DNA of 64,000 nt, from NCBI RefSeq assembly GCF_001640025.1, contig NC_031673.1, positions 868,001-932,000 on the forward strand, in the 5' to 3' direction. Under the pieces are notes generated by a model. It was given only the letters and a program-made list of their open reading frames with translations, was not told the DNA's origin and made no database searches. Origin of the DNA: Sugiyamaella lignohabitans (Eukaryota > Ascomycota > Dipodascomycetes > Dipodascales > Trichomonascaceae). This document shows, piece by piece, positions 1 to 64,000 of this stretch. The first letter of the stretch is position 1; every line of letters begins with the position of its first letter. The position numbers and the translations under genes were made by a program.

Positions 1-1290
1 GTATCTTTGTATATTTGCAGCAATAGTAATAAGAGGAATCTTGTCAGCCATAGAAGATAGCAAGTTCTGAAATGATAAAGTATCTGCGTTGTCACTAGAA
101 TGTAAACCCGGGGGTGGTGAAAAGTCTGGCAGGGTTGGTCTTCTACTCACTACTCCTACACCAAACGACGATGTGGATTTGTTGCTAATGTTGGTGTTCG
201 ATTTAGTAAGTGCTGAGAGGTCATGCTTCCCTGGATACAAACCGGAACCCTGTTGAGTCGTCGCATTTACTATTGCTGTTTCTGAGTGTCGTCTATAACT
301 ATCATCTTCACCTCCTCCAGAATAATATCCCTTGGGTGTTAATACAGAATTACTTTCTGAGGCTCGAGTAACCGGTTGTACTAGTTGCGGATCTGACATC
401 CCACGTCTGTCGATATCTGTCAGTGGTGTATTGACACTCTCTGTACTGCCAGTACTGATGCCAATGCCACCAATGCCATTACCAGTACCAGCTGTGGCAC
501 TAGTACTGCCATTACCACTACCACCAGCACTGACATTAGCACTACCACCGCCGACATTGTCACTGTTGATGCCAGCTCCAACTGCAGAAGACATCTGGCC
601 CGTATGGGCTGGCTGGTCAGCATTTAAACCGTGGTCGTCATCTGTCTCAACGACATGCTCTAGTAACATATAATCACGTAAATGAGGCACCAGATTATGT
701 CCATGTCCTATAATGACCAATACAAAATCTTCTGGCAGCGGATAGCTCTTCTTATTGACGACCAGTTTCCTCTCCACTAGGGTCGAGATCATCATCGTCT
801 GAACAAGCTTTGCTGTCTTATCCAAGTTCTCTATAATCAAAAACGTCGGCACACTCACATTTGGATGCACACTTCCTTCATCATTGATATTTGGACTTCC
901 ATTAACACCTTCTCGCTTAACACTCTCTTCATTATTGACATTCCCACTTCCATTTCCATCACCAAATAGATTCGGAGATCCAGAACCTGCAATCTCACAT
1001 TCTGTTTCATGCGAGAACTTGTTGCCATTCACAAGAATCGACTTCGCCAGCTGATGCCACGTCGTGTCAGCGTTGCAATGTACTACGACAGTCGCCCTGT
1101 CTTCACGAAATCCGAGCACATCGCGAGCCAGCGTCTGTAGAACCTCGCGAGTCGCACTCACCCGCTTCGACTGGATCACCAAATGCCTCCTCCCGACCGC
1201 AGCCACAACCAAAGCGATCAAAACATTCACATCGAAATTCTCATACTCGACACTGACCTGTTCACACAAACTCGCAAACGAACCTACCAT
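1..1290 (-). CDS. Fungal AAA/Mg-chelatase-like protein, N-terminal part (cut by window edge)
   Basis: An uninterrupted reading frame of 430 codons runs from an ATG at 1290 off the left edge, so the C-terminus is missing. The segment at about residues 130-175 (PTFLIIENLDKTAKLVQTMM, then an FVLVIIGHG stretch and a PHLRDYMLL stretch) resembles the Walker B/sensor part of the fungal Mg-chelatase-like AAA proteins. It is followed by a long Gly/Ser/Ala/Thr-rich linker whose codons are a repetitive GGT/GCT/ACT tract (about 420-620), then more Ser-rich sequence. No canonical Walker A is visible in the part shown. It is divergent to UTP11, with one full GC element in the shared upstream region. The family call is by resemblance only; the frame itself is certain. 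Confidence 0.5.
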   Translation of the reverse strand, partial: MVGSFASLCEQVSVEYENFDVNVLIALVVAAVGRRHLVIQSKRVSATREVLQTLARDVLGFREDRATVVVHCNADTTWHQLAKSILVNGNKFSHETECEIAGSGSPNLFGDGNGSGNVNNEESVKREGVNGSPNINDEGSVHPNVSVPTFLIIENLDKTAKLVQTMMISTLVERKLVVNKKSYPLPEDFVLVIIGHGHNLVPHLRDYMLLEHVVETDDDHGLNADQPAHTGQMSSAVGAGINSDNVGGGSANVSAGGSGNGSTSATAGTGNGIGGIGISTGSTESVNTPLTDIDRRGMSDPQLVQPVTRASESNSVLTPKGYYSGGGEDDSYRRHSETAIVNATTQQGSGLYPGKHDLSALTKSNTNISNKSTSSFGVGVVSRRPTLPDFSPPPGLHSSDNADTLSFQNLLSSMADKIPLITIAANIQRY

Positions 1291-1376
1291 GATTCGCTAC
1301 TTCACCAATCTCCAAGATCGGCTCTCTCTCCTTATCTAATCTCTCCGGATGTTAGGGTTCACCAGGGGGAGGGTTC

Positions 1377-1516
1377 TGCCTCCGGCTGCTGGGGCTCTGC
1401 CCCAGACCCCGTGGCTCCTCTCGCTTCGCTCGAGTCGGTTCCGTCTCGGGTCCCAGCCAACTCCTGCGAAGCAGGAGCAATCAGGGTCTGGGGCGGAGCC
1501 CCGGCCGCCGGAGGCA
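1377..1516. repeat. GC element, two-arm copy
   Basis: Two inverted ~60-base arms around a GGTTCC/GGGTCCC centre in the divergent UTP11 promoter. The arm ends read TGCCTCCGG and CCGGAGGCA. The left arm has the TCGCTTCGCTCGA hairpin, the right arm CTCCTGCGAAGCAGGAG. Confidence 0.95.
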
Positions 1517-1639
1517 GGACCCCCCCTGACGACGCAGGGCTCGGTGATGCGGCGGAACTGTCGATCAAAATAAATTTATTTGGCTGATCTGTGGAGAGGG
1601 AAGTGGACAACAGCAGTTTTATTTATTTATAGAGACAAA

Positions 1640-2392
1640 ATGGTGGCGTTGACTCATAATATCGCCAAGAAACAGCATCGGGAACGTGCCCAACCGACCG
1701 AGAGACGCAAATGGGGTCTGCTGGAGAAGAAGAAGGACTATAAACTGCGGTCGCAGGACTTTCATAAGAAAGAGAACCATCTTAAGCTGCTGCGGAGAAA
1801 AGCCACTGAACGCAATCCAGATGAATTCTATCACTCTATGGTCAATAAAAAGACCGACAACAGAGGCATTTTAATAACTGAGCGAGGAAACGAAGTTTTA
1901 AGCAATGGAGCAGCCCAGCTGCTGAAAACACAAGACTCAAGCTACGTCCGAACGCTGACGAGCGGCGAAATCCGCAAAATCGAGAAGTTAGAAACCGAAC
2001 TCACATTTGGCGGTCAAGGAGAACACACTGTATTTGTCGACTCGGACTCTCAAGCCAAATCTTTTGATGCTGCCGAGTATTTCGGGACCCATAAATCGCT
2101 GCTCAACCGACGTGAGAACAGACTACGGAAAAACCAGCTCGAAGAACAGGATCTCTCTAAAACCACTCTAATTCCTACCGATGTCGACGAGCGAACAGAA
2201 CAGAAACTGAGAAAACAGAAAATGGCTAAATACAAAGAGCTCGACCAGCGACTGGAACGTCAACAGCAGCTGTCACAAGTCCAGCAGCAAATGGATTTAC
2301 AAAGAGAGCTCATGAAAAAGGGCGACAAAAAGAAAATCATCACCAAAGACGGCAAACAAACCTGGAAATGGAAAAATGTCCGCAAACGTTAA
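1640..2392 (+). CDS. UTP11: U3 snoRNP (SSU processome) protein Utp11
   Basis: The 250-residue protein is the length of yeast Utp11, a component of the small-subunit processome that supports 18S rRNA maturation in the nucleolus. It opens MVALTHNIAKKQHRERAQP, the family's invariant KKQHRER entry, and contains NPDEFYHSM, LLKTQDSSYVRTL and HTVFVDS blocks. It ends in the basic tail typical of the family (WKWKNVRKR). The ATG at 1640 was chosen because it aligns with the family start; the frame is open further upstream, but only from non-ATG codons within spacer. Highly charged and helical throughout, with no membrane segment. It is convergent with MRPL31, and a full GC element lies 52 bp after the stop codon. 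Confidence 0.95.
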   Translation: MVALTHNIAKKQHRERAQPTERRKWGLLEKKKDYKLRSQDFHKKENHLKLLRRKATERNPDEFYHSMVNKKTDNRGILITERGNEVLSNGAAQLLKTQDSSYVRTLTSGEIRKIEKLETELTFGGQGEHTVFVDSDSQAKSFDAAEYFGTHKSLLNRRENRLRKNQLEEQDLSKTTLIPTDVDERTEQKLRKQKMAKYKELDQRLERQQQLSQVQQQMDLQRELMKKGDKKKIITKDGKQTWKWKNVRKR

Positions 2393-2443
2393 CTGCATCT
2401 TATTATTTAATTTTCATCTTTTTAAACCTCCTGGGTCCCTCTC

Positions 2444-2583
2444 TGCCTCCGGCGGCTGGGGCTACGCCCCAGACCCCGCTGCTCCTCTCGCTGCGCTCGA
2501 GTCGGTCCCGTCGACGGTCCCAGCCATCTCCTGCGAAGCAGGAGCAACCAGGGTCTGGGGCGGAGCCCCAGCCGCCGGAGGCA
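2444..2583. repeat. GC element, two-arm copy
   Basis: Well-preserved copy between the convergent UTP11 and MRPL31 stop codons; centre GGTCCCGTCGACGGTCCC is a near-perfect palindrome. Confidence 0.97.
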
Positions 2584-2651
2584 GCACCGGGAAAACGTGT
2601 GTGTACGGTGTCGTTATGCTATATACAAAATAATAATAGGAAACCAGGCGG

Positions 2652-3071
2652 TTAGTAGCCCTTGGGAGGCACTCTGTTGCTGATTTTGGTCCATTTGGGC
2701 TGTCTGTGGGCGCTCTTGCGGTATCCCTTCGAGGTCTTGTTGAAGATCCAGTACTTGTCTTTGGCGGGCATGTCCTTTTCTTTGGGGAATTCAAGCTGTA
2801 GTCGCTCAAAACTTTTAGTGGTGAGTCCGCTGGCTCTCAGAGCATCACCCACACGCTCGATATTGCGGTCTACTATCTTCATCCGCAGTCTGTGACGGGC
2901 CTTCTGGTGTCGGCTCATGGTGTGTGGAATCTTCCTGTCGCGCTGTTAGCTTCCGTACTCCGGTTTTCGGCCCCAAACCGCTTCTACTAAAACCACGTAT
3001 CTTCCACAACCCATAACTTACCATAATAGACCGCCCCAACGGGCTGCTGTGCCCTTAAACGCTCCGAACAT
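2652..3071 (-). CDS. MRPL31: Mitochondrial large-subunit ribosomal protein mL60 (L31), two exons
   Basis: The gene has two exons: 3071-3022 and 2934-2652. Joined they give 110 residues starting MFGAFKGTAARWGGLLWKIP and continuing into SRHQKARHRLRMK, the hallmark of fungal mitochondrial L31 (mL60). The 87-base intron (3021-2935) has a GTAAGT donor, a GCTAAC branch site and an ACAG acceptor, and splits the Trp codon of GGLLW. Without exon 1 a shorter frame starting at 2918 would lose the conserved N-terminus. The C-terminal half has DKYWIFNKTSKGYRKSAHR and a KWTKISNRVPPKGY ending, both family signatures. The product is a structural protein of the mitoribosome large subunit. This intron carries no GC element. 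Confidence 0.93.
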
Positions 3072-3202
3072 TGTGTCTCTCTAACAGTGTAGTTTGCGTC
3101 GCATCACGAACATGAAATTTCACATCTGCAAAATTACCACACCCTAACCCATGTATGATTCAGGGGGGATCACGAAGTTGGTGAAGCTGCCGGGGAGGGT
3201 TC

Positions 3203-3341
3203 TGCCTCCGGCGGCTGGGGCTCCGCCCCAGACCCCGCGGCTCCTCTCGCTGCGCTCGAGTCGTTTCCGTCGACGTCCCCGCCATCTCCTGCGAAGCAGG
3301 AGCAACCAGGGTCTGGGGCGGAGCCCCAGCCGCCGGAGGCA
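3203..3341. repeat. GC element, two-arm copy
   Basis: Two-arm copy between MRPL31 and HAS1, 102 bp after the HAS1 stop codon. Confidence 0.97.
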
Positions 3342-3442
3342 GCGTGGGAAGAACGAAGGGGGTCTCTATGCATTTATATTAAAAAAACAAATAATAAAAT
3401 AAAGTATACAGTCACTGGTCCGGTGTGTAGTGATGGCGGTGG

Positions 3443-5332
3443 TTACCTCCTCGAGGAGTTGTTGAACTTGCGTTTTTTGTAGTCGTTTTGACCGTTGTTT
3501 TTCTTGGGAGCACGGCCTGACGCACCAATGGTGATGTTGACTTTAGGAGGGATGTTGAATCCGAACGATTTGGCCACTTTGACGAGATCTAATTTGTCGA
3601 TTTGGTACACAGTCTTCAGATGGTGCGACGAGTAGGCTTGGAGATAGGCTCGGTAGCCGTCTTTGGCCGATTGGTTGAGCCAGTAGTTGGACGACACCAG
3701 CTTCTCCAGTTGTCCTTGAACGTTGGCAATTTTGCTGGCAGGGAACTCGTACTCGTTCAGTGGCACCTTGGCGGCCTTGAGGTATCGCAGGAATCCAAGT
3801 TCGGATGGTGTAAGGAACATGAGCGATTTGCCCTTTCCTTGAGTACCTCTGGCAGTACGTCCGACACGGTGGATATAATCACGAGGATCATCTGGAGGAT
3901 CGAATTGGATGATCCAGTCGACTGCAGGGATATCAAGACCTCTAGCAGCAACATCGGTACAAATGAGAATACCCTGTTTGGCATTACAGAACTCGAAGAA
4001 GGTGTTGGTACGTTTCTGTTGCTTCTGTTTGCCGTGAAGATCGAGCACGGGCAAATCGATGTAATTTAACAGCTCGCCGTAGAACTTGACACAGTTACAA
4101 GACGACAGGAATACAATGACTTTTTTATTTTTGTTTCGTCTCAAGAAAGAGAATAGAAGCAAGAATCGTTTATCTGAGTCGCACACCACATAACCCTGTT
4201 CAAGACCGTCAGCTGTGGAAGTCTCCTTCTCAGAGTCGACATTGATATAAAGAGGACCAGGACGTAGGGAAATTCTCGCCAGATCTTCGACTTTAGTAGT
4301 TTGTGTAGCAGAAAACAACATCGATTGACGGTCGTCTCGTTGAGGTAGGATTTTAATAATCTGTTTCATTTCATCCTCGAAACCGATTTCAAGAATACGG
4401 TCGGCCTCATCAATAACAAGTGCTTTGAGATTCTTGAAAACAAATCCCTTTGTGTTTTGTAAATGATCTAATAGTCTACCAGGAGTAGCGACAATTAAAT
4501 TAACTCCCTTGACCAACTTCTCAGCCTCAGCTCTACGGTTGGCACCGCCAATCACGATACCCAGCGTCTGTGTATGATGGGCCATGAGTTCACGAGCAAC
4601 TCCGAAAATTTGAAGTGCCAACTCACGAGTGGGCGAGATAATAATAACACCAGTACCATTTCGAGGCTTGAACTTGAGCGAATACAAAAGCTCAATAGCG
4701 GGAATAAGGAATGCAAGAGTCTTACCGGATCCAGTCTTGGCAGCACCAAGAACGTCTCTACCAGCCAACAAAGGTGGGATAGCGCGAGCTTGGACCGAAG
4801 TCATTTTCTTGAACCCCATTTCTGTAATAGCCTTGGCTGTGTTTTCAGACAGTTTAAGCTCGGAAAAGAGCGTGGGATCAGGTCCTGATGCCGACCCTGA
4901 CGAAGCTACAATTGCCGACTTGGATGGTGCTGTGATGTTACCGTTTTCATCCTCAAACTCGTTTTCGTCACCATTTTCTTTCTCCTCATCTTCTTCCTCT
5001 TCTTCATCATCGTCATTTTCTTCTTCATCGTCTTCATTCTCTTCTTCTTCGTCATCTTCATTCTCTTCAGCCTCGACGTCTAGCAGACCCTCGACCTCGT
5101 CAAACTCTTGATCCAGCTCTTCAACTTCAGCATCTTCAACTTCATCTTCGTCGTTTTCGATATCAGATTCCTCAGGAGATTCCTCCTTTTGCTTTCTGCT
5201 CTTCTTCAAACTAGCGACCTTCTTACTATGCTCGACAGCCTTCGTCTTCTTGACCGAAGACGACTTGCCGTTCGAAAGAGAAGATCTAGGCTTCTTGCTC
5301 TTAACAGCAACACTCTTTTCTTTTCTGCTCAT
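3443..5332 (-). CDS. HAS1: DEAD-box RNA helicase Has1
   Basis: A 629-residue nucleolar ATP-dependent RNA helicase acting in both 40S and 60S subunit assembly. Helicase motifs are complete: Walker [10 protein letters not shown] (about 197-205), DEAD (308-311), LFSATQT, and HRVGRTAR near the C-terminal lobe. The region after the helicase core ([20 protein letters not shown] onward, with [18 protein letters not shown]) is the Has1-specific extension, and the tail is basic. Residues about 55-125 are a very acidic Glu/Asp tract encoded by GAA/GAT-rich repeats, making the protein longer than the ~505-residue yeast Has1. ATG 5332 is used; the frame extends a few codons further upstream but only to TTG. 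Upstream RRPE-like A/T motifs fit a ribosome-biogenesis gene. Confidence 0.95.
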
Positions 5333-5376
5333 GGTTCTCACTTCTTCAGACAACAGTGAACCCTACAAAAACAAAA

Positions 5377-5457
5377 AAAAATTTCAATCCGTTTTGCTGT
5401 GACGTCCAAGACCGTAAATGCACTCTCTCTCCCACCGAAATAAATTTCAAATTTTTT
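5377..5457 (-). promoter_or_regulatory. Two RRPE-like motifs upstream of HAS1
   Basis: Two A-tract/T-tract motifs resembling the yeast ribosomal RNA processing element lie 45-125 bp upstream of the HAS1 ATG: TGAAATTTTT on the minus strand at 5386-5377 and AAATTTTTT at 5449-5457. The assignment rests on short-motif similarity and gene function only. Confidence 0.3.
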
Positions 5458-5542
5458 TATAGTGTCTAATTTTTTTTTCGCATCAGCATGCATATCTGAT
5501 TGTCGATCGCTCTTCGCTATCTGACAGCCGTTCCTGGGTGTC

Positions 5543-5599
5543 TGCCTCCGGCGGCTGGGGCTCCGCCCCAGACCCTGGTTGCTCCTGCTTCGCAGGAGA
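5543..5599 (+). repeat. GC element, single arm
   Basis: Left-oriented arm with the CTCCTGCTTCGCAGGAG hairpin, 175 bp from an inverted partner at 5775. Confidence 0.93.
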
Positions 5600-5774
5600 T
5601 TTCTGGGACCGTTTGGCGAGCAGGTCCGGGAATGGGGTGTGGGAGAGGGAATCAGAGGTCGTTTCAGCGCCGAAAAAAGCGGCAGATTTGGGTCATTTAC
5701 GGCCGATTTTTGGCCAGGACACCTGGAATTTTGAGGCTGAACCCCCCGAAATTGGCCTCCGAACCTCCGAGAAA

Positions 5775-5835
5775 CGACTCGAGCGCAGCGAGAGGAGCAG
5801 CGGGGTCTGGGGCGCAGCCCCAGCCGCCGGAGGCA
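5775..5835 (-). repeat. GC element, single arm
   Basis: Right-oriented arm with the GAGCGCAGCGAGAGG hairpin and GGCGCAGCCCC core; may be the far half of the 5543 copy with inserted DNA. Confidence 0.93.
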
Positions 5836-6000
5836 GACGAGGCAGACCCTGAACCGACATTGCATGTGCCCTGCAGATGGAAAAAAGTGAACGAAAGCCG
5901 CATGATCTGAAGGGGCAGAGATCTCGAGCGACCGGTGAGAGAGTTGTTATTTTATTTGAAGTGTAAAGGAGATATCTGAGCTGAGAGATTGGTTCGAGTA

Positions 6001-9000
6001 ATGCTGCTGAGTAGGGTGGCAAGAGTCAGGGCTGCCGTGGACGGGGTTTTTATTGGCTGTTATGGCAGAGCAGGATCACGTTCTGTGAGGTTTAACAGCC
6101 GGACCCAGGAAGTCCATATCAGGACTTGGAAGAGCCCTCGAAGCGTGCTCGTTTCGCCAAAATCGTGTCTAGATCTCAAACTGGTACGTTTTTCGAGCAC
6201 AGTTTCAGCTGCTGATGACGTGAATGGAGATGGTTTAAAAGATCAGACAGAATTAAGACCCCATGGATCAAGTCAAGATAAGTCTCGAGAGGACCCAGAA
6301 GAACTGAAAGAAGACCTTGATTCCAGAAAATTAAATTCAGAACTAATACATACGAGACTGAAAACTTCCAGGTTTTCTAAGCATTCAGAGAAGAATCTAG
6401 AATTAGAAGACCTGACTACTGACCGTCAGTTAGGAGACACAACAACCAAGTCAGAAACAGAACATCTAGAGGAACTAGAACTGGAAAAAGAAGAAGAATT
6501 AGACTCAGCGATATACGTGCCTCGACCACCTCGAGAAGCATTTAAGATTCTGGCACATGACTCTCCCAATTCCCCTGGCAAGAGCGTGCCCAAATACAGG
6601 CAGCTGAGCAAACAGCAGCAGTTTCTGCGGTATATGGGTCGTCACAAACTGATCCGAGAAATACTCGGTAATGTCTTCAAAGAATCCAATGCCTCGTTCG
6701 AGCAAAAAGTGCAAAAAGAAGCCATCGATATAGAGACAGTCAGTGCAAGAACATTGCTAGAACTAAGACTTGAATACACCAAAGAGGCCATGAAGACCCA
6801 TTTTGATAGAAAAAGTGTTAAACTCTTTAGACGGCTGTCAAGCAAAACACATCCCCGTTGGGAACCATCAAAAAACTCGAAACCGTCGAGTGCCATCGAC
6901 CAGTTCTGGTCTGAAATGATCTCAGCCCGAACAAGAGCTGAAGAATCCAACGAGCCCGTCGAGCCCTGGGCCGAATGGAAAGATTACGTCAACCTATCGC
7001 ATGACCCTCCAGTGATTCCTGATCTACTCCGCATGGAAAAAGCGCTCGACCAGTACTCACGAACACTCATCTCCGACCAAAACAACATTAAAATCGTCCA
7101 CCTCGCGACAACCGAAATGCTCTGCCGGTCCTTCGCCAAGTATCTGGCATACCAGGTCTCTCTCAACAGCCAGTACAGTCTAGAATCACCCACGCCAACA
7201 GAACTGGCATCAGCGTACGTACGGGGAGCACATACCTCCGGCGGCTGGGGCTCCGCCCCAGACCCTGGTTGCTCCTGCTTCGCAGGAGATGTCGGGGACC
7301 GTCGAAGGAAACGACTCGAGCGCAGCGAGAGGAGCAACGGGGTCTGGGGCGGAGCCCCAGCCGCCGGAGGCAGCACCTCCAGAAAGAAAATTACTAACAG
7401 TGAACAGAACACCAGCTGAGGAAACAGTTGAGGTCCCGACTATGTCGCCGGCGTTGGGGATTATTGATTTAGAGAACCCGGCGTGGCTGTTTCCGGCTGC
7501 CAGGATGATTCATAGGAAGGTGTATTTGCATATTGGACCCACGAATAGTGGAAAGACGTATACCGCGTTGAGAGCTTTTCAGACGGCCAAGTCTGGGTTT
7601 TACGCCGGGCCACTGAGACTGCTGGCTCGCGAGGTGTATAGTAGGATGAAGTCGGCGAGGATTCCGTGTAATTTGGTGACGGGTGAAGAGGTTATTGAGG
7701 AGTTCGACGAGACTGGACGGCCAGCTGGACTGTGTAGTGGTACTGTAGAGATGATGGATATCAACAGACAGATGGATGTTGCAGTGTTGGATGAGATCCA
7801 GATGATTGATGACGCCGAGAGAGGGTGGGCGTGGACCCAGGCGTTTTTGGCGGTGCAAGCCAGGGAGATTCATCTCTGTGGTGATCCTAATACTGAGGAG
7901 CTGGTAAGAAAACTGGCAGCACAGGCTGGTGATGAGCTCGAGGTTGTTAATTATACACGACTCAGTCCGCTTGAAATCGAGAAGCGAGAGTTGGGTGACG
8001 ACTTGCAGAAATTACAGCCTGGTGATTGTCTTGTATTCTTCTCGAAAAGACACATTCTGGCTGCTAAGAACATTATTGAGGCCGAGACTGGTGATAAATG
8101 TGCTGTAATTTACGGATCATTACCAGCCGAGACAAGATCTAAACAGGCTGAGCTGTTTAATGATCCAGACAGCGATGTTAAATACCTGGTGGCCAGTGAT
8201 GCTATTGGTATGGGACTGAACTTGGCAGTAAGAAGAATCATTTTTTCTCGAGTACGCAAGTTTAATGGCCATGAACTCATCAAACTTCCAATTGCACAAG
8301 TAAAGCAGATTGCTGGTCGTGCTGGTAGGTTTCAAACAGCTCCGTCTAAAGATTCTCGTGACACTCGATCAACTGGTAATGTCGGTTATGTAACATCGTT
8401 GCATGCTCATGATAGAGAGTACATTGAACAATGTCTAGCATTGCCATCACCTCCAGTTAAACAGGCAGCGTTCTTCCCTTCGGACACTATTATTCAAGAG
8501 TTTGCACACTTTATTGGTCCACAGAGTCCGTACCATCAGATGCTGGCGCGACTGGAAGCGTCTATCAAACTACCTCCACTATACAAGTTTGTAGATTTGT
8601 CCAACATGATCACCACATCCAAGATATTTGCCAATATTCGAGGATTGCTGTTAGAAGAGATGATGACACTGGCAAAAGCGCCAGTCAGTTCGACAGACGA
8701 ACGAGTCAAGAGCGCGTTCTACTCCTTCTGTTTAGTAATTGCCAACGGCCAGTCGAAAACTATTACCGAGATCCCTAATACAGGAGTAGGATACCTTGGT
8801 ATGTCAGTGATTCCAAACGCAAGACCCTCTGACACTTTCGAAAGCATTCACCGCGTTTTGTCGCTCTATTTATGGCTGTCGTACCGGTTCCCCACCCACT
8901 TCCTCGACCGTACAGGAGCCATGCAACTGAAAGAGCTCTGCGAAACCAAAATCAACGACCTCCTTAAGAAATCACCCTCCATCAGCCGGATCGTGGGTCG

Positions 9001-9121
9001 CAAAAAGGCCAAATCCTTCAAAGCCACAGCCCTCCACGACGACTCCGAGCCCCTCAACCACCTCCAGCCTCCATCCCCCCGCCGACCACGAGCTCCCACC
9101 CGTCGTTACTCCTCCTTCTAA
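6001..9121 (+). CDS. SUV3: Mitochondrial ATP-dependent RNA helicase Suv3, two exons
   Basis: Exons 6001-7214 and 7408-9121 join in phase to a 975-residue protein, the helicase subunit of the mitochondrial degradosome. The N-terminus (MLLSRVARVRAAVDGVF) is Arg-rich and acid-free, like a matrix presequence. The helicase core lies in exon 2: Walker A GPTNSGKT (about 448-455), DEIQ (533-536), then VIYGSLPAETR, DAIGMGLNL and QIAGRAGRF. The first ~400 residues, including an acidic Glu/Leu-rich stretch, exceed the N-terminal regions of yeast and human Suv3. The 193-base intron has donor GTACGT, branch TTACTAAC and an AACAG acceptor. A complete GC element fills 139 bases of it. Read through without splicing, the element would end the first frame early. 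Confidence 0.93.
7234..7372. repeat. GC element, two-arm copy in SUV3 intron
   Basis: Complete copy lying between donor and branch point of the SUV3 intron; it leaves 54 bases of other intron sequence. Confidence 0.97.
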
Positions 9122-9174
9122 CCCTTCGTATTTATTTTTGTACATAAACCCTCTGCTATCTCTCAAGGGGGCTC

Positions 9175-9324
9175 TGCCTCCGGCGGCTGGGGCTCCGCCC
9201 CAGACCCCGCTGCTCCTCTCGCTCCGCTCGAGTCGTTTCCGCCGATGGTCCCCACGGTCCCCGCCAACTCCTGCGAAGCAGGAGCAACCAGGGTCTGGGG
9301 CGGAGCCCCAGCCGCCGGAGGCCA
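9175..9324. repeat. GC element, two-arm copy
   Basis: 54 bp after the SUV3 stop codon, with a slightly enlarged centre. Confidence 0.96.
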
Positions 9325-9489
9325 GTTGAACCCTCCCTGGACCCTGGCATGCACGTACCCGGGAGGGCATATGCGTGTATGCGCCGGGGGAGGTTCGTAG
9401 CCACGTCCGGCGTCGATGTATGCCGTTGTTCCCCATTTATCTCATCCGCATCATCCACACTTCTGTATACTATCAATTGCACATTCAAA

Positions 9490-10958
9490 ATGGCAGACGA
9501 GCAACCAATTGGTAAGTGGCAGGTGTTTCTGTGCTTTCGGTATTGTATCGGAATTGGTTTTGTTAGGTGTTTTTTGGGGGTTTTTCGGGAATTGAGGTTG
9601 ATTACATTGGCGGGGCAACCCCACGTTGGCAGGTCAGACTCAGTGAAACGAGCTTATGAGCTCGGTTTGTGTGATATGGTTTGTTATTTTCAGTTTGAAC
9701 TGATCAATGGACTGGAATTAGGATGATATTGAGAATGAGGAGTTTGGTTGAGATTGTTTGGTTGTGAAAAGTTGGAGATGGGGAGTCAGATGGACTAACA
9801 GTGGCAGTGCTTGACCAGGGAACTGGTTTTGTGAAAATTGGTCGGGGCGGTACTAACTTCCCTGACCACACTTTCCCGTCGATTGTAGGACGTCCTATTC
9901 TACGAGCTGAAGAACGTACTGATTTCAATGTCGAGATTCGTGATATCATGTGTGGAGATGAAGCCAGTGCAGTACGAAGCGCTTTACAGGTGTCGTATCC
10001 TATGGAGAATGGTATTATTCGCAATTGGGAAGATATGGGCCATCTGTGGGACTATTCATTCTACGAGAGAATGAAAATCGATCCTCGTGGCCGGAAAATT
10101 CTGTTGACCGAGCCACCATTGAACCCAGTTGCCAACCGAGAGAAGATGGTCGGGACCATGTTTGAGAAGTACGGATTTAATGGTGTGTATGTGGCCATTC
10201 AGGCTGTTTTGGCATTGTATGCACAGGGTCTATCGTCAGGAGTCGTGGTTGATTCGGGAGACGGTGTTACACATATCGTGCCTGTTTACGAGTCAGTCGT
10301 GTTGAACCACCTGACCCGTCGTTTGGACATTGCTGGTCGAGATATCACCAGAAACCTCATTAATTTATTACTTAGACGAGGATACGCGTTTAACCGAACT
10401 GCGGATTTCGAGACTGTGCGCCAAATCAAGGAAAAGTTCTGTTATGTCAGTTATGATCTCGAATATGACGACCGACTGGCTAATGAGACTACTGCTCTTA
10501 TGGAGACTTATGAGTTGCCTGATGGCCGTACAATTAAGCTTGGTCCCGAGAGATTCCAGGCTCCCGAGTGTCTATTCCAGCCACATTTGGTAGACAGCGA
10601 GCAGCCAGGAGTCGCCGAGTTCCTGTTCAACACCATTCAAGCCGCTGATGTCGATATCCGGTCGTCGCTTTATAAAGCCATTGTACTATCTGGAGGATCC
10701 AGTATGTACCCCGGCCTACCCAGTCGACTGGAGAAGGAGCTGAAGCAGCTGTGGCTGACCCGAGTGCTCAACGGCGACCCCGAACGACTGAGTAAGTTCA
10801 AAGTGCGCATCGAAGACCCTCCACGAAGACGACACATGGTGTTCCTCGGCGGAGCGGTGCTCGCCAACATCATGCATGATAAAGAACACATGTGGATCTC
10901 CAAAGCCGAGTGGGAAGAACATGGCGCCAACATCCTGTCCAAACTCGGTCCTAGATAA
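9490..10958 (+). CDS. ARP2: Actin-related protein 2 (Arp2/3 complex), two exons
   Basis: Exon 1 is only 22 bases (9490-9511); exon 2 is 9808-10958. Together they encode 390 residues beginning [19 protein letters not shown], and the junction recreates the family's PIVLDQGTG. Arp2 is the actin-like subunit of the Arp2/3 complex that nucleates branched filaments at cortical patches. The actin fold shows [27 protein letters not shown] and a C-terminal [11 protein letters not shown]. The 296-base intron has donor GTAAGT and branch GACTAAC. The first AG (CTAACAG) is skipped for TGGCAG six bases on. This is the one long intron without a recognisable GC element. Conserved leucines here use CTG, so CTG is leucine in this genome. 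Confidence 0.97.
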
Positions 10959-11001
10959 CTTGTTTATACATTGTTTTCATTCTTTCGCGGGGATGTGGCA
11001 C

Positions 11002-11140
11002 TGCCTCCGGCGGCTGGGGCTCCGCCCCAGACCCTGGTTGCTCCTGCTTCGCAGGAGATGGCTGCGACCCTCGACGTAACGACTCGAGCGGAGCGAGAGG
11101 AGCCACGGGGTCTGGGGCAGAGCCCCAGCCGCCGGAGGCA
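11002..11140. repeat. GC element, two-arm copy
   Basis: Shared by the convergent ARP2 and alpha-actinin 3' ends (44 and 34 bp from the stop codons). Confidence 0.97.
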
Positions 11141-11173
11141 CATCGCCAGTGGTAGTAGTAGTAGATAGTCTAT

Positions 11174-13105
11174 TTACTTGTGTCCGTTGACACCGGTCAG
11201 TTGTGACATGTACGTGACGTAGTCGAGACTGACGCCCTCTTCTTCGGATTCGTTGGCGCCTTTGGCAAGGGGCATGCTGTTTTTCAGCTCATCGATCATG
11301 GAGTCGGGGATGAGCGAGTTCTGGAGATCCAGTTCTGTCACGTATGGTTTGCCGTTAGCAATGTCGAAAAACGATTGGTACACTTGCTCGGCTGTTTGCT
11401 GGTCTTCTGTCACTTCGACCATGAACTTGATGAACTCTTCGAACGAGACTCGCGAGTTTCCTCCACTGGCAACTACAAACACTTGATGCATCTCCTCTTC
11501 TGAATATACCAGGCCAAGACTGGCAAGTGCTCCAGAAAACTCGCTTTCTTGGAGCGAGTTGCGTTGTCCCTTGTCAAAAAACCGGAACACAGATTCAAAC
11601 TCTTCAAGCTGGATGGGCGTCAGATTCGTCATGCTTCGTGCCACTATCTGGTTCTCTATAAATGCAAGTTTCTTGACCACTGACTGTTTGGCAAGACCAA
11701 GTTCGTACTCTAGCTCGTTTAATGAATACACCGTGTAATCGTTTTCTTCCACGTTGGCTTCCAGACATTGATCGTCTAGTTTTTTTAGGTCGGCCAGCAT
11801 CCGGTCTAGCGGCTTCAACTGGTCACTGAGAATCGTAATGCCTTCCAGCTGCTTTTCTAGCTCACCCTCTAAATCGCTTATTTTTAATGACACTGTGTCT
11901 AGTGACAGTGATAGCTCATTGGCAGTATCGGCAAAGTTCTTTCTTAGTTTCTCTTTGATTTGTCGCATGGTGTTGTTGATGGCTCTTGATCTGGTGGCTT
12001 CTGCTGATATCAGCTCTCGCCAGATCTGTTCAAGATCTTGTAGTCGCAGACCCTCTGGAGGGACATATTCTCTCAGTCCATATGTGGCCAGTTTTGTACG
12101 AATGTTGCCCAATAGTGATGCAAGTTCAGACTTTTCAGTGATCCATTCTCGTTTAGTTGTCTTTTTATACTCGCTGAATCGACTCGATTGTAATTTGGCA
12201 TCGCTATAAGTACCAGAAAACTCCGACTTGGCCCATGATTCTTGTGTTTTTTTGATAGATTGGATCAATACCTTCATTCGTTTCTCAAAATTATGCTGCA
12301 TTGTCAACGCAGAAGACGTCACATCGACAAACTTTTCGAGTCGACGTCCAGCAGTCTCTATCTTGTCCAGTGCCGAAAACGCATGAAACCAGTATGCAAC
12401 GTAAGTCATTACGGAACGCTCGTCGGGTGATTTCACGTCACAAATATCTTCTACGTCAAGCAATTGTGGAATGCCAACTTCTTCAGCTGCTAATTTGAAT
12501 GCTAGAGAAACGTTTTTCTTGTGATTGGATTTATCCAGCTCGTCAAAATCAATCAAGTCAGGACGATGACGGTCCATTAATGCACAAAATGCCAGTCCAT
12601 CAGTCCAAGATGATGAAAAGTCTTTAATATTCACTCCTGGATATCCTGCTGTTTTACGTTGACACCATAACAGCAGACCCTCTTTTGCAGAAAGACCTTC
12701 TTCGTTGATTTCGGAAATAGTGAATCTCAAAATAAGGATCCACAGTAGTCCTAGAATCAGCTTTAGATTGCCCTCTATGATATCACCAGCACCAATATTG
12801 TGTAGAAGGATGCCTCGATGCTTGATAAATGCTAACGCAGTATTGATGTTTTCAGCCTTTTGTACGTTTAATCTGGGATTTGGATTATATCGGCCAAGCG
12901 GCTCATTGCCTATTATCTCTAATAGTTGAATAAGTCGTACTCCACTAGTGAAATCTGTTATCAGATCTTTCATAGGTGGGATATTGTTGGCTTCGAAATA
13001 TGTATTCGCCCATCGTAAAAAGGCTTTGTGCTGTGTTGCGATCCATCCGGGAAGCGGTTTACTGCCGTTGGACGTCGTAGTCATTATATTCGATGTCGTT
13101 ATCAT
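11174..13105 (-). CDS. ain1: Alpha-actinin-like actin cross-linker (Ain1 type)
   Basis: A 643-residue, intronless protein. It has two calponin-homology domains forming an actin-binding domain (about residues 18-125 and 135-245; LPGWIATQHKAFLRWANTYF and the KEGLLLWCQRKTAGYPGV segment), then a coiled-coil/spectrin-like middle. Near the C-terminus are EF-hand-like segments (FRFFDKGQRNSLQESEF, VSFEEFIKFM) whose loops look degenerate for calcium. The length matches fission yeast Ain1, which bundles actin at the cytokinetic ring; budding yeast lacks an orthologue. Two ATGs (13105, 13084) are in frame; the first is used. It is convergent with ARP2, sharing a full GC element between the two stop codons (44 and 34 bp away). 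Confidence 0.9.
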   Translation of the reverse strand: MITTSNIMTTTSNGSKPLPGWIATQHKAFLRWANTYFEANNIPPMKDLITDFTSGVRLIQLLEIIGNEPLGRYNPNPRLNVQKAENINTALAFIKHRGILLHNIGAGDIIEGNLKLILGLLWILILRFTISEINEEGLSAKEGLLLWCQRKTAGYPGVNIKDFSSSWTDGLAFCALMDRHRPDLIDFDELDKSNHKKNVSLAFKLAAEEVGIPQLLDVEDICDVKSPDERSVMTYVAYWFHAFSALDKIETAGRRLEKFVDVTSSALTMQHNFEKRMKVLIQSIKKTQESWAKSEFSGTYSDAKLQSSRFSEYKKTTKREWITEKSELASLLGNIRTKLATYGLREYVPPEGLRLQDLEQIWRELISAEATRSRAINNTMRQIKEKLRKNFADTANELSLSLDTVSLKISDLEGELEKQLEGITILSDQLKPLDRMLADLKKLDDQCLEANVEENDYTVYSLNELEYELGLAKQSVVKKLAFIENQIVARSMTNLTPIQLEEFESVFRFFDKGQRNSLQESEFSGALASLGLVYSEEEMHQVFVVASGGNSRVSFEEFIKFMVEVTEDQQTAEQVYQSFFDIANGKPYVTELDLQNSLIPDSMIDELKNSMPLAKGANESEEEGVSLDYVTYMSQLTGVNGHK

Positions 13106-14711
13106 TGCTGCTATAATCGGAAATAATCGTAAGGATTAAAAACCTGCTGATACTATTATTTTCAAGAGATGGAAATAAATTTCGTTAAAATGTCGTCCAA
13201 AACTGTTGGCTCGCGAAATTCAAATGCGTATAAAACCCAGCCTGTTGGTGTCGATTTCGTGTTTACTGTCTTTGAAATGTCTCTGTTCTACTTCGCTTAT
13301 TCCTGTAAGACATGGGTTGACATGGGTACCAGGTGTCGGATATCAAACTTGGTTCATGCAATAATGATAATAAATAAATAAATAAAAACTCCTACGATTT
13401 GAATATGAAATAAATAGTCAAACAATTGGATTGTGCGTCGAATGCTATGGCCACCTACTTTACTCAATTCAATTACAAGGATTGAAAAACAACGAACGAT
13501 ATCGAACGGAATAATATGGTATGATCAATTACTGATGTCCAAAAAACCCGGACTAACCGAATAGTCTAGTCAACAAATCAATGTGAGAAAAGTTCAAAAA
13601 TCAAGATCAAATACCAGACAAAACGAGGTTCGATTTGAAATTCCAATCCAAGTGCAATCTAAAAGTCCGTTTAAAAGATCTCACAACTCTGTAGTTTCCA
13701 CAATCAAATCAATTGAAGCACCGTTTAAAAGATCTTGATGTATAGGAATAAACCTGTAACTGGTCAGTTCTAACTCGTTCCAACCAACTTTAAACAGATT
13801 TAAGGTTGAAGTCAATATAGTTTCAGTCTTGTAGTGTGAGCAAATCACCCATTTAATGAAGTAACCTGATATCCCTTGCAACAATCCGATAAGTTTATAT
13901 TTTGACCTGTCAAGACTTGCTCGAAATCCTCAAATAATACTCGACGAAGTAAACAAAAAAAGACCTGCAATAGATTCACTAGTAACCACCACCACCAAAT
14001 TCGATATCGGTACTGGATTATACTAATAATTACTAACACAGTCTCAAACCCATCAAACAAACCTTTTTTTTCTTACTAACTGTCCCTGTGTTCTGTGTAT
14101 TGATTCACCCTGGTGGGGGCGGAGCGTCCTTGAAGTTTAATTAAATCTCACACGAGAGGCGGGGTGGTCAATTACTGAAGTGGGACACCATTATAAAGAA
14201 TGCATACGCAGTCGACGCGACTAGATTTGCTCCTGCACATCTTACAAGTATTTCTGTATCGAATATTACTTACGAAATTTTGTTACTTCTAATTAAAGTA
14301 ATAATTTTAGTGAATCTAGATAAGATGCGGCGATGACGTTAGTTTATATATATACCAACTTCCATCTTCACCACTGACCTTAACCAGTACCAGTTGCTTA
14401 GTATGCTGGAACTATAAAAGAAACATTTAGGGCCTACCCTAATGGATAATATTAATATTAAAGAAGAATGATAATTTAGCTACCACTAAAAGCCATTCAT
14501 ATATGTCCAATTGGATCTGCTATTGCGTGTTTATTAATAACACCCCCTGAATTCAATGTTTGTTTACCTGCAATGCACTCTGGCCTAGATACCAGGCAAG
14601 TGTCCAATTATTTTCTGGTCTAATGAGGCTATGCAACGCGTAATGTGGCGATTAAAAAGTACTTTTGAAGGAAGTTGAATGAAGCAAAAAAGATGTTTTC
14701 AAATTCATCAC
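13106..14711. other. AT-rich non-coding interval
   Basis: About 1.6 kb upstream of the alpha-actinin gene. Only short, low-quality reading frames are present, with no family resemblance. It contains A/T-rich runs and a GC-richer patch with a TATAAAG-like motif near 14100-14200 that could be a promoter for an unrecognised RNA. No GC element is present. Confidence 0.5.
14686..14691 (-). terminator. Pol III terminator of tRNA-Phe
   Basis: A run of six T on the minus strand, 20 bases past the tRNA 3' end, fits the RNA polymerase III termination signal. Confidence 0.7.
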
Positions 14712-14801
14712 TGCGAATTCTGCGGATCGAACGCAGGACCTCCAGATATCAAGACCAAAGTACACTTCAGTCTGGCGCTCTCCCAACTGAGCTAAATCCG
14801 C
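14712..14801 (-). tRNA. tRNA-Phe (GAA) with 17-base intron
   Basis: The minus strand reads GCGGATTTAGCTCAGTTGGG from 14801, which is the acceptor stem, D-arm and A box of eukaryotic tRNA-Phe. The anticodon GAA is at 14768-14766. A 17-base intron (14764-14748) interrupts directly after the base 3' of the anticodon, the standard nuclear position. The T-arm has GGTCCTGCGTTCGATCCGCA and the 3' end is TTCGCA with no encoded CCA. Mature length is 73 bases. Confidence 0.97.
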
Positions 14802-15307
14802 TAACCATTGGACATGATTCTTGGTGTTCCGTCCAGAGCTAATATTACCACAAAAATAGGCCATTTTGTGGGCCCAGCTTCCGTTGCTATGTCTTTAATT
14901 TAGGTCCTAATACTGTTCTCTATACGCTCAAGCCGGGAATAGAGGCTCTGACCACGGTTTGGGTCCGTTTTGTACCCTTTAAAACTGCACCTGCAGCCTG
15001 ATAGAGGCCCTGTAAAGGCTTTTGAACTAGCCAAAGCTTGCCAACGGTTCGAGGATTGGCTATTCTCCTTTCAATAAGATATAAATAGCCAATTTATTAA
15101 TAGTTTCTGAAGATTGATAACATTAAAGTTATTATTTAACACTTTGTGGAATAAGAATAAGCTGAAGAAGTGTTCAAAACTTCATGAATATATGATAAAT
15201 ATATCCTTCTCAGTATGCTTATATCGATTCTGAGATTGCTACAGTCGGGGTAATTATGGCGAGCTGTATGATAACGACGACATTAATTCATACTCCATTC
15301 AAACAAC
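14802..15307. other. Spacer between tRNA-Phe and the Mvb12-like gene
   Basis: About 500 bp of AT-rich sequence; I see no gene, GC element or clear regulatory motif. Confidence 0.5.
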
Positions 15308-15821
15308 ATGGACTCAAATCGAGGTAAGTCGACCACAAAATAGAAAAATGCAGTTATAAATGGTTGACTAACTTTTGATAGTACATCCCCTTTTGGCACA
15401 AGTCCCACTAATTGTTTCGCCATCGCTACGACCGCCACAAGCGATCACACTTCCTTATAATTTCCGCAAACTTCCAAAGACACTACCACCAGAGGTTGGT
15501 TCTTTCGATGCTCTTGAAAAGGTCATAACTGATACAAGTGGATTTTTGGATGCTTTAGATGTAAAACATACAGAAAGATGCGATGCATACGAGAAATGGA
15601 AGAAAGAGGCCGAAAAACAGGAGATACAAGAGAAGCGCCGTATCGCACCAGGATACCTGGATACCTCTAATCGGATATTAGAACCTGTTAGACAGGTCCA
15701 AAGCCCGACAACGTCAAATTCTGTTCCATCATCGCCGGTTCAAGAAAAAGAACCAGAATCCGAACCAGAGTCAGTAGAGGACCAACTGCGACAGGTGTTT
15801 GATAATGTCACCATTAAATAG
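15308..15821 (+). CDS. Possible ESCRT-I subunit Mvb12-like, two exons
   Basis: Exon 1 (15308-15323) encodes MDSNR; a 58-base intron with donor GTAAGT, branch GACTAAC and acceptor GATAG leads to exon 2 (15382-15821). The 151-residue product starts MDSNRVHPLLAQVPL, has a proline-flanked FRKLPKTLPPEVG motif, a CDAYEKWKKEAEK helix and an IAPGYLDTSNRI segment, and ends in an acidic Ser/Pro tail. The order of a short PL motif, a K-L-P motif, a Y/W-K helix and a PG segment resembles budding-yeast Mvb12, which stabilises ESCRT-I on endosomes. The similarity is weak, so the function is tentative. The gene structure itself is well supported by the splice signals and phase. Confidence 0.45.
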
Positions 15822-16249
15822 GCCATTGCTTTACCTGCTATGACTACATCAGTCCAGACTTCTGTCGGTCTGTTCTTGTTGATATTTCAAGATAATACAC
15901 AATCTTTCTTGCCTTTGAAGACATTCCAGTCGGCTCAGCGAGAAAGAATATCACTTCCGTACTTGTCTAAAGTAGTTTGAGCTACATGGAGTGGATGATT
16001 GGGCGGTGTCAACTTGATCTTAAACCATAGCACATTCAATCCACGCCTAATCAGAAGTACTTATTTATATATTAACTATTTTGCATTGAAATTAACTGTC
16101 TGGAATTTCTCTCTTAACTTATGACTGAAATACTGGTATCTTGATACAGTCACGTGATCGTTCATTTCTCGATATATTTGATCTCTCCGGAGTTCAGATA
16201 ATTGTTTAATTTTATATTTCCACATTTCTGTCAGTTCAGTCGGCCTGCT
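15822..16249. other. Spacer upstream of HUS1
   Basis: 428 bp; no gene, GC element or clear motif seen. Confidence 0.5.
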
Positions 16250-17375
16250 ATGCGATTCAAGGCGACTATTCACAATGCGGATGTGTTTCGAAGTAAGTAT
16301 ACGGGAATCCAGCTGAACCATATTCTACTACCACTGACAGTCTCCACCATCCTAGACACTCCGCTTCGTCTCCAACGATCCTAGACGCTCCGCGAAGCGG
16401 AGCACCACGGGGTCTGGGGCGGAGCCCCAGCCGCCGGAGGCAAACGGGGCCACAAATATGTTACAAACCAGTCCAGTAACAGTCAGGAAGTGCTAACGAG
16501 ATTCAATTGCAGATATTTGTGGCGCATTGGCGACGTTGAGGAAGGTATGTCAGATGCATCTTTCGCCCACCGAGCTCCGTCTGGTGTCTCTCGTCGACAA
16601 AAGCAGTACTCAGCTGTGGAGTATTCACCCTGTGGAGCTGATGTTTGATGACTACGTGGTTGTATCGAACGACGAGAACACGATAATTCTCGAACTGAAC
16701 ATCGATACCATGTACCGAGCGATACGGTCGTTTGATACTGGTGGACGAGGGATCGGATCGATTTCCCTGAAACTCAGAAGACAGAACAAAACGCCACTCT
16801 TACGAGTCAGTTTTGAACAGTCCATGGGAATTGGAGATAGTACATATGTCCAGCATGAATTTCCTGTCAGATTAGTCCGAGTTGACGAACGAAAAGCCAT
16901 AGAAGAACCGCAATGTCCACCGCCAGACCTCTACCTCGAACTGCCAAACGCACTGAGTGAAATTAACCGAGTCATTGACAAGTTTAAAGCACTAGGAACA
17001 CATGTTCGGATCCGAGTCAACAAACTCGGCCACATCTCTTTCGAAGTTCATGGTGACGGTCTACGAGTCGAATCAACATTCAAGTACGGGAAAGTCGTGC
17101 TCGCAGTTGACGACGAAAACAATACCACTCAACCACCAGAACTCGAACAAGACCCGTATTCCAACGAGCCAGCCAACGACCCCTCTGTAACAGTCATGCT
17201 CAAAGACCTGTCCAACGTGCTCCGAATCACCACCGTCGTCAAACGAATCGTGGTCGGCGTCTGCAACGAGTACGCCCTTATCCTCTACTGCTACCTCGAC
17301 CGCGATCCGGACAAACACGACGATTCCGGCGACGAAGAGGTGCTCACGTATTATATGAGCCACTTCGACGTATAA
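16250..17375 (+). CDS. HUS1: Checkpoint clamp (9-1-1) subunit Hus1/Mec3, two exons
   Basis: Exon 1 (16250-16292) and exon 2 (16513-17375) give 301 residues starting MRFKATIHNADVFRNICGAL, the conserved entry of Hus1. With Rad9 and Rad1, Hus1 forms the PCNA-like ring loaded at damaged DNA to activate the checkpoint kinase. Further family features are LSPTELRLVSL, PCNA-like beta-strand alternation and LKDLSNVLRITTVVKRIVVG near the end. The 220-base intron has donor GTAAGT, branch GCTAAC and acceptor TTGCAG, and holds a single GC-element arm (16377-16442). A frame starting at 16527 inside exon 2 would lack the conserved N-terminus. HUS1 is convergent with SER1. Confidence 0.9.
16377..16442 (-). 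repeat. GC element, single arm in HUS1 intron
   Basis: Right-type arm with the variant hairpin CTCCGCGAAGCGGAG; upstream of the branch site. Confidence 0.92.
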
Positions 17376-17391
17376 CTGGGAGAGGGAGGTG

Positions 17392-17455
17392 TGCCTCCGG
17401 CGGCTGGGGCTCCGCCCCAGACCCCGCTGCTCCTCTCGCTTCGCTCGAGTCGGGC
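17392..17455 (+). repeat. GC element, single arm
   Basis: 17 bp after the HUS1 stop codon, the shortest stop-to-element distance in the window. Confidence 0.95.
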
Positions 17456-17534
17456 GTCGGGGTGTCCAGTTCGCTCGGACGGCACAAGTATTTATTTGCA
17501 GACTGTTCTATGTGTTTTTTTACACGGTATTTAT

Positions 17535-18841
17535 TTATTGCTTGATGAAGTCGTTCATGAAGTCGACAAGCAGGTCGATGCTCTTCTCCGAAACAGCGTT
17601 ATCTGTGTCATGTTAGTACTAATAACCCACCAGCTGGGACCGTCGACGCAACGACTCGAGCGCAGCGAGAGGAGCAGCGGGGTCTAGGGCGGAGCCCCAG
17701 CCGCCGGAGGCAAAACATCCCCAGTAGACTTACAGTTGGAAACACGGATTCCCCCGACCGAACGGTGACCCTTGAGACCGGTGAGGCCCCAGATGGCTGC
17801 TTCTTTGATAAAAGTTTCTTCTTTTCCATCTCCGGGGATGGTGAAGACAATGTTCATGTTGCTGCGGGCAGTAGGGGCCACTGGAGATTTGTAGATCTCG
17901 GGGTGCTTGTCGAGGAGAGCGTAGATTTTGGCAGCCTTGCGTTTACTTTCTTCACCTTGAGCTTTGAGACCGCCTTTGGCTAGCAGGTGCTCGACGTTCA
18001 ATTGCACGATTCGTAGCGCGAAAATCGACAGAGTGTTATAGGCCGAGTTGTTCTTGACAAGAGTGGGGAAGTCCAAGAAGATGGGGATGATGGGCACTTG
18101 TAACTGTCTCAATTGCTCGAGAGAAGCATGTTGCAATAGACTCTTCTTGATAATGTATAGCGAGATACCGGCAATGCCAATGTTCTTTTGAGCACCTCCA
18201 AAGATGAGTCCAAACTTGGACACATCAACTGGTTTGGATAGGAAGTTTGACGACATGTCAGCAACCAGTTCAACTCCTTCAGGAACCTCAGGAGGAGCAT
18301 GGAATTCGACACCTCCAACAGTTTCGTTATCACAATAATAAACATAAGCAATGTCTTCAGCATTAGGAGTGAATTTCCAGTCCGATTGAGCAGGAATCAC
18401 ACCATATTTGCCGTTAGGAGTGAATTTTCTAGCATCAACAACGATATTGACATCGGCACCTAATCGTTCCGCTTCTTCAGCAGCTTTTTGACTCCATGAT
18501 CCAGTAACAATATAATTGGCAACACCTTTCTTGCCAGTCTTATGAGCATGAGCTGCTAACAAATTACCAGCGACAGCAGCAAAACCGCCAGTACCACCAC
18601 CCTGAGCAAAAAACACCTCGTGAGTATCAGGAACGTCCAAAAGCTGAGTGACTTTCTGTTTGGTAGTATTAATAATATCAATTGCCTGTGACGAACGATG
18701 AGACATCTCGCCCAAACCGATCCCCAAGTTCTGATACTGAATGAGCTCTACAGCGGCCTGTTGAAGAACCTCTGTAGGCAACAGAGCAGGTCCTGCTCCA
18801 AAATAGTGAGGAGGCGCTCTGTCTAATTTGTTAAGAACCAT
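17535..18841 (-). CDS. SER1: Phosphoserine aminotransferase Ser1, two exons
   Basis: Exon 1 (18841-17734) and a 68-base exon 2 (17602-17535) encode 391 residues. The PLP enzyme converts 3-phosphohydroxypyruvate and glutamate to phosphoserine in serine synthesis. Visible signatures are HYFGAGPALLPTEVL, FFAQGGGTGGFAAVAGN, the PLP-lysine region LIFGGAQKNIG and LKGHRSVGGIRVS. The intron (17733-17603, 131 bases; donor GTAAGT, branch GTACTAAC, acceptor CACAG) splits GGIRVSNYNAVSEKSIDLL, and exon 2 supplies the missing C-terminal helix. Most of the intron is one GC-element arm plus element centre. ATG 18841 is the first ATG of the frame. Gcn4-type sites upstream fit amino-acid control. Confidence 0.96.
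17636..17712 (-). repeat. GC element, arm plus centre in SER1 intron
   Basis: Keeps GGGACCGTCGACG from the centre, so it looks like a truncated two-arm copy; fills most of the 131-base intron. Confidence 0.96.
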
Positions 18842-18931
18842 TGCAAATCTCTCGTTATTTTTTTTGTTCAAAAAATCCACGTTTCTCCGTCAGGTCTGAA
18901 TCCACGAAAGAGTCAGGCTGATTCAGTCTCG

Positions 18932-18942
18932 ATATATATAAA
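18932..18942 (-). promoter_or_regulatory. TATA-like box upstream of SER1
   Basis: An alternating TA run (gatatatataa) about 90-100 bp upstream of the SER1 ATG is suitably placed for a yeast TATA element. Confidence 0.45.
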
Positions 18943-18958
18943 TATGCACAAAGAGAGA

Positions 18959-18964
18959 TGACTC
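18959..18964 (+). promoter_or_regulatory. Gcn4-type site TGACTC upstream of SER1
   Basis: ATGACTCT at about 118 bp upstream of the SER1 ATG matches the Gcn4/bZIP consensus half. A second copy in inverse orientation (GAGTCA, 18910-18915) lies downstream of the TATA-like box. Serine biosynthetic genes are classic Gcn4 targets, but this is a motif match only. Confidence 0.45.
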
Positions 18965-19040
18965 TCCGACGACTCCTCCCAAACGGGAAACTCACCTGCA
19001 GATCTTCAACATGCCGGATAAATCTACTCTGGTCGGGGTC

Positions 19041-19102
19041 TGCCTCCGGCGGCTGGGGCTCCGCCCCAGACCCTGGTTGCTCCTCTCGCTGCGCTCGAGT
19101 CG
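19041..19102 (+). repeat. GC element, single arm
   Basis: Left-type arm facing an inverted arm about 220 bp away in the SER1-DPH3 spacer. Confidence 0.94.
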
Positions 19103-19323
19103 GGCGTGGGGAGCCTCTGCTGGCGATTTGTCGGGTTTTGGACGGGTCAGGGGGGCTGTGTGGAGCTCTGTGTGCGTCTTTTTTTCTCCCAAATCACGCA
19201 CGGATCGCTCTATTTTGGTTCAAGGGAGACCCTGGTTCGATGAGCGATAAAGCTTTTAAATTGCGAAAGAGTTGGTCGAAACACACACCAGCGAGCTAAA
19301 TCACACGTTTCTGGGACCCGTAC

Positions 19324-19388
19324 GCCCGACTCGAGCGGAGCGAGAGGAGCAACCAGGGTCTGGGGCGGAGCCCCAGCCGCCGGAGGCA
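19324..19388 (-). repeat. GC element, single arm
   Basis: Inverted partner of the 19041 arm. Confidence 0.94.
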
Positions 19389-19673
19389 GACCCTCTTCAC
19401 CTAAGTTTGTAGAAAACCGGTTTTTTTAGAAACTGGTTTGTGGAGGTTAATTTACCGACGCATATGCCACTGGGAGTTGTGGCTAATTTCTGTCAAGAAA
19501 CAAGTTAAAAATTTAAAATACCCTGTAATTGGTTCTGTGTGGCTAGTATACAAAAGAAACGTATTATTTATCTGTTTATATATTTTTCAGATCACAAAGT
19601 ACCCCTGAGACGCAGGGCCCGATCGGCGGTGCATCGACATGCGAGCTTGACCACCAGGAAGTGTCTCCCGGCC

Positions 19674-19813
19674 TGCCTCCGGCGGCTGGGGCTCCGCCCC
19701 AGACCCTGGCTGTTCCTCTCGCTGCGCTCGAGTCGTTACGTCGACGGTCCCTGCCATCTCCTGCGAAGCAGGAGCAACCAGGGTCTGGGGCGGAGCCCCA
19801 GCCGCCGGAGGCA
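19674..19813. repeat. GC element, two-arm copy
   Basis: Full copy 250 bp beyond the DPH3 stop codon. Confidence 0.97.
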
Positions 19814-20064
19814 GACCGGGACCAGTATTAAAACAAGATATCGCTTGAAATACAGTTAGATATAGTAATGAGTAAGACGTGAGTGCAAGACATGGTAATA
19901 AATAGGGTTGAGGTGCCAGCGAGAGAGAGCAGTCGGAGCCTCTTTTGTACAGTGGACTGAGACCAGCCAGTTTTGGTTTACGAATAAATACGGAGAATGA
20001 ATGCAGATACGGTTGGATGGGAGGAAGAAAGAGCAGACGTGGAAGAGGAAGGGTGAGTGTGTTT

Positions 20065-20313
20065 TTAGGCGGAGACGGCAACAGCGTCGGGTCCGTTGCT
20101 GTCGCTAGTCACGTATTGCTCGAGGTCTTCGGGCTCGAAGATGACTTCGATGGTTAGACTGCAGCTAGGACATGTAGCAATGTTCGTGGAGCCGTCAAGT
20201 AGGTCGTCAATGAATACCTCGAATCTGTCTCCGCAGGGACAGGGGTAGTGAAACAGTTGGGTGGCGGGGTCGAAGGTGAAATCTTCGATCTCTACAGAAT
20301 CGTATACTGCCAT
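20065..20313 (-). CDS. DPH3: Diphthamide biosynthesis / CSL zinc-finger protein Dph3 (Kti11)
   Basis: An 82-residue protein, exactly the size of yeast Kti11/Dph3. The CSL zinc ribbon uses CPCGDRF (Cys25, Cys27) and TCPSCSL (Cys48, Cys51). It carries electrons to the radical-SAM Dph1-Dph2 enzyme in diphthamide formation on EF2 and supports Elongator function in wobble-uridine modification. The opening MAVYDSVEIEDFTFD and HYPCPCGDRF are near-universal in the family. There are no introns and no membrane segments. Interestingly, TRM9, which acts downstream of Elongator, is also in this window but not adjacent. Confidence 0.97.
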   Translation of the reverse strand: MAVYDSVEIEDFTFDPATQLFHYPCPCGDRFEVFIDDLLDGSTNIATCPSCSLTIEVIFEPEDLEQYVTSDSNGPDAVAVSA

Positions 20314-20610
20314 TTTGTGATCTGTCCGGTTGGTTTTGTTGATTAAAAACTTTTTTTGGGGATTTTTTTGGGTTTTTTGGGAGTTTTTGGTCCTGGATCT
20401 GTCAAATAAAGGTCTTAGTGAAACAAAATTAGCAAGTGTTCAGTTTTATTAATATCATTTTAAAAGTGCCCAAACCCAGATCAAAAATATTTTTTTTTTA
20501 TTTTGAAAAATCAGTCACGTGCCAGATCAACCAAGCCGATGTCCGGAGATGTGGAGATGCGGAGATGAGGGTTGATGTTCATATTCTGAGAGCGAGAGCT
20601 GTCTTTGGTT

Positions 20611-21755
20611 ATGGAATCCAATGGCGGGCTTGTGAGCCTGAAAGAGCTTCGTCGGCGGAAAGAAGAGGCCAAACGGCTAGCGGCTGGCGGGGTAAATGTT
20701 CCAACCGAGGAAATAAAACCTGCTGAAGAAGCTACAAACAGCCAGGACCGCTCGACATCGAGTCCAGCTGCTAGTACTGACTCTGGTGAGAGGAAGCGAG
20801 AATTAACATCTGATAATAGTACTATTACTACAACTAAATCCAGATTCAAGAAGAGGAAACAGGTATTTTCCAAGTTATCATTTGCTAATGACGAAGACGA
20901 AGAAGACGACAACGAGCGTGACAATGGACCCTCGCGGCCTGTATCCAAGCTGAAGCGTGACCCTACTATAGACACATCGAATCTCAAAACAAAAAAACAG
21001 ATCCTGAAAGACCGTGAACTGCTGAACAAGGAAAAAAACTCTGAAGCTCAAAAACATGCCATTATCAGAGAACAGGTAGTCAACTTCCCGTTTGTATATT
21101 ATGACGGCTCCGAAACAGCCAGCTTTGTCGAGATCAAAAAAGGCGATCCTGTATGGATGATTCTCGAAAAGACCCGTAAAGGATTCAAAAAGTTTCATCG
21201 TGGCACTGTTGACGATATCATGCTCGTCAAACACAACGTCATCATTCCACATGTAAGTCCACCTCCTCTGCTCCTTCACCACACCTCAATCTACTCACTT
21301 AACCTTTTTTACTAACCGTATCACAGCACCTGGATCTCTACCGATTCCATCTCCAAAAAACCATGACCAGAATGGGTCCTCTCTTCGACCTGGATCACCT
21401 CGACTCTGAACCCCAGTCCTCGACCAAAGTCGTCCACCGTCCTTGGTACGAGCAGCACAAACTCATGTATCCATGCATGCTCTGGCAAGAGTACGATCCC
21501 ACTGTCGACGTAAGTGTTTGCCTCCGGCGGCCGGGGCGCTGCCCCGGACCCCGCTGCTCCTCTCGCTACGCTCGAGTCGGGCTTCGGCACCCCTGTGAGC
21601 GTAGAATTTTGGGGGAGATAAATTGCTAACATGAGCAGTATGAGAAGCTGGTCGATAGAGATAGATACGGCAATGTCCTTTATAGAAAGTCGAATGGCAG
21701 ACAGGAGAGGTCGGCTTCAGTCGAAACAGACTCGAAGTCCGAGAAAGCTGACTGA
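20611..21755 (+). CDS. xap5: XAP5/FAM50 family nuclear protein, three exons
   Basis: Exons 20611-21252, 21327-21509 and 21639-21755 give 313 residues. The first third is Lys/Glu/Ser-rich; the XAP5 domain follows (NFPFVYYDGSETASFVEIKK, VWMILEKTRKGFKKFHRGTV, DDIMLVKHNVIIPHHLDLYR, YEKLVDRDRYGNVLYRK). FAM50/XAP5 proteins are nuclear and linked to spliceosome function. Intron 1 is 74 bases (donor GTAAGT, branch TACTAAC, acceptor TCACAG); intron 2 is 129 bases (donor GTAAGT, branch GCTAAC, acceptor AGCAG) and holds a diverged GC-element arm. Both introns are phase 0. The ATG at 20611 is the first of the frame. Confidence 0.9.
21519..21582 (+). repeat. GC element, single arm in XAP5 intron 2
   Basis: Diverged core (CCGGGGCGCTGCCCCGG) with compensating changes on both sides of the hairpin, so the fold is kept. 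Confidence 0.93.
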
Positions 21756-21864
21756 TGATTATCAGAGTTCAACTAGCATGCAAAAACCAGACAAAATCTC
21801 ACGATCACTCCACCGTCTTCGTACTACTCCCCCTACCGAGTCGAGAAACCACACGGTCCAAGCA

Positions 21865-21913
21865 ACGAGCGAAGCGAGCCACGGGTCTGGGCGGAGCCCA
21901 GCCGCCGGAGGCA
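21865..21913 (-). repeat. GC element, diverged single arm
   Basis: Shortened core TGGGCGGAGCCCA; one base lost on each side of the stem, keeping pairing. Between XAP5 and BUD23 stop codons. Confidence 0.9.
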
Positions 21914-21957
21914 CACCCCCCTCCCCAAGAATAATGGCAAATAAATAAATAGGAGAC

Positions 21958-22764
21958 TTAAAATTTGGGCCCTCTCTTTCTGGCAGTAAATTTGCTGTCC
22001 TTGGCAATGGTCTTGCCTCTTTTTCGCATGAGCTCCTTCTTTCGCATGATGTAATCCTTGCGGGACTCGTCCTTCTTATTTCGTCTCTTCTTGGATGTCA
22101 CCATGGCCGAGGCGTCCATTTTCACGCCGTCGAGGTTGATTTCCTGGTCAGCGTCAGTCTGGCCTGCTGCCAGCACTAAATAATACTTTTTGTTTTTCTT
22201 GGACTCGGCGTCATCTACAACCAGACCACCAGCAAAACCTGTCATCTTTGCAGCATTCAAAATAGCGTCCGTCTGCTTATCATTCGACGGATAGAACTGG
22301 CACACAACTTTTCCTCCTCGTTTCAATGAAGCATACAACGTCTGAAAGAAAGTCATTAATCGCTTTTTAGGATTGGCTGTAGAAGTATCAGCATTACACA
22401 ACCACTGAATAGCACTAATGCTGATAGCGGCATCAAACGAACCAGCTCGAAAAGGAATACCACTGCCCATATCGGCCAAAAAAAGGTCTCCTTCGACCTC
22501 TCTGTCAACAGCATTAGCAATCATGGAAGTGGAAATGTCCATTCCAATCCAGCTATGGCCCTCTTCCGACAAAATCTCTCCTGACAACCCTGATCCACAC
22601 CCGATATCCAGGATATGTTGGCTGGGAGGCACGTTGAGCAGCTCCAACGCTCTCAGCGTCATCTCGGCCTGAATATGCTGCACACGCGTCGACGTCGTAT
22701 ACTTTTTTGACTCATCGTCGTTATAAAACACCTCTGGCGGTGCTGTGTACTCGGGTCGCGACAT
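21958..22764 (-). CDS. BUD23: 18S rRNA (guanine-N7) methyltransferase Bud23
   Basis: A 268-residue protein close to yeast Bud23 (275). The Rossmann SAM-binding motif I is HILDIGCGSGLSGE (about 50-63), followed by GMDIS and FDAAISISAIQWLCNA. The C-terminal tail (SKKRRNKKDESRKDYIMRKK through ARKRGPKF) is the basic WBS_methylT extension that enters the nucleolus. With Trm112 it forms m7G on 18S rRNA and is needed for 40S export. It is convergent with XAP5; a diverged GC arm lies 45 bp past the stop codon. Confidence 0.96.
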   Translation of the reverse strand: MSRPEYTAPPEVFYNDDESKKYTTSTRVQHIQAEMTLRALELLNVPPSQHILDIGCGSGLSGEILSEEGHSWIGMDISTSMIANAVDREVEGDLFLADMGSGIPFRAGSFDAAISISAIQWLCNADTSTANPKKRLMTFFQTLYASLKRGGKVVCQFYPSNDKQTDAILNAAKMTGFAGGLVVDDAESKKNKKYYLVLAAGQTDADQEINLDGVKMDASAMVTSKKRRNKKDESRKDYIMRKKELMRKRGKTIAKDSKFTARKRGPKF

Positions 22765-23340
22765 CTTCTACCTCTCAAATTAAACTTTTCTCTCTGATCC
22801 AAATCTACACTATAAAAAAAATATTTCAACCAACATCCGGACATGCATGAAAAAAAACCCACATCCCGCCACCGCGGCTACCCCCTGAATCCAGGGGTCC
22901 TCCTCCTCACACCCGGGCTCCTGAACCTAGGGACTAGAACGGGAACGGGTATGCCTCCGGCGGCTGGGGCTCCGCCCCAGACCCTGGTAGCTCCTCTCGC
23001 TGCGCTCGAGTCGTTTCCCCGACGGTCCCCGCCATCTCCTGCGAAGCAGGTGCAACCAGGGTCTGGGGCGGAGCCCCAGCCGCCGGAGGCACACCCCCCA
23101 CCCCGTGAACCCAACTCCAGGTCCCGTGGACCGAGTGTGTAGAAGTGGTTGGCTGCAGGGGGTATGCAGGGCGGGCCCTGCGTCATGCAGTGGCCCGAAT
23201 GGGCGGTTTGTTTACGTGGGATGCGTCTGGATGCAGGAATATTTGGCTGTTTGTGGCGTGCAGACAGGTTTGTTGTAGAGACAGTGAAGAAGGAATAAGT
23301 GTTTTTATTTGATTGAGTGAAAAAAAGTTAATAATTCAGC
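22765..23340. other. BUD23-orphan divergent spacer
   Basis: 576 bp holding one full GC element (22952-23091); no gene is seen. Confidence 0.5.
22952..23091. repeat. GC element, two-arm copy
   Basis: In the divergent BUD23/orphan spacer. Confidence 0.97.
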
Positions 23341-23988
23341 ATGCCAGTCTGCCCAGTACACAGCTCGGGCGGTTTAGAGGGAAGTCCTGTCGAGGTTGAG
23401 GAGCTGTCGTCGTTATCTGGGTGTTGTTTTCTGTACCAGAACCGCCAGTTTACTACCATTCCTCGTGAGAGTTCGAGTGCTGAAATTACAAAGGATAATG
23501 ACAGACTCCTGGCACCTGATGATATGTTTTCGGGGTTCTCGAATGTGTTTAAATGGGACACTTCGTCGTCGTGTGCGACAACTCCTCAATTGAGCGAAAG
23601 TCACAGTTCAGTCACTGGCTCTTTACACTCAGCTCTTGAGCTTCCAGGACCTGCCGACTCTGGTGAAACTCAAGACCTACCTCAACTGTCAATCGAACCG
23701 TGGTTCGACCAACAACCTCCTACCACAGTCTCCCCTGCCACGAACTCGATCTCCCCCTTCGTCCCTCTCACTTACGACTCCGACGAAGACACAGCCTTCT
23801 TCCGAGCACACACCCAACCCAAACTCTTCAGTCTCGAGTTCCACCGACGCAACGTCGTCAAAGCCTCCACCACCCTCAAACGGACCCCCATCTTCCGCTT
23901 CTTCAAAACCCAAAACAGAAACCTCCGCGCCCGTCTCTGGCCAGACTACTATCGCCATACGCCCTCCGGATCTCCTTCTACTAATTAA
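23341..23988 (+). CDS. Hypothetical protein, 215 residues
   Basis: I do not recognise this protein. The frame starts MPVCPVHSSGGLEGSPVEVE and is rich in Ser, Thr and Pro with no membrane segment. Its C-terminal third is more ordered: YDSDEDTAFFRAHTQPKLFS followed by a basic, aromatic segment (FHRRNVVKASTTLKRTPIFR, then RARLWPDYYRH). Codon usage shifts to C-ending codons towards the end, as in several real genes here. It lies between BUD23 and VMA4 with a GC arm 30 bp after its stop codon, the same placement as behind confirmed genes, which favours a true coding region. It could also contain unrecognised splicing. Confidence 0.5.
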   Translation: MPVCPVHSSGGLEGSPVEVEELSSLSGCCFLYQNRQFTTIPRESSSAEITKDNDRLLAPDDMFSGFSNVFKWDTSSSCATTPQLSESHSSVTGSLHSALELPGPADSGETQDLPQLSIEPWFDQQPPTTVSPATNSISPFVPLTYDSDEDTAFFRAHTQPKLFSLEFHRRNVVKASTTLKRTPIFRFFKTQNRNLRARLWPDYYRHTPSGSPSTN

Positions 23989-24017
23989 TTGAGTTTTTTT
24001 TCTCAAGGGGGGGGGTC

Positions 24018-24082
24018 TGCCTCCGGCGGCTGGGGCTCCGCCCCAGACCCTGGTTGCTCCTCTCGCTTCGCTCGAGTCGGGC
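24018..24082 (+). repeat. GC element, single arm
   Basis: First of three arms clustered between the orphan and VMA4 stop codons, 30 bp after the orphan. Confidence 0.95.
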
Positions 24083-24123
24083 GTCTCGTTCCCCTTAAAT
24101 AATAACTCCTGTTTCCCGGCGCT

Positions 24124-24185
24124 CGACTCGAGCGAAGCGAGAGGAGCAACCAGGGTCTGGGGCGGAGCCCCAGCCGCCGGAGGCA
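24124..24185 (-). repeat. GC element, single arm
   Basis: Second of the three clustered arms; inverted to the first. Confidence 0.95.
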
Positions 24186-24203
24186 TGTTTTCCCCCGACG
24201 CCC

Positions 24204-24265
24204 CGACTCGAGCGAAGCGAGAGGAGCAGCCAGGGTCTGGGGCGGAGCCCCAGCCGCCGGAGGCA
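24204..24265 (-). repeat. GC element, single arm
   Basis: Third arm, a near-identical direct repeat of the second 19 bases later; 67 bp from the VMA4 stop codon. Confidence 0.95.
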
Positions 24266-24331
24266 TGTGCCCCCCAGGAATGCTATTTGATTTATTAGGA
24301 AAAAAATCTAAACAAGTATTAAACAATAGAG

Positions 24332-25027
24332 TTAGTCGAAGTGCTTGCGGGAGGCCGAGGCGCCGAACAGGGCCAGACGGATTTGTGGCAGCGAGGTCTC
24401 GGATAAGAGCTTGAGACGCTCTTCTAGGGTGTTGTCGACGTCGATTTTGCCGGTGCTGTTGACAATGATCACGCCGCCGGCCGAGTCTTTGGGCAGGAAG
24501 TTGTCCTTATCGATCGAGACTTGAGTTCCGGTGTGAGATGTCTTCTCCTCAAAAGCTTTAATGGCACTGGGAATGGCTTTCTCGACGAGACCGACATCGG
24601 CCTCACGAACTCTTAAACTAATTTTATCGTCCATAAGCGCAAAAAGACCTTCTTGGATCAATCCATCAAGAACTGTCTCGTACTTGGCTTTATCATTAGC
24701 AACAGTCTTGAGCTTTTGAGCAGCCTCTTCAAGAATCTCGCTGAGTGCATCCTCTTTAGCACGAAGAACCTTTAAACGGATCTGGTTGGCAATAGTGGAC
24801 TTGGCAATCTGTTGCGACAGCTCGGATTGCTTGTATTTACGCTCATACAAATGATCAATCGAGGCGGTCTCGGACCTCACAACAGTGGCCTTGTCAATCT
24901 CGTACTCCTCGTTGGCCTTCAACTCGATCTCCTTGGCCTTCTCATCAGCCTCTTTCTTAATAAACTCCACCATCTTCTGGAGTTCGCCAGCGACCTGGTC
25001 GTCGCTCAACGCTTGGTTTGCGGGCAT
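24332..25027 (-). CDS. VMA4: V-type ATPase subunit E (Vma4), with a 5'UTR intron
   Basis: A 231-residue subunit of the V1 peripheral stalk that tethers V1 to V0 on vacuolar membranes. The N-terminal half is a long amphipathic helix (EFIKKEADEKAKEIELKANE, SELSQQIAKSTIANQIRLKV) as in all E subunits. The C-terminal domain has GGVIIVNSTGKIDVDNTLEE and RLKLLSETSLPQIRLALFG. A likely 5'UTR intron runs 25273-25031: donor GTAAGT, branch CACTAAC, and acceptor GAGCAG just three bases before the ATG. It contains one GC-element arm. No in-frame ATG lies in the proposed leader exon, so the protein start is 25027. Confidence 0.95.
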   Translation of the reverse strand: MPANQALSDDQVAGELQKMVEFIKKEADEKAKEIELKANEEYEIDKATVVRSETASIDHLYERKYKQSELSQQIAKSTIANQIRLKVLRAKEDALSEILEEAAQKLKTVANDKAKYETVLDGLIQEGLFALMDDKISLRVREADVGLVEKAIPSAIKAFEEKTSHTGTQVSIDKDNFLPKDSAGGVIIVNSTGKIDVDNTLEERLKLLSETSLPQIRLALFGASASRKHFD

Positions 25028-25030
25028 TTT

Positions 25031-25273
25031 CTGCTCTTTGTTAGTGGTTTATTGGGGTGAGGGGCGTGCCTCCGGCGGCTGGGGCTCCGCCCCAGACCCT
25101 GGTTGCTCCTCGAGCGAAGCTCGAGGAGTTACGGGGGGTTGATGGAGGGAGCTGGGGGACTGGAGGGGAGAAATGCCGTGGGTGAGGACGGTGAGGTGGG
25201 GTTTTTTTGGAGGTTTGTGAAAGAATGGGGGTCTGGGGTTGATTGTGGATGCCATTGAGGGTGTACACTTACG
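25031..25273 (-). other. Predicted 5'UTR intron of VMA4
   Basis: The minus strand shows GTAAGTG at 25273, CACTAAC at about 25046-25040 and AGCAG ending at 25031, the same grammar as the coding introns of this window. A GC arm (25067-25131) lies between donor and branch. It is predicted from sequence signals only. Confidence 0.6.
25067..25131 (+). repeat. GC element, single arm in VMA4 leader intron
   Basis: Carries an unusual perfect hairpin CTCGAGCGAAGCTCGAG in place of the usual two types. Confidence 0.95.
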
Positions 25274-25361
25274 TCAATGGGATTGGTTCAGGCTCGTTGG
25301 CGTGGTTGGTTCGACAAGGAGATATGTGAAGTGCACGATAGCGACCGATGCTGGAAGTTCA

Positions 25362-25385
25362 AGGCCAATCATCCAGCCAATGCTT
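25362..25385. promoter_or_regulatory. Paired CCAAT boxes upstream of VMA4
   Basis: Two CCAAT pentamers on the plus strand about 15 bp apart (ggCCAATc, agCCAATg), plus an inverse ATTGG near 25282, could bind the HAP/CBF complex. Weak evidence. Confidence 0.3.
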
Positions 25386-25447
25386 AAGCCGTACTAAGAG
25401 CATGCATCTCATCAGTTGGTGAGAACGAGGCGCGGCTGCTGGAAAAA

Positions 25448-25942
25448 TTAACGGTAGGGTAACAGCCCTGCTAGCCCCAGCGCTATTCCCCGTTCAAGGG
25501 CCTCTAGAAACTTAAAATTCAGCCACTGGACGGGTTCAAATTTAGTCAATTTTTAGAGAAAAAAAAAAGAGAGAATTGGCTATGAAAAGAAGCGCAAAAC
25601 CTGTTATCTTCTATTCACCCTGTACAACACCCCGGTAAGAGCGTATCGCAGGCATCAGTACTATACCGCAATTCAACTGAAAAATTGCCCTCCCCGGCCT
25701 CCACCAGCAGTTTAATGCCATTCCAGACCATCCCAGCGCCCATCCAGCTCCCCACGCCCGACTCGAGCGCAGCGAGAGGAGCAACCAGGGTCTGGGGCGG
25801 AGCCCCAGCCGCCGGAGGCAGACCCCCACCCTCTCCGTCACCACCACCCTTCTGAACCCCAAATCAAAAAAACCAAAACACATACCGTAACCAGGACCCC
25901 GTAAAGCACCATGTTGCCGAGTTTGAGTCCGATTGGAAACAT
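25448..25942 (-). CDS. Candidate short two-exon gene (uncertain)
   Basis: An ATG at 25942 in the good context CAAAATG opens MFPIGLKLGNMVLYGVLVT, a hydrophobic, membrane-like stretch, directly followed by a GTATGT donor at 25885. A GC arm (25758-25820) lies downstream, as inside confirmed introns. A possible acceptor at 25526 (weak branch GACTAAA) would add 25 residues, WLNFKFLEALERGIALGLAG then LLPYR and stop. No canonical CTAAC is present, and I recognise no family. It could be a small membrane protein or chance. Confidence 0.2.
25758..25820 (-). repeat. GC element, single arm
   Basis: Between VMA4 and the ZIP gene; would be intronic if the candidate short gene is real. Confidence 0.95.
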
Positions 25943-26245
25943 TTTGGCCCGAAATGAGACCGGGTCAACGGCCAGGGGTAAACGACCCCGTTATAGCGAT
26001 ATCGCCATTAGCGGGGGAATGGGCATAAATATGCGGGCTGAATGCGGACACCAGTATAATACGCTACGTTGTAAGGCACGTGATGCGTGATGAGACCAGA
26101 GATGGACAGCGGGCCAGCGACTTCTCGAGAAAGCGAGAGTGTAAGAGGACCTCGAAACCACACGAAATATAATTTCTAGGCCCACTGAGAGTGAAAAAGG
26201 CCATTTGGCGAACCACGAGTGACCAGCGAACACACACACGAAACA

Positions 26246-27827
26246 ATGCAGGCGATACTGGCACTTCTTCTGCTATGTTTTTTCATGGGAATCGGGTGAG
26301 TGTCGCTACTCGGGGACGGGGTGTGCCTCCGGCGGCTGGGGCTCCGCCCCAGACCCTGGTGGCTCCTCTCGCTGCGCTCGAGGAGTTGCGTGGGGTGATG
26401 GTAGGGGTGGGATTGGGGGAAATGGGTGTGAATGGGAGGTGAATGGGCGACTGACAACGGCTGATCTGAGGGATCCAAACTGCAATGATCCAGGAATTTC
26501 AAGCCCGAAATGGCAATTTTCGACCAGAAATTCACGTTCTACGACCCCTTCTGCCCCCTTCTGCCCCATCCCTCGAAAAACCGACCCCCCCACGCCCGAC
26601 TCGAGCGAAGCGAGAGGAGCAACCAGGGTCTGGGGCGGAGCCCCAGCCGCCGGAGGCACACCCCCCTTTCAAAAACACAGGAAACTAACAGGATCCAGGT
26701 CGTTTCTGGTCGGGCTAGTGCCATTGTATTTCAATTTGTCGCCAGCGAGGGTGCGGATGATTACGTCGCTGGGGATAGGGATTCTGGTGGGCACGAGTTT
26801 GATAGTGATTATTCCCGAGGGCGCGGATGCCATGTATTCCATTGGATTGGCTCAGGGTACTGGGTCTGCTGTGGATGCGTTTGGCGGTGATAAAGGAATG
26901 ACTGGAGATGGAACTGAGATGGATTCAGGGGCAGGTGGTGGTGGTGGTGGTGGGCTGGATAGCCGCAAGTCAATAGGGTTGGCGCTGATTGCGGGATATT
27001 TATTAATGTATCTCATTGACAAGCTTCCCAGTTCGTGGGATGGGCTATGGTCTTTGATTCGACACCGTAGAGGAGGTCGTAATAGGTTCAATATGGGCAT
27101 CGACATGAGCAGTCTGCGGTTCACTAGTTTGGGTAGTGGAGGTGGAACTGGTGGAGTTGGAGGTGGAGTTGGAGGTGGTCGTAGTTCAGATTCCATTGAA
27201 CGAGGTCTTGGATCAGGAGGATCAGGCGGTTCTGGTGGATCAGGGGGTCATGGACTTTCTGGCGGGGGTCTTGGCGGGGGTAGCGGGGGAGGAGTTGGAG
27301 GAGGAGGAGGAGAAGTGAAGTCGACCTCGACCGCCATTGGACTGATTATACATGCTATAGCCGACGGAGTGGCGTTAGGAGCGTCTGTGTCAACGGAATC
27401 ATCGGCATTAGAAACGATTATTTTCCTAGCAATCATGATTCATAAAGCGCCGGCGTCGTTTGGTCTGACAACTGTGTTAATAGGCAGTGGAGTGGATTTG
27501 GATAAAGTGAAGCGTGATCTGATTGCGTTTGCGGCTGCCGCTCCTGTGGGAGCGATTCTGACGTATTTTCTGATCAGTATTCTCGGGTCCAACGACAGCG
27601 AACTGATTCAATGGTGGACTGGGGTGCTCCTCGTCTTCAGCGGCGGCACGTTCCTGTACGTAGCAGTCCATGCCATGAGTGAACTGCACGACGTCAACTC
27701 GCCCATCAACAGTCTCGAATACAGCTCCTCATCATCTCCGACACCCATTGAGCCGAGCATGGACCTGCTCCTGTCCTCGGTCGGCATGCTCGTGCCACTC
27801 GTGACCTTTTTTGTGCCCGACGTTTAA
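26246..27827 (+). CDS. ZIP9/ATX2-type metal transporter, two exons
   Basis: Exon 1 (26246-26295) and exon 2 (26699-27827) encode 392 residues starting MQAILALLLLCFFMGIGSFL, which is transmembrane helix 1. Helix 2 follows (SLGIGILVGTSLIVIIPEG). The metal-site helices are GLIIHAIADGVALGA and FLAIMIHKAPASFGL, matching SLC39A9/ZIP9, which moves zinc (and in yeast Atx2 manganese) across Golgi-type membranes. The cytosolic loop between helices 3 and 4 is unusual: after an ordinary start it becomes a long Gly/Ser-rich run, where other ZIPs carry His. The 403-base intron has donor GTGAGT, branch AACTAAC and acceptor ATCCAG, and holds two inverted GC arms about 210 bp apart. Confidence 0.88.
26324..26386 (+). 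repeat. GC element, single arm in ZIP intron
   Basis: Starts 28 bases after the donor of the 403-base intron. Confidence 0.95.
26597..26658 (-). repeat. GC element, single arm in ZIP intron
   Basis: Inverted to the 26324 arm; ends about 25 bases before the branch site. Confidence 0.95.
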
Positions 27828-27853
27828 CTTATAACACTTTCTACACCGCCATA

Positions 27854-27909
27854 TGCCTCCGGCGGCTGGGGCTCTGCCCCAGACCCCGTGGCTCGAGCTC
27901 CGCTCGAGT
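27854..27909 (+). repeat. GC element, single arm
   Basis: 27 bp after the ZIP stop codon, with hairpin CTCGAGCTCCGCTCGAG. Confidence 0.94.
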
Positions 27910-27923
27910 TCTAAACCGACTCG

Positions 27924-28061
27924 TGCCTCCGGCGGCTGGGGCGTTGCCCCAGACCCCGTGGCTCCTCTCGCTGCGCTCGAGTCGAGCGTCGGGATCCCCG
28001 GCAAATCTCGAGCGGAGCTCGAGCTACGGGGTCTGGGGCAGCGCCCCAGCCGCCGGAGGCA
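27924..28061. repeat. GC element, two-arm copy
   Basis: Directly follows the 27854 arm; core reads GGGGCGTTGCCCC / GGGGCAGCGCCCC on the two arms. Confidence 0.95.
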
Positions 28062-28161
28062 GTCCCCCGACGCACCCCGCACTGGACCCTGCGTCGTATG
28101 CCCCGCATTCGACTAGCTGGATGGGGTTAGCGGGCGATCGCTCGGTTGGGGAGAGGGGGAC

Positions 28162-28216
28162 TGCCTCCGGCGGCTGGGGCGTTGCCCCAGACCCCGTGGC
28201 TCGAGCTTCGGTCGAG
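28162..28216 (+). repeat. GC element, single arm
   Basis: Third insertion in a 360-bp cluster, sharing the GGGGCGTTGCCCC core with its neighbour, so probably a local duplicate. Confidence 0.93.
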
Positions 28217-29492
28217 GGTGCGGGGGGTTGTGGGGTCGGCCGGGAAAACCATATTTTTTTCTGGCAGCAGCGGGGTATGACAGGCTGAGTGGGATGTTAT
28301 CGCAACGAAGATCCTGACCTGGATCTCTGGATCTATGGAGATCGCGATCTGCTGTGAACGACGGTTAGATTCTCCTGGCTTTGTTCGGCAGATTTGTCGA
28401 CGGATGGGTGCGGATTTTCCAGCCGATCTCACCGGTCGGCGGTCGCTGCTGACCGGTTGGATGGTCGGTGAGCAGATCGCGGTCGCTCACTCGTTCGCTC
28501 GGCTCGGCTTGCCAACGGTCGGACTAACTCAGTTGGTGGGGACTGGTATTTTTCAGATCGAGAAAATAAAATGAACTATTTTGGAGCTTGGCTAAAATCG
28601 GAGTTCACGAACTTGCACCTCTGTCTCATGTATGTTGGGAGAGACTGTGTTTGGTGAGTGGTGGTTGGTCAGGCTGTTATCGTGGTGTGGGGTCATCCGC
28701 CCCACGTAGCTAAGCTATTTCCTGGTTTGTTTGGCTCGTTATCTCGTTTGGGTTATTCTCTTTTCAGCGCCCTACAGTAGTGTGGGGTGTCCCGGAATGG
28801 ATGCGCGCGTCACATCTATCTCGGCTACTTGCGAGGGGTCACTCGCTAGTCATTTCTATCTCGGCTTCTTAGATCTGTTTGTCGGATGTGATTTCTAAAA
28901 GAAAAATTACTTTGTAATTATTTTGTAAGTACTTTTATTTCTTTTCTGTGGTCATTTTTTCTCTGTTTCAATTCAGGTGGCCACTGCAACTACGGCATCG
29001 CCAGCAGTGGCACCAGTGGCTGTAGAATCCTGAATTAGGTCATGCTTGACACTGTGGAGCTCTCTGCTTATATATTTATTTTCTTGTCGTGTTTTTGGTG
29101 TGCCGCTCCAGCTGTCGCTGCTGCTACTTGTTACAGTTATTGACGCTGTCGCATCCACTATATCACATCCTATCTGTTTCTAAAATGTTATTATGTATGC
29201 ATCTTCTAATTACGGGTGAGACATGAGAGTCTTGGTTAGTTACATATGTAGCAGGAAACACAGCACATTCGGTTTCGTTTGCTGCTGGTCTATTCCTTGG
29301 CTCAATTGCTTGTTTCGGCTCGGTCGTATGTCTCGTCTCGTCTTTCACTGCCGTTAATTAATTTTTTTGGGTCAGTTGTATTTTTCAGACAGACAGTGGA
29401 TCACCGAGCATAAGACAGTCAAATGCAGTTGAAGAAGCTTGCTGAGACGGTGAAGTGGGTCGGTAGACCGAACAGTACATTAAGACTTCGCA

Positions 29493-29524
29493 GCTAACTA
29501 ACCAACCAACTAACTAATTAATTG
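29493..29524. repeat. AACT/AACC-type short tandem repeat
   Basis: A stretch of repeated taac/aacc/aact words just upstream of 29525; a simple-sequence tract in the non-coding interval. Confidence 0.6.
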
Positions 29525-29648
29525 AATGAAAACGGAGGTAAACGGAGGGGTAATAATAGAGGGGTCACTGAGGGGTCATGCCTGTTGATAGATTATTCAT
29601 TACTAGTTGGATTAGGTTACCGGCTCAGTTCATGCTAGAGCTATAGCT

Positions 29649-29683
29649 AGTGTCATAGCCAAGTGTCATAGCCAGTGTCATAG
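29649..29683. repeat. Three-copy 12-base tandem repeat
   Basis: AGTGTCATAGCC is repeated two and a half times, with one extra A between units 1 and 2. Confidence 0.85.
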
Positions 29684-30359
29684 ATTAATTCACTACACCA
29701 GTATTTAATCAGCTGTTTAATAGACAGTTCAATAGACAGGTGGAATCTATAGCTCGCATCTAACATCTCACGTCCACTTCCCAGACAAACATCAGGTCAT
29801 TCGTATCCTTCCACTTCGAGCACTCGTTACCCCTGAGAACAGAACACGCTACCTCACGAGCTGTATGCCTTTATGGGACTCTGCACTTTACACACCCTCT
29901 CTCCGTGTCTCTCATGCTAACCTCATGTCGCAAATGGGTTTATACTACTAATGACAATCCATTAATCAGCGGTCTAGCGGTCTAGCGGCCCTAACGACTT
30001 GGACTCCTGGTTTCTGTTGCCCTGGCTAGTCCAGTTACTAACAGTTGCTAATATAGCTCGCTGGCGATTAGATTATAATTATTTGCCGTAGCAGCACCAA
30101 CTGGGACACCGGCATGCGACACAGCTGGACCTAGGACCCAGTCGCGACACTGACCGCACGAACACCTTCCTCCACCCAGTCCAGCGTCTCTTCGTGTTAC
30201 TAATCCCCCTTCTCCAAACGACACTCACTGTCTGTCTGACGAAGCCAACCCCAATTACCCTTTCAACGGGTGCTTCAGGATACGTCCGGTTTGTTTCGAG
30301 TGTGCCTCGGATTTTTTATTTGCTTTTGTTGCTTGTGCTGCTGCTGGGAGGGGGGGGTG

Positions 30360-30500
30360 TGCCTCCGGCGGCTGGGGCTCCGCCCCAGACCCTGGTTGCT
30401 CCTGCTTCGCAGGAGTTGACGGGGGAAAAACCCACTCCCGACTCGAGCGAAGCGAGAGGAGCAACCAGGGTCTGGGGCGGAGCCCCAGCCGCCGGAGGCA
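30360..30500. repeat. GC element, two-arm copy
   Basis: Isolated copy within the 3.5 kb non-coding interval, about 820 bp before CSR1. Confidence 0.97.
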
Positions 30501-31324
30501 GTCCCCCACCCCACCCAGACAGAGCTCGTATATAAAGTTCGGGGATCTGGAGATGGTGGTGAAGTGACATTAATAGATGATGATTCAACCTAAAACCACC
30601 GCCAGCTAAAAGGTCGACCAGGGCCCCCCACCTGCCTTTCTAGATTAGGTACAGGGGTGTCTCTCCTAGGTCACAGCGCATATAATATATATGCACATTT
30701 ATTTCTGTTTTGGGACGCGAGATCTGGCTGGCGGTCGTTGCTTTTTGGCGCAAACTGGCGCGCCTAGATCTAACGGGTTAAGGATATCACTAGCTTATTA
30801 AAGGAGGTGCATGATGCAGGTATCAAGATGCATGCGATCCTGTCGGGTCAGTTCACTCTTTTCATACAACTCGCAGCCAAAACATCCGGCAACATGCTGC
30901 TGGCTGCGGTGATGTGCTGCCGGTCTCTGCCAGCTCGGTCATCTGGTGTGCTCATTATAAATAACAAACTGCTTCCAGTGTGCATTGCCCCCGTAGTTTA
31001 TTTATTTGTTTTTGTCAGCTGTTGTTGTTGTCGGTTGGTTTTTGAAGTTGTAATTTTTGAAGCTCTCTAGCTCTCTGATACCATTGGAAGGATTGATTTG
31101 ATTGTCCGCTGATTTCATTCTGTTACTCTATTATCGCTGTGTTTAGTGACCGACCCACATTGTCTCACGGTTCGTTGTCATATTATTCACTTGTTTCTGT
31201 TTTTCTGTTGTGTTCTTCTCTGTTCTGATTTGACAGTACTCTTGAATCCCAGCTGGAATCTGGGCTCTCATTCTAATTAATATCTATCACCTGTTTTGGT
31301 CCTATTCGGAAGACACATTTCAGA

Positions 31325-32770
31325 ATGACTCCTACTACGTCGTATCCCGAGCTGAACATGACGAGCTCGAATGTAGTGAGAACCTTCACGGCGTCGTCTC
31401 GCATGTCTCATATCTCGTTCGGCTCATCCAACTCGGACTTGACTCCATCCAATCGATCTATTCTGTCAGAGTCATCTGATTCCACGCCGCTTCCGGAGGA
31501 CTATGTTATTAAAGTCAAGCAGATGTATGCTCATATTCTCGTCTATACAGGCGATGCACCCAAATCCACAATCCCAGGGCTCATGGCGTCCACCACCAAG
31601 AATTTCGACCACCGGGCTCAGAATGTGCTGAAATCGCATCTTTACAAGATTTCGCCAGACAAGTTCAAAACGACGTATCGTAACGTTGTTCGTGCTGAGA
31701 ACTTCGATATTATCCTGCTGCGATATCTCAAGAAACGCAAGTTCAATGTGTTAAAAGCACTAGCTTTATTTGCGGATTTCATGGTGTGGAGAGTCAAGTT
31801 CGCAATAGACGAACTCAACGAACGGGGTGATGAAGGTGCCTTAGCTAGTGGTGATGAAGGTTTTATTCTTCAATATAAACTGGGAAAAGCCGTTTTTAAT
31901 CAAGGTAGAGATAAAGCCGGAAGACCACTTGTAATTGTGCGAGTACAACGACACAACCCTAAAGCTCAGTCAGATGCTGCTATGAACAGATTCATTGCCA
32001 AAGTGTTTGAAGATGCGAAACTGCTTCTTCTTGGATATAACGAGTCGGGAGCAGCTATTTTCGACTTGACCGACTTTACTATCTCTAATATGGACTACTC
32101 GGCAGTGAAAATGATCAATTCATGCTATAAATTCTATGTGGGTTTATTAGGCCATGTTTACATTTACAATGCTCCATCAATTTTCCTAACCATCTGGAAA
32201 GCTATTAAAGTATGGCTGGACCCCAGTCTGGTTGCTCGTGTCACATTTACCAAGAACCTGTCGAAACACATCACTGCTGACAATCTTCCTCCAGACATGG
32301 AAGGCACTCAGCCACATATCTACGAGTACAAACAGGTTGTTCCTGGCGAGAACCGCAAAATGAAAGATCTCGAGACCATTGATCGATTACAAACCACCCG
32401 AGGTGAACTGTTCGACCTATTATCCGACCTGACTGTACTATGGATCAAAGCTCCTGAAAACACTCAACTCACCCACAACCTCGCCAAACAGCGGGCTTTG
32501 GTTCTTGACGACCTGCGTCGCAACTACTACCAACTGGATCCCTACATTCGTGGTCGAACTGTCTACGACCGAGACGGAACTTTTGGCGCCATTGTCCCCG
32601 AACTTACTGAAGGCTATGCCGAGTCTGAAGCAGCCGGCATCGTCCTCTCCCAAAGCGCCTCGTCCATCGTCACTGCCGTCAATAATCCACCTCCCGACTC
32701 TTCCCCACGAGCCTCTCACTCTCCCAAACACATGCACACCAAAGTATCCCTGGTCCCTCTCATCGTCTAA
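31325..32770 (+). CDS. CSR1: Sec14-like phosphatidylinositol transfer protein Csr1 (Sfh2)
   Basis: A 481-residue CRAL-TRIO protein. It has an N-terminal CRAL-TRIO-N helix bundle (FDIILLRYLKKRKFNVLKAL), the lipid-binding fold (GRPLVIVRVQRHNP, AIFDLTDFTISNMDYSAVKM, LGHVYIYNAPSIFLTIWKAI, WLDPSLVARVTFTKN) and a C-terminal extension. The IFDL-x-x-F-x-x-SNMDY block and the YYQLDPYIRGRTVYD block near the end are shared with yeast Csr1, a nonclassical Sec14 homologue active in lipid metabolism and Golgi traffic. The first ~55 residues are Ser/Thr-rich and disordered. Several in-frame ATGs lie near the start; 31325 is the first. An unusually long non-coding interval precedes it. Confidence 0.82.
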   Translation: MTPTTSYPELNMTSSNVVRTFTASSRMSHISFGSSNSDLTPSNRSILSESSDSTPLPEDYVIKVKQMYAHILVYTGDAPKSTIPGLMASTTKNFDHRAQNVLKSHLYKISPDKFKTTYRNVVRAENFDIILLRYLKKRKFNVLKALALFADFMVWRVKFAIDELNERGDEGALASGDEGFILQYKLGKAVFNQGRDKAGRPLVIVRVQRHNPKAQSDAAMNRFIAKVFEDAKLLLLGYNESGAAIFDLTDFTISNMDYSAVKMINSCYKFYVGLLGHVYIYNAPSIFLTIWKAIKVWLDPSLVARVTFTKNLSKHITADNLPPDMEGTQPHIYEYKQVVPGENRKMKDLETIDRLQTTRGELFDLLSDLTVLWIKAPENTQLTHNLAKQRALVLDDLRRNYYQLDPYIRGRTVYDRDGTFGAIVPELTEGYAESEAAGIVLSQSASSIVTAVNNPPPDSSPRASHSPKHMHTKVSLVPLIV

Positions 32771-32883
32771 CGACTCAACTCCCCTCACCACTCTTCTTTT
32801 CTCATGTCCTTTTTAATGATGTTACGTATTTAATCTGGGTTAATTAATCGGTTCTCTTCTTCTTCTTCTTCTTCTCCGGGGAC

Positions 32884-33066
32884 TGCCTCCGGCGGCTGGG
32901 GCTCTGCCCCAGACCCCGTAGCTCCTGCTTCGCAGGAGTTTCTCGGGGCCACCAACCAGACCTGGAAAAATCACCCCAGCCCCGATCAGACCCCGTCCCC
33001 ACGGCCGACTCGAGCGAAGCGAGAGGAGCCACGGGGTCTGGGGCAGAGCCCCAGCCGCCGGAGGCA
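32884..33066. repeat. GC element, two-arm copy with long centre
   Basis: 114 bp after the CSR1 stop codon; the two arms are 65 bp apart rather than ~25. Confidence 0.94.
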
Positions 33067-34049
33067 GTCCCCCATGCAGGGTCCGCTGCGGGTGCGGTGC
33101 TAGCTGCCTGTCTGGTCCGGCCGCCTGAAACCTTCGTCTCGGATTAAAGTATAAAAAGAGGGCACATGTCCTGAAATCAAGTGTTGCTGTCACCGATCGT
33201 GGGTTTAAGCTTTATGGTTAGCCGACACAGACAGACATGCGTACGTCCGCCTGAAGTTCAAATTAAAATCCCCGGCCATAACTGACTTGAGTCGGGTCGT
33301 GGTCGGCGGTATTAGCTTTTCTTTGACAGCTGCATGTACTGGGGCTCGCTTATATTGAACTTTCAGGCATCCAATCGTGGACAACTGAATTCAATCGTCC
33401 GGTTTGTCTGCCGCCTTCAACTCTTTTAATCCGTTCTTTTTCTGATTTGTATGCGTATGTAGGAATGTACAGGCTGGTGGATGAACTGTTGGGCGGATTG
33501 GGTCCGCCAGCAGCAACAATGGCCCGATCGCCTGGAACATTGCTCGTTATCTGTACAGAAAATACATGGTCGTTTTTTCATTTGTTGAGTTCTATTAATA
33601 AGTCCGTCCTTGGGTCCATTATTATCGAGTGGTTCTGGTGCATGCTGCTGCATTCGCCAATGAGACCCACCTCGTTCCAAAATGGCATGACGCGACCCTG
33701 AAACACGATCGACATGCAGGGGGAGATCGGTCCTAATAATATTCTCCATCCGTTCTAGCGCGTTTTTCTTATCTTTTTCCAATTTGGTCTTGTCAGGGGT
33801 TGTTTATTTCTTGCCTGTAAAAATATCTAGTAAATTATATTATTTTTTTTTCTGACCGGTTCTGGTACCGTTTTTTCTGACCACGGGTCCAGGTCACGGG
33901 TCTTTTGACAGGTTCTCACGTTACTTCGCCAACAGGTTCGTGAATCTCGGAAAAACTGGCTATGTGATCGCTCCTGCGGCCGGAAAATCTTTCTCCGCTC
34001 CCTGGCAACTGTCGGTACCGTACTTGGTTGCTCTCCGGGCCGGGGTGTT

Positions 34050-34113
34050 CGCCTCCGGCGGCTGGGGCTCCGCCCCAGACCCCGCTGCTCCTCTCGCTGC
34101 GCTCGAGTCGTTG
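34050..34113 (+). repeat. GC element, single arm
   Basis: Upstream of APL5. Confidence 0.94.
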
Positions 34114-34362
34114 CTCGGGGTGAGCTGCTGGAATTGTGGTTGCCAGTTCGGTTTTTGGGTACCTGTTCTTGGATTAACAGTTCAGCGACCGGATATCGTG
34201 GCTTAAACGAGCTGTTAGCTGGTCTGCAAGGGTCCATGCAGGGCCCTATCCACCCCTGTGGTTTTTTGACGATCCACTCTTAATCCATTCTCCCTCAGTG
34301 GAAAACCCCTTCCGACCGTCGACTCTAAAAACCATTTCCGGGGTTCATGCAGGGTCCGGTCG

Positions 34363-34500
34363 GCCTCCGGCGGCTGGGGCTCCGCCCCAAACCCCCCTGC
34401 TCCTCTCGCTCCGCTCGAGTCGGTTCCTTCCACGGTCCCAGCCACCTCCTGCGAAGCAGGAGCTACGGGGTCTGGGGCGGAGCCCCAGCCGCCGGAGGCA
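34363..34500. repeat. GC element, two-arm copy
   Basis: About 100 bp upstream of the APL5 ATG, immediately after a GCAGGGTCC word. Confidence 0.96.
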
Positions 34501-34598
34501 TTGCGGCGCGTGCGGCGTTGGAGTCATGATCCAGATTCGACAGCGGTCGATGTTGGAGTCAGTGAAGATCATACAGGAGAAGGGGAGTTCAGAGGCAG

Positions 34599-37500
34599 AT
34601 GTCGTCCCAGGTATCCGAAGACGCTCGAGCGCGGCTTCGGCCTTTTGGAATTTTGTAAGTGGCAGGAGGGAGAGCCATTGACAGTTGTTCATGGCAAAAC
34701 TGAAGCTGATTGGGGTTTGTTTGGTGGTTCTGTCAGCAGACTCGTGCACCAGAAGACGATGAGCTGCGATAAGATCAGTGGTCGCGAGACCCGAATCAGC
34801 TCGCGAAGCGAGCACAACGGGGTCTGGGGCAGCGCCCCAGCCGCCGGAGGCAATCCCACAATCCCCCGAGTACCGAGGCCTAACGCGTGGAAGTTTTGAA
34901 CGGTCGCTGCATGATCTGATTCGAGGGATAAGAGCATCGAAGGACCCGGCCGCTCGAGAGGCGTATATTAAAGATGCGCTGGCAGACTGTCGGAACGAGG
35001 CGAGGTCGCCTGATATGGATACTAAGACAATGGCAATTATGAAATTGACGTATTTGGAGATGTATGGCAATGATATGTCATGGGCCAGTTTCCATGTGCT
35101 CGAGGTTATGAGTAGTGCCAAATTCCAGCAGAAACGAGTGGGATATTTGGCGGCGGCTCAGAGTTTCCGTGCTAATACCGATGTATTGATGCTGACGACT
35201 AATTTGTTAAAGAAAGATTTGGGCTCGGCTAACCCGCTTGAAGTGTCTACATCACTCAGTGCAGCAGCATCGATTGTCACCCCATCGCTGGCTCATGACC
35301 TATCTCCAGATATTTTGAAAATGTTGAACCATTCTCGACCTTATATCAGGAAGAAGGCTGTTTTGGCAATGTATAAAGTGTTTCTTCAGTACCCAGAAGC
35401 ACTGCCAGGTGCATTTCCTAGGCTTAAAGACAAGTTAGAAGATGCCGACCCGTCAGTTGTATCAGCTACCGTCAATGTTATTTGTGAGCTAGCCAAACAA
35501 ACCAGTGGTACTGGAAGTGAAATCACAAAGACTTATTTGTCATTAGCACCACAACTTTATGAACTGTTGACTACATCTAAAAATAACTGGATGTTGATCA
35601 AGATTCTTAAACTATTTTCGGCCCTGGCTCCGACTGAACCAAGACTGAAACCAAAGCTTTTACCACCAATTATCCAACTCATGAGAACTACTACTGCCAT
35701 GTCGCTTCTTTATGAGTGTATTAATTGTATTGTAAGTGGTGATATGCTGGATGAAGATGATTATGAGGTGGCTGAATTATGTGTTAGTAAGCTTCGTACG
35801 TTTTTGGAAGAGCATGATCAGAACTTGAAGTATGTTGGTTTGCTGGCGTTGGGGAAGATAGTTGTAAAGCATCCACAGTTTGTGATTAACTTGCAAGATG
35901 TGATTTTGGAGTGTGCTGATGATAAGGATCTGACAATTCGCGACTGTGTTCTTGATCTTATTCCTGGCATTGTCACTGAGAACAATATTTATCATATTGT
36001 AAATAAGCTGATGGATCAGTTACGAGCATCTCGAGGTATTTTATCGCCCGGATCTGCTGGTGTAGCAGCTGGTGCCGGTGGTACTTCGGCTGAAGACAAT
36101 AAGAACAACTCGGCCTTGGATAACCACAATTCACGGATTATTGAAAGTATTATTAGCGTGTGTTCAAAAGATACTTATAGTTTAGTGCCTGATTTTGAAT
36201 GGTATACGACAATTCTTGTAGAGCTTGTTCAGCTTGGTACTGACAATGTTGGCTGGAGAATCGGTGACCAACTGCGTAATATCGCTATTAGAGTCAAGAG
36301 TATGAGAGGCGTCATTGTCGAGGCATCAGTAAGACTTTTGATGAATTACCAACTCATGACACATATGCCATCGGTTGTCAAGTTTGTTGTGTGGATTGTT
36401 GGAGAGTACGCCAGTCTGGTGCCCAATGTCCATGAACTGCTGACCCAGCTGATTACTAGTAGATACGGAGATGAAGAAGCTGAGCTGGGTTATATGGCCA
36501 ACAGCGGTATTTCTGGTACTTTTGGCATGTTTACTACGTTTGGAAGTGCTGTTTCTGGCGGTGCTGGTGGGAATACTAGTAGTAGTCACGGCAATGGACG
36601 ACATGGACCCGGTAGTAACTCCCCATCAAATGCCCAATTTGGCACTGTCGAAGCGTCTATACAAGCAGTTGTAAAGCTGTATTCAAACTGGGCTGGACAG
36701 GCTAACTGGCCTTCGGGATTTCATTTCCAAGTTTTGGAAGCAACGAACCAGCTTATTACATATCTTGAACACTACTCAACAGCCATCTCATATGAAGTAC
36801 AAGAACGAGCTGTTGGGTTCCTGGAACTTGTTAAAGTAGCCAAAGAAGCAATTGAACAACTGCCCGATAACAGCGAAACACCACCTCTGTTACTGACACT
36901 GGCCATCCCATCGATGTTCAACGGTTATGAGTTGAACCCAGTAGCACAGAACTCGCAAAGGAAAATACCACTTCCTGAAGACCTTGATCTCGACACTGAG
37001 ATATACCCTGCATATGCATTATCCGACATTGAAGACGACTACGAAATAGAAGACGAGGCGAGTACGTTGGTCGATGGAACCACCATTCTCATTGAAGACA
37101 CCCCATTGACTGAACAAGATCTTGAACGTAAACGGCTCGAGAGACTCGAACGACAAAGAGACGATCCATTTTACATCCCCATCTCATCTGGCAACCAAAC
37201 ACCGCTTGAGAACTCTCGATCCAACACACCGACCCCTGGCATTGCTATTGCCAATGCCGGTGGTAGTGGCAGTCAACCGTCGAGCTACACCCCTGGCTCG
37301 CACATCTCGTCAGCATCGCAGCCATCTAAATTCATGCCACCTCCCCGAAGAACGAAAGTGGAGATTATACAGGACGAGAAGATTGACGGCGTTGACGACG
37401 TTGACGAGACCACTACTACCACAGTCAAAACCAAGTCCAAGACCAGCAAATCACGAAGCAAGCCACTTTTCAAGATCGAAAGCCGGTTGACGAAACTAGA

Positions 37501-37768
37501 TCTGAACCCAGAAACGTCCACCACAACCGACCAAGCAGCCACTCTCGAAGTGCAAAAACTGCGCCAGCAACTCCTCAACGAGTCGTCATCCAAACCTGCC
37601 GCATCTTCAGACGAAATTCTCGTTACCCACAAGAAAATCAAGAAAAAGAAGCCCAAATCTACAACCGGAGAAGCAGGCGAGGCCACTCCGAAAAAGAAGA
37701 AAAAGAAGAAAGTGACCTCTTCCGAGCCTCCAGCAGCAGCTGAACCTGCTCCTGAAACTATGTACTAA
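34599..37768 (+). CDS. APL5: AP-3 adaptor complex delta subunit Apl5, two exons
   Basis: Exon 1 (34599-34654) encodes MSSQVSEDARARLRPFGIF, matching the RLRPFG-F entry of yeast Apl5. Exon 2 (34894-37768) continues FERSLHDLIRGIRASKD. Total 976 residues. The N-terminal ~600 residues are the adaptin trunk of HEAT-like helices (DMSWASFHVLEVMSSAKFQQ, RVGYLAAAQSF, HSRPYIRKKAVLAMYKVF). They are followed by an insert with Gly/Ser/Asn and an acidic region, and a Lys-rich end. AP-3 delta drives Golgi-to-vacuole transport of cargo such as alkaline phosphatase. The 239-base intron has donor GTAAGT, branch GCCTAAC and acceptor GGAAG, and holds one GC arm. A frame beginning at 34778 is an artefact of reading through that arm. 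Confidence 0.95.
34798..34852 (-). repeat. GC element, single arm in APL5 intron
   Basis: Shortened outer hairpin (CTCGCGAAGCGAG) and GGGGCAGCGCCCC core. Confidence 0.93.
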
Positions 37769-37805
37769 TGAACCACACCATTTCTCATCTCCACGAAGGG
37801 GGGTA

Positions 37806-37946
37806 TGCCTCCGGCGGCTGGGGCTCCGCCCCAGACCCTGGTTGCTCCTCTCGCTCCGCTCGAGTCGTTACTGGGACCGTCGAGAAAACGACTCGAGCGA
37901 AGCGAGAGGAGCCACGGGTCCGGGCGGAGCCCGGCCGCCGGAGGCG
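37806..37946. repeat. GC element, two-arm copy
   Basis: 38 bp after the APL5 stop codon. Both arms carry the CTCGAGCGAAGCGAG-type hairpin; the right core is shortened to CGGGCGGAGCCCG. Confidence 0.95.
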
Positions 37947-38036
37947 GACCCCTCCTCCCCCTGAGTGATTTACAGGGTCCGATAGCGGCAAGGACAAGAT
38001 AAGGGTTAGGGATGTCGCCAACGAGACGCCACCGAC

Positions 38037-38042
38037 ACGCGT
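38037..38042. promoter_or_regulatory. MluI cell-cycle box (ACGCGT) upstream of RAD52
   Basis: A perfect ACGCGT hexamer 175 bp upstream of the ATG, with a near match ACGCGA at 38096-38101. This is the MBF binding motif of G1/S DNA replication and repair genes in yeasts. Confidence 0.5.
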
Positions 38043-38217
38043 GAGGCTGCACCTATGAAAAGTGGTGTAAATGGAGTAATTAGTCAACAATAGCGACGCG
38101 ATAGGACAGCGACGAGGGTGTTTTGTGGAACAGTTTTGTGTGATTTTTGTTTGGGAGTTAGTTTTTGAGATTGTGTCGGATTCGTAGAGGATCGGAAGAT
38201 AGCGAGATCGAGTGAGG

Positions 38218-39750
38218 ATGCCGAACTACGGCGACCAGCACCTGTCGAACGGGTCTCGATACGGCACCAATGGCGGAGGTGGATATCTGCCCAATAATAA
38301 TCGGTCGTGGAGTAATGGAAATGCCAGTGGAAGTGGAACGGGGAGTTCAGGAAATGGTGGAGCAGCAGTCAATGGAACGAATTTCACGATCAAGGAATCG
38401 AATCATATCCGTCAGCAGCTCGGGAAACAGCTTGGTCCGGAGTATATTTCTCATAGACCCGGTGGAGGAGGTCTGAAAGTGCCTTATTTAGAGGGCTGGA
38501 AAGTCATTAACCTTGCTAATGAAGTATTTGGTTTTAATGGATGGAGTTCTGAGATCATAAATCACGAGATCGATTACTGTGATGAGATCCGGGACGGCAG
38601 ATTCAATCTTGGCATGTCCGCCAAAATACGGGTCACTCTTCGAGACGGAACTTATCGAGAAGATGTTGGATATGGCCAGGTAGAAAATGCTCGTAGTAAA
38701 GGCATGGCTTTTGACAAATGTAAAAAAGAAGCGACTACTGACGGCTTAAAACGAGCGTTAAGACTGTTTGGGAACGCACTTGGAAATTGTTTGTACGACA
38801 GTAGCTACACGAGAAATATTTCCCGAGTCAAAGTATCCATGCCTCCTTTTGACGAGAGTCAGTTGATTCGACGACCTGAAATTGTCACCATGCAAAAAGC
38901 AGCAGCTGCTGCAAAAGCAGCTCGTGAAGCTGCCGAGGCAGCAGAGCTCGAAGAACTGGCCGCTCTTAATACATCCACTAAACCTTCTATCAAATCAGAA
39001 GCATCAACTGTAGCTGCTTCATCCACACCTCAGAATGGACTGGCTGCTAAAGGAACTAATCTCACAGCTGTTGGTACTGGAAATAACGGTGCCACGAGCA
39101 GAATAGCTAATAACAGCGGCAGTGGCCAACCCAGTCTTCCTAGTCTGCCAACAAAAGCATTTGCCAAACCAGATGGATCTGGTGTTGATAGCTCTTCAAC
39201 AGCAGTGTCCGGAAGTCTTGATTTCATGCCAGCAGGGTTTCTTGACTCGGACGATATGTTCGACGACCACGAGTTTGCCGAAATCGACGGACTTCCATAC
39301 ATCGCACCTCGTGAAGAGCCAGTTCCCGCACCCGCTCGCGTGCCATTAAACATCAAAGCTGACACCTCAATCGACACCACAGCCAATATCACAGCCAACA
39401 CCACAGCTGATTTAACTTCTAACACCACTGCCAATACCACAGCAAACATCACTAACGAGAGCGGGACGACGACAAACAAACCGAATAAAGAGTCTGAGGA
39501 TCACACTGCATCGCCGGTACAGTTTTTCTCGGCCCGAGCAGCGCTTGCTGTCCAAAAAGATATGATCCCCGAGAACAGCCAGTTCGACCCGTCGTTCCAA
39601 TCACCCTCCCTCCGTCGAACCGTACCCAACAAGTCCGTTCCCATTAAGAAATCTTCGGTCAACCCACTCTCCCAAGACCCACAACCCCCTACACTCGCCT
39701 CAGACCGCACTCCCGAGCCCGATTCTCGCAAACGCATGCGTCTCGACTAG
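38218..39750 (+). CDS. RAD52: Recombination mediator Rad52
   Basis: A 510-residue, intronless protein. After a Gly/Asn/Ser-rich start comes the annealing domain: QQLGKQLGPEYISHRPGGGG, VPYLEGWKVINLANEVFGFN, VTLRDGTYREDVGYGQVENA, KEATTDGLKRALRLFGNALG, NCLYDSSY. Rad52 anneals single strands and loads Rad51 on RPA-coated DNA. The C-terminal half is low complexity with Thr/Asn/Ala repeats (about 385-425), as in other Rad52 proteins, and a short charged end (RKRMRLD) that may serve as a nuclear signal. The ATG at 38218 is the first of the frame. An MBF-type site lies upstream. Confidence 0.96.
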   Translation: MPNYGDQHLSNGSRYGTNGGGGYLPNNNRSWSNGNASGSGTGSSGNGGAAVNGTNFTIKESNHIRQQLGKQLGPEYISHRPGGGGLKVPYLEGWKVINLANEVFGFNGWSSEIINHEIDYCDEIRDGRFNLGMSAKIRVTLRDGTYREDVGYGQVENARSKGMAFDKCKKEATTDGLKRALRLFGNALGNCLYDSSYTRNISRVKVSMPPFDESQLIRRPEIVTMQKAAAAAKAAREAAEAAELEELAALNTSTKPSIKSEASTVAASSTPQNGLAAKGTNLTAVGTGNNGATSRIANNSGSGQPSLPSLPTKAFAKPDGSGVDSSSTAVSGSLDFMPAGFLDSDDMFDDHEFAEIDGLPYIAPREEPVPAPARVPLNIKADTSIDTTANITANTTADLTSNTTANTTANITNESGTTTNKPNKESEDHTASPVQFFSARAALAVQKDMIPENSQFDPSFQSPSLRRTVPNKSVPIKKSSVNPLSQDPQPPTLASDRTPEPDSRKRMRLD

Positions 39751-39791
39751 CACCTCTATTTATTTTCTGCCTTCTATTTCTCCGGGGAAGC

Positions 39792-39931
39792 TGCCTCCGG
39801 CGGCTGGGGCTCCGCCCCAGACCCTGGCTGCTCCTCTCGCTACGCTCGAGTCGTTCCGTCGACGGGCCCTGCCATCTCCTGCGAAGCAGGAGCAACCAGG
39901 GTCTGGGGCGGAGCCCCAGCCGCCGGAGGCA
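39792..39931. repeat. GC element, two-arm copy
   Basis: Between convergent RAD52 and GCD7 (42 and 45 bp from the stop codons). Confidence 0.97.
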
Positions 39932-39975
39932 CGCCCCCTCCCGCAAGTCTAGCAAGTCTATGAGTTATACACGGG

Positions 39976-41231
39976 CTATAGAGACACATCCTGGTTGCTG
40001 TAGTGGTCGAGGATGATTCGGTAGGTGAAACTGGGCGAGAACCCGCCGATGTTGGTCACGTAGATGTCGATGTGTTCGGGGGCCACGTAGTCGTACACGG
40101 GGTTCATGACGCCGATTTTATCCATGAGCCCTGTGTCGTTGAACCCGATGACTTTACCGGTATCGCCCACTTCAATCAGCTGGTCAATGTCAAAAGGATA
40201 CAATGGTGATAATTTGTATAGTCCGGTGACGGCCAGAACTGGCACTCGGTAGTCTTTAGCAGCTTCACATACAAGAGCCACGCCAGAAGATGAAACACAG
40301 CCACCGTTGGCAAGCACTGCTCGTGTGCCGATGATTACTTTACCAACTCGGCTCATGACAGCAGAAGTAGCAGTGTCGGGGATGATGACGGTGTGAATAC
40401 CGGCTTTTGACAGCGTCAGCGCGAACTCGTGTGAAGCGGTCACTTCGTTTGGAAATCCTTCTGTCACTAGAACTGTGAATGTACGTTTCTGGCTGGCTCG
40501 AAGGAGAAATTCCAGTACAGTTTTAGAATTGGGACTGGCGGTTAGCAGCACTTCGTTCTCGTGGATCATGTCTACACTCATGCCGGCAATCGAGTCGTCG
40601 ATATTACTAATTTCTTCAATAAGTTCCTGGATTCCTTCAATGATATCGGCTTTCGTATCTCTGTGTGCTTTACGAGCTTCTTCGTTGGTCAATGCTTTAG
40701 TTGGACTATTAGATGTTGCTGATGGATCAACTGATAGCAGTCCGAACATAGATGATGTAGAAAAGTCTAGAACTGTATCCAGTTGACTGTTGTTGTGACT
40801 GTGATGATGACCTGATGCAGTTCCTGTGCTATTTGTATTTCCTTCACCCACTTCACGAATCACTGCTAACACTCGTCGAACGACATTGCCAACTACAAAC
40901 TCCCGAGGTTGGGCCTGGATCAAACTCTTGCCAAGACTCCTGACGTCCTCAATCAGTTTGGAAATCTGGGTCCATTTCGATGCCGAAATATATCGCAGCA
41001 GCAAATGTCCACATGCCAGACCAACTGTCTTGGATCCGGTAATCTGTCTTCGTTTCAGTTGACTGGGTTTGTTAGAACGGGCATGCCTCCGGCGGCTGGG
41101 GCTCCGCCCCAGACCCTGGTTGCTCCTGCTTCGCAGGAGTTTTTTTCGGGGAGTTGAGTCACTTACGCTATGAATGTCGCCACTTGTGTGTGTATATCAC
41201 CCTTATGGTGAACAATGCCGGCTGATGACAT
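39976..41231 (-). CDS. GCD7: eIF2B beta subunit Gcd7, two exons
   Basis: Exon 1 (41231-41167) encodes MSSAGIVHHKGDIHTQVATF then I; exon 2 (41062-39976) starts within AQLKRRQITGSKTVG, recreating the conserved LKRRQ-x-x-GS. The 383-residue protein is the beta regulatory subunit of the eIF2 guanine exchange factor, which controls initiation and senses eIF2 phosphorylation. The IF2B core is intact: FTVLVTEGFPN, VIIPDTATSAVMSRVGKVII, GTRAVLANGGCVSSSGVALV, VAPEHIDIYVTNIGGFSPSF. The 104-base intron (41166-41063) has donor GTAAGT, branch TTCTAAC and acceptor CCCAG, and 57 of its bases are a GC-element arm. Confidence 0.95.
41084..41140 (+). repeat. GC element, single arm in GCD7 intron
   Basis: Occupies 57 of 104 intron bases between donor and branch. 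Confidence 0.97.
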
Positions 41232-41622
41232 TGTTAGCTATGAAGGGTGTGTGATCTAGATTCTCATGATCTCGTCAACTTCACGCATGATGGGCATATT
41301 AAAATATTTGCAGCCGCTGGGTGTGCGGCCACTCGTGAAAAATAATGTCCCGGGATATTGTATGGATATAAACATTCAAAATTATAAATAAAAAAACACA
41401 TACGATGTTTATAGAGCACTTTTGACTGTTTTGAATATGGATATATCAATTTCATGTTTTATTGAACCACTTTCGATTCATGGTCAGTGAAAGTTAGCTC
41501 TTCTGATATGCAGCTGATTTGAGCCGCTTCGCCAGATCCACTTGACTGTATCTTCGCAGCAGAAAATACCACTACTTGATATCACTACTGTTGAGTCAGC
41601 AACCAGTGGAATATTGCCAGAA
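41232..41622. other. GCD7-SDE2 divergent spacer
   Basis: 391 bp; AT-rich, no GC element, no further feature seen. The SDE2 frame is open from about 41542, but only from non-ATG codons. Confidence 0.5.
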
Positions 41623-42453
41623 ATGACTTATTTCTTCGTGAAAGCCATACCTGGGGTCCAGGATTTTGGTGTACATGTGGCCTCACTAGCATCCTTGACT
41701 GTGGCAGATTTAATATCCCAGATCAACTCCCGATTACCCCCAGCAGTGGCCAAATCCACTTATGTTAGCATGCAAAATGGATCCATAATCAGCCAGAACC
41801 GCAACCAAAAACTGTCCGAGGTATTTCCAGATGATCCAGAATATCTTTTATTACGATTAAATGGCTGCTTGTGTGGAGGTAAAGGAGGATTTGGGTCCAT
41901 GCTCCGAGATATGGGCAAAAAGAAGAGGAAGAAGGGTCCCCGGAGAGAAGAGGAAATGGATAGTTTTAAAACACTGGATGGAAGGAGCATGAAAAGTATA
42001 CGACAAGCGAAAGAGCTGTTGGCTCATTTGGACAAACTCCCTGAGATGGAGAAACAGAAGATAGAGAAGAAGCGAGCCAAACTGCTGTCTATTATTGACT
42101 CTGCAAATCGAGCCACCAACTCAGCATCAAGTTCCAAGTTCAGTGATACTGACTATCTCGAAACCTGCGAAAAGCTGGTGTCAGATGTGAGACAAGCGGT
42201 TATGAACCACAGTGAGGAAAGTCTTTCGGATTCTGCTAGTGTATCGTCAGAAACGTCGAAATCGTCGAAATCGTCTGTGACCGACTCAGAAATCTCGTCG
42301 AAATCGACTTCACTCAAAGGTAAAGAGAAGACGACTCAAAAAACCCCAAATATTCAAATAACATCTTCTGAGGAGGTTGTAGTTGCGACTAGTAGACCCA
42401 AAGCGATGAACTTCTTTGAAGACGAAGATTACGATGAAGACGATGACGAGTAA
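41623..42453 (+). CDS. SDE2: Sde2-type ubiquitin-fold splicing/telomere factor
   Basis: A 276-residue protein from the first in-frame ATG, MTYFFVKAIPGVQDFGVHVA. The N-terminal ~85 residues form a ubiquitin-like fold ending in the processing motif LCGG-KGGFGSMLRDMGKKKR (Gly85-Gly86/Lys87). In fission yeast this precursor is cleaved after the Gly-Gly, and Sde2-C joins the spliceosome through its exposed Lys to promote excision of selected introns and telomere silencing. After the site comes a basic helix (KKKRKKGPRREEEMDSFKTL), a Ser-rich region and an acidic tail (EDEDYDEDDDE). The gene itself is intronless here. Its presence in an intron-rich genome is consistent with its role. Confidence 0.88.
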   Translation: MTYFFVKAIPGVQDFGVHVASLASLTVADLISQINSRLPPAVAKSTYVSMQNGSIISQNRNQKLSEVFPDDPEYLLLRLNGCLCGGKGGFGSMLRDMGKKKRKKGPRREEEMDSFKTLDGRSMKSIRQAKELLAHLDKLPEMEKQKIEKKRAKLLSIIDSANRATNSASSSKFSDTDYLETCEKLVSDVRQAVMNHSEESLSDSASVSSETSKSSKSSVTDSEISSKSTSLKGKEKTTQKTPNIQITSSEEVVVATSRPKAMNFFEDEDYDEDDDE

Positions 42454-43508
42454 ACTATGTAACCGTTGGTCAGCTATTTCGCAAATCGTCCTTATACTAT
42501 CTATCACTATTTATTAACGAGATTATTTATTGGTTAGTTTTTCTAGAACAGAACCGATTCAAGAGCTGTAATCTGGCAGGTAGCGATTATGCATTTTGTT
42601 TGATACATGTTTCATCGAAAATGCAAAAATGCGAAACTGCCAAGCTTCTGGCAAGATACTTATATAATAAAAGAACGAGTTGTATCTCGGTAGTCAACAC
42701 CACGATCCAAGCAATCTCCTGGGAAGCAGGAGCCACGGGGTCTGGGGCGGAGCCCCAGCCGCCGGAGGCAGTCAGACACCCCTGTAATTATATCCCATCA
42801 GACCCAGTTCCTCCGTGTGGGGTACCTGCAGGTGAGACAGAAGAGATTGCAAAGTACCGTCATTCCATTCGTCCTATGCGCATGCCAATTCAAGGTTTGT
42901 ATCGAACGGTTTGAAAGTTGATCCCTGAACGCGGGGTAATATTTTAACCGCGACGGAATATCTTTCTCGAGCGTATTCACTTTTTCAGCAAGTTAAAGCC
43001 GGATTTAAACTATAAGCTGTGCGGTATCAGTCAGGCGGGGTTTGATATAAAATGGAATGATCAGTAACTTTGTTTATGATTTCTCCAGGCTCGCCAATTA
43101 ATATTAAGCGCCTGTTTTGAATGTCCCCAGGTTTTGAATTTTCATCTCGACCGAAATCGCTCGTGGATAAAATGTTTAAGTGGAATAGGGTTGAAGGAGA
43201 AACGGAGACCAGCGAGGCACCAACAGCTGATCTTATCAGAAGTTCATGAAGATCTGGAGATCGATAGCAATCGCTTCTCAAACAAGATAAACCCCCACCA
43301 TGATCAAAGTCAGAATAGAGTTCTGATTTGCAATTGCGGGGTCAAGTCCTTTCGTTTGATAACTCTATTTATGCAGATAAATATAGCCTCAGATGACCTG
43401 GTTTAGTTTCTGGTCTCTATTAATCCGTAAAGGAGTTTTGAAGCTGGGATAGTCGAGTAATCCAATTTTTTTTTTTTGATAATATAGAACAGGTCTTCTC
43501 AGGGTATA
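42454..43508. other. Spacer upstream of JEN1-like permease
   Basis: About 1.05 kb, with a single GC arm at 42714-42770 and otherwise AT-rich sequence including a T run at about 43467-43480. No gene is seen. Confidence 0.5.
42714..42770 (-). repeat. GC element, single arm
   Basis: 261 bp after the SDE2 stop codon; the CTCCTGGGAAGCAGGAG hairpin has one mismatch. Confidence 0.93.
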
Positions 43509-45065
43509 ATGAGTTCACAATCATATAGCCCCTATGTTGAAGACGAGAAGCCAGACTTGTCAGTCGGGGCGCTTGTCAGATATTTGGCTTCTCGTCCAAG
43601 TACTTTATTCACTCTACCAGAAAGTGATACTAAGAGACTGAACCCCATTCCGCCATTAAGAGCCATGAAACTAAGACATTGGAACTGGTATATGATGGGG
43701 TTTTTAGCGTGGACTGTGGATGCAATGGACTTTTTTGTTGTTTCCGCGTCTGCAAGTGCTATCGCCGAATCACTTAATGTTACTATTGTCAAGATTACAT
43801 GGGGTATGACCCTGGTGTTAATGTTCAGATCTGTTGGTGCTGTTATCTTTGGAACGATTTCCGATACCTGGGGACGAAAATGGTCTTATATCGCTTGTTG
43901 TTTGTGTTTTGTGGCTCTTGAAATTGGTATGGGTTTTATTACCAGTTATAAACAATTTTTGGCTGTTCGTGCTTTGTTTGGTATATCTATGGGAGGTAAG
44001 TCAAGTCGGTGATTAATCTGAACCAGGATGGAATGATGAGAAGATGTTTGTACTAACGAATCAGGAATGTATGGCACAGCTGCTGCCACTTCTCTAGAGA
44101 ATATCCCTCCTGAGAGTATTTCGATGATGTCGGGACTCTTCCTGCCTGGCTACAATTTGGGATACATTTTTGCGATTATCTTTTATAGAGCTTTCCAATA
44201 TACACATGGTGGAGAAGGCTGGCGTTCTCTGTGCTGGTTTACTGCTGGACCTGCTGCTCTATTGGCAATTTGGAGACTCTGTTTCCCTGAAGGAGAGTAC
44301 TTTTCAAAGCTCAAAGAAAAGAGAGAATTTGAAAAACTGAATGCTGTGGGTAGATGGAACGATGCTAAAGTAGCTATTGCTAACTACTGGGTGGTATTTG
44401 TCTATCTTATTTTCCTCATGTCTGGCATGAACTTCATGTCCCATGGAACTATGGATTTGTACCCAACTTTATTGGTGACCCAGGCCAAACTTGGTACCGA
44501 TGCAAAGACTGTGGTCATGGTAGTAAGCAACCTCGGTGCCATAGCTGGAGGGTTGATTTTTGGCCAACTGTCTGAAATTCTTGGTCGTCGTCTCTGTATT
44601 AGTGTGTGCTGTCTTTTGGGTGGTGCATTCGTGTACCCAGCTTTCCTGGGTGCCAACGAGAACACTTTAATGGCAGGATCCACATTACTAATGGCTGCTG
44701 TGTTTGGAGCATGGGGACAGATCACTATTCATCTTTTCGAGTTGTCACCTCCCAGATATCGAACACTGGCTGCTGGTCTAGCTTATCAACTTGGAAACCT
44801 TGCTTCGTCTGCTTCAGCTACTATTGAGGCCACTATTGGCGCTAGATTTCCAATTGGTGATAAACCAGGGGTCTATAACTACGGTTTAGTTATGTGTATC
44901 TTCAGTGGTGCTGTTTTCGGATACGTTTTGATTGTAATCTTCTTAGGACCCGAACGATTCCATAGAGATCTTTACGAACAAGTCCGCACGGATGATGAGA
45001 AAATATACACCCTGGACGATGAAAAGGCTGAAACACACCATATCGATTCAGTTGGCAGGGTTTAG
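43509..45065 (+). CDS. Monocarboxylate/proton symporter of the JEN1 family, two exons
   Basis: Exon 1 (43509-43995) and exon 2 (44065-45065) give 495 residues with about 12 hydrophobic segments of the major facilitator fold. Signatures: the loop motif GTISDTWGRKWSY, FLAVRALFGISMGGMYGTAA, and the family-defining NFMSHGTMDLYPT. In JEN proteins this is N-x-x-S/T-H-x-S/T-Q-D-x-x-x-T; here Met replaces Gln while N, H, D and T are kept. JEN permeases import lactate, pyruvate or dicarboxylates at the plasma membrane and are glucose-repressed. The 69-base intron has donor GTAAGT, branch GTACTAAC and acceptor AATCAG, and no GC element. Substrate cannot be read from sequence. Confidence 0.88.
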
Positions 45066-45377
45066 CTGTTTTCTTATTTAATGTCTATTTTTTTGTTATT
45101 ATCTAAATGAATCAGTAAATGAAGAATATTTCTTAACGCACACATGAAGGTTTCCACGAGAAACTACTCCATGCCAGTTTGAGTACTTCAAACAAAGTAT
45201 AAATTTTCTAGTATTTGAATCTCTCTTTAGACTGAGTAAAAATGAGATACGAAAAATTCCATATTTAGGCCTGCTCACATCGGCAATCTCAGGGGTAGTC
45301 ACGTGAGATAGATTTTTTCAGGTTCACCAGATCAAGAACCGAGATAAGCTCAGTAAATACCGTAATATCAACTTATA
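45066..45377. other. JEN1-TRM9 spacer
   Basis: 312 bp with no GC element and no further feature seen; one of the few intergenic regions downstream of a stop codon without an element. Confidence 0.5.
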
Positions 45378-46177
45378 ATGGCGGACTCAAATTCTGATTC
45401 AGCGAGGCTGAAAGAACAAGAATATGTCCATGAGGTATATCAGAAGATAGCATCGCATTTTTCAGAAACCAGATACAAGGTAAGTACGAACTGAACTCTA
45501 CAGTCGAGATGAGTTGCTGTATCTAACATTGAAACCAGCCATGGCCCATTGTCGAGAAATATTTGAAAGGTCAAACTGCTGGCTCGGTTGGCTTGGACGT
45601 AGGATGTGGAAATGGTAAATATTTGCATATTAATGAATCACTGTGCCTTGTAGGATCAGATCGGTCTTCTGAGCTGGTGAAAATAGCCCACAGTGAGAAA
45701 GGTGGAGAAGCCCTAGTAGCAGATGCTCTTGACCTTCCATTCGTCAATGACAGATTTGATTTTGCGATTAGTATCGCTGTAATTCATCACTTTTCAACTC
45801 GAGAACGGAGAATCGAAGCAGTTCGTACCATTCTTTCACGTCTACAGCCCAAAGGAACAGCACTGATATATGTCTGGGCACTAGAACAGAAGAATTCACG
45901 AAGAGGATATCACGAAGGTATGGATCAGGATGTTATGGTTCCCTGGGTGTTACAAAATAAAGTGAACAAGAAGAAGAATCAGTTGAAAGAAGCGGCTGCC
46001 GAGCCAGAAACTGCGCCAGAGCCACCCAAGCCAGAAGAGCCACCAGTAGTCTGGAACCGGTACTACCATTTATATAAACAAGGGGAGTTAGAAGAGGACG
46101 TAGTCACAGCGAAGGGTCGAGTTGTAGAATCTGGTTATGAACGGGATAACTGGTGGGCCATTATCAGCAAGGAATAG
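45378..46177 (+). CDS. TRM9: tRNA wobble-uridine carboxymethyl methyltransferase Trm9, two exons
   Basis: Exon 1 (45378-45479) encodes the 34-residue start through EYVHEVYQKIASHFSETRYK. A 59-base intron (donor GTAAGT, branch ATCTAAC, acceptor ACCAG) precedes exon 2 (45539-46177), beginning PWPIVEKYL. Total 246 residues. SAM motif I is VGLDVGCGNGKYLHI, then GSDRSSELV and FDFAISIAVIHHFST. Trm9 with Trm112 methylates cm5U34 to mcm5U34 on tRNAs such as Arg(UCU) and Glu. The C-terminal segment has RYYHLYKQGELEEDV and ends in WWAIISKE. It is convergent with PRP8, with a single GC arm between the stop codons. Confidence 0.95.
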
Positions 46178-46261
46178 ACTCGTGTACACCTCTGTACATT
46201 CCCTGTATCTATATCTCTATTTTGAATTCAAATATTTAATCTTCCTGGGGCGGTGATGTAC

Positions 46262-46323
46262 CGACTCGAGCGAAGCGAGAGGAGGCAACGGGGTCTGGGG
46301 CAGAGCCCCAGCCGCCGGAGGCA
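46262..46323 (-). repeat. GC element, single arm
   Basis: Between convergent TRM9 and PRP8 (85 and 52 bp from the stop codons). Confidence 0.95.
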
Positions 46324-46374
46324 AGACCACGATGTAATAAAATAATACAATTGGTTAAATAATACATTACAATA

Positions 46375-49300
46375 TTATGCAAATACGTCCTGTTTATCGA
46401 GCTCGATGACGTTGTCCTCAAGGTCGTTAAAAGATGTGAAGTGGATAGGTCTGTGAAGTTCGTGGTAGTATGGAAGAGGAACGTCAATCTTGAGTTCATA
46501 AGCGGCGTTGGCACTCCAAGCAGCTCCCATGAAGGCATAATTCCAGACGCTGTCTTCAGGGACCAAGAAGTAGCCGTTGATTCTATCCGACAAAAGAAGC
46601 TGGCATTTCTCGCCAAACTTCGTGGAGTAACCGAGGGGATTGATTGCAGCGATGTCTCTATTACGGCTGCCCCATTCATACCCTTCAGGCTTGAGTGAAA
46701 AGGCAGACAGGGTGACTGAACCAGGAGTAAATGAAACAGTCATAGTAATAGCATTTGAATCCCAGCCACCAGCAGCCCCAGAGTTGGCATCCATAATCTT
46801 TGCTTGAGTGGTTACATCAATGGCACTCAACACAGGAGTCTCTTGAGCTTGGGTATGAATCCATCCAAGTGGCTCAAGGCCCTTCAAAAGAGGCTCAGAA
46901 CCACCAGTGGAAGGAAGCTTAAGAGGCAGCTGTACCGAGTTGGCATTACCGACTTGAGGGACAAGAGCAATGACCCGGATTTCCTTGATTTGTGGGTTAT
47001 CTGGAGGAGACACGCCGTATAAGAAACCGCCGACTTGAGCACGAAGATCGGAAATTTGGGTAAACTTTTTCAGAATATTCTTGGGCAGAATATAAGTATA
47101 ATTCTGAGAATCATCACGAATATCTTCTGATGAAACATAGATATGCTTTGTTCGGAGATTGATGCTGGTGCTTGCAATAGCACGATTACGCCAGTCTGTC
47201 TTGGATGAGAAGCTTTCCTGTTCATAATTACTGGTAGTGACAACCACCATCTCGTCTCCATGCACATTTTGAGTCTTGGTTTTAAGAGCAGTAAGTTGAG
47301 ATTGTTGGTCTTGACGTTGCTGGTCGATATCGGCCATTTCTTGACGTTTCAATGAAGGAGCTTTGATTTCCTGACCGAGAATCAGGTCTCGAATTTCGTG
47401 TTGAGTCAATGAAGCAACATTGACGTTATTCTTCTTTCCGTAGTCGTTGAGAATAAGATCGCTGAGTTGGTTTTCGACATTAATCCACTGCTCAGTTGTA
47501 AACGATGGCCACAGATGATGTTCTTCCGTAAGAACGCTTCTATCCGGTCGAAGAATGAGTTTAGCCTTTTCTTGGTTAACGTGAAGTGCTCTGAGAATAA
47601 GAATCAGTCTTGAAAAGGCTGTTCCTGGCTCGGTCTTGTTGTCTATCAGCCAATCGTCGTACAGATTGTACAACAACATCTTAGGCTCTGTGGCCTTGAG
47701 AATGGTGTCTGCCAGCTTTTCAATCTTCATTGCATCTTGGAAAGGAAGTTGGAGTTCCGATGGACGAATAGAGATATTAGGAAAGTCGAGCATGTGAACC
47801 TCTAAAGGATCAAGCATACCCTTTCTCGTAACAATCAGTTGCTTAGGCTGCTCTTCCTTGGGAAGAGACCGAATAAGAGCAGCAACCTCTTCAGCAGTCT
47901 TCCACTTGGCAAGTTGACCAAGACGTTTCTGACCTGCCCAAACTGAAGTGTGAATTACCTTTAAGAACAATTGACCTGGAAATGTTAGTAAAACGATCTA
48001 AAAATGCGTTACTTCATGGAATATCTTTACTTACCAGTTCGTGGGTTGAAAATAAAAATGGCACCATTAATAGGCTTGGTGGTGAGATTACCCTCAAATG
48101 TCTTGTGAACAGTAACACGATAGACGTTACTGTCGTCGATAAAGAATTGGACGTCTTTGCCAAACAGTTCCGAGTAGTTATTGGAATTGAGGAATGCCTC
48201 TTGTGGTTGTGATTGATACAGCTGCAATCCCTTTCTGATACGCTCACGAAGAACGAAAAGAGCTGGATTGGCCTTCATAATCTTCGACATGGCCTGTTGC
48301 ATCAAAGGCTTGAGACCTGGGAACCAATTACCATAAGCATCATACATATTATAAGCGAGATCCACACCAATCATAGCACCAGTTGGAGAAGGGTAGATAC
48401 TAATACCATCCGAGGTATAATCAAGGAACTTGGCACGGGTATATCTCGAAATGTCGTGCGAATCATAGTCTCCATATCTCAATTGGATATCCAGCCAGAA
48501 TTTATTAGCGGTAGCAAAGTCCATGACATCCTTACTATCATTAAGAAGCGAGGGACCACTGACACTCCACTTATAAGTACTATGAAGAACAATGTCTGCA
48601 GCAGAAGAGTTCATTTTGTACGACTTTCTGGGGTGAATAGACTCCTTGTTAACATTCTCAATCTGAAGAGTGTCCATTTCAGCATCTAGAACATGGCAGA
48701 TGTCAAAGATAATACTCTCGTGGATCTTTTGCCACAAATGTGCTCTGAAGATTTGAATAAGCGAGATCTTCAGAGTGGGAATCTTTCCGTGTAAGAAAAT
48801 ACCAGTCAAATCCAATTGCACAAGGAAACCAACATATACATTAGCACGATTGATAGTGGGCGACCACCATAATGTGAATCTACGATTGGGGATTTGATTA
48901 AGACCAGACCTTTGGGCGTTGGTCAGTTTCTTGAATTTCATACTATCTTCGAAGCCAGATGCCTTTTCCCAGAACAAACCTTCCCAGTTGTCGAAACCAG
49001 TTCCCTTAAATAACGTATGCTCAAGAATTGTTTCAATACCACCCAATGCCTGAATGACATCGGTTCGATAAGCATTCAAATTCCACAATTTACCATCGTG
49101 TCTTTGACTTGTCCACCAGAAAGGATTGACTTTCGCTAGTGAATATTGTCTAAACTGAGTACGAATACGGTGTCCTTTGTCATATGCCAGAGTGTGTCTA
49201 TCCTTCTGGAAAAGAGTATTGATACGAGGTAGACCTCTGTCCCAACGATCTTCTAAATCTTCCAGAGTCAGACGCCGGTTTTGTTGACTAGCTTCTTGTC

Positions 49301-52300
49301 GTTTCATGGCATACTCTGCCCAAACATTTTGTGAATCAATAAATTCAGATTCCCACGAGGCGATATAACGGAAAATATTAGGAATCAGCTGATCGTCTTG
49401 GTGGGTCATACCTGATCTGAAGTGAGTTATACCAGTATCCGTCTGTTTTGACCATCTGAGATCCGATGTCGGAATGAGGATATGACTTGCGCTGAGCATA
49501 CCCAGACCACCCAGCTCCTTCGGTGTATAGAAGACAGCAGGTGGGAATCTCGAAGGCATCTTTGAATTCAAGCCAATCTTAACTCTTGTCTGGATCTTTG
49601 TTTCACATTTAACCAGCGTATCGAGGAGGTTTTCACTAGCAACTGCTGCTTCACGGTAATAAGTAAAGAGCGAAATAAGGGCAGTATTCCACTTGTTGGC
49701 AATTTTTGTGAATGTTGTGGAACCAGATGACATGAGAATCTGTCTAATACGGTTGTTGAATTTAGCGATATCTTCGTCCGTAACTCGCAAGAAAGCATAT
49801 GCAGTACGTTCCTTTGTCTCTTCGTTTGTCAAATTCCACACACTATCACGGATCTGGATATCATTTTCAACACGAGACTTTGGCAGAATTCGGACTTCGA
49901 AACCAACCATCGAAAATAAAAGGTTGGGATTATCGCGACTATAAACAGACGCAAAAGTATCTTCCCATTCAAAAGTTGTGAGAGATCGAGGAAGACGGTT
50001 CTTCATTTCCCAAAACACAGCTCTGCCAAGATTAACATCGTGCCTCATTAATCTCATTCTCGAATCACGAGGCCAGCATTTCTTGTTGTTGTATCCGACA
50101 ACATTTTCAAAGTTAGGATCGGGATTCTCTGTCAAGAACCGTTGAATCAAGTCACGAGCTTCGGTTGCCCGGAATCTGAAAAGAATATGCACTTTATCCA
50201 CGTAACGAATGTACAAACGAATAGGATGGTTGACTTCGGTCTCTTCATCTTTAAATTGTAGGAAATCATTAGGCTGTTGTGGTGGACCTGCCAACTCGCT
50301 TGCACGAGGCAACCCAAGCAGCAGCAAATCGAGCACTAAGCCGTAGTATTGCATAACAAACGATGAAAACTGTAAACCACGAATCAAACCATATTGATTG
50401 ACATGAGTCATGTCCTTGTATGACAAAGCGACATTGTTCTTGGCCGTGATATAATCAGCGATATTGGAGTCGACAATTAGTCTCAGCAGTCTGTTGAGAA
50501 GCGTGAAATCTATCTTCTCTGCCATTTTACTGAGAGTTGTTTGAAGCATGACGTTACATTGACCCTCAGAAACATCCCAGACATCCTGTAGGTTATTAAT
50601 ACCTTGACACCACTTATACACAAGCAGAGGAGGAACTTCTGAATCACTTGGTTTAATCCAGTTGGGGAACAGGTGTCGTTTATCAGCCTCGTACCAGAGA
50701 TATTGATCAAGGTATGCATCAGTAATCTTTTCCAGTGGATCAATCTCGTAAACAGGAAGAATATGACTATAGTAGTCCATCATATCTAAACCAACTTCCT
50801 TAAACACTCGTTGAGTCAACAAAAACCGTTTGATTCGAGATAGACACTCGTGGGGATTATCATAAGCCTGTTCAATCAATGCTAATTCTTCACGCTGGCT
50901 CTGGTTTAATCTGTTCTTAACGGAGTAGGATTCTTTCAGGCCCTCGAGAGCTAGTACCAGCAATTTAGTATCATGCTTATAACTCAGGGGAGGAAATGGA
51001 ATAGGCGAAAACTTGCGGCTCTCCAGCCAGTGAACCATGGTAGAGAAAATGGCCACAGCATCTTCAGGAGCTACATAAGGACCATCCTTTGAAAAGTTGT
51101 GTTGACGCTCTTGTTCTGACTTTAGCCATAAACGAGTCAGTCTGCCCAAATTCTTCTTAGCAACAGTTTTTTCAACAGTTGTGCCTCGCTTGATTCGTTC
51201 TCGATTATAGTGAGCCACTGAGATCCAACCATCTGCCTTTGCCTTGACATAACGAAGAATAATGTTTTCAATTGGAGCAGGCAGACCAGGTACTTTCCAT
51301 GGAATATTAGCTTTCCAACACCTCCATGCTTCACTAAGATGCTGAATAATTGTCTTTGCTTTATTCTGTTTAATTCCCTCGGGAATCATATCCAAGATAT
51401 CATTGAGCACAGAAGCACGTAGTTCCAGGTCGTAATAAGACTCGACTCTTTGTTTTGTAATTGTCTTAGCAACTGCCTTTGAATGACGACCCTCGAATTG
51501 ACGAGCTAGTAAGTTACCTAGCCATCTTTCTAATAAAGGTATTGTACCTCTCAGGAAGAAGAGCCAAACTCTCCAGGCAGGTTGCCAGAAACCACATCCG
51601 GGTCCCTTACCAATGACAGAGTTGAATCGGTAGTAGATGACGTGCTTGAGATCTTTACAAGTACGAATCTGGTGCATCACTTTGTACTTGTATCTGTATA
51701 TACCGGTCAGCTGGCCCAAATGGTTGAGTGTGTAGTGAAGACCATCTGCCAGCTGGTAGGCATCGACATTACCCAACCGATACTGGACATGAGCATCGAC
51801 AATCAACTTGACGACCCTGAGGATTTCTCTCATCAAATGGAATGCATTACCAAATCTCGATCGCTTACGCTCTTTGGTAGTTAGAGTTTTGATTGGTTTC
51901 AAGTTGAAATTGTAATCCAAATGAAGATATGTTAGACCCTTTCTGTGAATTAGTAGATTGAGCATTGTGAAACCTTGACGACATAGCTGTAATCCGGCTT
52001 CAACCCAGTCGATTGTCGTTTGCTGGAAGAACTTTGTGTTCTTCAGACTCTTTAACAGGTACCGTTTTTTCTGGTTGCTGGGAGGTTTCGTCTTGAGTGC
52101 GTTCAGAACGTATGTTTTAAGAAGTTTCTGATAGGACACCCTGACTTTAACAGGATTTCCATCTGGAGCATGCTGGACATACCAATTTTTTACTAGAGCT
52201 ACGTCCTGTGCTCTGACCATTGTACCACTACGTCGGTTGAAAGGGAATGGTGCCCACCATAGAGCAATAGCATGACTGGTATTGTCCGTCGTCAGTGGGA

Positions 52301-52368
52301 CATTCTCCAAAAAGGTTTCAAAATCGTCACCTAGAGTGAATCCAGTCGAACGTTGCTCTCCTTCCTTT

Positions 52369-52401
<33 letters not shown>

Positions 52402-53720
52402 AGATCGTCGTCAAGAATCAAATCATCTGCTTCTTGTTCATCAATCTCTCGTCTTCTGGCGGTGATAGGATTAATGGCTGGGTCGTAGTAATAAGCAGGA
52501 AGATCAGGATCTTCGGTTTTTATATGAACATCCTGTGGGTCGTGGTACCAATCAATCTGCACAGATCGAGGTAATGAGTTGTATAAATGAGGGAATGCAA
52601 TTTTGTACTCGGTACGAATAGGATTTCGAAAGATGATTCTGTCAATGGCATTGAACTCGCCAAAATCTTCATTGTCTTCATCAACATCCTTATAAAGAGG
52701 CTCGAATTTAGGACCACCAGGAATGGCGGTATTCAGGGCTTTGGCGGTGAAAAAAGACTTTTTGTCAAATAAATACAAGTCGTTTCGAGTTGCAATATCA
52801 GCAACTAATGGACTGGCCAACCGATATAAGTTAGCCATTTGGGGCAGCTCTAAATTCCATTTCTTATACGCCGGACCAGGAACATATTTTGGATCTTCGA
52901 TCAGTGGACGGTGATCATAGAACCATTCATACACAGGACTATCTTCCTCTTGATCCAATTCCATCTGAATAGCATCGCCAGGTTCAGCTATTTCGATATT
53001 CTCACTCCAACTAATAGGAGGTTCTTCGTCGTCAAACGGAGGAAACCGCATTCGTTTAAAATGACGTCTATCTCGCTTCTCACGTCTCATCATCGTCCAC
53101 ATTGTAGCCCACTGAGCTGTATATACAGGTTCAATGACTCTTGGCACTTCGTTTACAAATGTGATGGCACCAGTGATATGATAAAGAACTTTAACTTCAC
53201 GAACCTGCTCCCATGGCTGAGGCATATTCTCCATGAGTTTGACGACCGCATGAGGAATGAACTTCAGCGCTCCTAAATAAGATCTCTTATCCGCAGCGAC
53301 TCTCTTTGTGGACAAATCGCCATGATCTCGAATAATCTTCCGTAGATGTTCAGGAGGCATATCGACTTTTGTAGAGTGAACAAACGTAGCTTTGCCCTGT
53401 TTGGCACCATACTTTTGTTTTTGAAGCTGCTGCCATTTGCGCTTTCTCTCCAAAGCCCGCAGTCTTCGCTCCTCTTCTCTCTTTTCTGCTGGAGGTGGAC
53501 GAGAAGGAGGAGGTGGTGGAGGTGGAGGATGACTTCCATTTGCAGTTCTTCTCTTTCCTCCTGACGGTGGAGGAGGAGGTGGCGGTGCCAGACCCCCAGT
53601 ACCAGGTTTTCTCTTTACACCAGCCCCTCCTGGCGGTGGTGGAGGAGGAGGCGGTCCGCCATTCGGTCTTTTACCTGCTCCAGGGAACCCAGGAGGAGCG
53701 CCAGGGTTTCTTCCACTCAT
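46375..53720 (-). CDS. PRP8: Spliceosome core protein Prp8, two exons
   Basis: Exon 1 (53720-48035) and exon 2 (47975-46375) encode 2428 residues, close to yeast Prp8 (2413). Prp8 is the U5 snRNP scaffold that forms the catalytic cavity of the spliceosome. The first ~80 residues are Pro-rich with PPPPPPPP runs. The conserved body follows ([68 protein letters not shown]), and later the RT-like, endonuclease-like and RNase H-like regions. The C-terminal JAB1/MPN domain is in exon 2, ending [10 protein letters not shown]. An acidic insert of about 15 Glu lies near residue 450. The 59-base intron (donor GTAAGT, branch TACTAAC, acceptor TCCAG) rejoins [16 protein letters not shown]. Confidence 0.98.
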
Positions 53721-53810
53721 GACTCCTCTGCTACTGCCATGTTAGTATCCTTTCTTCACCAAACAACACCCATCATTCGATAGACTCAAGATCTCTGGCA
53801 ATCCCGACGC

Positions 53811-53872
53811 CCGGCTCGAGCGAAGCGAGAGAGGCAGCGGGGTCTGAGGCGGAGCCCCAGCTGCCAGAGGCA
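53811..53872 (-). repeat. GC element, decayed single arm
   Basis: Several mismatches break the stems (GGTCTGAGG, CAGCTGCCAGAGGCA); the most degraded copy seen, upstream of PRP8. Confidence 0.85.
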
Positions 53873-54257
53873 CACCCACTCACACCACCAGAACCACTTA
53901 CCGATCCGCTGATTTCCTGTTTGAAAGTTGCTAACCCGAACTCCAGACCTCAGTCAGTGATTGTTTCACGGCTTGTTTCCGACGCAAAATGCAATTGGAT
54001 TCGCAAAAAGTTCCAATTGGTCTACTCGTTGGTATCACAGACTCGTCCGCTCAATCGCTAGTGTGGAATTAAAACGCTTGGCCGTCCAGATCTGATTTCT
54101 AGCGATGTTCGTCGCTCGCTCGTTCGCTCTCGTGCACCGTTCATCTGCTGCGATCCTGAAATCTCGTGAAATATAATCCTGGGCAAGGGCAAACACGCAC
54201 GGCTGTGCAGGGGCCGCCAGGATCCGCCAGGGTCCACCTCCAGGGTCTGGGGGGTAG

Positions 54258-54320
54258 TGCCTCCGGCGGCTGGGGCTCCGCCCCAGACCCCGCTGCTCCT
54301 CTCGCTTTGCTCGAGTCGGG
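54258..54320 (+). repeat. GC element, single arm
   Basis: Intact arm in the PRP8/orphan divergent spacer. Confidence 0.94.
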
Positions 54321-54661
54321 CGTGGGGATTCCCACTGGTCTGAAAATCTCGGAGTTGGGTAAGTTCTGACCAGCCAGTGGAACTCCTGGAGGAGGTAAAG
54401 AGATTCGAAATTTGCTGAGAGACTGGCTCGAGTCTTTGATCTAAGGACTGTGGGTCGAAACACTAATAGTTGAGAATGCAATGGACTGAAATCAATGCTC
54501 TTAAACACCCCCCCCCTGAGTGCCGATGATGCAGTTGGATGTGCGGCGTCTGAGCCCTTGCATATGAGTCCGCATGAGAACTGATGAGAGGATATGCGGG
54601 GCGGGAAGTGAGGTTCTCGGCAAGGTTCATTTGCTATATATTTTTTGGTTCCGAGCGAAAA

Positions 54662-57600
54662 ATGGTCGGTGATAGTACTACAGATAAACTGAAAAGACGA
54701 GGGAGTAAGATCCTCGACAGAATCAAATCTGCTCGCAAAACCAGTCGAGGGACTGAGGAGTATGGATTTCGGTCGGTTCTTGGCTCCGAGTCCGGCTCAG
54801 TTCTCGGCTCCAGATCGAGTCAAGCGAACCGACCTGAGGATGCTACTGAGAAAAATAGCAATCGATATTCAATGGGCTCAGTTGCACCCCAGGTTGGTTC
54901 TTCCGATTCTACAGTCAGGAGACATAAAAGTTCTACCAGCTTAGGAAGTGGTGCCAGTATCACCTCGGATGGTGGTCACACTGGTAATGTGACAATTCGC
55001 ACCAGTGTTGCAAGTCTCAGATCGAGCGCTCGTAGTAATGTTTTAAAACGAGTTGGAAGTTTAGAAAGCAGATCTAGTAATCACACTGAAGCTAGAGAAA
55101 GTATTGGTGAAAGCGATGGGTATGTAACTGTTGGTTCAAATCCAGGTTCACCTGTTGCTTCTGCTAATGATACAGCCAATGCTGCTACCCAATCTGGCTC
55201 TAGAACTATCAATGACGGCTCGCATGATAGTCTTAGAATTGATTCATCGGGTCTGAAATCTCAACCGCCTTCTGAATCGTTGGGAGTTGTAATTGCTTCA
55301 CCAACAAGTCTATCTCATTCTAAGAGCAATAGTAGAGATATTGGTTCCGATTCTGTTGCTGCTATTGATCCTACTGCTACTGCTACTGCTACTACTACTA
55401 ATTTCACTACTGATCCCACCGCTACTAGGACTACTACTGCTACTGGTACTAATACTAACTCCACTGCTGATGGTATTACTACTGGTACTTCTACTACCAG
55501 TACTACTACTTCTGGTTCTACTACTGCTGCTACTGGTACTTCTACTACTAGTCCGGCTACTTCTACTACTGGTTCTACTAGCAATGGACCTGCTACTCCC
55601 AGCACCTCTAAAATCGCAAAGACTACGAACAGTCCAAAATCTACTACTGCCAGAGCTGGTCATTCAACTCATGGATCAGGTGATAGCTCATTTTTCCACA
55701 CTCGCAGTGAAGATAAATACCATGCAGTATCACGGAAACCAGTCGCCAGCAAAATATTATCCACCAGTACTGTCCATCCAGAATCTACAAATTTGGATGA
55801 AGGAACTCATTCTTCAATCGCAGCAGCATCTCGTGGTGTCAACCTAGCTAAAGAGTCTGAGACACCAGTAGATATCAATCCTGCTGCTGTTGCTGCTGCC
55901 ACTGCAGCTGCTGCTTCTGCTGTTTCGTATGTTTCTCCTCCTGCTTCTCATCCCGCCATTTACGATAATGCTCCTGCTGCTCCTACTGCTCCTGCTGCTC
56001 CTGCTGCTCCTGCTGCTCCTGCTGCCGTTATCAGCAGCGTTGATGCTTCATCTCCTCGGCAAGTCGGCCCTAACCGCGATGGTTCTGATGCACAGCCCAA
56101 GGGCTCAAATACCATTAGGTCTGACAGTACCCCACATTACGAGCAAAAAATACAGAGTAGCCATCAGTTGAATGGTCTGAAACTCGACAATACACTCGAT
56201 AATAGTGAGCTGATTGAATTGTATGACAGTTCAGCAAGTAAGGAACTGGATTCCGCCAATTCGTCTGATTTTGAATCTATTCGCAGTGAGTTGTATCGAG
56301 ACGTTGATTTAGTCGCACCAGATCCTGAAGCCGAGAATCCGACTGAAGCCGACTTAGGACATTCTTATTCAGCTAAAAAGTTGGATATTCCTGACCGTTC
56401 AATTGAACGAAAACCTGTATTTGATTCTGCTGGTGATTTGGCTGAAATCACTGATAAACTCAGGACTGAGACAAAGCAGCCGATAGAACCGGCAACCAGT
56501 CCAGTCACGGCTATAACTGAACGAGACAGTGACTGTACTACCGCAATTACTAGTGGTATTTCTGAATCTGACATTTACATTCCTGATATTCAGGAGAATA
56601 ATAACAACTCTGTCACTAAAGGTGCAAGTACCACCACTGCCCCAGATACGATCGGAGATATTATACGAGATACTAGTGGAGATACTATTGGAACTACAAC
56701 CGGAGATACAAGTGCAACGACAATTGGAGATACTAGTGCAGAGACAATTGGAATTACAACTGGTAAACACAGTACAGACGAGAACGTCACCAAAACTACC
56801 ATCTTTAACAACGACAGTGGCCCTCCTTCTCCCGACACATCTATGACCGATAGTGGTGTCTCTTCGACAGCTTCTCATCCTGCTGGTATCATACCTGCAA
56901 CACTCTCGTCGGCAATTGCAACTCATATCACAGGTTCTGTATCACCGTCTAACCATAGAATGACCAGTCGACCATCTCTACCGCGATCACAGACATCCAC
57001 TGGGTCTGCAGCGTTGACAGATCCAGCCAACAGATCCCTAACACGGTCTCCCCATCACAGTCCCCAGAGCAGTTTCCACAGTTATAATACCCATTTCTCT
57101 ACCACGTGTCTACCAAACTATGCCAAAGCAGAATATAACGAGTTCGGCAGCCAGCATCACGGCAGTTCGACGGTTCTCTTTTCATTCATGGCGGGCCATC
57201 ATGATAGAGGACCCATACGTTCAGGAAGTTCTAGTCCAAGACCTCCTGGGACTAGAAAGCATGCTAAATCCAAATCATTTATAGAACTGGAAGATTCACA
57301 CCTGCTTTATCGAACAGGGTCACGGTTATGGGAAGAGTCTCGCGAGAGTAAAGGACAAAGCTGGCTGGGTACACGAGCCAGTTCAACAGCATTAAACAAT
57401 GAAGACGACGATAACGATAATGATGACGATGCTGTACTCATGTATAACCAACGCTCCCGCGCTGGTTCTCCAGACCGAGCCAACAGCTACCGCGAGAAAT
57501 TCTACGATTCCGAAGCTGACGATGACACGGACGACGAAGACGATGACGAAGACGACGGGGTGCTTCACATCGGCGGCCGAACCAAGAAAAAGCGGCCCTC

Positions 57601-57868
57601 GGCATATTTATTGGACAACCGCATCGACGACCAAGACGAAGTCGACATCATCGTGGCCGAGTCCCGCAGCAAAAACCGGCTCATCAGATTCGCCGACTGG
57701 GTCCTCGGGCTCGGCGACGACTCGTCCAGCACCCTCACCGAAGTGTGGAACTACCAGCACCGCCGGGTCCTCACCACCGACGAAAAAATCCAACTCCGCG
57801 AAGAAGAGGCTGCTGCCGACACCGTCGACGTGGCCCTCGGCCTCGCGCTTGTCACGTATTTCATGTAA
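54662..57868 (+). CDS. Large low-complexity protein of unknown function
   Basis: I do not recognise this 1068-residue protein. It opens MVGDSTTDKLKRRGSKILDR, a basic amphipathic helix. It then runs for about 850 residues through Ser/Thr-rich disorder, with near-pure Thr/Ser/Gly runs encoded by an ACT-type microsatellite (about 55370-55600) and a Pro-Ala run from a GCTCCT repeat (about 55970-56030). The C-terminal 220 residues are more ordered: HAKSKSFIELEDSHLLYRTG, two Asp/Glu tracts, RPSAYLLDN, and RFADWVLGLGDD before a hydrophobic end (VALGLALVTYFM). An upstream in-frame ATG at 54584 would add 26 residues; 54662 was chosen because of the adjacent TATA-like sequence. Only the two ends look conserved-domain-like. 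Confidence 0.75.
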   Translation: MVGDSTTDKLKRRGSKILDRIKSARKTSRGTEEYGFRSVLGSESGSVLGSRSSQANRPEDATEKNSNRYSMGSVAPQVGSSDSTVRRHKSSTSLGSGASITSDGGHTGNVTIRTSVASLRSSARSNVLKRVGSLESRSSNHTEARESIGESDGYVTVGSNPGSPVASANDTANAATQSGSRTINDGSHDSLRIDSSGLKSQPPSESLGVVIASPTSLSHSKSNSRDIGSDSVAAIDPTATATATTTNFTTDPTATRTTTATGTNTNSTADGITTGTSTTSTTTSGSTTAATGTSTTSPATSTTGSTSNGPATPSTSKIAKTTNSPKSTTARAGHSTHGSGDSSFFHTRSEDKYHAVSRKPVASKILSTSTVHPESTNLDEGTHSSIAAASRGVNLAKESETPVDINPAAVAAATAAAASAVSYVSPPASHPAIYDNAPAAPTAPAAPAAPAAPAAVISSVDASSPRQVGPNRDGSDAQPKGSNTIRSDSTPHYEQKIQSSHQLNGLKLDNTLDNSELIELYDSSASKELDSANSSDFESIRSELYRDVDLVAPDPEAENPTEADLGHSYSAKKLDIPDRSIERKPVFDSAGDLAEITDKLRTETKQPIEPATSPVTAITERDSDCTTAITSGISESDIYIPDIQENNNNSVTKGASTTTAPDTIGDIIRDTSGDTIGTTTGDTSATTIGDTSAETIGITTGKHSTDENVTKTTIFNNDSGPPSPDTSMTDSGVSSTASHPAGIIPATLSSAIATHITGSVSPSNHRMTSRPSLPRSQTSTGSAALTDPANRSLTRSPHHSPQSSFHSYNTHFSTTCLPNYAKAEYNEFGSQHHGSSTVLFSFMAGHHDRGPIRSGSSSPRPPGTRKHAKSKSFIELEDSHLLYRTGSRLWEESRESKGQSWLGTRASSTALNNEDDDNDNDDDAVLMYNQRSRAGSPDRANSYREKFYDSEADDDTDDEDDDEDDGVLHIGGRTKKKRPSAYLLDNRIDDQDEVDIIVAESRSKNRLIRFADWVLGLGDDSSSTLTEVWNYQHRRVLTTDEKIQLREEEAAADTVDVALGLALVTYFM
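55370..55610 (+). repeat. ACT-type coding microsatellite (Thr/Ser-rich)
   Basis: Dense repetition of ACT/GCT/TCT/GGT codons inside the 1068-residue orphan gives a Thr/Ser/Gly tract; imperfect and length-variable in appearance. Confidence 0.85.
55970..56026 (+). repeat. GCTCCTGCT coding tandem repeat (Pro-Ala run)
   Basis: Several consecutive 9-base units encode an Ala-Pro run in the orphan protein. Confidence 0.85.
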
Positions 57869-58260
57869 TAAACCTTACTTTTGGCTTTTGGGTGGCACTG
57901 CCTCCGGCGGCTGGGGCTCCGCCCCAGACCCCGCTGCTCCTCTCGCTTCGCTCGAGTCGGGCGTCGGCCGTCGTGGCATCGCACAGGGTCCCTGAAAAAC
58001 ACAGGGACCGTGGGGAGAACGACTCGAGCGAAGCGAGAGGAGCAGCGGGGTCTGGGGCGGAGCCCCAGCCGCCGGAGGCAGCGAGGGTACACGAATGAGA
58101 TCAAATAAAATAAGATAAAATAAAATAATAATAGCGAACACAGGAGAGATGCAAGGGTGTGTTCGGGTGAAATGAATGTGGTGCCAGTGGGCGGATTAAG
58201 GGACGGTGATGCGGTCTAGAGAGGGTGTCTAGAGTATGTATTAGTGGCGAGAATGGGGTG
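57869..58260. other. Convergent spacer of orphan and STS1
   Basis: 392 bp with one two-arm GC element (57899-58080) beginning 31 bp after the orphan's stop codon; otherwise nothing seen. Confidence 0.6.
57899..58080. repeat. GC element, two-arm copy with long centre
   Basis: 31 bp after the orphan's stop codon. The centre contains its own hairpin (CAGGGTCCCTG and CAGGGACC). Confidence 0.95.
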
Positions 58261-59481
58261 CTACGTCCACATACTGGGGGTCTGAGAGTGCGGGTTGTAG
58301 ATGGAAAAGATGTTTTGTTTAGGGGTGCTGTTAGCCTCGTCGTTGTTGGAGTTGAGCCATGATAGCTCGTTTCGAATACAGGCTACGGCGTCTTTAAGTC
58401 TGTCGTCGCTTTTCTCATTGTGTTTATCGAGCTTGACTTGCCATCCGTCATGAACAAGACCAAGACCGCCGGCTCGTTTCGATGCTTCGCGGATTGCTAC
58501 AATCCATGCTGACGCTATATCGTCGTAACACACCCATTGGTGATGATTATTCACAGGGTTCGACCATACAGGCAGTTGATGAAGCAGGTCTGTGGCTGAG
58601 TCCAGAAATGCTAATGTATTCGACGGCTGAGACTCGGTCGGAGGAAGGAAATTGCTCGTATAATCCGATAATGCACTAAGAAACTCTTCGACAGCAGGTC
58701 TGACTCGAAGATATGCATAATCACCTCGTTGGTCTCCTTTGAATGGAAGACTATTATACACAGCGGACAGCAGGTTCTTCAGATGCTCAATAGCAGTCGA
58801 AACAGTGATGCGGGGCGCCAGATTCGAGATCTCTCCTACAAGATATGGATGCGTTTGACACAGGTTCTCAATAATACTGCGAAGATTCTTTTTATCTAGC
58901 GATTCTAAGATTCGGCCAATAGGTAGAGGGTGGCCCATGGCAGTATGAGTTCGTGCTCGTTTTGACACTTTCGACCCTGTAGCATGTGCTTTCAGTCGGT
59001 TCGATACACCTGTAGAAAGTCGTTTTTGAAACGAACTGCTAAACAAATCCATTTCCGAATTCAAAACAGAACTATTACTTCCTCGAAAAGCAGACCCAGG
59101 AACCGATCTCGTACCACTGGGTCCACCGCCATTCAGTCTCGATTGCGAGTGGGATGCGAAATTTCTATGTTCGTCGTACTCATCATAAACATCGTTGTCG
59201 TTATCATTCTCAATGTTGTGATCTTCGTCCGAGTCGTATCTATCCATGGAATTCATTTTTCTCTTGCCCGACCGTAACGTCGGGGTACTTGGAGCAGTAG
59301 CCGCTCCTGCAAAACCGGTGGCACCAGCACTGACTCCACTGTTATTTTCGCCAGCCAGCCCAAATACCGGGCTACCAAACTGGCCACCGGGTCTGTCTTG
59401 AACCTGTGAAGCACTTTCAGAGCTCGAGGCAAATTCAAAGCCCCAGCCTGTACGAGGAGGCAAAACTGCGCTCACCACCAT
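58261..59481 (-). CDS. STS1: Nuclear proteasome tether Sts1/Cut8
   Basis: A 406-residue protein from the first in-frame ATG, MVVSAVLPPRTGWGFEF. The N-terminal ~170 residues are disordered with a basic NLS-like SGKRKMN and an acidic Asp/Glu/Asn tract. The Cut8 fold begins at GHPLPIGRILESLDKKNLRS, followed by IIENLCQTHPYLVGEISNLA and LLHQLPVWSNPVNNHHQWVC. Sts1/Cut8 carries proteasomes into the nucleus and holds them at the nuclear envelope. The middle (about residues 150-280) is alpha-helical, as in Cut8. It is convergent with the orphan. Confidence 0.9.
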   Translation of the reverse strand: MVVSAVLPPRTGWGFEFASSSESASQVQDRPGGQFGSPVFGLAGENNSGVSAGATGFAGAATAPSTPTLRSGKRKMNSMDRYDSDEDHNIENDNDNDVYDEYDEHRNFASHSQSRLNGGGPSGTRSVPGSAFRGSNSSVLNSEMDLFSSSFQKRLSTGVSNRLKAHATGSKVSKRARTHTAMGHPLPIGRILESLDKKNLRSIIENLCQTHPYLVGEISNLAPRITVSTAIEHLKNLLSAVYNSLPFKGDQRGDYAYLRVRPAVEEFLSALSDYTSNFLPPTESQPSNTLAFLDSATDLLHQLPVWSNPVNNHHQWVCYDDIASAWIVAIREASKRAGGLGLVHDGWQVKLDKHNEKSDDRLKDAVACIRNELSWLNSNNDEANSTPKQNIFSIYNPHSQTPSMWT

Positions 59482-59914
59482 TCCTCTGTTGTCGTTGGTG
59501 GCCAAACTTCGACTCAAATGGCAGGAAACACCAAACCAAAAAAGCCACTAACCACTTTCCAGGCTCGCTACTTCGCTGAAGCCCTTGAACTAACTATACT
59601 TTCGTTTGTTTACTTCTTCGTCCTACCGCAATCGGTTGGAACCCAAACCAAGCACCAGTCAGCCAATCGCACTAAAATAGCCAAACCACGCTCTCGTGAC
59701 CTCTTTTTTCCACAAAACAGCTGCTCGATTCCCTGCTGTGCCTCCGTATCAACAAACAAAACAAAACCGATCCTGAAAATCGGCTCCCGAAAAAAAATTC
59801 GCCTGCTACGTAAGCCCGTCTGCTTGCCTCTTGGTTTCTTACCAACCACTCCGCAGCAGCAGAAAATCCCCAAAACAAACCCAGCCGCACCCATCTTCAC
59901 CACTGGGGAGCCGC

Positions 59915-60054
59915 GCGCCTCCGGCGGCTGGGGCTCCGCCCCAGACCCTGGTTGCTCCTGCTTCGCAGGAGTTGCTGGGCCCGTCGACGGAAACGACTCG
60001 AGCGGAGCGAGAGGAGCAGTGGGGTTTGGGGCGTAGCCCCAGCCGCCGGAGGCA
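59915..60054. repeat. GC element, two-arm copy
   Basis: In the STS1/THS1 divergent spacer; the right core is altered to GGGGCGTAGCCCC. Confidence 0.95.
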
Positions 60055-60385
60055 GACCCCCTCCCCGACAGGGGGTATTGGGTTAGGGTTAGTGACGCAG
60101 GGTCCAGTCCGGTGGAGTGGAGGTGTAGGGTCCTGAAGAGGTTGGTTACAAGTTTGTGTGAAGGTTTTTCGGATTTAAGAGAACAGGGTGTGTGAGGATG
60201 GAGTTGGAAGTGAGAAGAGCCCGGGTTGGTGGAGTTTGGGGCTGTGTGGATGCAGTTTAGCAGGTTTATAAGTAGAGTTTGTGAGGGGAATGGGTCGGTT
60301 GATTGGTGGTGTGATGATGGCGTTCCTATTTTGGGATAGGATGGGTGAGTTTAGGGAAAGAGAGGAGTCATTTGACGACTCAGAC

Positions 60386-60392
60386 TGAGTCA
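60386..60392. promoter_or_regulatory. Gcn4/AP-1-type site TGAGTCA upstream of THS1
   Basis: A perfect TGAGTCA about 200 bp upstream of the ATG, with GAGTCA at 60365-60370 and TGACTC at 60457-60462. Three bZIP-type sites in 100 bp before an aminoacyl-tRNA synthetase gene suggest general amino-acid control; motif evidence only. Confidence 0.45.
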
Positions 60393-60587
60393 CTGGTTGC
60401 ATTCCAGGGAAATGGATCGCTTCAGCGCCGTTGTTGCCCTGCATATTTCCCCTGACTGACTCTTTGCACCGCCGCACGCCGTGCATGGAATCACGGTGAG
60501 TGACACATTTTCGATTTTTCAGATCACCGCTATTTAATCTCGTCAGCTCGCATCTGCTCTAGCGACAATATCGACTCTGCAATAACA

Positions 60588-62895
60588 ATGGCTGCTGCTG
60601 GTGTTTCAGAACTCATTGAAAAGGTGGCTGATGCTACCATTGCCCCTAAAAAGGGCCCTCCTGCTTTATATCCTGTAAGTGGCTTTTGATTGAGTGAGGA
60701 AGGGGGGAGGGGTGCTGCCTCCGGCGGCTGGGGCTTCGCCCCAGACCCCGTGGCTCCTGCTTCGCAGGAGTTTGCTGGGACCGTGATCGGGGGGAATGGA
60801 ATATGGGGCGAAGGGATGCTAACTGTGGAAATAGGCCGAGCCAAAGTTCTCGTTTATTGACGAGCGTTTGAAGTTCTTCGACGAGCTGAAGAAGGCTCAG
60901 GATGAGGAGATCGCCAAGAAAGAGAGAAAACCTATTAAAATCACGTTGAAGGATGGTTCTGTTAGAGAGGGAACTGCTTGGGAAACCAGTCCTGCTGATA
61001 TTGCTAAGGAGATCAGCAAGTCGCTATTCGAGAAGACTGTCATTTCTAAGGTCAATGGTGAATTATGGGATTTAGAGAGACCCTTTGAGGAGGATTCTAA
61101 GCTTGAATTATTGGATTTCGACAGTGAGGATGGTAAAAAGGTCTTCTGGCACTCGTCTGCCCACGTTTTGGGTGAGGCTTGTGAATGCCATTTCGGTGCT
61201 CATTTGTGCGTTGGTCCTCCTACTGACGATGGTTTCTTCTATGAAATGAGCATTGATAACGGTGACAGAGCTGTTTCTAGTGCTGATTTCCCTGCTGTTG
61301 AAGCTGTCACTAAACGTGCTGTTAAGGATAAGCAGAGATTCGAGAGATTGGTCGTTTCGAAGGAAAACCTTCTTAAGATGTTTGCTTACAACAAGTACAA
61401 GCAGACTCTGATTCAGTCCAAGATTCCTGATGGAACTTCTTCTACTGTTTACAGATGTGGTCCTTTGATCGATTTGTGTCGTGGACCTCACGTTCCTCAT
61501 ACTGGTAGAATTAAGAGCATTAAGTTGTTGAAGAACTCTGCTTCTTACTTTTTGGGTGACTCTGCTAACGACTCTTTGCAAAGAATCTACGGAGTTTCTT
61601 TCCCTGATAAGAAGCAGTTGGATGAGCATCTCAAGTTCTTAGAAGAGGCTGCCAAACGTGATCACCGTAAGATTGGTAAGGACCAGGAATTGTTTATGTT
61701 CCATGATATGTCTCCAGGAAGTTGTTTCTGGTTGCCTCATGGTGCCCGTATCTACAACACTTTGGGCGACTTCCTCCGTACCGAGTATAGAAAACGTGGT
61801 TATGAAGAGGTCATTACCCCTAATATGTACAACGCCAAGCTGTGGGAGACTTCTGGCCACTGGGCTAATTACAAGGAAAATATGTTCACTTTTGATGTTG
61901 AGAAGGAGAAGTTTGGTCTTAAACCCATGAACTGTCCTGGTCACTGTCTTATGTTCAAGGCTCGTGAAAGAAGTTATCGAGAGTTGCCCTGGAGAGTCGC
62001 TGATTTCGGTGTTATCCACAGAAACGAGTTTTCCGGTGCTTTGTCCGGTTTGACTCGTGTGCGTCGTTTCCAACAGGATGACGCCCATATCTTCTGTCGT
62101 CAAGATCAAATCGAGGCCGAGATTACCGGTATTTTCGAGTTCTTGAAACATGTTTACGGAGTATTTGGCTTTGATTTCAAGATGGAGTTGTCTACCCGAC
62201 CTGAGAAGTATGTTGGTCAACTCGAGACCTGGAACGATGCCGAGGCTAAACTTGCCAGTGCTCTTGACTCTTGGGGTGCTAAATGGGAGCTCAACCCTGG
62301 TGATGGTGCTTTCTACGGACCCAAGATTGATATCATGATCTCGGATGCTCTCAAGCGTTGGCACCAGTGTGCCACCATCCAGTTGGATTTCCAACTTCCC
62401 GACCGTTTCGGACTGCAATTCCGTGGTGCTGATGTCACTGATGCTGCTGGCGAGGTGCAACACTACGACCGTCCTGTCATGATCCACCGTGCACTGTACG
62501 GATCCTTCGAGCGTATGATTGCCATTCTCACCGAGCACTTCTTCGGTAAGTGGCCCCTATGGCTTTCTCCCCGTCAAGTTCTCGTTGTCCCTGTCGGTGT
62601 CAAGTACTTCGACTACGCCCAAAAGGTGCGAGACTACTTCCACGAGAACGGCTTCTTCGCCGACGTCGACGTCGGTCCCAACACCCTGCAAAAGAAGGTC
62701 CGTCAAGGCCAGCTCCAGCAATACAACTACCTCCTCGTTGTCGGAGAAGAAGAAGAGTCTTCTAACACCGTCAACATCCGTAAGAGAGACGACCCCTCTA
62801 AACACGGCAAGACCGAGACTGTCTCTCTCGAGGACGCTGTTGCCAAGATGAAGCAGCTCGTCGCCAGCAAGAGCCTCGTTGATAACGTCTTTTAA
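60588..62895 (+). CDS. THS1: Cytosolic threonyl-tRNA synthetase Ths1, two exons
   Basis: Exon 1 (60588-60674) encodes [20 protein letters not shown] onward; exon 2 (60835-62895) continues [20 protein letters not shown]. The 715-residue enzyme charges tRNA-Thr. It has an N-terminal TGS domain ([19 protein letters not shown]), an editing domain with [12 protein letters not shown], the class II core with motif 2 ([20 protein letters not shown] then [10 protein letters not shown]), motif 3 ([20 protein letters not shown]) and an anticodon-binding domain ([20 protein letters not shown]). The start lacks a mitochondrial presequence. Codon use is strongly biased, as expected for a highly expressed gene. 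The 160-base intron (donor GTAAGT, branch TGCTAAC, acceptor AATAG) holds one GC arm. Confidence 0.97.
60715..60783 (+). repeat. GC element, arm plus centre in THS1 intron
   Basis: Keeps TGCTGGGACCGT of the centre, so likely a truncated two-arm copy. Confidence 0.95.
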
Positions 62896-62935
62896 ACTAT
62901 AATAATACACTGTTAATCAATTCTCTGGGGGCACA

Positions 62936-63073
62936 TGCCTCCGGCGGCTGAGGCTCCGCCCCAGACCCTGGTTGCTCCTGCTTCGCAGGAGTTGCTGGGA
63001 CCGTAGACGTAACGACTCGAGCGGAGCGAGAGGAGCAGCGGGGTCTGGGGCGGAGCCCCAGTTGCCGGAGGCA
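62936..63073. repeat. GC element, two-arm copy
   Basis: Between convergent THS1 and the WD40 gene (41 and 47 bp from the stop codons). Confidence 0.97.
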
Positions 63074-63119
63074 GACGTGTGATTTCATTAGTAGTATACA
63101 GGTGGTCGTTACAAAATAA

Positions 63120-64000
63120 TTAAATAATTAGCGAGAAGGGGATGATCTCGGAGACGGTGGTGTAGCCCACGAAGAGGCCGTCGGAGGCGGGGCTCCAGCT
63201 GAGGGAGCTGACGGTTGTGTCCGTTGGGACTGGGTCGGAGGGAGACTGGTCAAGCTTGTGACGTCCGATGGGTCGACAGACAATGGAATCTGTTTGGTGG
63301 CTGTTGGCATCGTATTTTAGCACTTCTTGGATATCCCAGACTACCAGCTCGCCTCCGGCGCTTCCAGACGCGATGTATCGGTTGTTAGGACTCAGTTCAG
63401 TCGTAAATAACGGCGAATCGTGCAGCTTGAGAAGTGAGATGCAGGTGCCTTTGGCAATATCCCATATACGAATTGTCGAATCAATGGACGAGGATATCAG
63501 CAGAGGAAGTGAACTGTGCTCAAGTGCTGATCCAGACAGCCATTTGATATCGATGACTGGAGCAGTATGACCTGCAAGCGTCATTATCGATACAGGCGAT
63601 ATGCCATGCCAGATCCGTACTGTATAATCGTCAGAAGCAGATGCAAGCAGTTTGGTTGATGGTTCGAACTGTAGCGAGTTTATCGATTGGGTATGTGCAC
63701 TGAGTCGTAGAAGTGGCTGTTGTTCACCGAGTTTATAAACGAGAATACTTTGACTTTGACCAGTTGTGACATATGTGGTATCATCGATCCAGGTAAGGTC
63801 TCCTCCGTTCGGTTGGTCTGATTCTGTTTCGGTTTCGACATTGTTGGCAGTGAATTTACTAGCATCTTGACCATGGCTAGATAGTGATGGTGACTGGGAT
63901 GGATACTGATGGGTGGGAGACTGGGTCTGAGAATGTGGTTGTTGAGTTTGTAAATTAGAACTAGTTATCGAAGTTTCAGATTGTGCAACTGGTTGGTGGT
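63120..64000 (-). CDS. SIF2/TBL1-like WD40 protein, C-terminal part (cut by window edge)
   Basis: The frame is open from the right window edge to the stop at 63120, so the N-terminus is missing. The visible 293 residues start in a Gln/Pro/Ser-rich linker, then show WD40 blades: QSILVYKLGEQQPLLRLSAH, LLASASDDYTVRIW, ISSSIDSTIRIWDIAKGTC and YIASGSAGGELVVWD. The short insert before LPLLISSSIDS and the blade order resemble TBL1/TBLR1 and yeast Sif2, the WD40 subunit of the Set3 histone deacetylase complex. The LisH domain that would confirm this lies outside the window. THS1 is convergent, with a full GC element between the stop codons. Confidence 0.6.
   Translation of the reverse strand, partial: HQPVAQSETSITSSNLQTQQPHSQTQSPTHQYPSQSPSLSSHGQDASKFTANNVETETESDQPNGGDLTWIDDTTYVTTGQSQSILVYKLGEQQPLLRLSAHTQSINSLQFEPSTKLLASASDDYTVRIWHGISPVSIMTLAGHTAPVIDIKWLSGSALEHSSLPLLISSSIDSTIRIWDIAKGTCISLLKLHDSPLFTTELSPNNRYIASGSAGGELVVWDIQEVLKYDANSHQTDSIVCRPIGRHKLDQSPSDPVPTDTTVSSLSWSPASDGLFVGYTTVSEIIPFSLII

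What the first reader, a model, noticed from the sequence alone, without database searches (positions are those of the whole stretch)
1377..63073. Very dense family of nested-palindrome GC elements
I count 43 insertions (17 two-arm, 26 single-arm) in 64 kb, about one per 1.5 kb. Each arm starts TGCCTCCGGCGGC, has an inner TGGGGCTCCGCCCCA hairpin and an outer hairpin of one of two main types (CTCCTGCTTCGCAGGAG or CTCTCGCTTCGCTCGAG). Two-arm copies are inverted around a GGGACCGTCGACGGTCCC-like centre and usually pair one hairpin type with the other, which gives an otherwise symmetric element a direction. No coding capacity, poly-A or transposase is visible. It resembles in style the GC clusters of fungal and algal organelle genomes, here spread through nuclear DNA. 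Mechanism unknown.
Basis: seen in the sequence. Interest (0 to 1): 0.85.

Follow-up and report, generated by a model that had tools for sequence, protein, structure and literature searches.

The report
GC hairpin repeats with mutation halo
A yeast's nuclear genome carries thousands of short, GC-rich, hairpin-forming DNA pieces that often sit just past the ends of coding stretches, and the DNA for about 300 bases around them is skewed on one strand, as if inserting or keeping the piece rewrote its neighbours.

Summary
The window has 60 arms: 15 two-arm palindromes (about 140 bp) and 30 single arms by my cutoffs. The 15.9-Mb, 4-contig genome (fits the yeast Sugiyamaella lignohabitans; inferred) holds 3,044 exact copies of the 28-nt arm start. 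Hairpin stems are conserved while loops vary. Two-arm copies pair hairpin type A with B in 54 of 55 A/B-typed cases. They show no target-site duplication of 1-8 bp and are too short to encode a transposase.

New here, from 364 kb: (1) elements start 30-70 bp after stop codons (31 of 65 gene ends; 9.6 expected) and are enriched in introns; (2) the ~12 nt before the outer ends are on average G-rich on the arm strand; (3) a strand-asymmetric halo: at fourfold sites within 250 bp, G on the strand running away from the element is 0.47 (0.19 after shifting elements), A and T roughly halve, C is unchanged. Pooled over element-bearing introns, polarity switches between upstream and downstream exons.

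Best model: insertion as a patch in repair of resected breaks, with G-biased error-prone synthesis. Inferred, not shown. Nearest in style: mitochondrial GC clusters and double-hairpin elements.

The parts
1377..1516 (.). two-arm element (B/A), between divergent genes
2444..2583 (.). two-arm element (B/A), 51 nt after the stop ending at 2392
3203..3341 (.). two-arm element (B/A)
7233..7372 (.). two-arm element (A/B) filling most of an intron of the Suv3-like helicase gene
7215..7407 (+). spliceosomal intron (GTACGT ... ACTAAC ... CAG) that holds the element; exons in phase
9175..9323 (.). two-arm element (B/A), 53 nt after the stop ending at 9121
11002..11140 (.). two-arm element (A/B) between the stops of convergent frames (10958 and 11174)
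19674..19813 (.). two-arm element (B/A)
22952..23091 (.). two-arm element (B/A), between divergent frames
27924..28061 (.). two-arm element; the script types it B/B, but the right hairpin is the perfect CTCGAGC/GCTCGAG (C) form; single arms on both sides (27854+, 28162+)
30360..30500 (.). two-arm element (A/B) with altered centre
34362..34500 (.). two-arm element (B/A) lying between facing single arms 34050+ and 34852-
37806..37946 (.). two-arm element whose right arm has a shortened inner hairpin
39792..39931 (.). two-arm element (B/A) between convergent stops 39750 and 39976 (Rad52-like and IF-2B-like genes)
59916..60054 (.). two-arm element (A/B)
62936..63073 (.). two-arm element (A/B) between convergent stops 62895 and 63120
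5543..5835 (.). facing single arms A (5543+) and B (5835-) with about 170 bp between them
17392..17456 (+). single B arm 16 nt after a stop codon
17603..17733 (-). 131-nt intron of the class-V aminotransferase gene, holding a single B arm (arm end 17712)
19041..19388 (.). facing single B arms (19041+, 19388-)
24018..24265 (.). three single B arms (24018+, 24185-, 24265-) between convergent stops
25067..25820 (.). facing single arms C (25067+) and B (25820-)
26324..26658 (.). facing single B arms; read by eye as lying inside one intron (GTGAGT near 26298, CTAAC...CAG near 26697), not in the scripted intron list
32884..33066 (.). facing single arms A (32884+) and B (33066-)
57899..58080 (.). facing single B arms
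21519..21913 (.). facing single arms (21519+ B, intron-like setting; 21913- with shortened hairpins)
16409..16442 (-). single D-type arm (outer 34 nt given)
41084..41145 (+). single A arm
42737..42770 (-). single A arm (outer 34 nt given)
46290..46323 (-). single B arm (outer 34 nt given), 51 nt after a stop codon
53839..53872 (-). single B arm in an intron-like setting (outer 34 nt given)
54258..54322 (+). single B arm
60716..60780 (+). single A arm in an intron-like setting

Best explanation
A nuclear family of short non-coding GC hairpin elements. The unit is a ~60-nt arm: TGCCTCCGGCGGC, a 6-bp hairpin, GACCC, then a second hairpin of type A, B or a rarer type. The commonest complete form is a ~140-bp palindrome of one A and one B arm. 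Inferred mechanism: copies are patched into broken, resected DNA, chiefly in non-coding stretches just past coding exons (3' ends of transcripts, starts of introns). The exposed 3' ends first gain a short G-rich tail (the ~12-nt G tract on the strand pointing into the element), then join the element without duplicating the target. The resected strands, which run outward, are refilled for about 300 bp by error-prone synthesis that puts G opposite A and T. One G-favouring polymerase would explain both the inward G tract and the outward G halo. Half-elements would be copies truncated or broken near the palindrome centre. Shown: anatomy, placement, no target duplication at two-arm copies, average G tract, halo and its polarity. 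Inferred: mobility, break repair, resection, the polymerase, and the order of events.
For: 3,044 exact arm starts. No direct repeat of 1-8 bp at the edges of 63 two-arm copies, and no excess in their 20-nt flanks (z -0.5). G is 0.45-0.64 at positions -12 to -3 of 249 outer flanks; GGGG in the last 12 nt in 117 of 249, against 2.8% of random 12-mers. At gene 3' ends: GGGG in the 14 nt before the element in 17 of 45 occupied ends; GGGG anywhere in +20..80 in 7% of 28 (dense) and 12% of 25 (sparse) element-free ends. As 43 of 78 dense-region gene ends are occupied at +20..120, pre-existing G tracts look too rare to be the sole target. Halo: outward G 0.471 at 1,684 fourfold sites within 250 bp; 500 shifts gave 0.194 +/- 0.010, maximum 0.230. 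A and T fall by about half, C unchanged, for genes reading toward and away; flank skew in convergent, divergent and tandem settings. Across element-bearing introns the pooled sense strand goes from C .41/G .24 (6 upstream exons) to C .16/G .32 (10 downstream exons); no switch across 4 element-free introns. Halo strongest next to intact arms (rho .22, P .001, 215 flanks), while the arms' own A and T positions are 0.90-0.99 conserved (arms were picked for matching, so this is biased upward). This fits a halo made when a fresh copy arrives.
Against: No empty site was seen, so insertion itself is not shown. The only related segment pair stops about 24 bp short of an arm, and its nearest 150 bp give only a weak signal (to G 13, from G 6; to C 6, from C 14). 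Left and right halo strengths of one element do not correlate (rho 0.01, 49 elements). Of 5 introns readable on both sides, only 3 show the switch individually; one single-arm intron has a G-rich upstream exon and one two-arm intron no G excess downstream. The inner side of single arms has a weak halo (G .31, 98 sites), and the few elements in sparse regions have less (G .31-.32, 119 sites). Single arms show a slight excess of direct similarity between their two sides (z 2.2; 11 of 123 share 7 bp or more, 7.6 expected), with one 9-bp repeat. One facing pair encloses a real exon, so facing pairs are not always two ends of one break. No polymerase was identified.
Confidence: 0.4

Rival explanations
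1. Chronic fragile site: the element, once present, extrudes or stalls forks and breaks again and again; repeated resection and refilling slowly builds the halo, and half-elements are breakage products.
For: Two-arm copies fold far better than shuffles (z -9.9 and -12.2 as RNA; -10.1 as DNA). Single arms often end near the centre. Close pairs are nearly always heterotypic, i.e. imperfect palindromes, while 10 of 18 A/B-typed wide facing pairs are homotypic, as expected if perfect short-spacer palindromes are lost. Left and right halo strengths are uncorrelated.
Against: Arms stay well conserved beside their own halo (with the bias that arms were picked for matching); the halo is weaker, not stronger, at degraded copies, although loss of structure could also stop the process. 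Exact B..B arms about 40 bp apart do exist (C4:264395-264576).
Confidence: 0.28
2. Target choice: elements insert where strand skew already switches (for example at hidden replication or transcription switch points); the halo precedes the element.
For: Placement is strongly non-random. No empty site is available to exclude it.
Against: Gene ends in the same regions with no element within 800 bp lack the skew (C 0.25 against 0.545 in the last 100 nt); 4 element-free introns lack the switch (small numbers); all gene contexts show it.
Confidence: 0.11
3. Retrotransposed RNA hairpins moved by the genome's LINEs (target-primed reverse transcription), with truncated copies as single arms.
For: 7 of 13 reverse transcriptase hits have an APE-type endonuclease hit beside them on the same strand in a frame of the same length; alternative perfect stems; sites lie near gene ends.
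Against: No target-site duplication at two-arm copies, no A or T tail in the flank composition, both ends alike.
Confidence: 0.12
4. Ordinary mutational pressure or codon usage at gene ends, or transcription-associated mutation, unrelated to the elements.
For: Elements are themselves near gene ends.
Against: Polarity follows the element, not transcription; gene ends without elements lack it; pooled exons switch across element-bearing introns; A and T fall about equally, which cytosine or adenine deamination alone would not give.
Confidence: 0.03

Closest known systems
GC clusters of yeast mitochondrial DNA (e.g. GC42; PMC4478555, abstract and one section seen)
   Same: short, non-coding, GC-rich, palindromic, multi-copy; that paper suspects co-conversion tracts as footprints of insertion
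   Different: nuclear here; no target-site duplication at two-arm copies (GC42 has putative AG duplications); two nested hairpins per arm; heterotypic two-arm form; halo polarity
Double-hairpin elements of fungal and algal mitochondrial DNA (features recalled; only listings seen)
   Same: two GC hairpins in tandem per unit, i.e. the arm
   Different: nuclear, paired head to head into a 140-bp palindrome, placed at gene ends and in introns
Palindromic repeats of Volvox carteri (PMC2670323, passages seen)
   Same: organelle-type palindromes also present in nuclear DNA
   Different: there about 0.06% of nuclear DNA and judged inert organelle copies; here 6.1% of the dense sampled regions
Bacterial REP/BIME elements (recalled)
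   Same: single and inverted-paired hairpin units in intergenic DNA
   Different: no Y1 transposase found; eukaryotic nucleus
MITEs and foldback elements (recalled)
   Same: inverted arms, non-coding, sometimes with other DNA between
   Different: no target-site duplication at two-arm copies; each arm is itself a double hairpin
Introner elements (recalled)
   Same: fill most of several introns
   Different: the splice sites found lie outside the element, and 12 of 186 elements have an intron signature

Membership tests
Yeast mitochondrial GC clusters | located in mitochondrial DNA | tested here: not met
   on 4 contigs of about 2.3-5.9 Mb (C4 by subtraction), among conserved nuclear-type genes
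Yeast mitochondrial GC clusters | 2-nt (AG) target-site duplication | tested here: not met
   any 2-nt direct repeat at the edges: 4 of 63, 5.1 expected
Double-hairpin elements | two adjacent GC hairpins as the unit | tested here: met
   the one A arm folded gives two hairpins, z -4.3; the one B arm folded is no better than shuffles, z -1.0; perfect second stems of several sequences
Double-hairpin elements | sequence relation to mitochondrial members | not testable with these tools
   no mitochondrial sequence of this or a related yeast held
MITE / TIR transposon | target-site duplication | tested here: not met
   none at 63 two-arm copies; single arms show a slight excess of similarity, z 2.2
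MITE / TIR transposon | related autonomous transposase in the genome | not tested
   only PF00078, PF14529, PF14214 and PF01797 were searched
REP / Y1 | Y1 transposase in the genome | tested here: not met
   0 hits; control rings in 5 of 14 genomes
Helitron | Helitron replicase | tested here: inconclusive
   0 hits, but the control was silent
SINE moved by LINE | target-site duplication and tail | tested here: not met
SINE moved by LINE | shared 3' end with a LINE | not testable with these tools
   LINE loci could not be fetched
Introner | element supplies the splice sites | tested here: inconclusive
   the scan looked only for sites outside the element; joining there keeps the frame in 5 of 5 testable introns

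The most novel reading that the evidence does not exclude
Each insertion of a short DNA hairpin rewrites about 300 bp of neighbouring host DNA, coding sequence included, through a G-favouring error-prone fill-in. A selfish repeat thus acts as a directed local mutator of the ends of many genes, and the strand polarity of the halo records how it was inserted.
Probability: 0.33. Interest if true: 0.92.

Novelty: new variant of a known kind. Interest (0 to 1): 0.78.

Why it matters
How GC clusters and similar organelle palindromes spread is an open question: PMC4478555 (section seen) leaves the mechanism undecided. Here the same style of element fills parts of a compact nuclear genome, at gene ends and in introns. 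If the halo is made at insertion it gives a footprint of the reaction (break, resection length, polymerase preference), makes the insertion pathway testable with strain pairs, and shows a route by which non-coding repeats change protein sequence next to them: codon positions 1+2 also shift, C 0.259 with an element near against 0.218 without, in the last 80 codons.

Tried and rejected
Target-site duplications: none at two-arm copies; a slight, unexplained excess at single arms. Facing single arms as one transposon with captured DNA: not a general reading, because one pair (17392/17712) encloses a real exon and wide pairs show no excess of A/B partners (8 of 18). Pairing of the G flank with the arm's GACCCC as a guide: dropped by eye, since TC and TG before TGCC are equally common (48 each of 249). 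Introner reading: not favoured. Codon-usage or transcription-bias reading of the halo: rejected. Rfam: only a tRNA in the window. Viral contigs: 0 exact 33-mer matches; genome contigs: 1 exact 30-mer match, in a Desulfovibrionaceae bin, not followed. A protein search with one element-spanning frame found nothing, uninformative. A related segment pair C1a/C3 was indecisive. Not all elements are clearly non-coding: 30 of 186 midpoints fall inside mechanical frames of at least 450 nt. Those frames look to me mostly spurious or intron-related, but true coding insertions were not excluded.

Rows dropped before counts: arms matching fewer than 25 of 33 in the ungapped scan (on; in the window two such arms); in halo counts genes under 750 nt or overlapping an element by more than 20 bp; genes under 600 nt; genes of 1,200 nt or less (tables) or under 1,200 nt; two-arm copies without two clean flanks, and all in C2/C3; L026. 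Gene models are mechanical open frames, without curated introns. One search stopped half-way on a sorting error; its first two tables are used, the rest was redone.
Full report
What was checked. The window is G000:C4:868001-932000 of a 15,932,016-bp assembly in 4 contigs. Size and number fit Sugiyamaella lignohabitans CBS10342 (16.0 Mb, 4 chromosomes; table passage of PMC5499181). That naming is an inference; no tool named the genome. Three longer exact patterns (35, 33 and 24 hits) lie on all four contigs but unevenly: 32 of 92 on C1 (5.93 Mb), 17 on C2 (4.95 Mb), 17 on C3 (2.77 Mb), 26 on C4 (about 2.3 Mb). I read 364 kb: the window, 200 kb of C1, 50 kb of C2 and 50 kb of C3. Arms run at 0.7-1.1 per kb in the window and C1 samples ('dense') and 0.12 per kb in the C2 and C3 samples ('sparse'). 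The C1 stretches were chosen partly because one search showed them dense, so these densities are not a genome average.

Anatomy. The 364 kb gave 249 arms at my cutoff: 63 two-arm copies and 123 single arms. An arm is TGCCTCCGGCGGC, hairpin TGGGGC-NNN-GCCCCA, GACCC, and a second hairpin. Outside the first hairpin's loop, positions are 0.92-1.00 conserved; the three loop positions are 0.76-0.90 (arms were selected by similarity, which inflates all these values alike). The second hairpin occurs as perfect stems of several sequences: CTCCTGC/GCAGGAG (63 with loop TTC), GCTCCGC/GCGGAGC 8, CTCTTGC/GCAAGAG 7, GCTCGC/GCGAGC 7, CTCGAGC/GCTCGAG 2, CTCCCGC/GCGGGAG 1. Half-changed forms between CTCCTGC/GCAGGAG and CTCTTGC/GCAAGAG number 4. 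The common B type has two mismatched pairs in its stem. Structure thus seems maintained for the perfect types, by selection on a hairpin or by template-switch correction; the data do not say which. Two two-arm copies fold into one long hairpin, z -9.9 and -12.2 as RNA; one was also folded as DNA, z -10.1. Among 55 two-arm copies typed A or B, 54 are A with B, and the remaining one has a C-type hairpin on inspection; the best of 2,000 random re-pairings reached 40. Single arms often end close to the palindrome centre (by eye), so I read them as half-elements.

Where they sit. Of 65 gene ends that have an element before the next frame, 31 have it 30-70 bp after the stop, 9.6 expected for random placement in the same gaps; upstream of start codons there is no such peak. 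Within 120 bp of stops, the TGCC end of single arms faces the gene 20 to 5. In dense regions 43 of 78 gene 3' ends carry an element at +20..120, in sparse regions 2 of 28. The spacer is A/T-rich and turns G-rich near the element (G 0.27 at -14..-8, 0.46 at -8..-2; 36 ends). In 21 of 36 spacers an AT-rich motif ends a median 30 nt before the element, about where a cleavage site would be (inference). Twelve of 186 elements are flanked by a 5' splice site and a branch point/3' splice site, against 31 of 4,000 random non-coding sites. In all 5 cases with a unique open frame on both sides the exons are in phase. In a strict set of 10 introns, 4 contain an element (4 of 7 in dense regions, 0 of 3 in sparse ones). 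Ten neighbouring frames scanned all have Pfam matches (Suv3, Rad52, V-ATPase E, Cut8, class-V aminotransferase and others). Thirty of 186 element midpoints fall inside mechanical frames; I take most as spurious, untested.

Edges. The outer flank is on average G-rich on the arm strand from -14 to -3 (G 0.30-0.64), with GGGG in the last 12 nt in 117 and GGG in 169 of 249. Two-arm copies therefore show G-rich left and C-rich right flanks. At two-arm copies no direct repeat of 1-8 nt exceeds shuffled expectation, nor do inverted ones. Single arms have a slight excess of direct similarity between their two sides (z 2.2; 11 of 123 with 7 bp or more, 7.6 expected); shared G runs and one neighbouring-arm duplication account for some of these.

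The halo. Beyond the G tract, the flanks are skewed the other way for 300-400 bp. At fourfold-degenerate third positions of neighbouring genes, G on the strand that runs away from the element is 0.48-0.49 within 200 bp, 0.42 at 200-300, 0.285 at 300-400, and 0.15-0.18 beyond 900 bp; A and T fall by about half, C stays near 0.16. Within 250 bp the value is 0.471 over 1,684 sites; 500 circular shifts of the elements gave 0.194 +/- 0.010, maximum 0.230. It holds for genes reading toward the element and away from it, and in the flanks of dense-region two-arm copies in convergent, divergent and tandem settings (outward skew 0.16, 0.21, 0.19; positive in 83 of 98 clean flanks). Gene ends in dense regions with no element within 800 bp lack it: C 0.25 (176 sites) against 0.545 (475 sites) in the last 100 nt; in sparse regions the same contrast is small (0.32 of 56 sites against 0.25 of 253). 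Across element-bearing introns the pooled sense strand goes from C .41/G .24 in 6 upstream exons to C .16/G .32 in 10 downstream exons. Of the 5 introns readable on both sides, 3 switch individually (window 7233, C1b 662, C1b 47483); C1b 38397 has C excess upstream but no G excess downstream; C1a 60512, a single arm, has G excess on both sides, perhaps because another element lies some 400 bp upstream. Four element-free introns with no element within 600 bp show no switch (small numbers). The halo is stronger next to intact arms (rho 0.22, P 0.001, 215 flanks). Against a tidy one-event reading: left and right strengths of one element are uncorrelated (rho 0.01, 49 elements), the inner side of single arms is weak (G 0.31, 98 sites), and the one related segment pair gave only a weak signal.

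How it may work. Deamination cannot turn T into G, and GC-biased conversion would raise C as well as G. Synthesis that misplaces G opposite A and T on the strand running out from the element fits. That is the strand removed by 5' resection at a break and then refilled. The inward G tract next to the junction would be tail addition by a G-favouring polymerase at the 3' end of the other strand. So one model covers three otherwise separate facts: no target duplication, inward G tract, outward G halo. That arms keep their A and T positions while flanking silent sites are heavily changed, and that intact copies have the stronger halo, favours rewriting at insertion over slow build-up, but a chronic fragile-site model is not excluded. 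Neither insertion nor resection was observed. The genome holds LINE-type frames and no Y1 transposase hit; a link to LINEs is open because their ends could not be read.

Comparison. The arm resembles the GC clusters and double-hairpin elements of organelle DNA, but membership fails for GC clusters on location and target duplication (of PMC4478555 I saw the abstract with introduction and the section on amplification mechanism). Volvox nuclear palindromes are rare and judged inert (passages of PMC2670323); here elements make up 6.1% of the dense sampled regions. Searches of the held library: four strings of the element's letters, 0 papers; Sugiyamaella lignohabitans with genome and repeat, 20 papers, listing only apart from passages of PMC5499181; Sugiyamaella with palindrom, 4 papers, listing only apart from the same passages, where palindromes concern mitochondrial DNA; nuclear palindromes and double-hairpin elements, listings; skew or flank mutations at breaks and insertions, listings only. 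The original genome paper (Bellasio et al. 2016) was not read, so prior mention there is not excluded.

Verdict. The family is real, nuclear and unusual; its halo, if confirmed with strains, would be new to my knowledge. Mechanism confidence is moderate to low; on recheck I lowered it slightly (0.42 to 0.40, novel case 0.35 to 0.33) because only 3 of 5 introns switch individually and single arms show a slight direct-repeat excess.

Noticed in passing
G000 C1:3056215, C3:656590, C3:703545, C1:3598344, C2:642216, C4:1331194, C4:11889: Seven LINE-type elements: reverse transcriptase and APE-type endonuclease hits side by side in open frames of 993-1,145 aa; two sets of three share identical reverse transcriptase scores.
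   Followed up: partly
G000 C1 beyond 3.8 Mb; C2 beyond 3.52 Mb: Few element copies in three exact-pattern samples: 3 of 32 C1 hits lie in its last 2.1 Mb and 0 of 17 C2 hits in its last 1.4 Mb; the cause is unknown.
   Followed up: partly
G000 C1:232677-236130 and C3:1012438-1015417: A repeated segment of about 3 kb, matching pieces at 78-85% identity, between a dense and a sparse region; nature not determined.
   Followed up: partly
window 28084, 33076, 34349, 60097: A second short motif, GCAGGGTCC, occurs 4 times near elements, 0.57 expected, 1 of 100 shuffles as high; may be another small repeat.
   Followed up: no
window 14712-14801: tRNA gene on the minus strand.
   Followed up: no
G000 C2: Contig length is exactly 4,950,000 bp, oddly round.
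   Followed up: no
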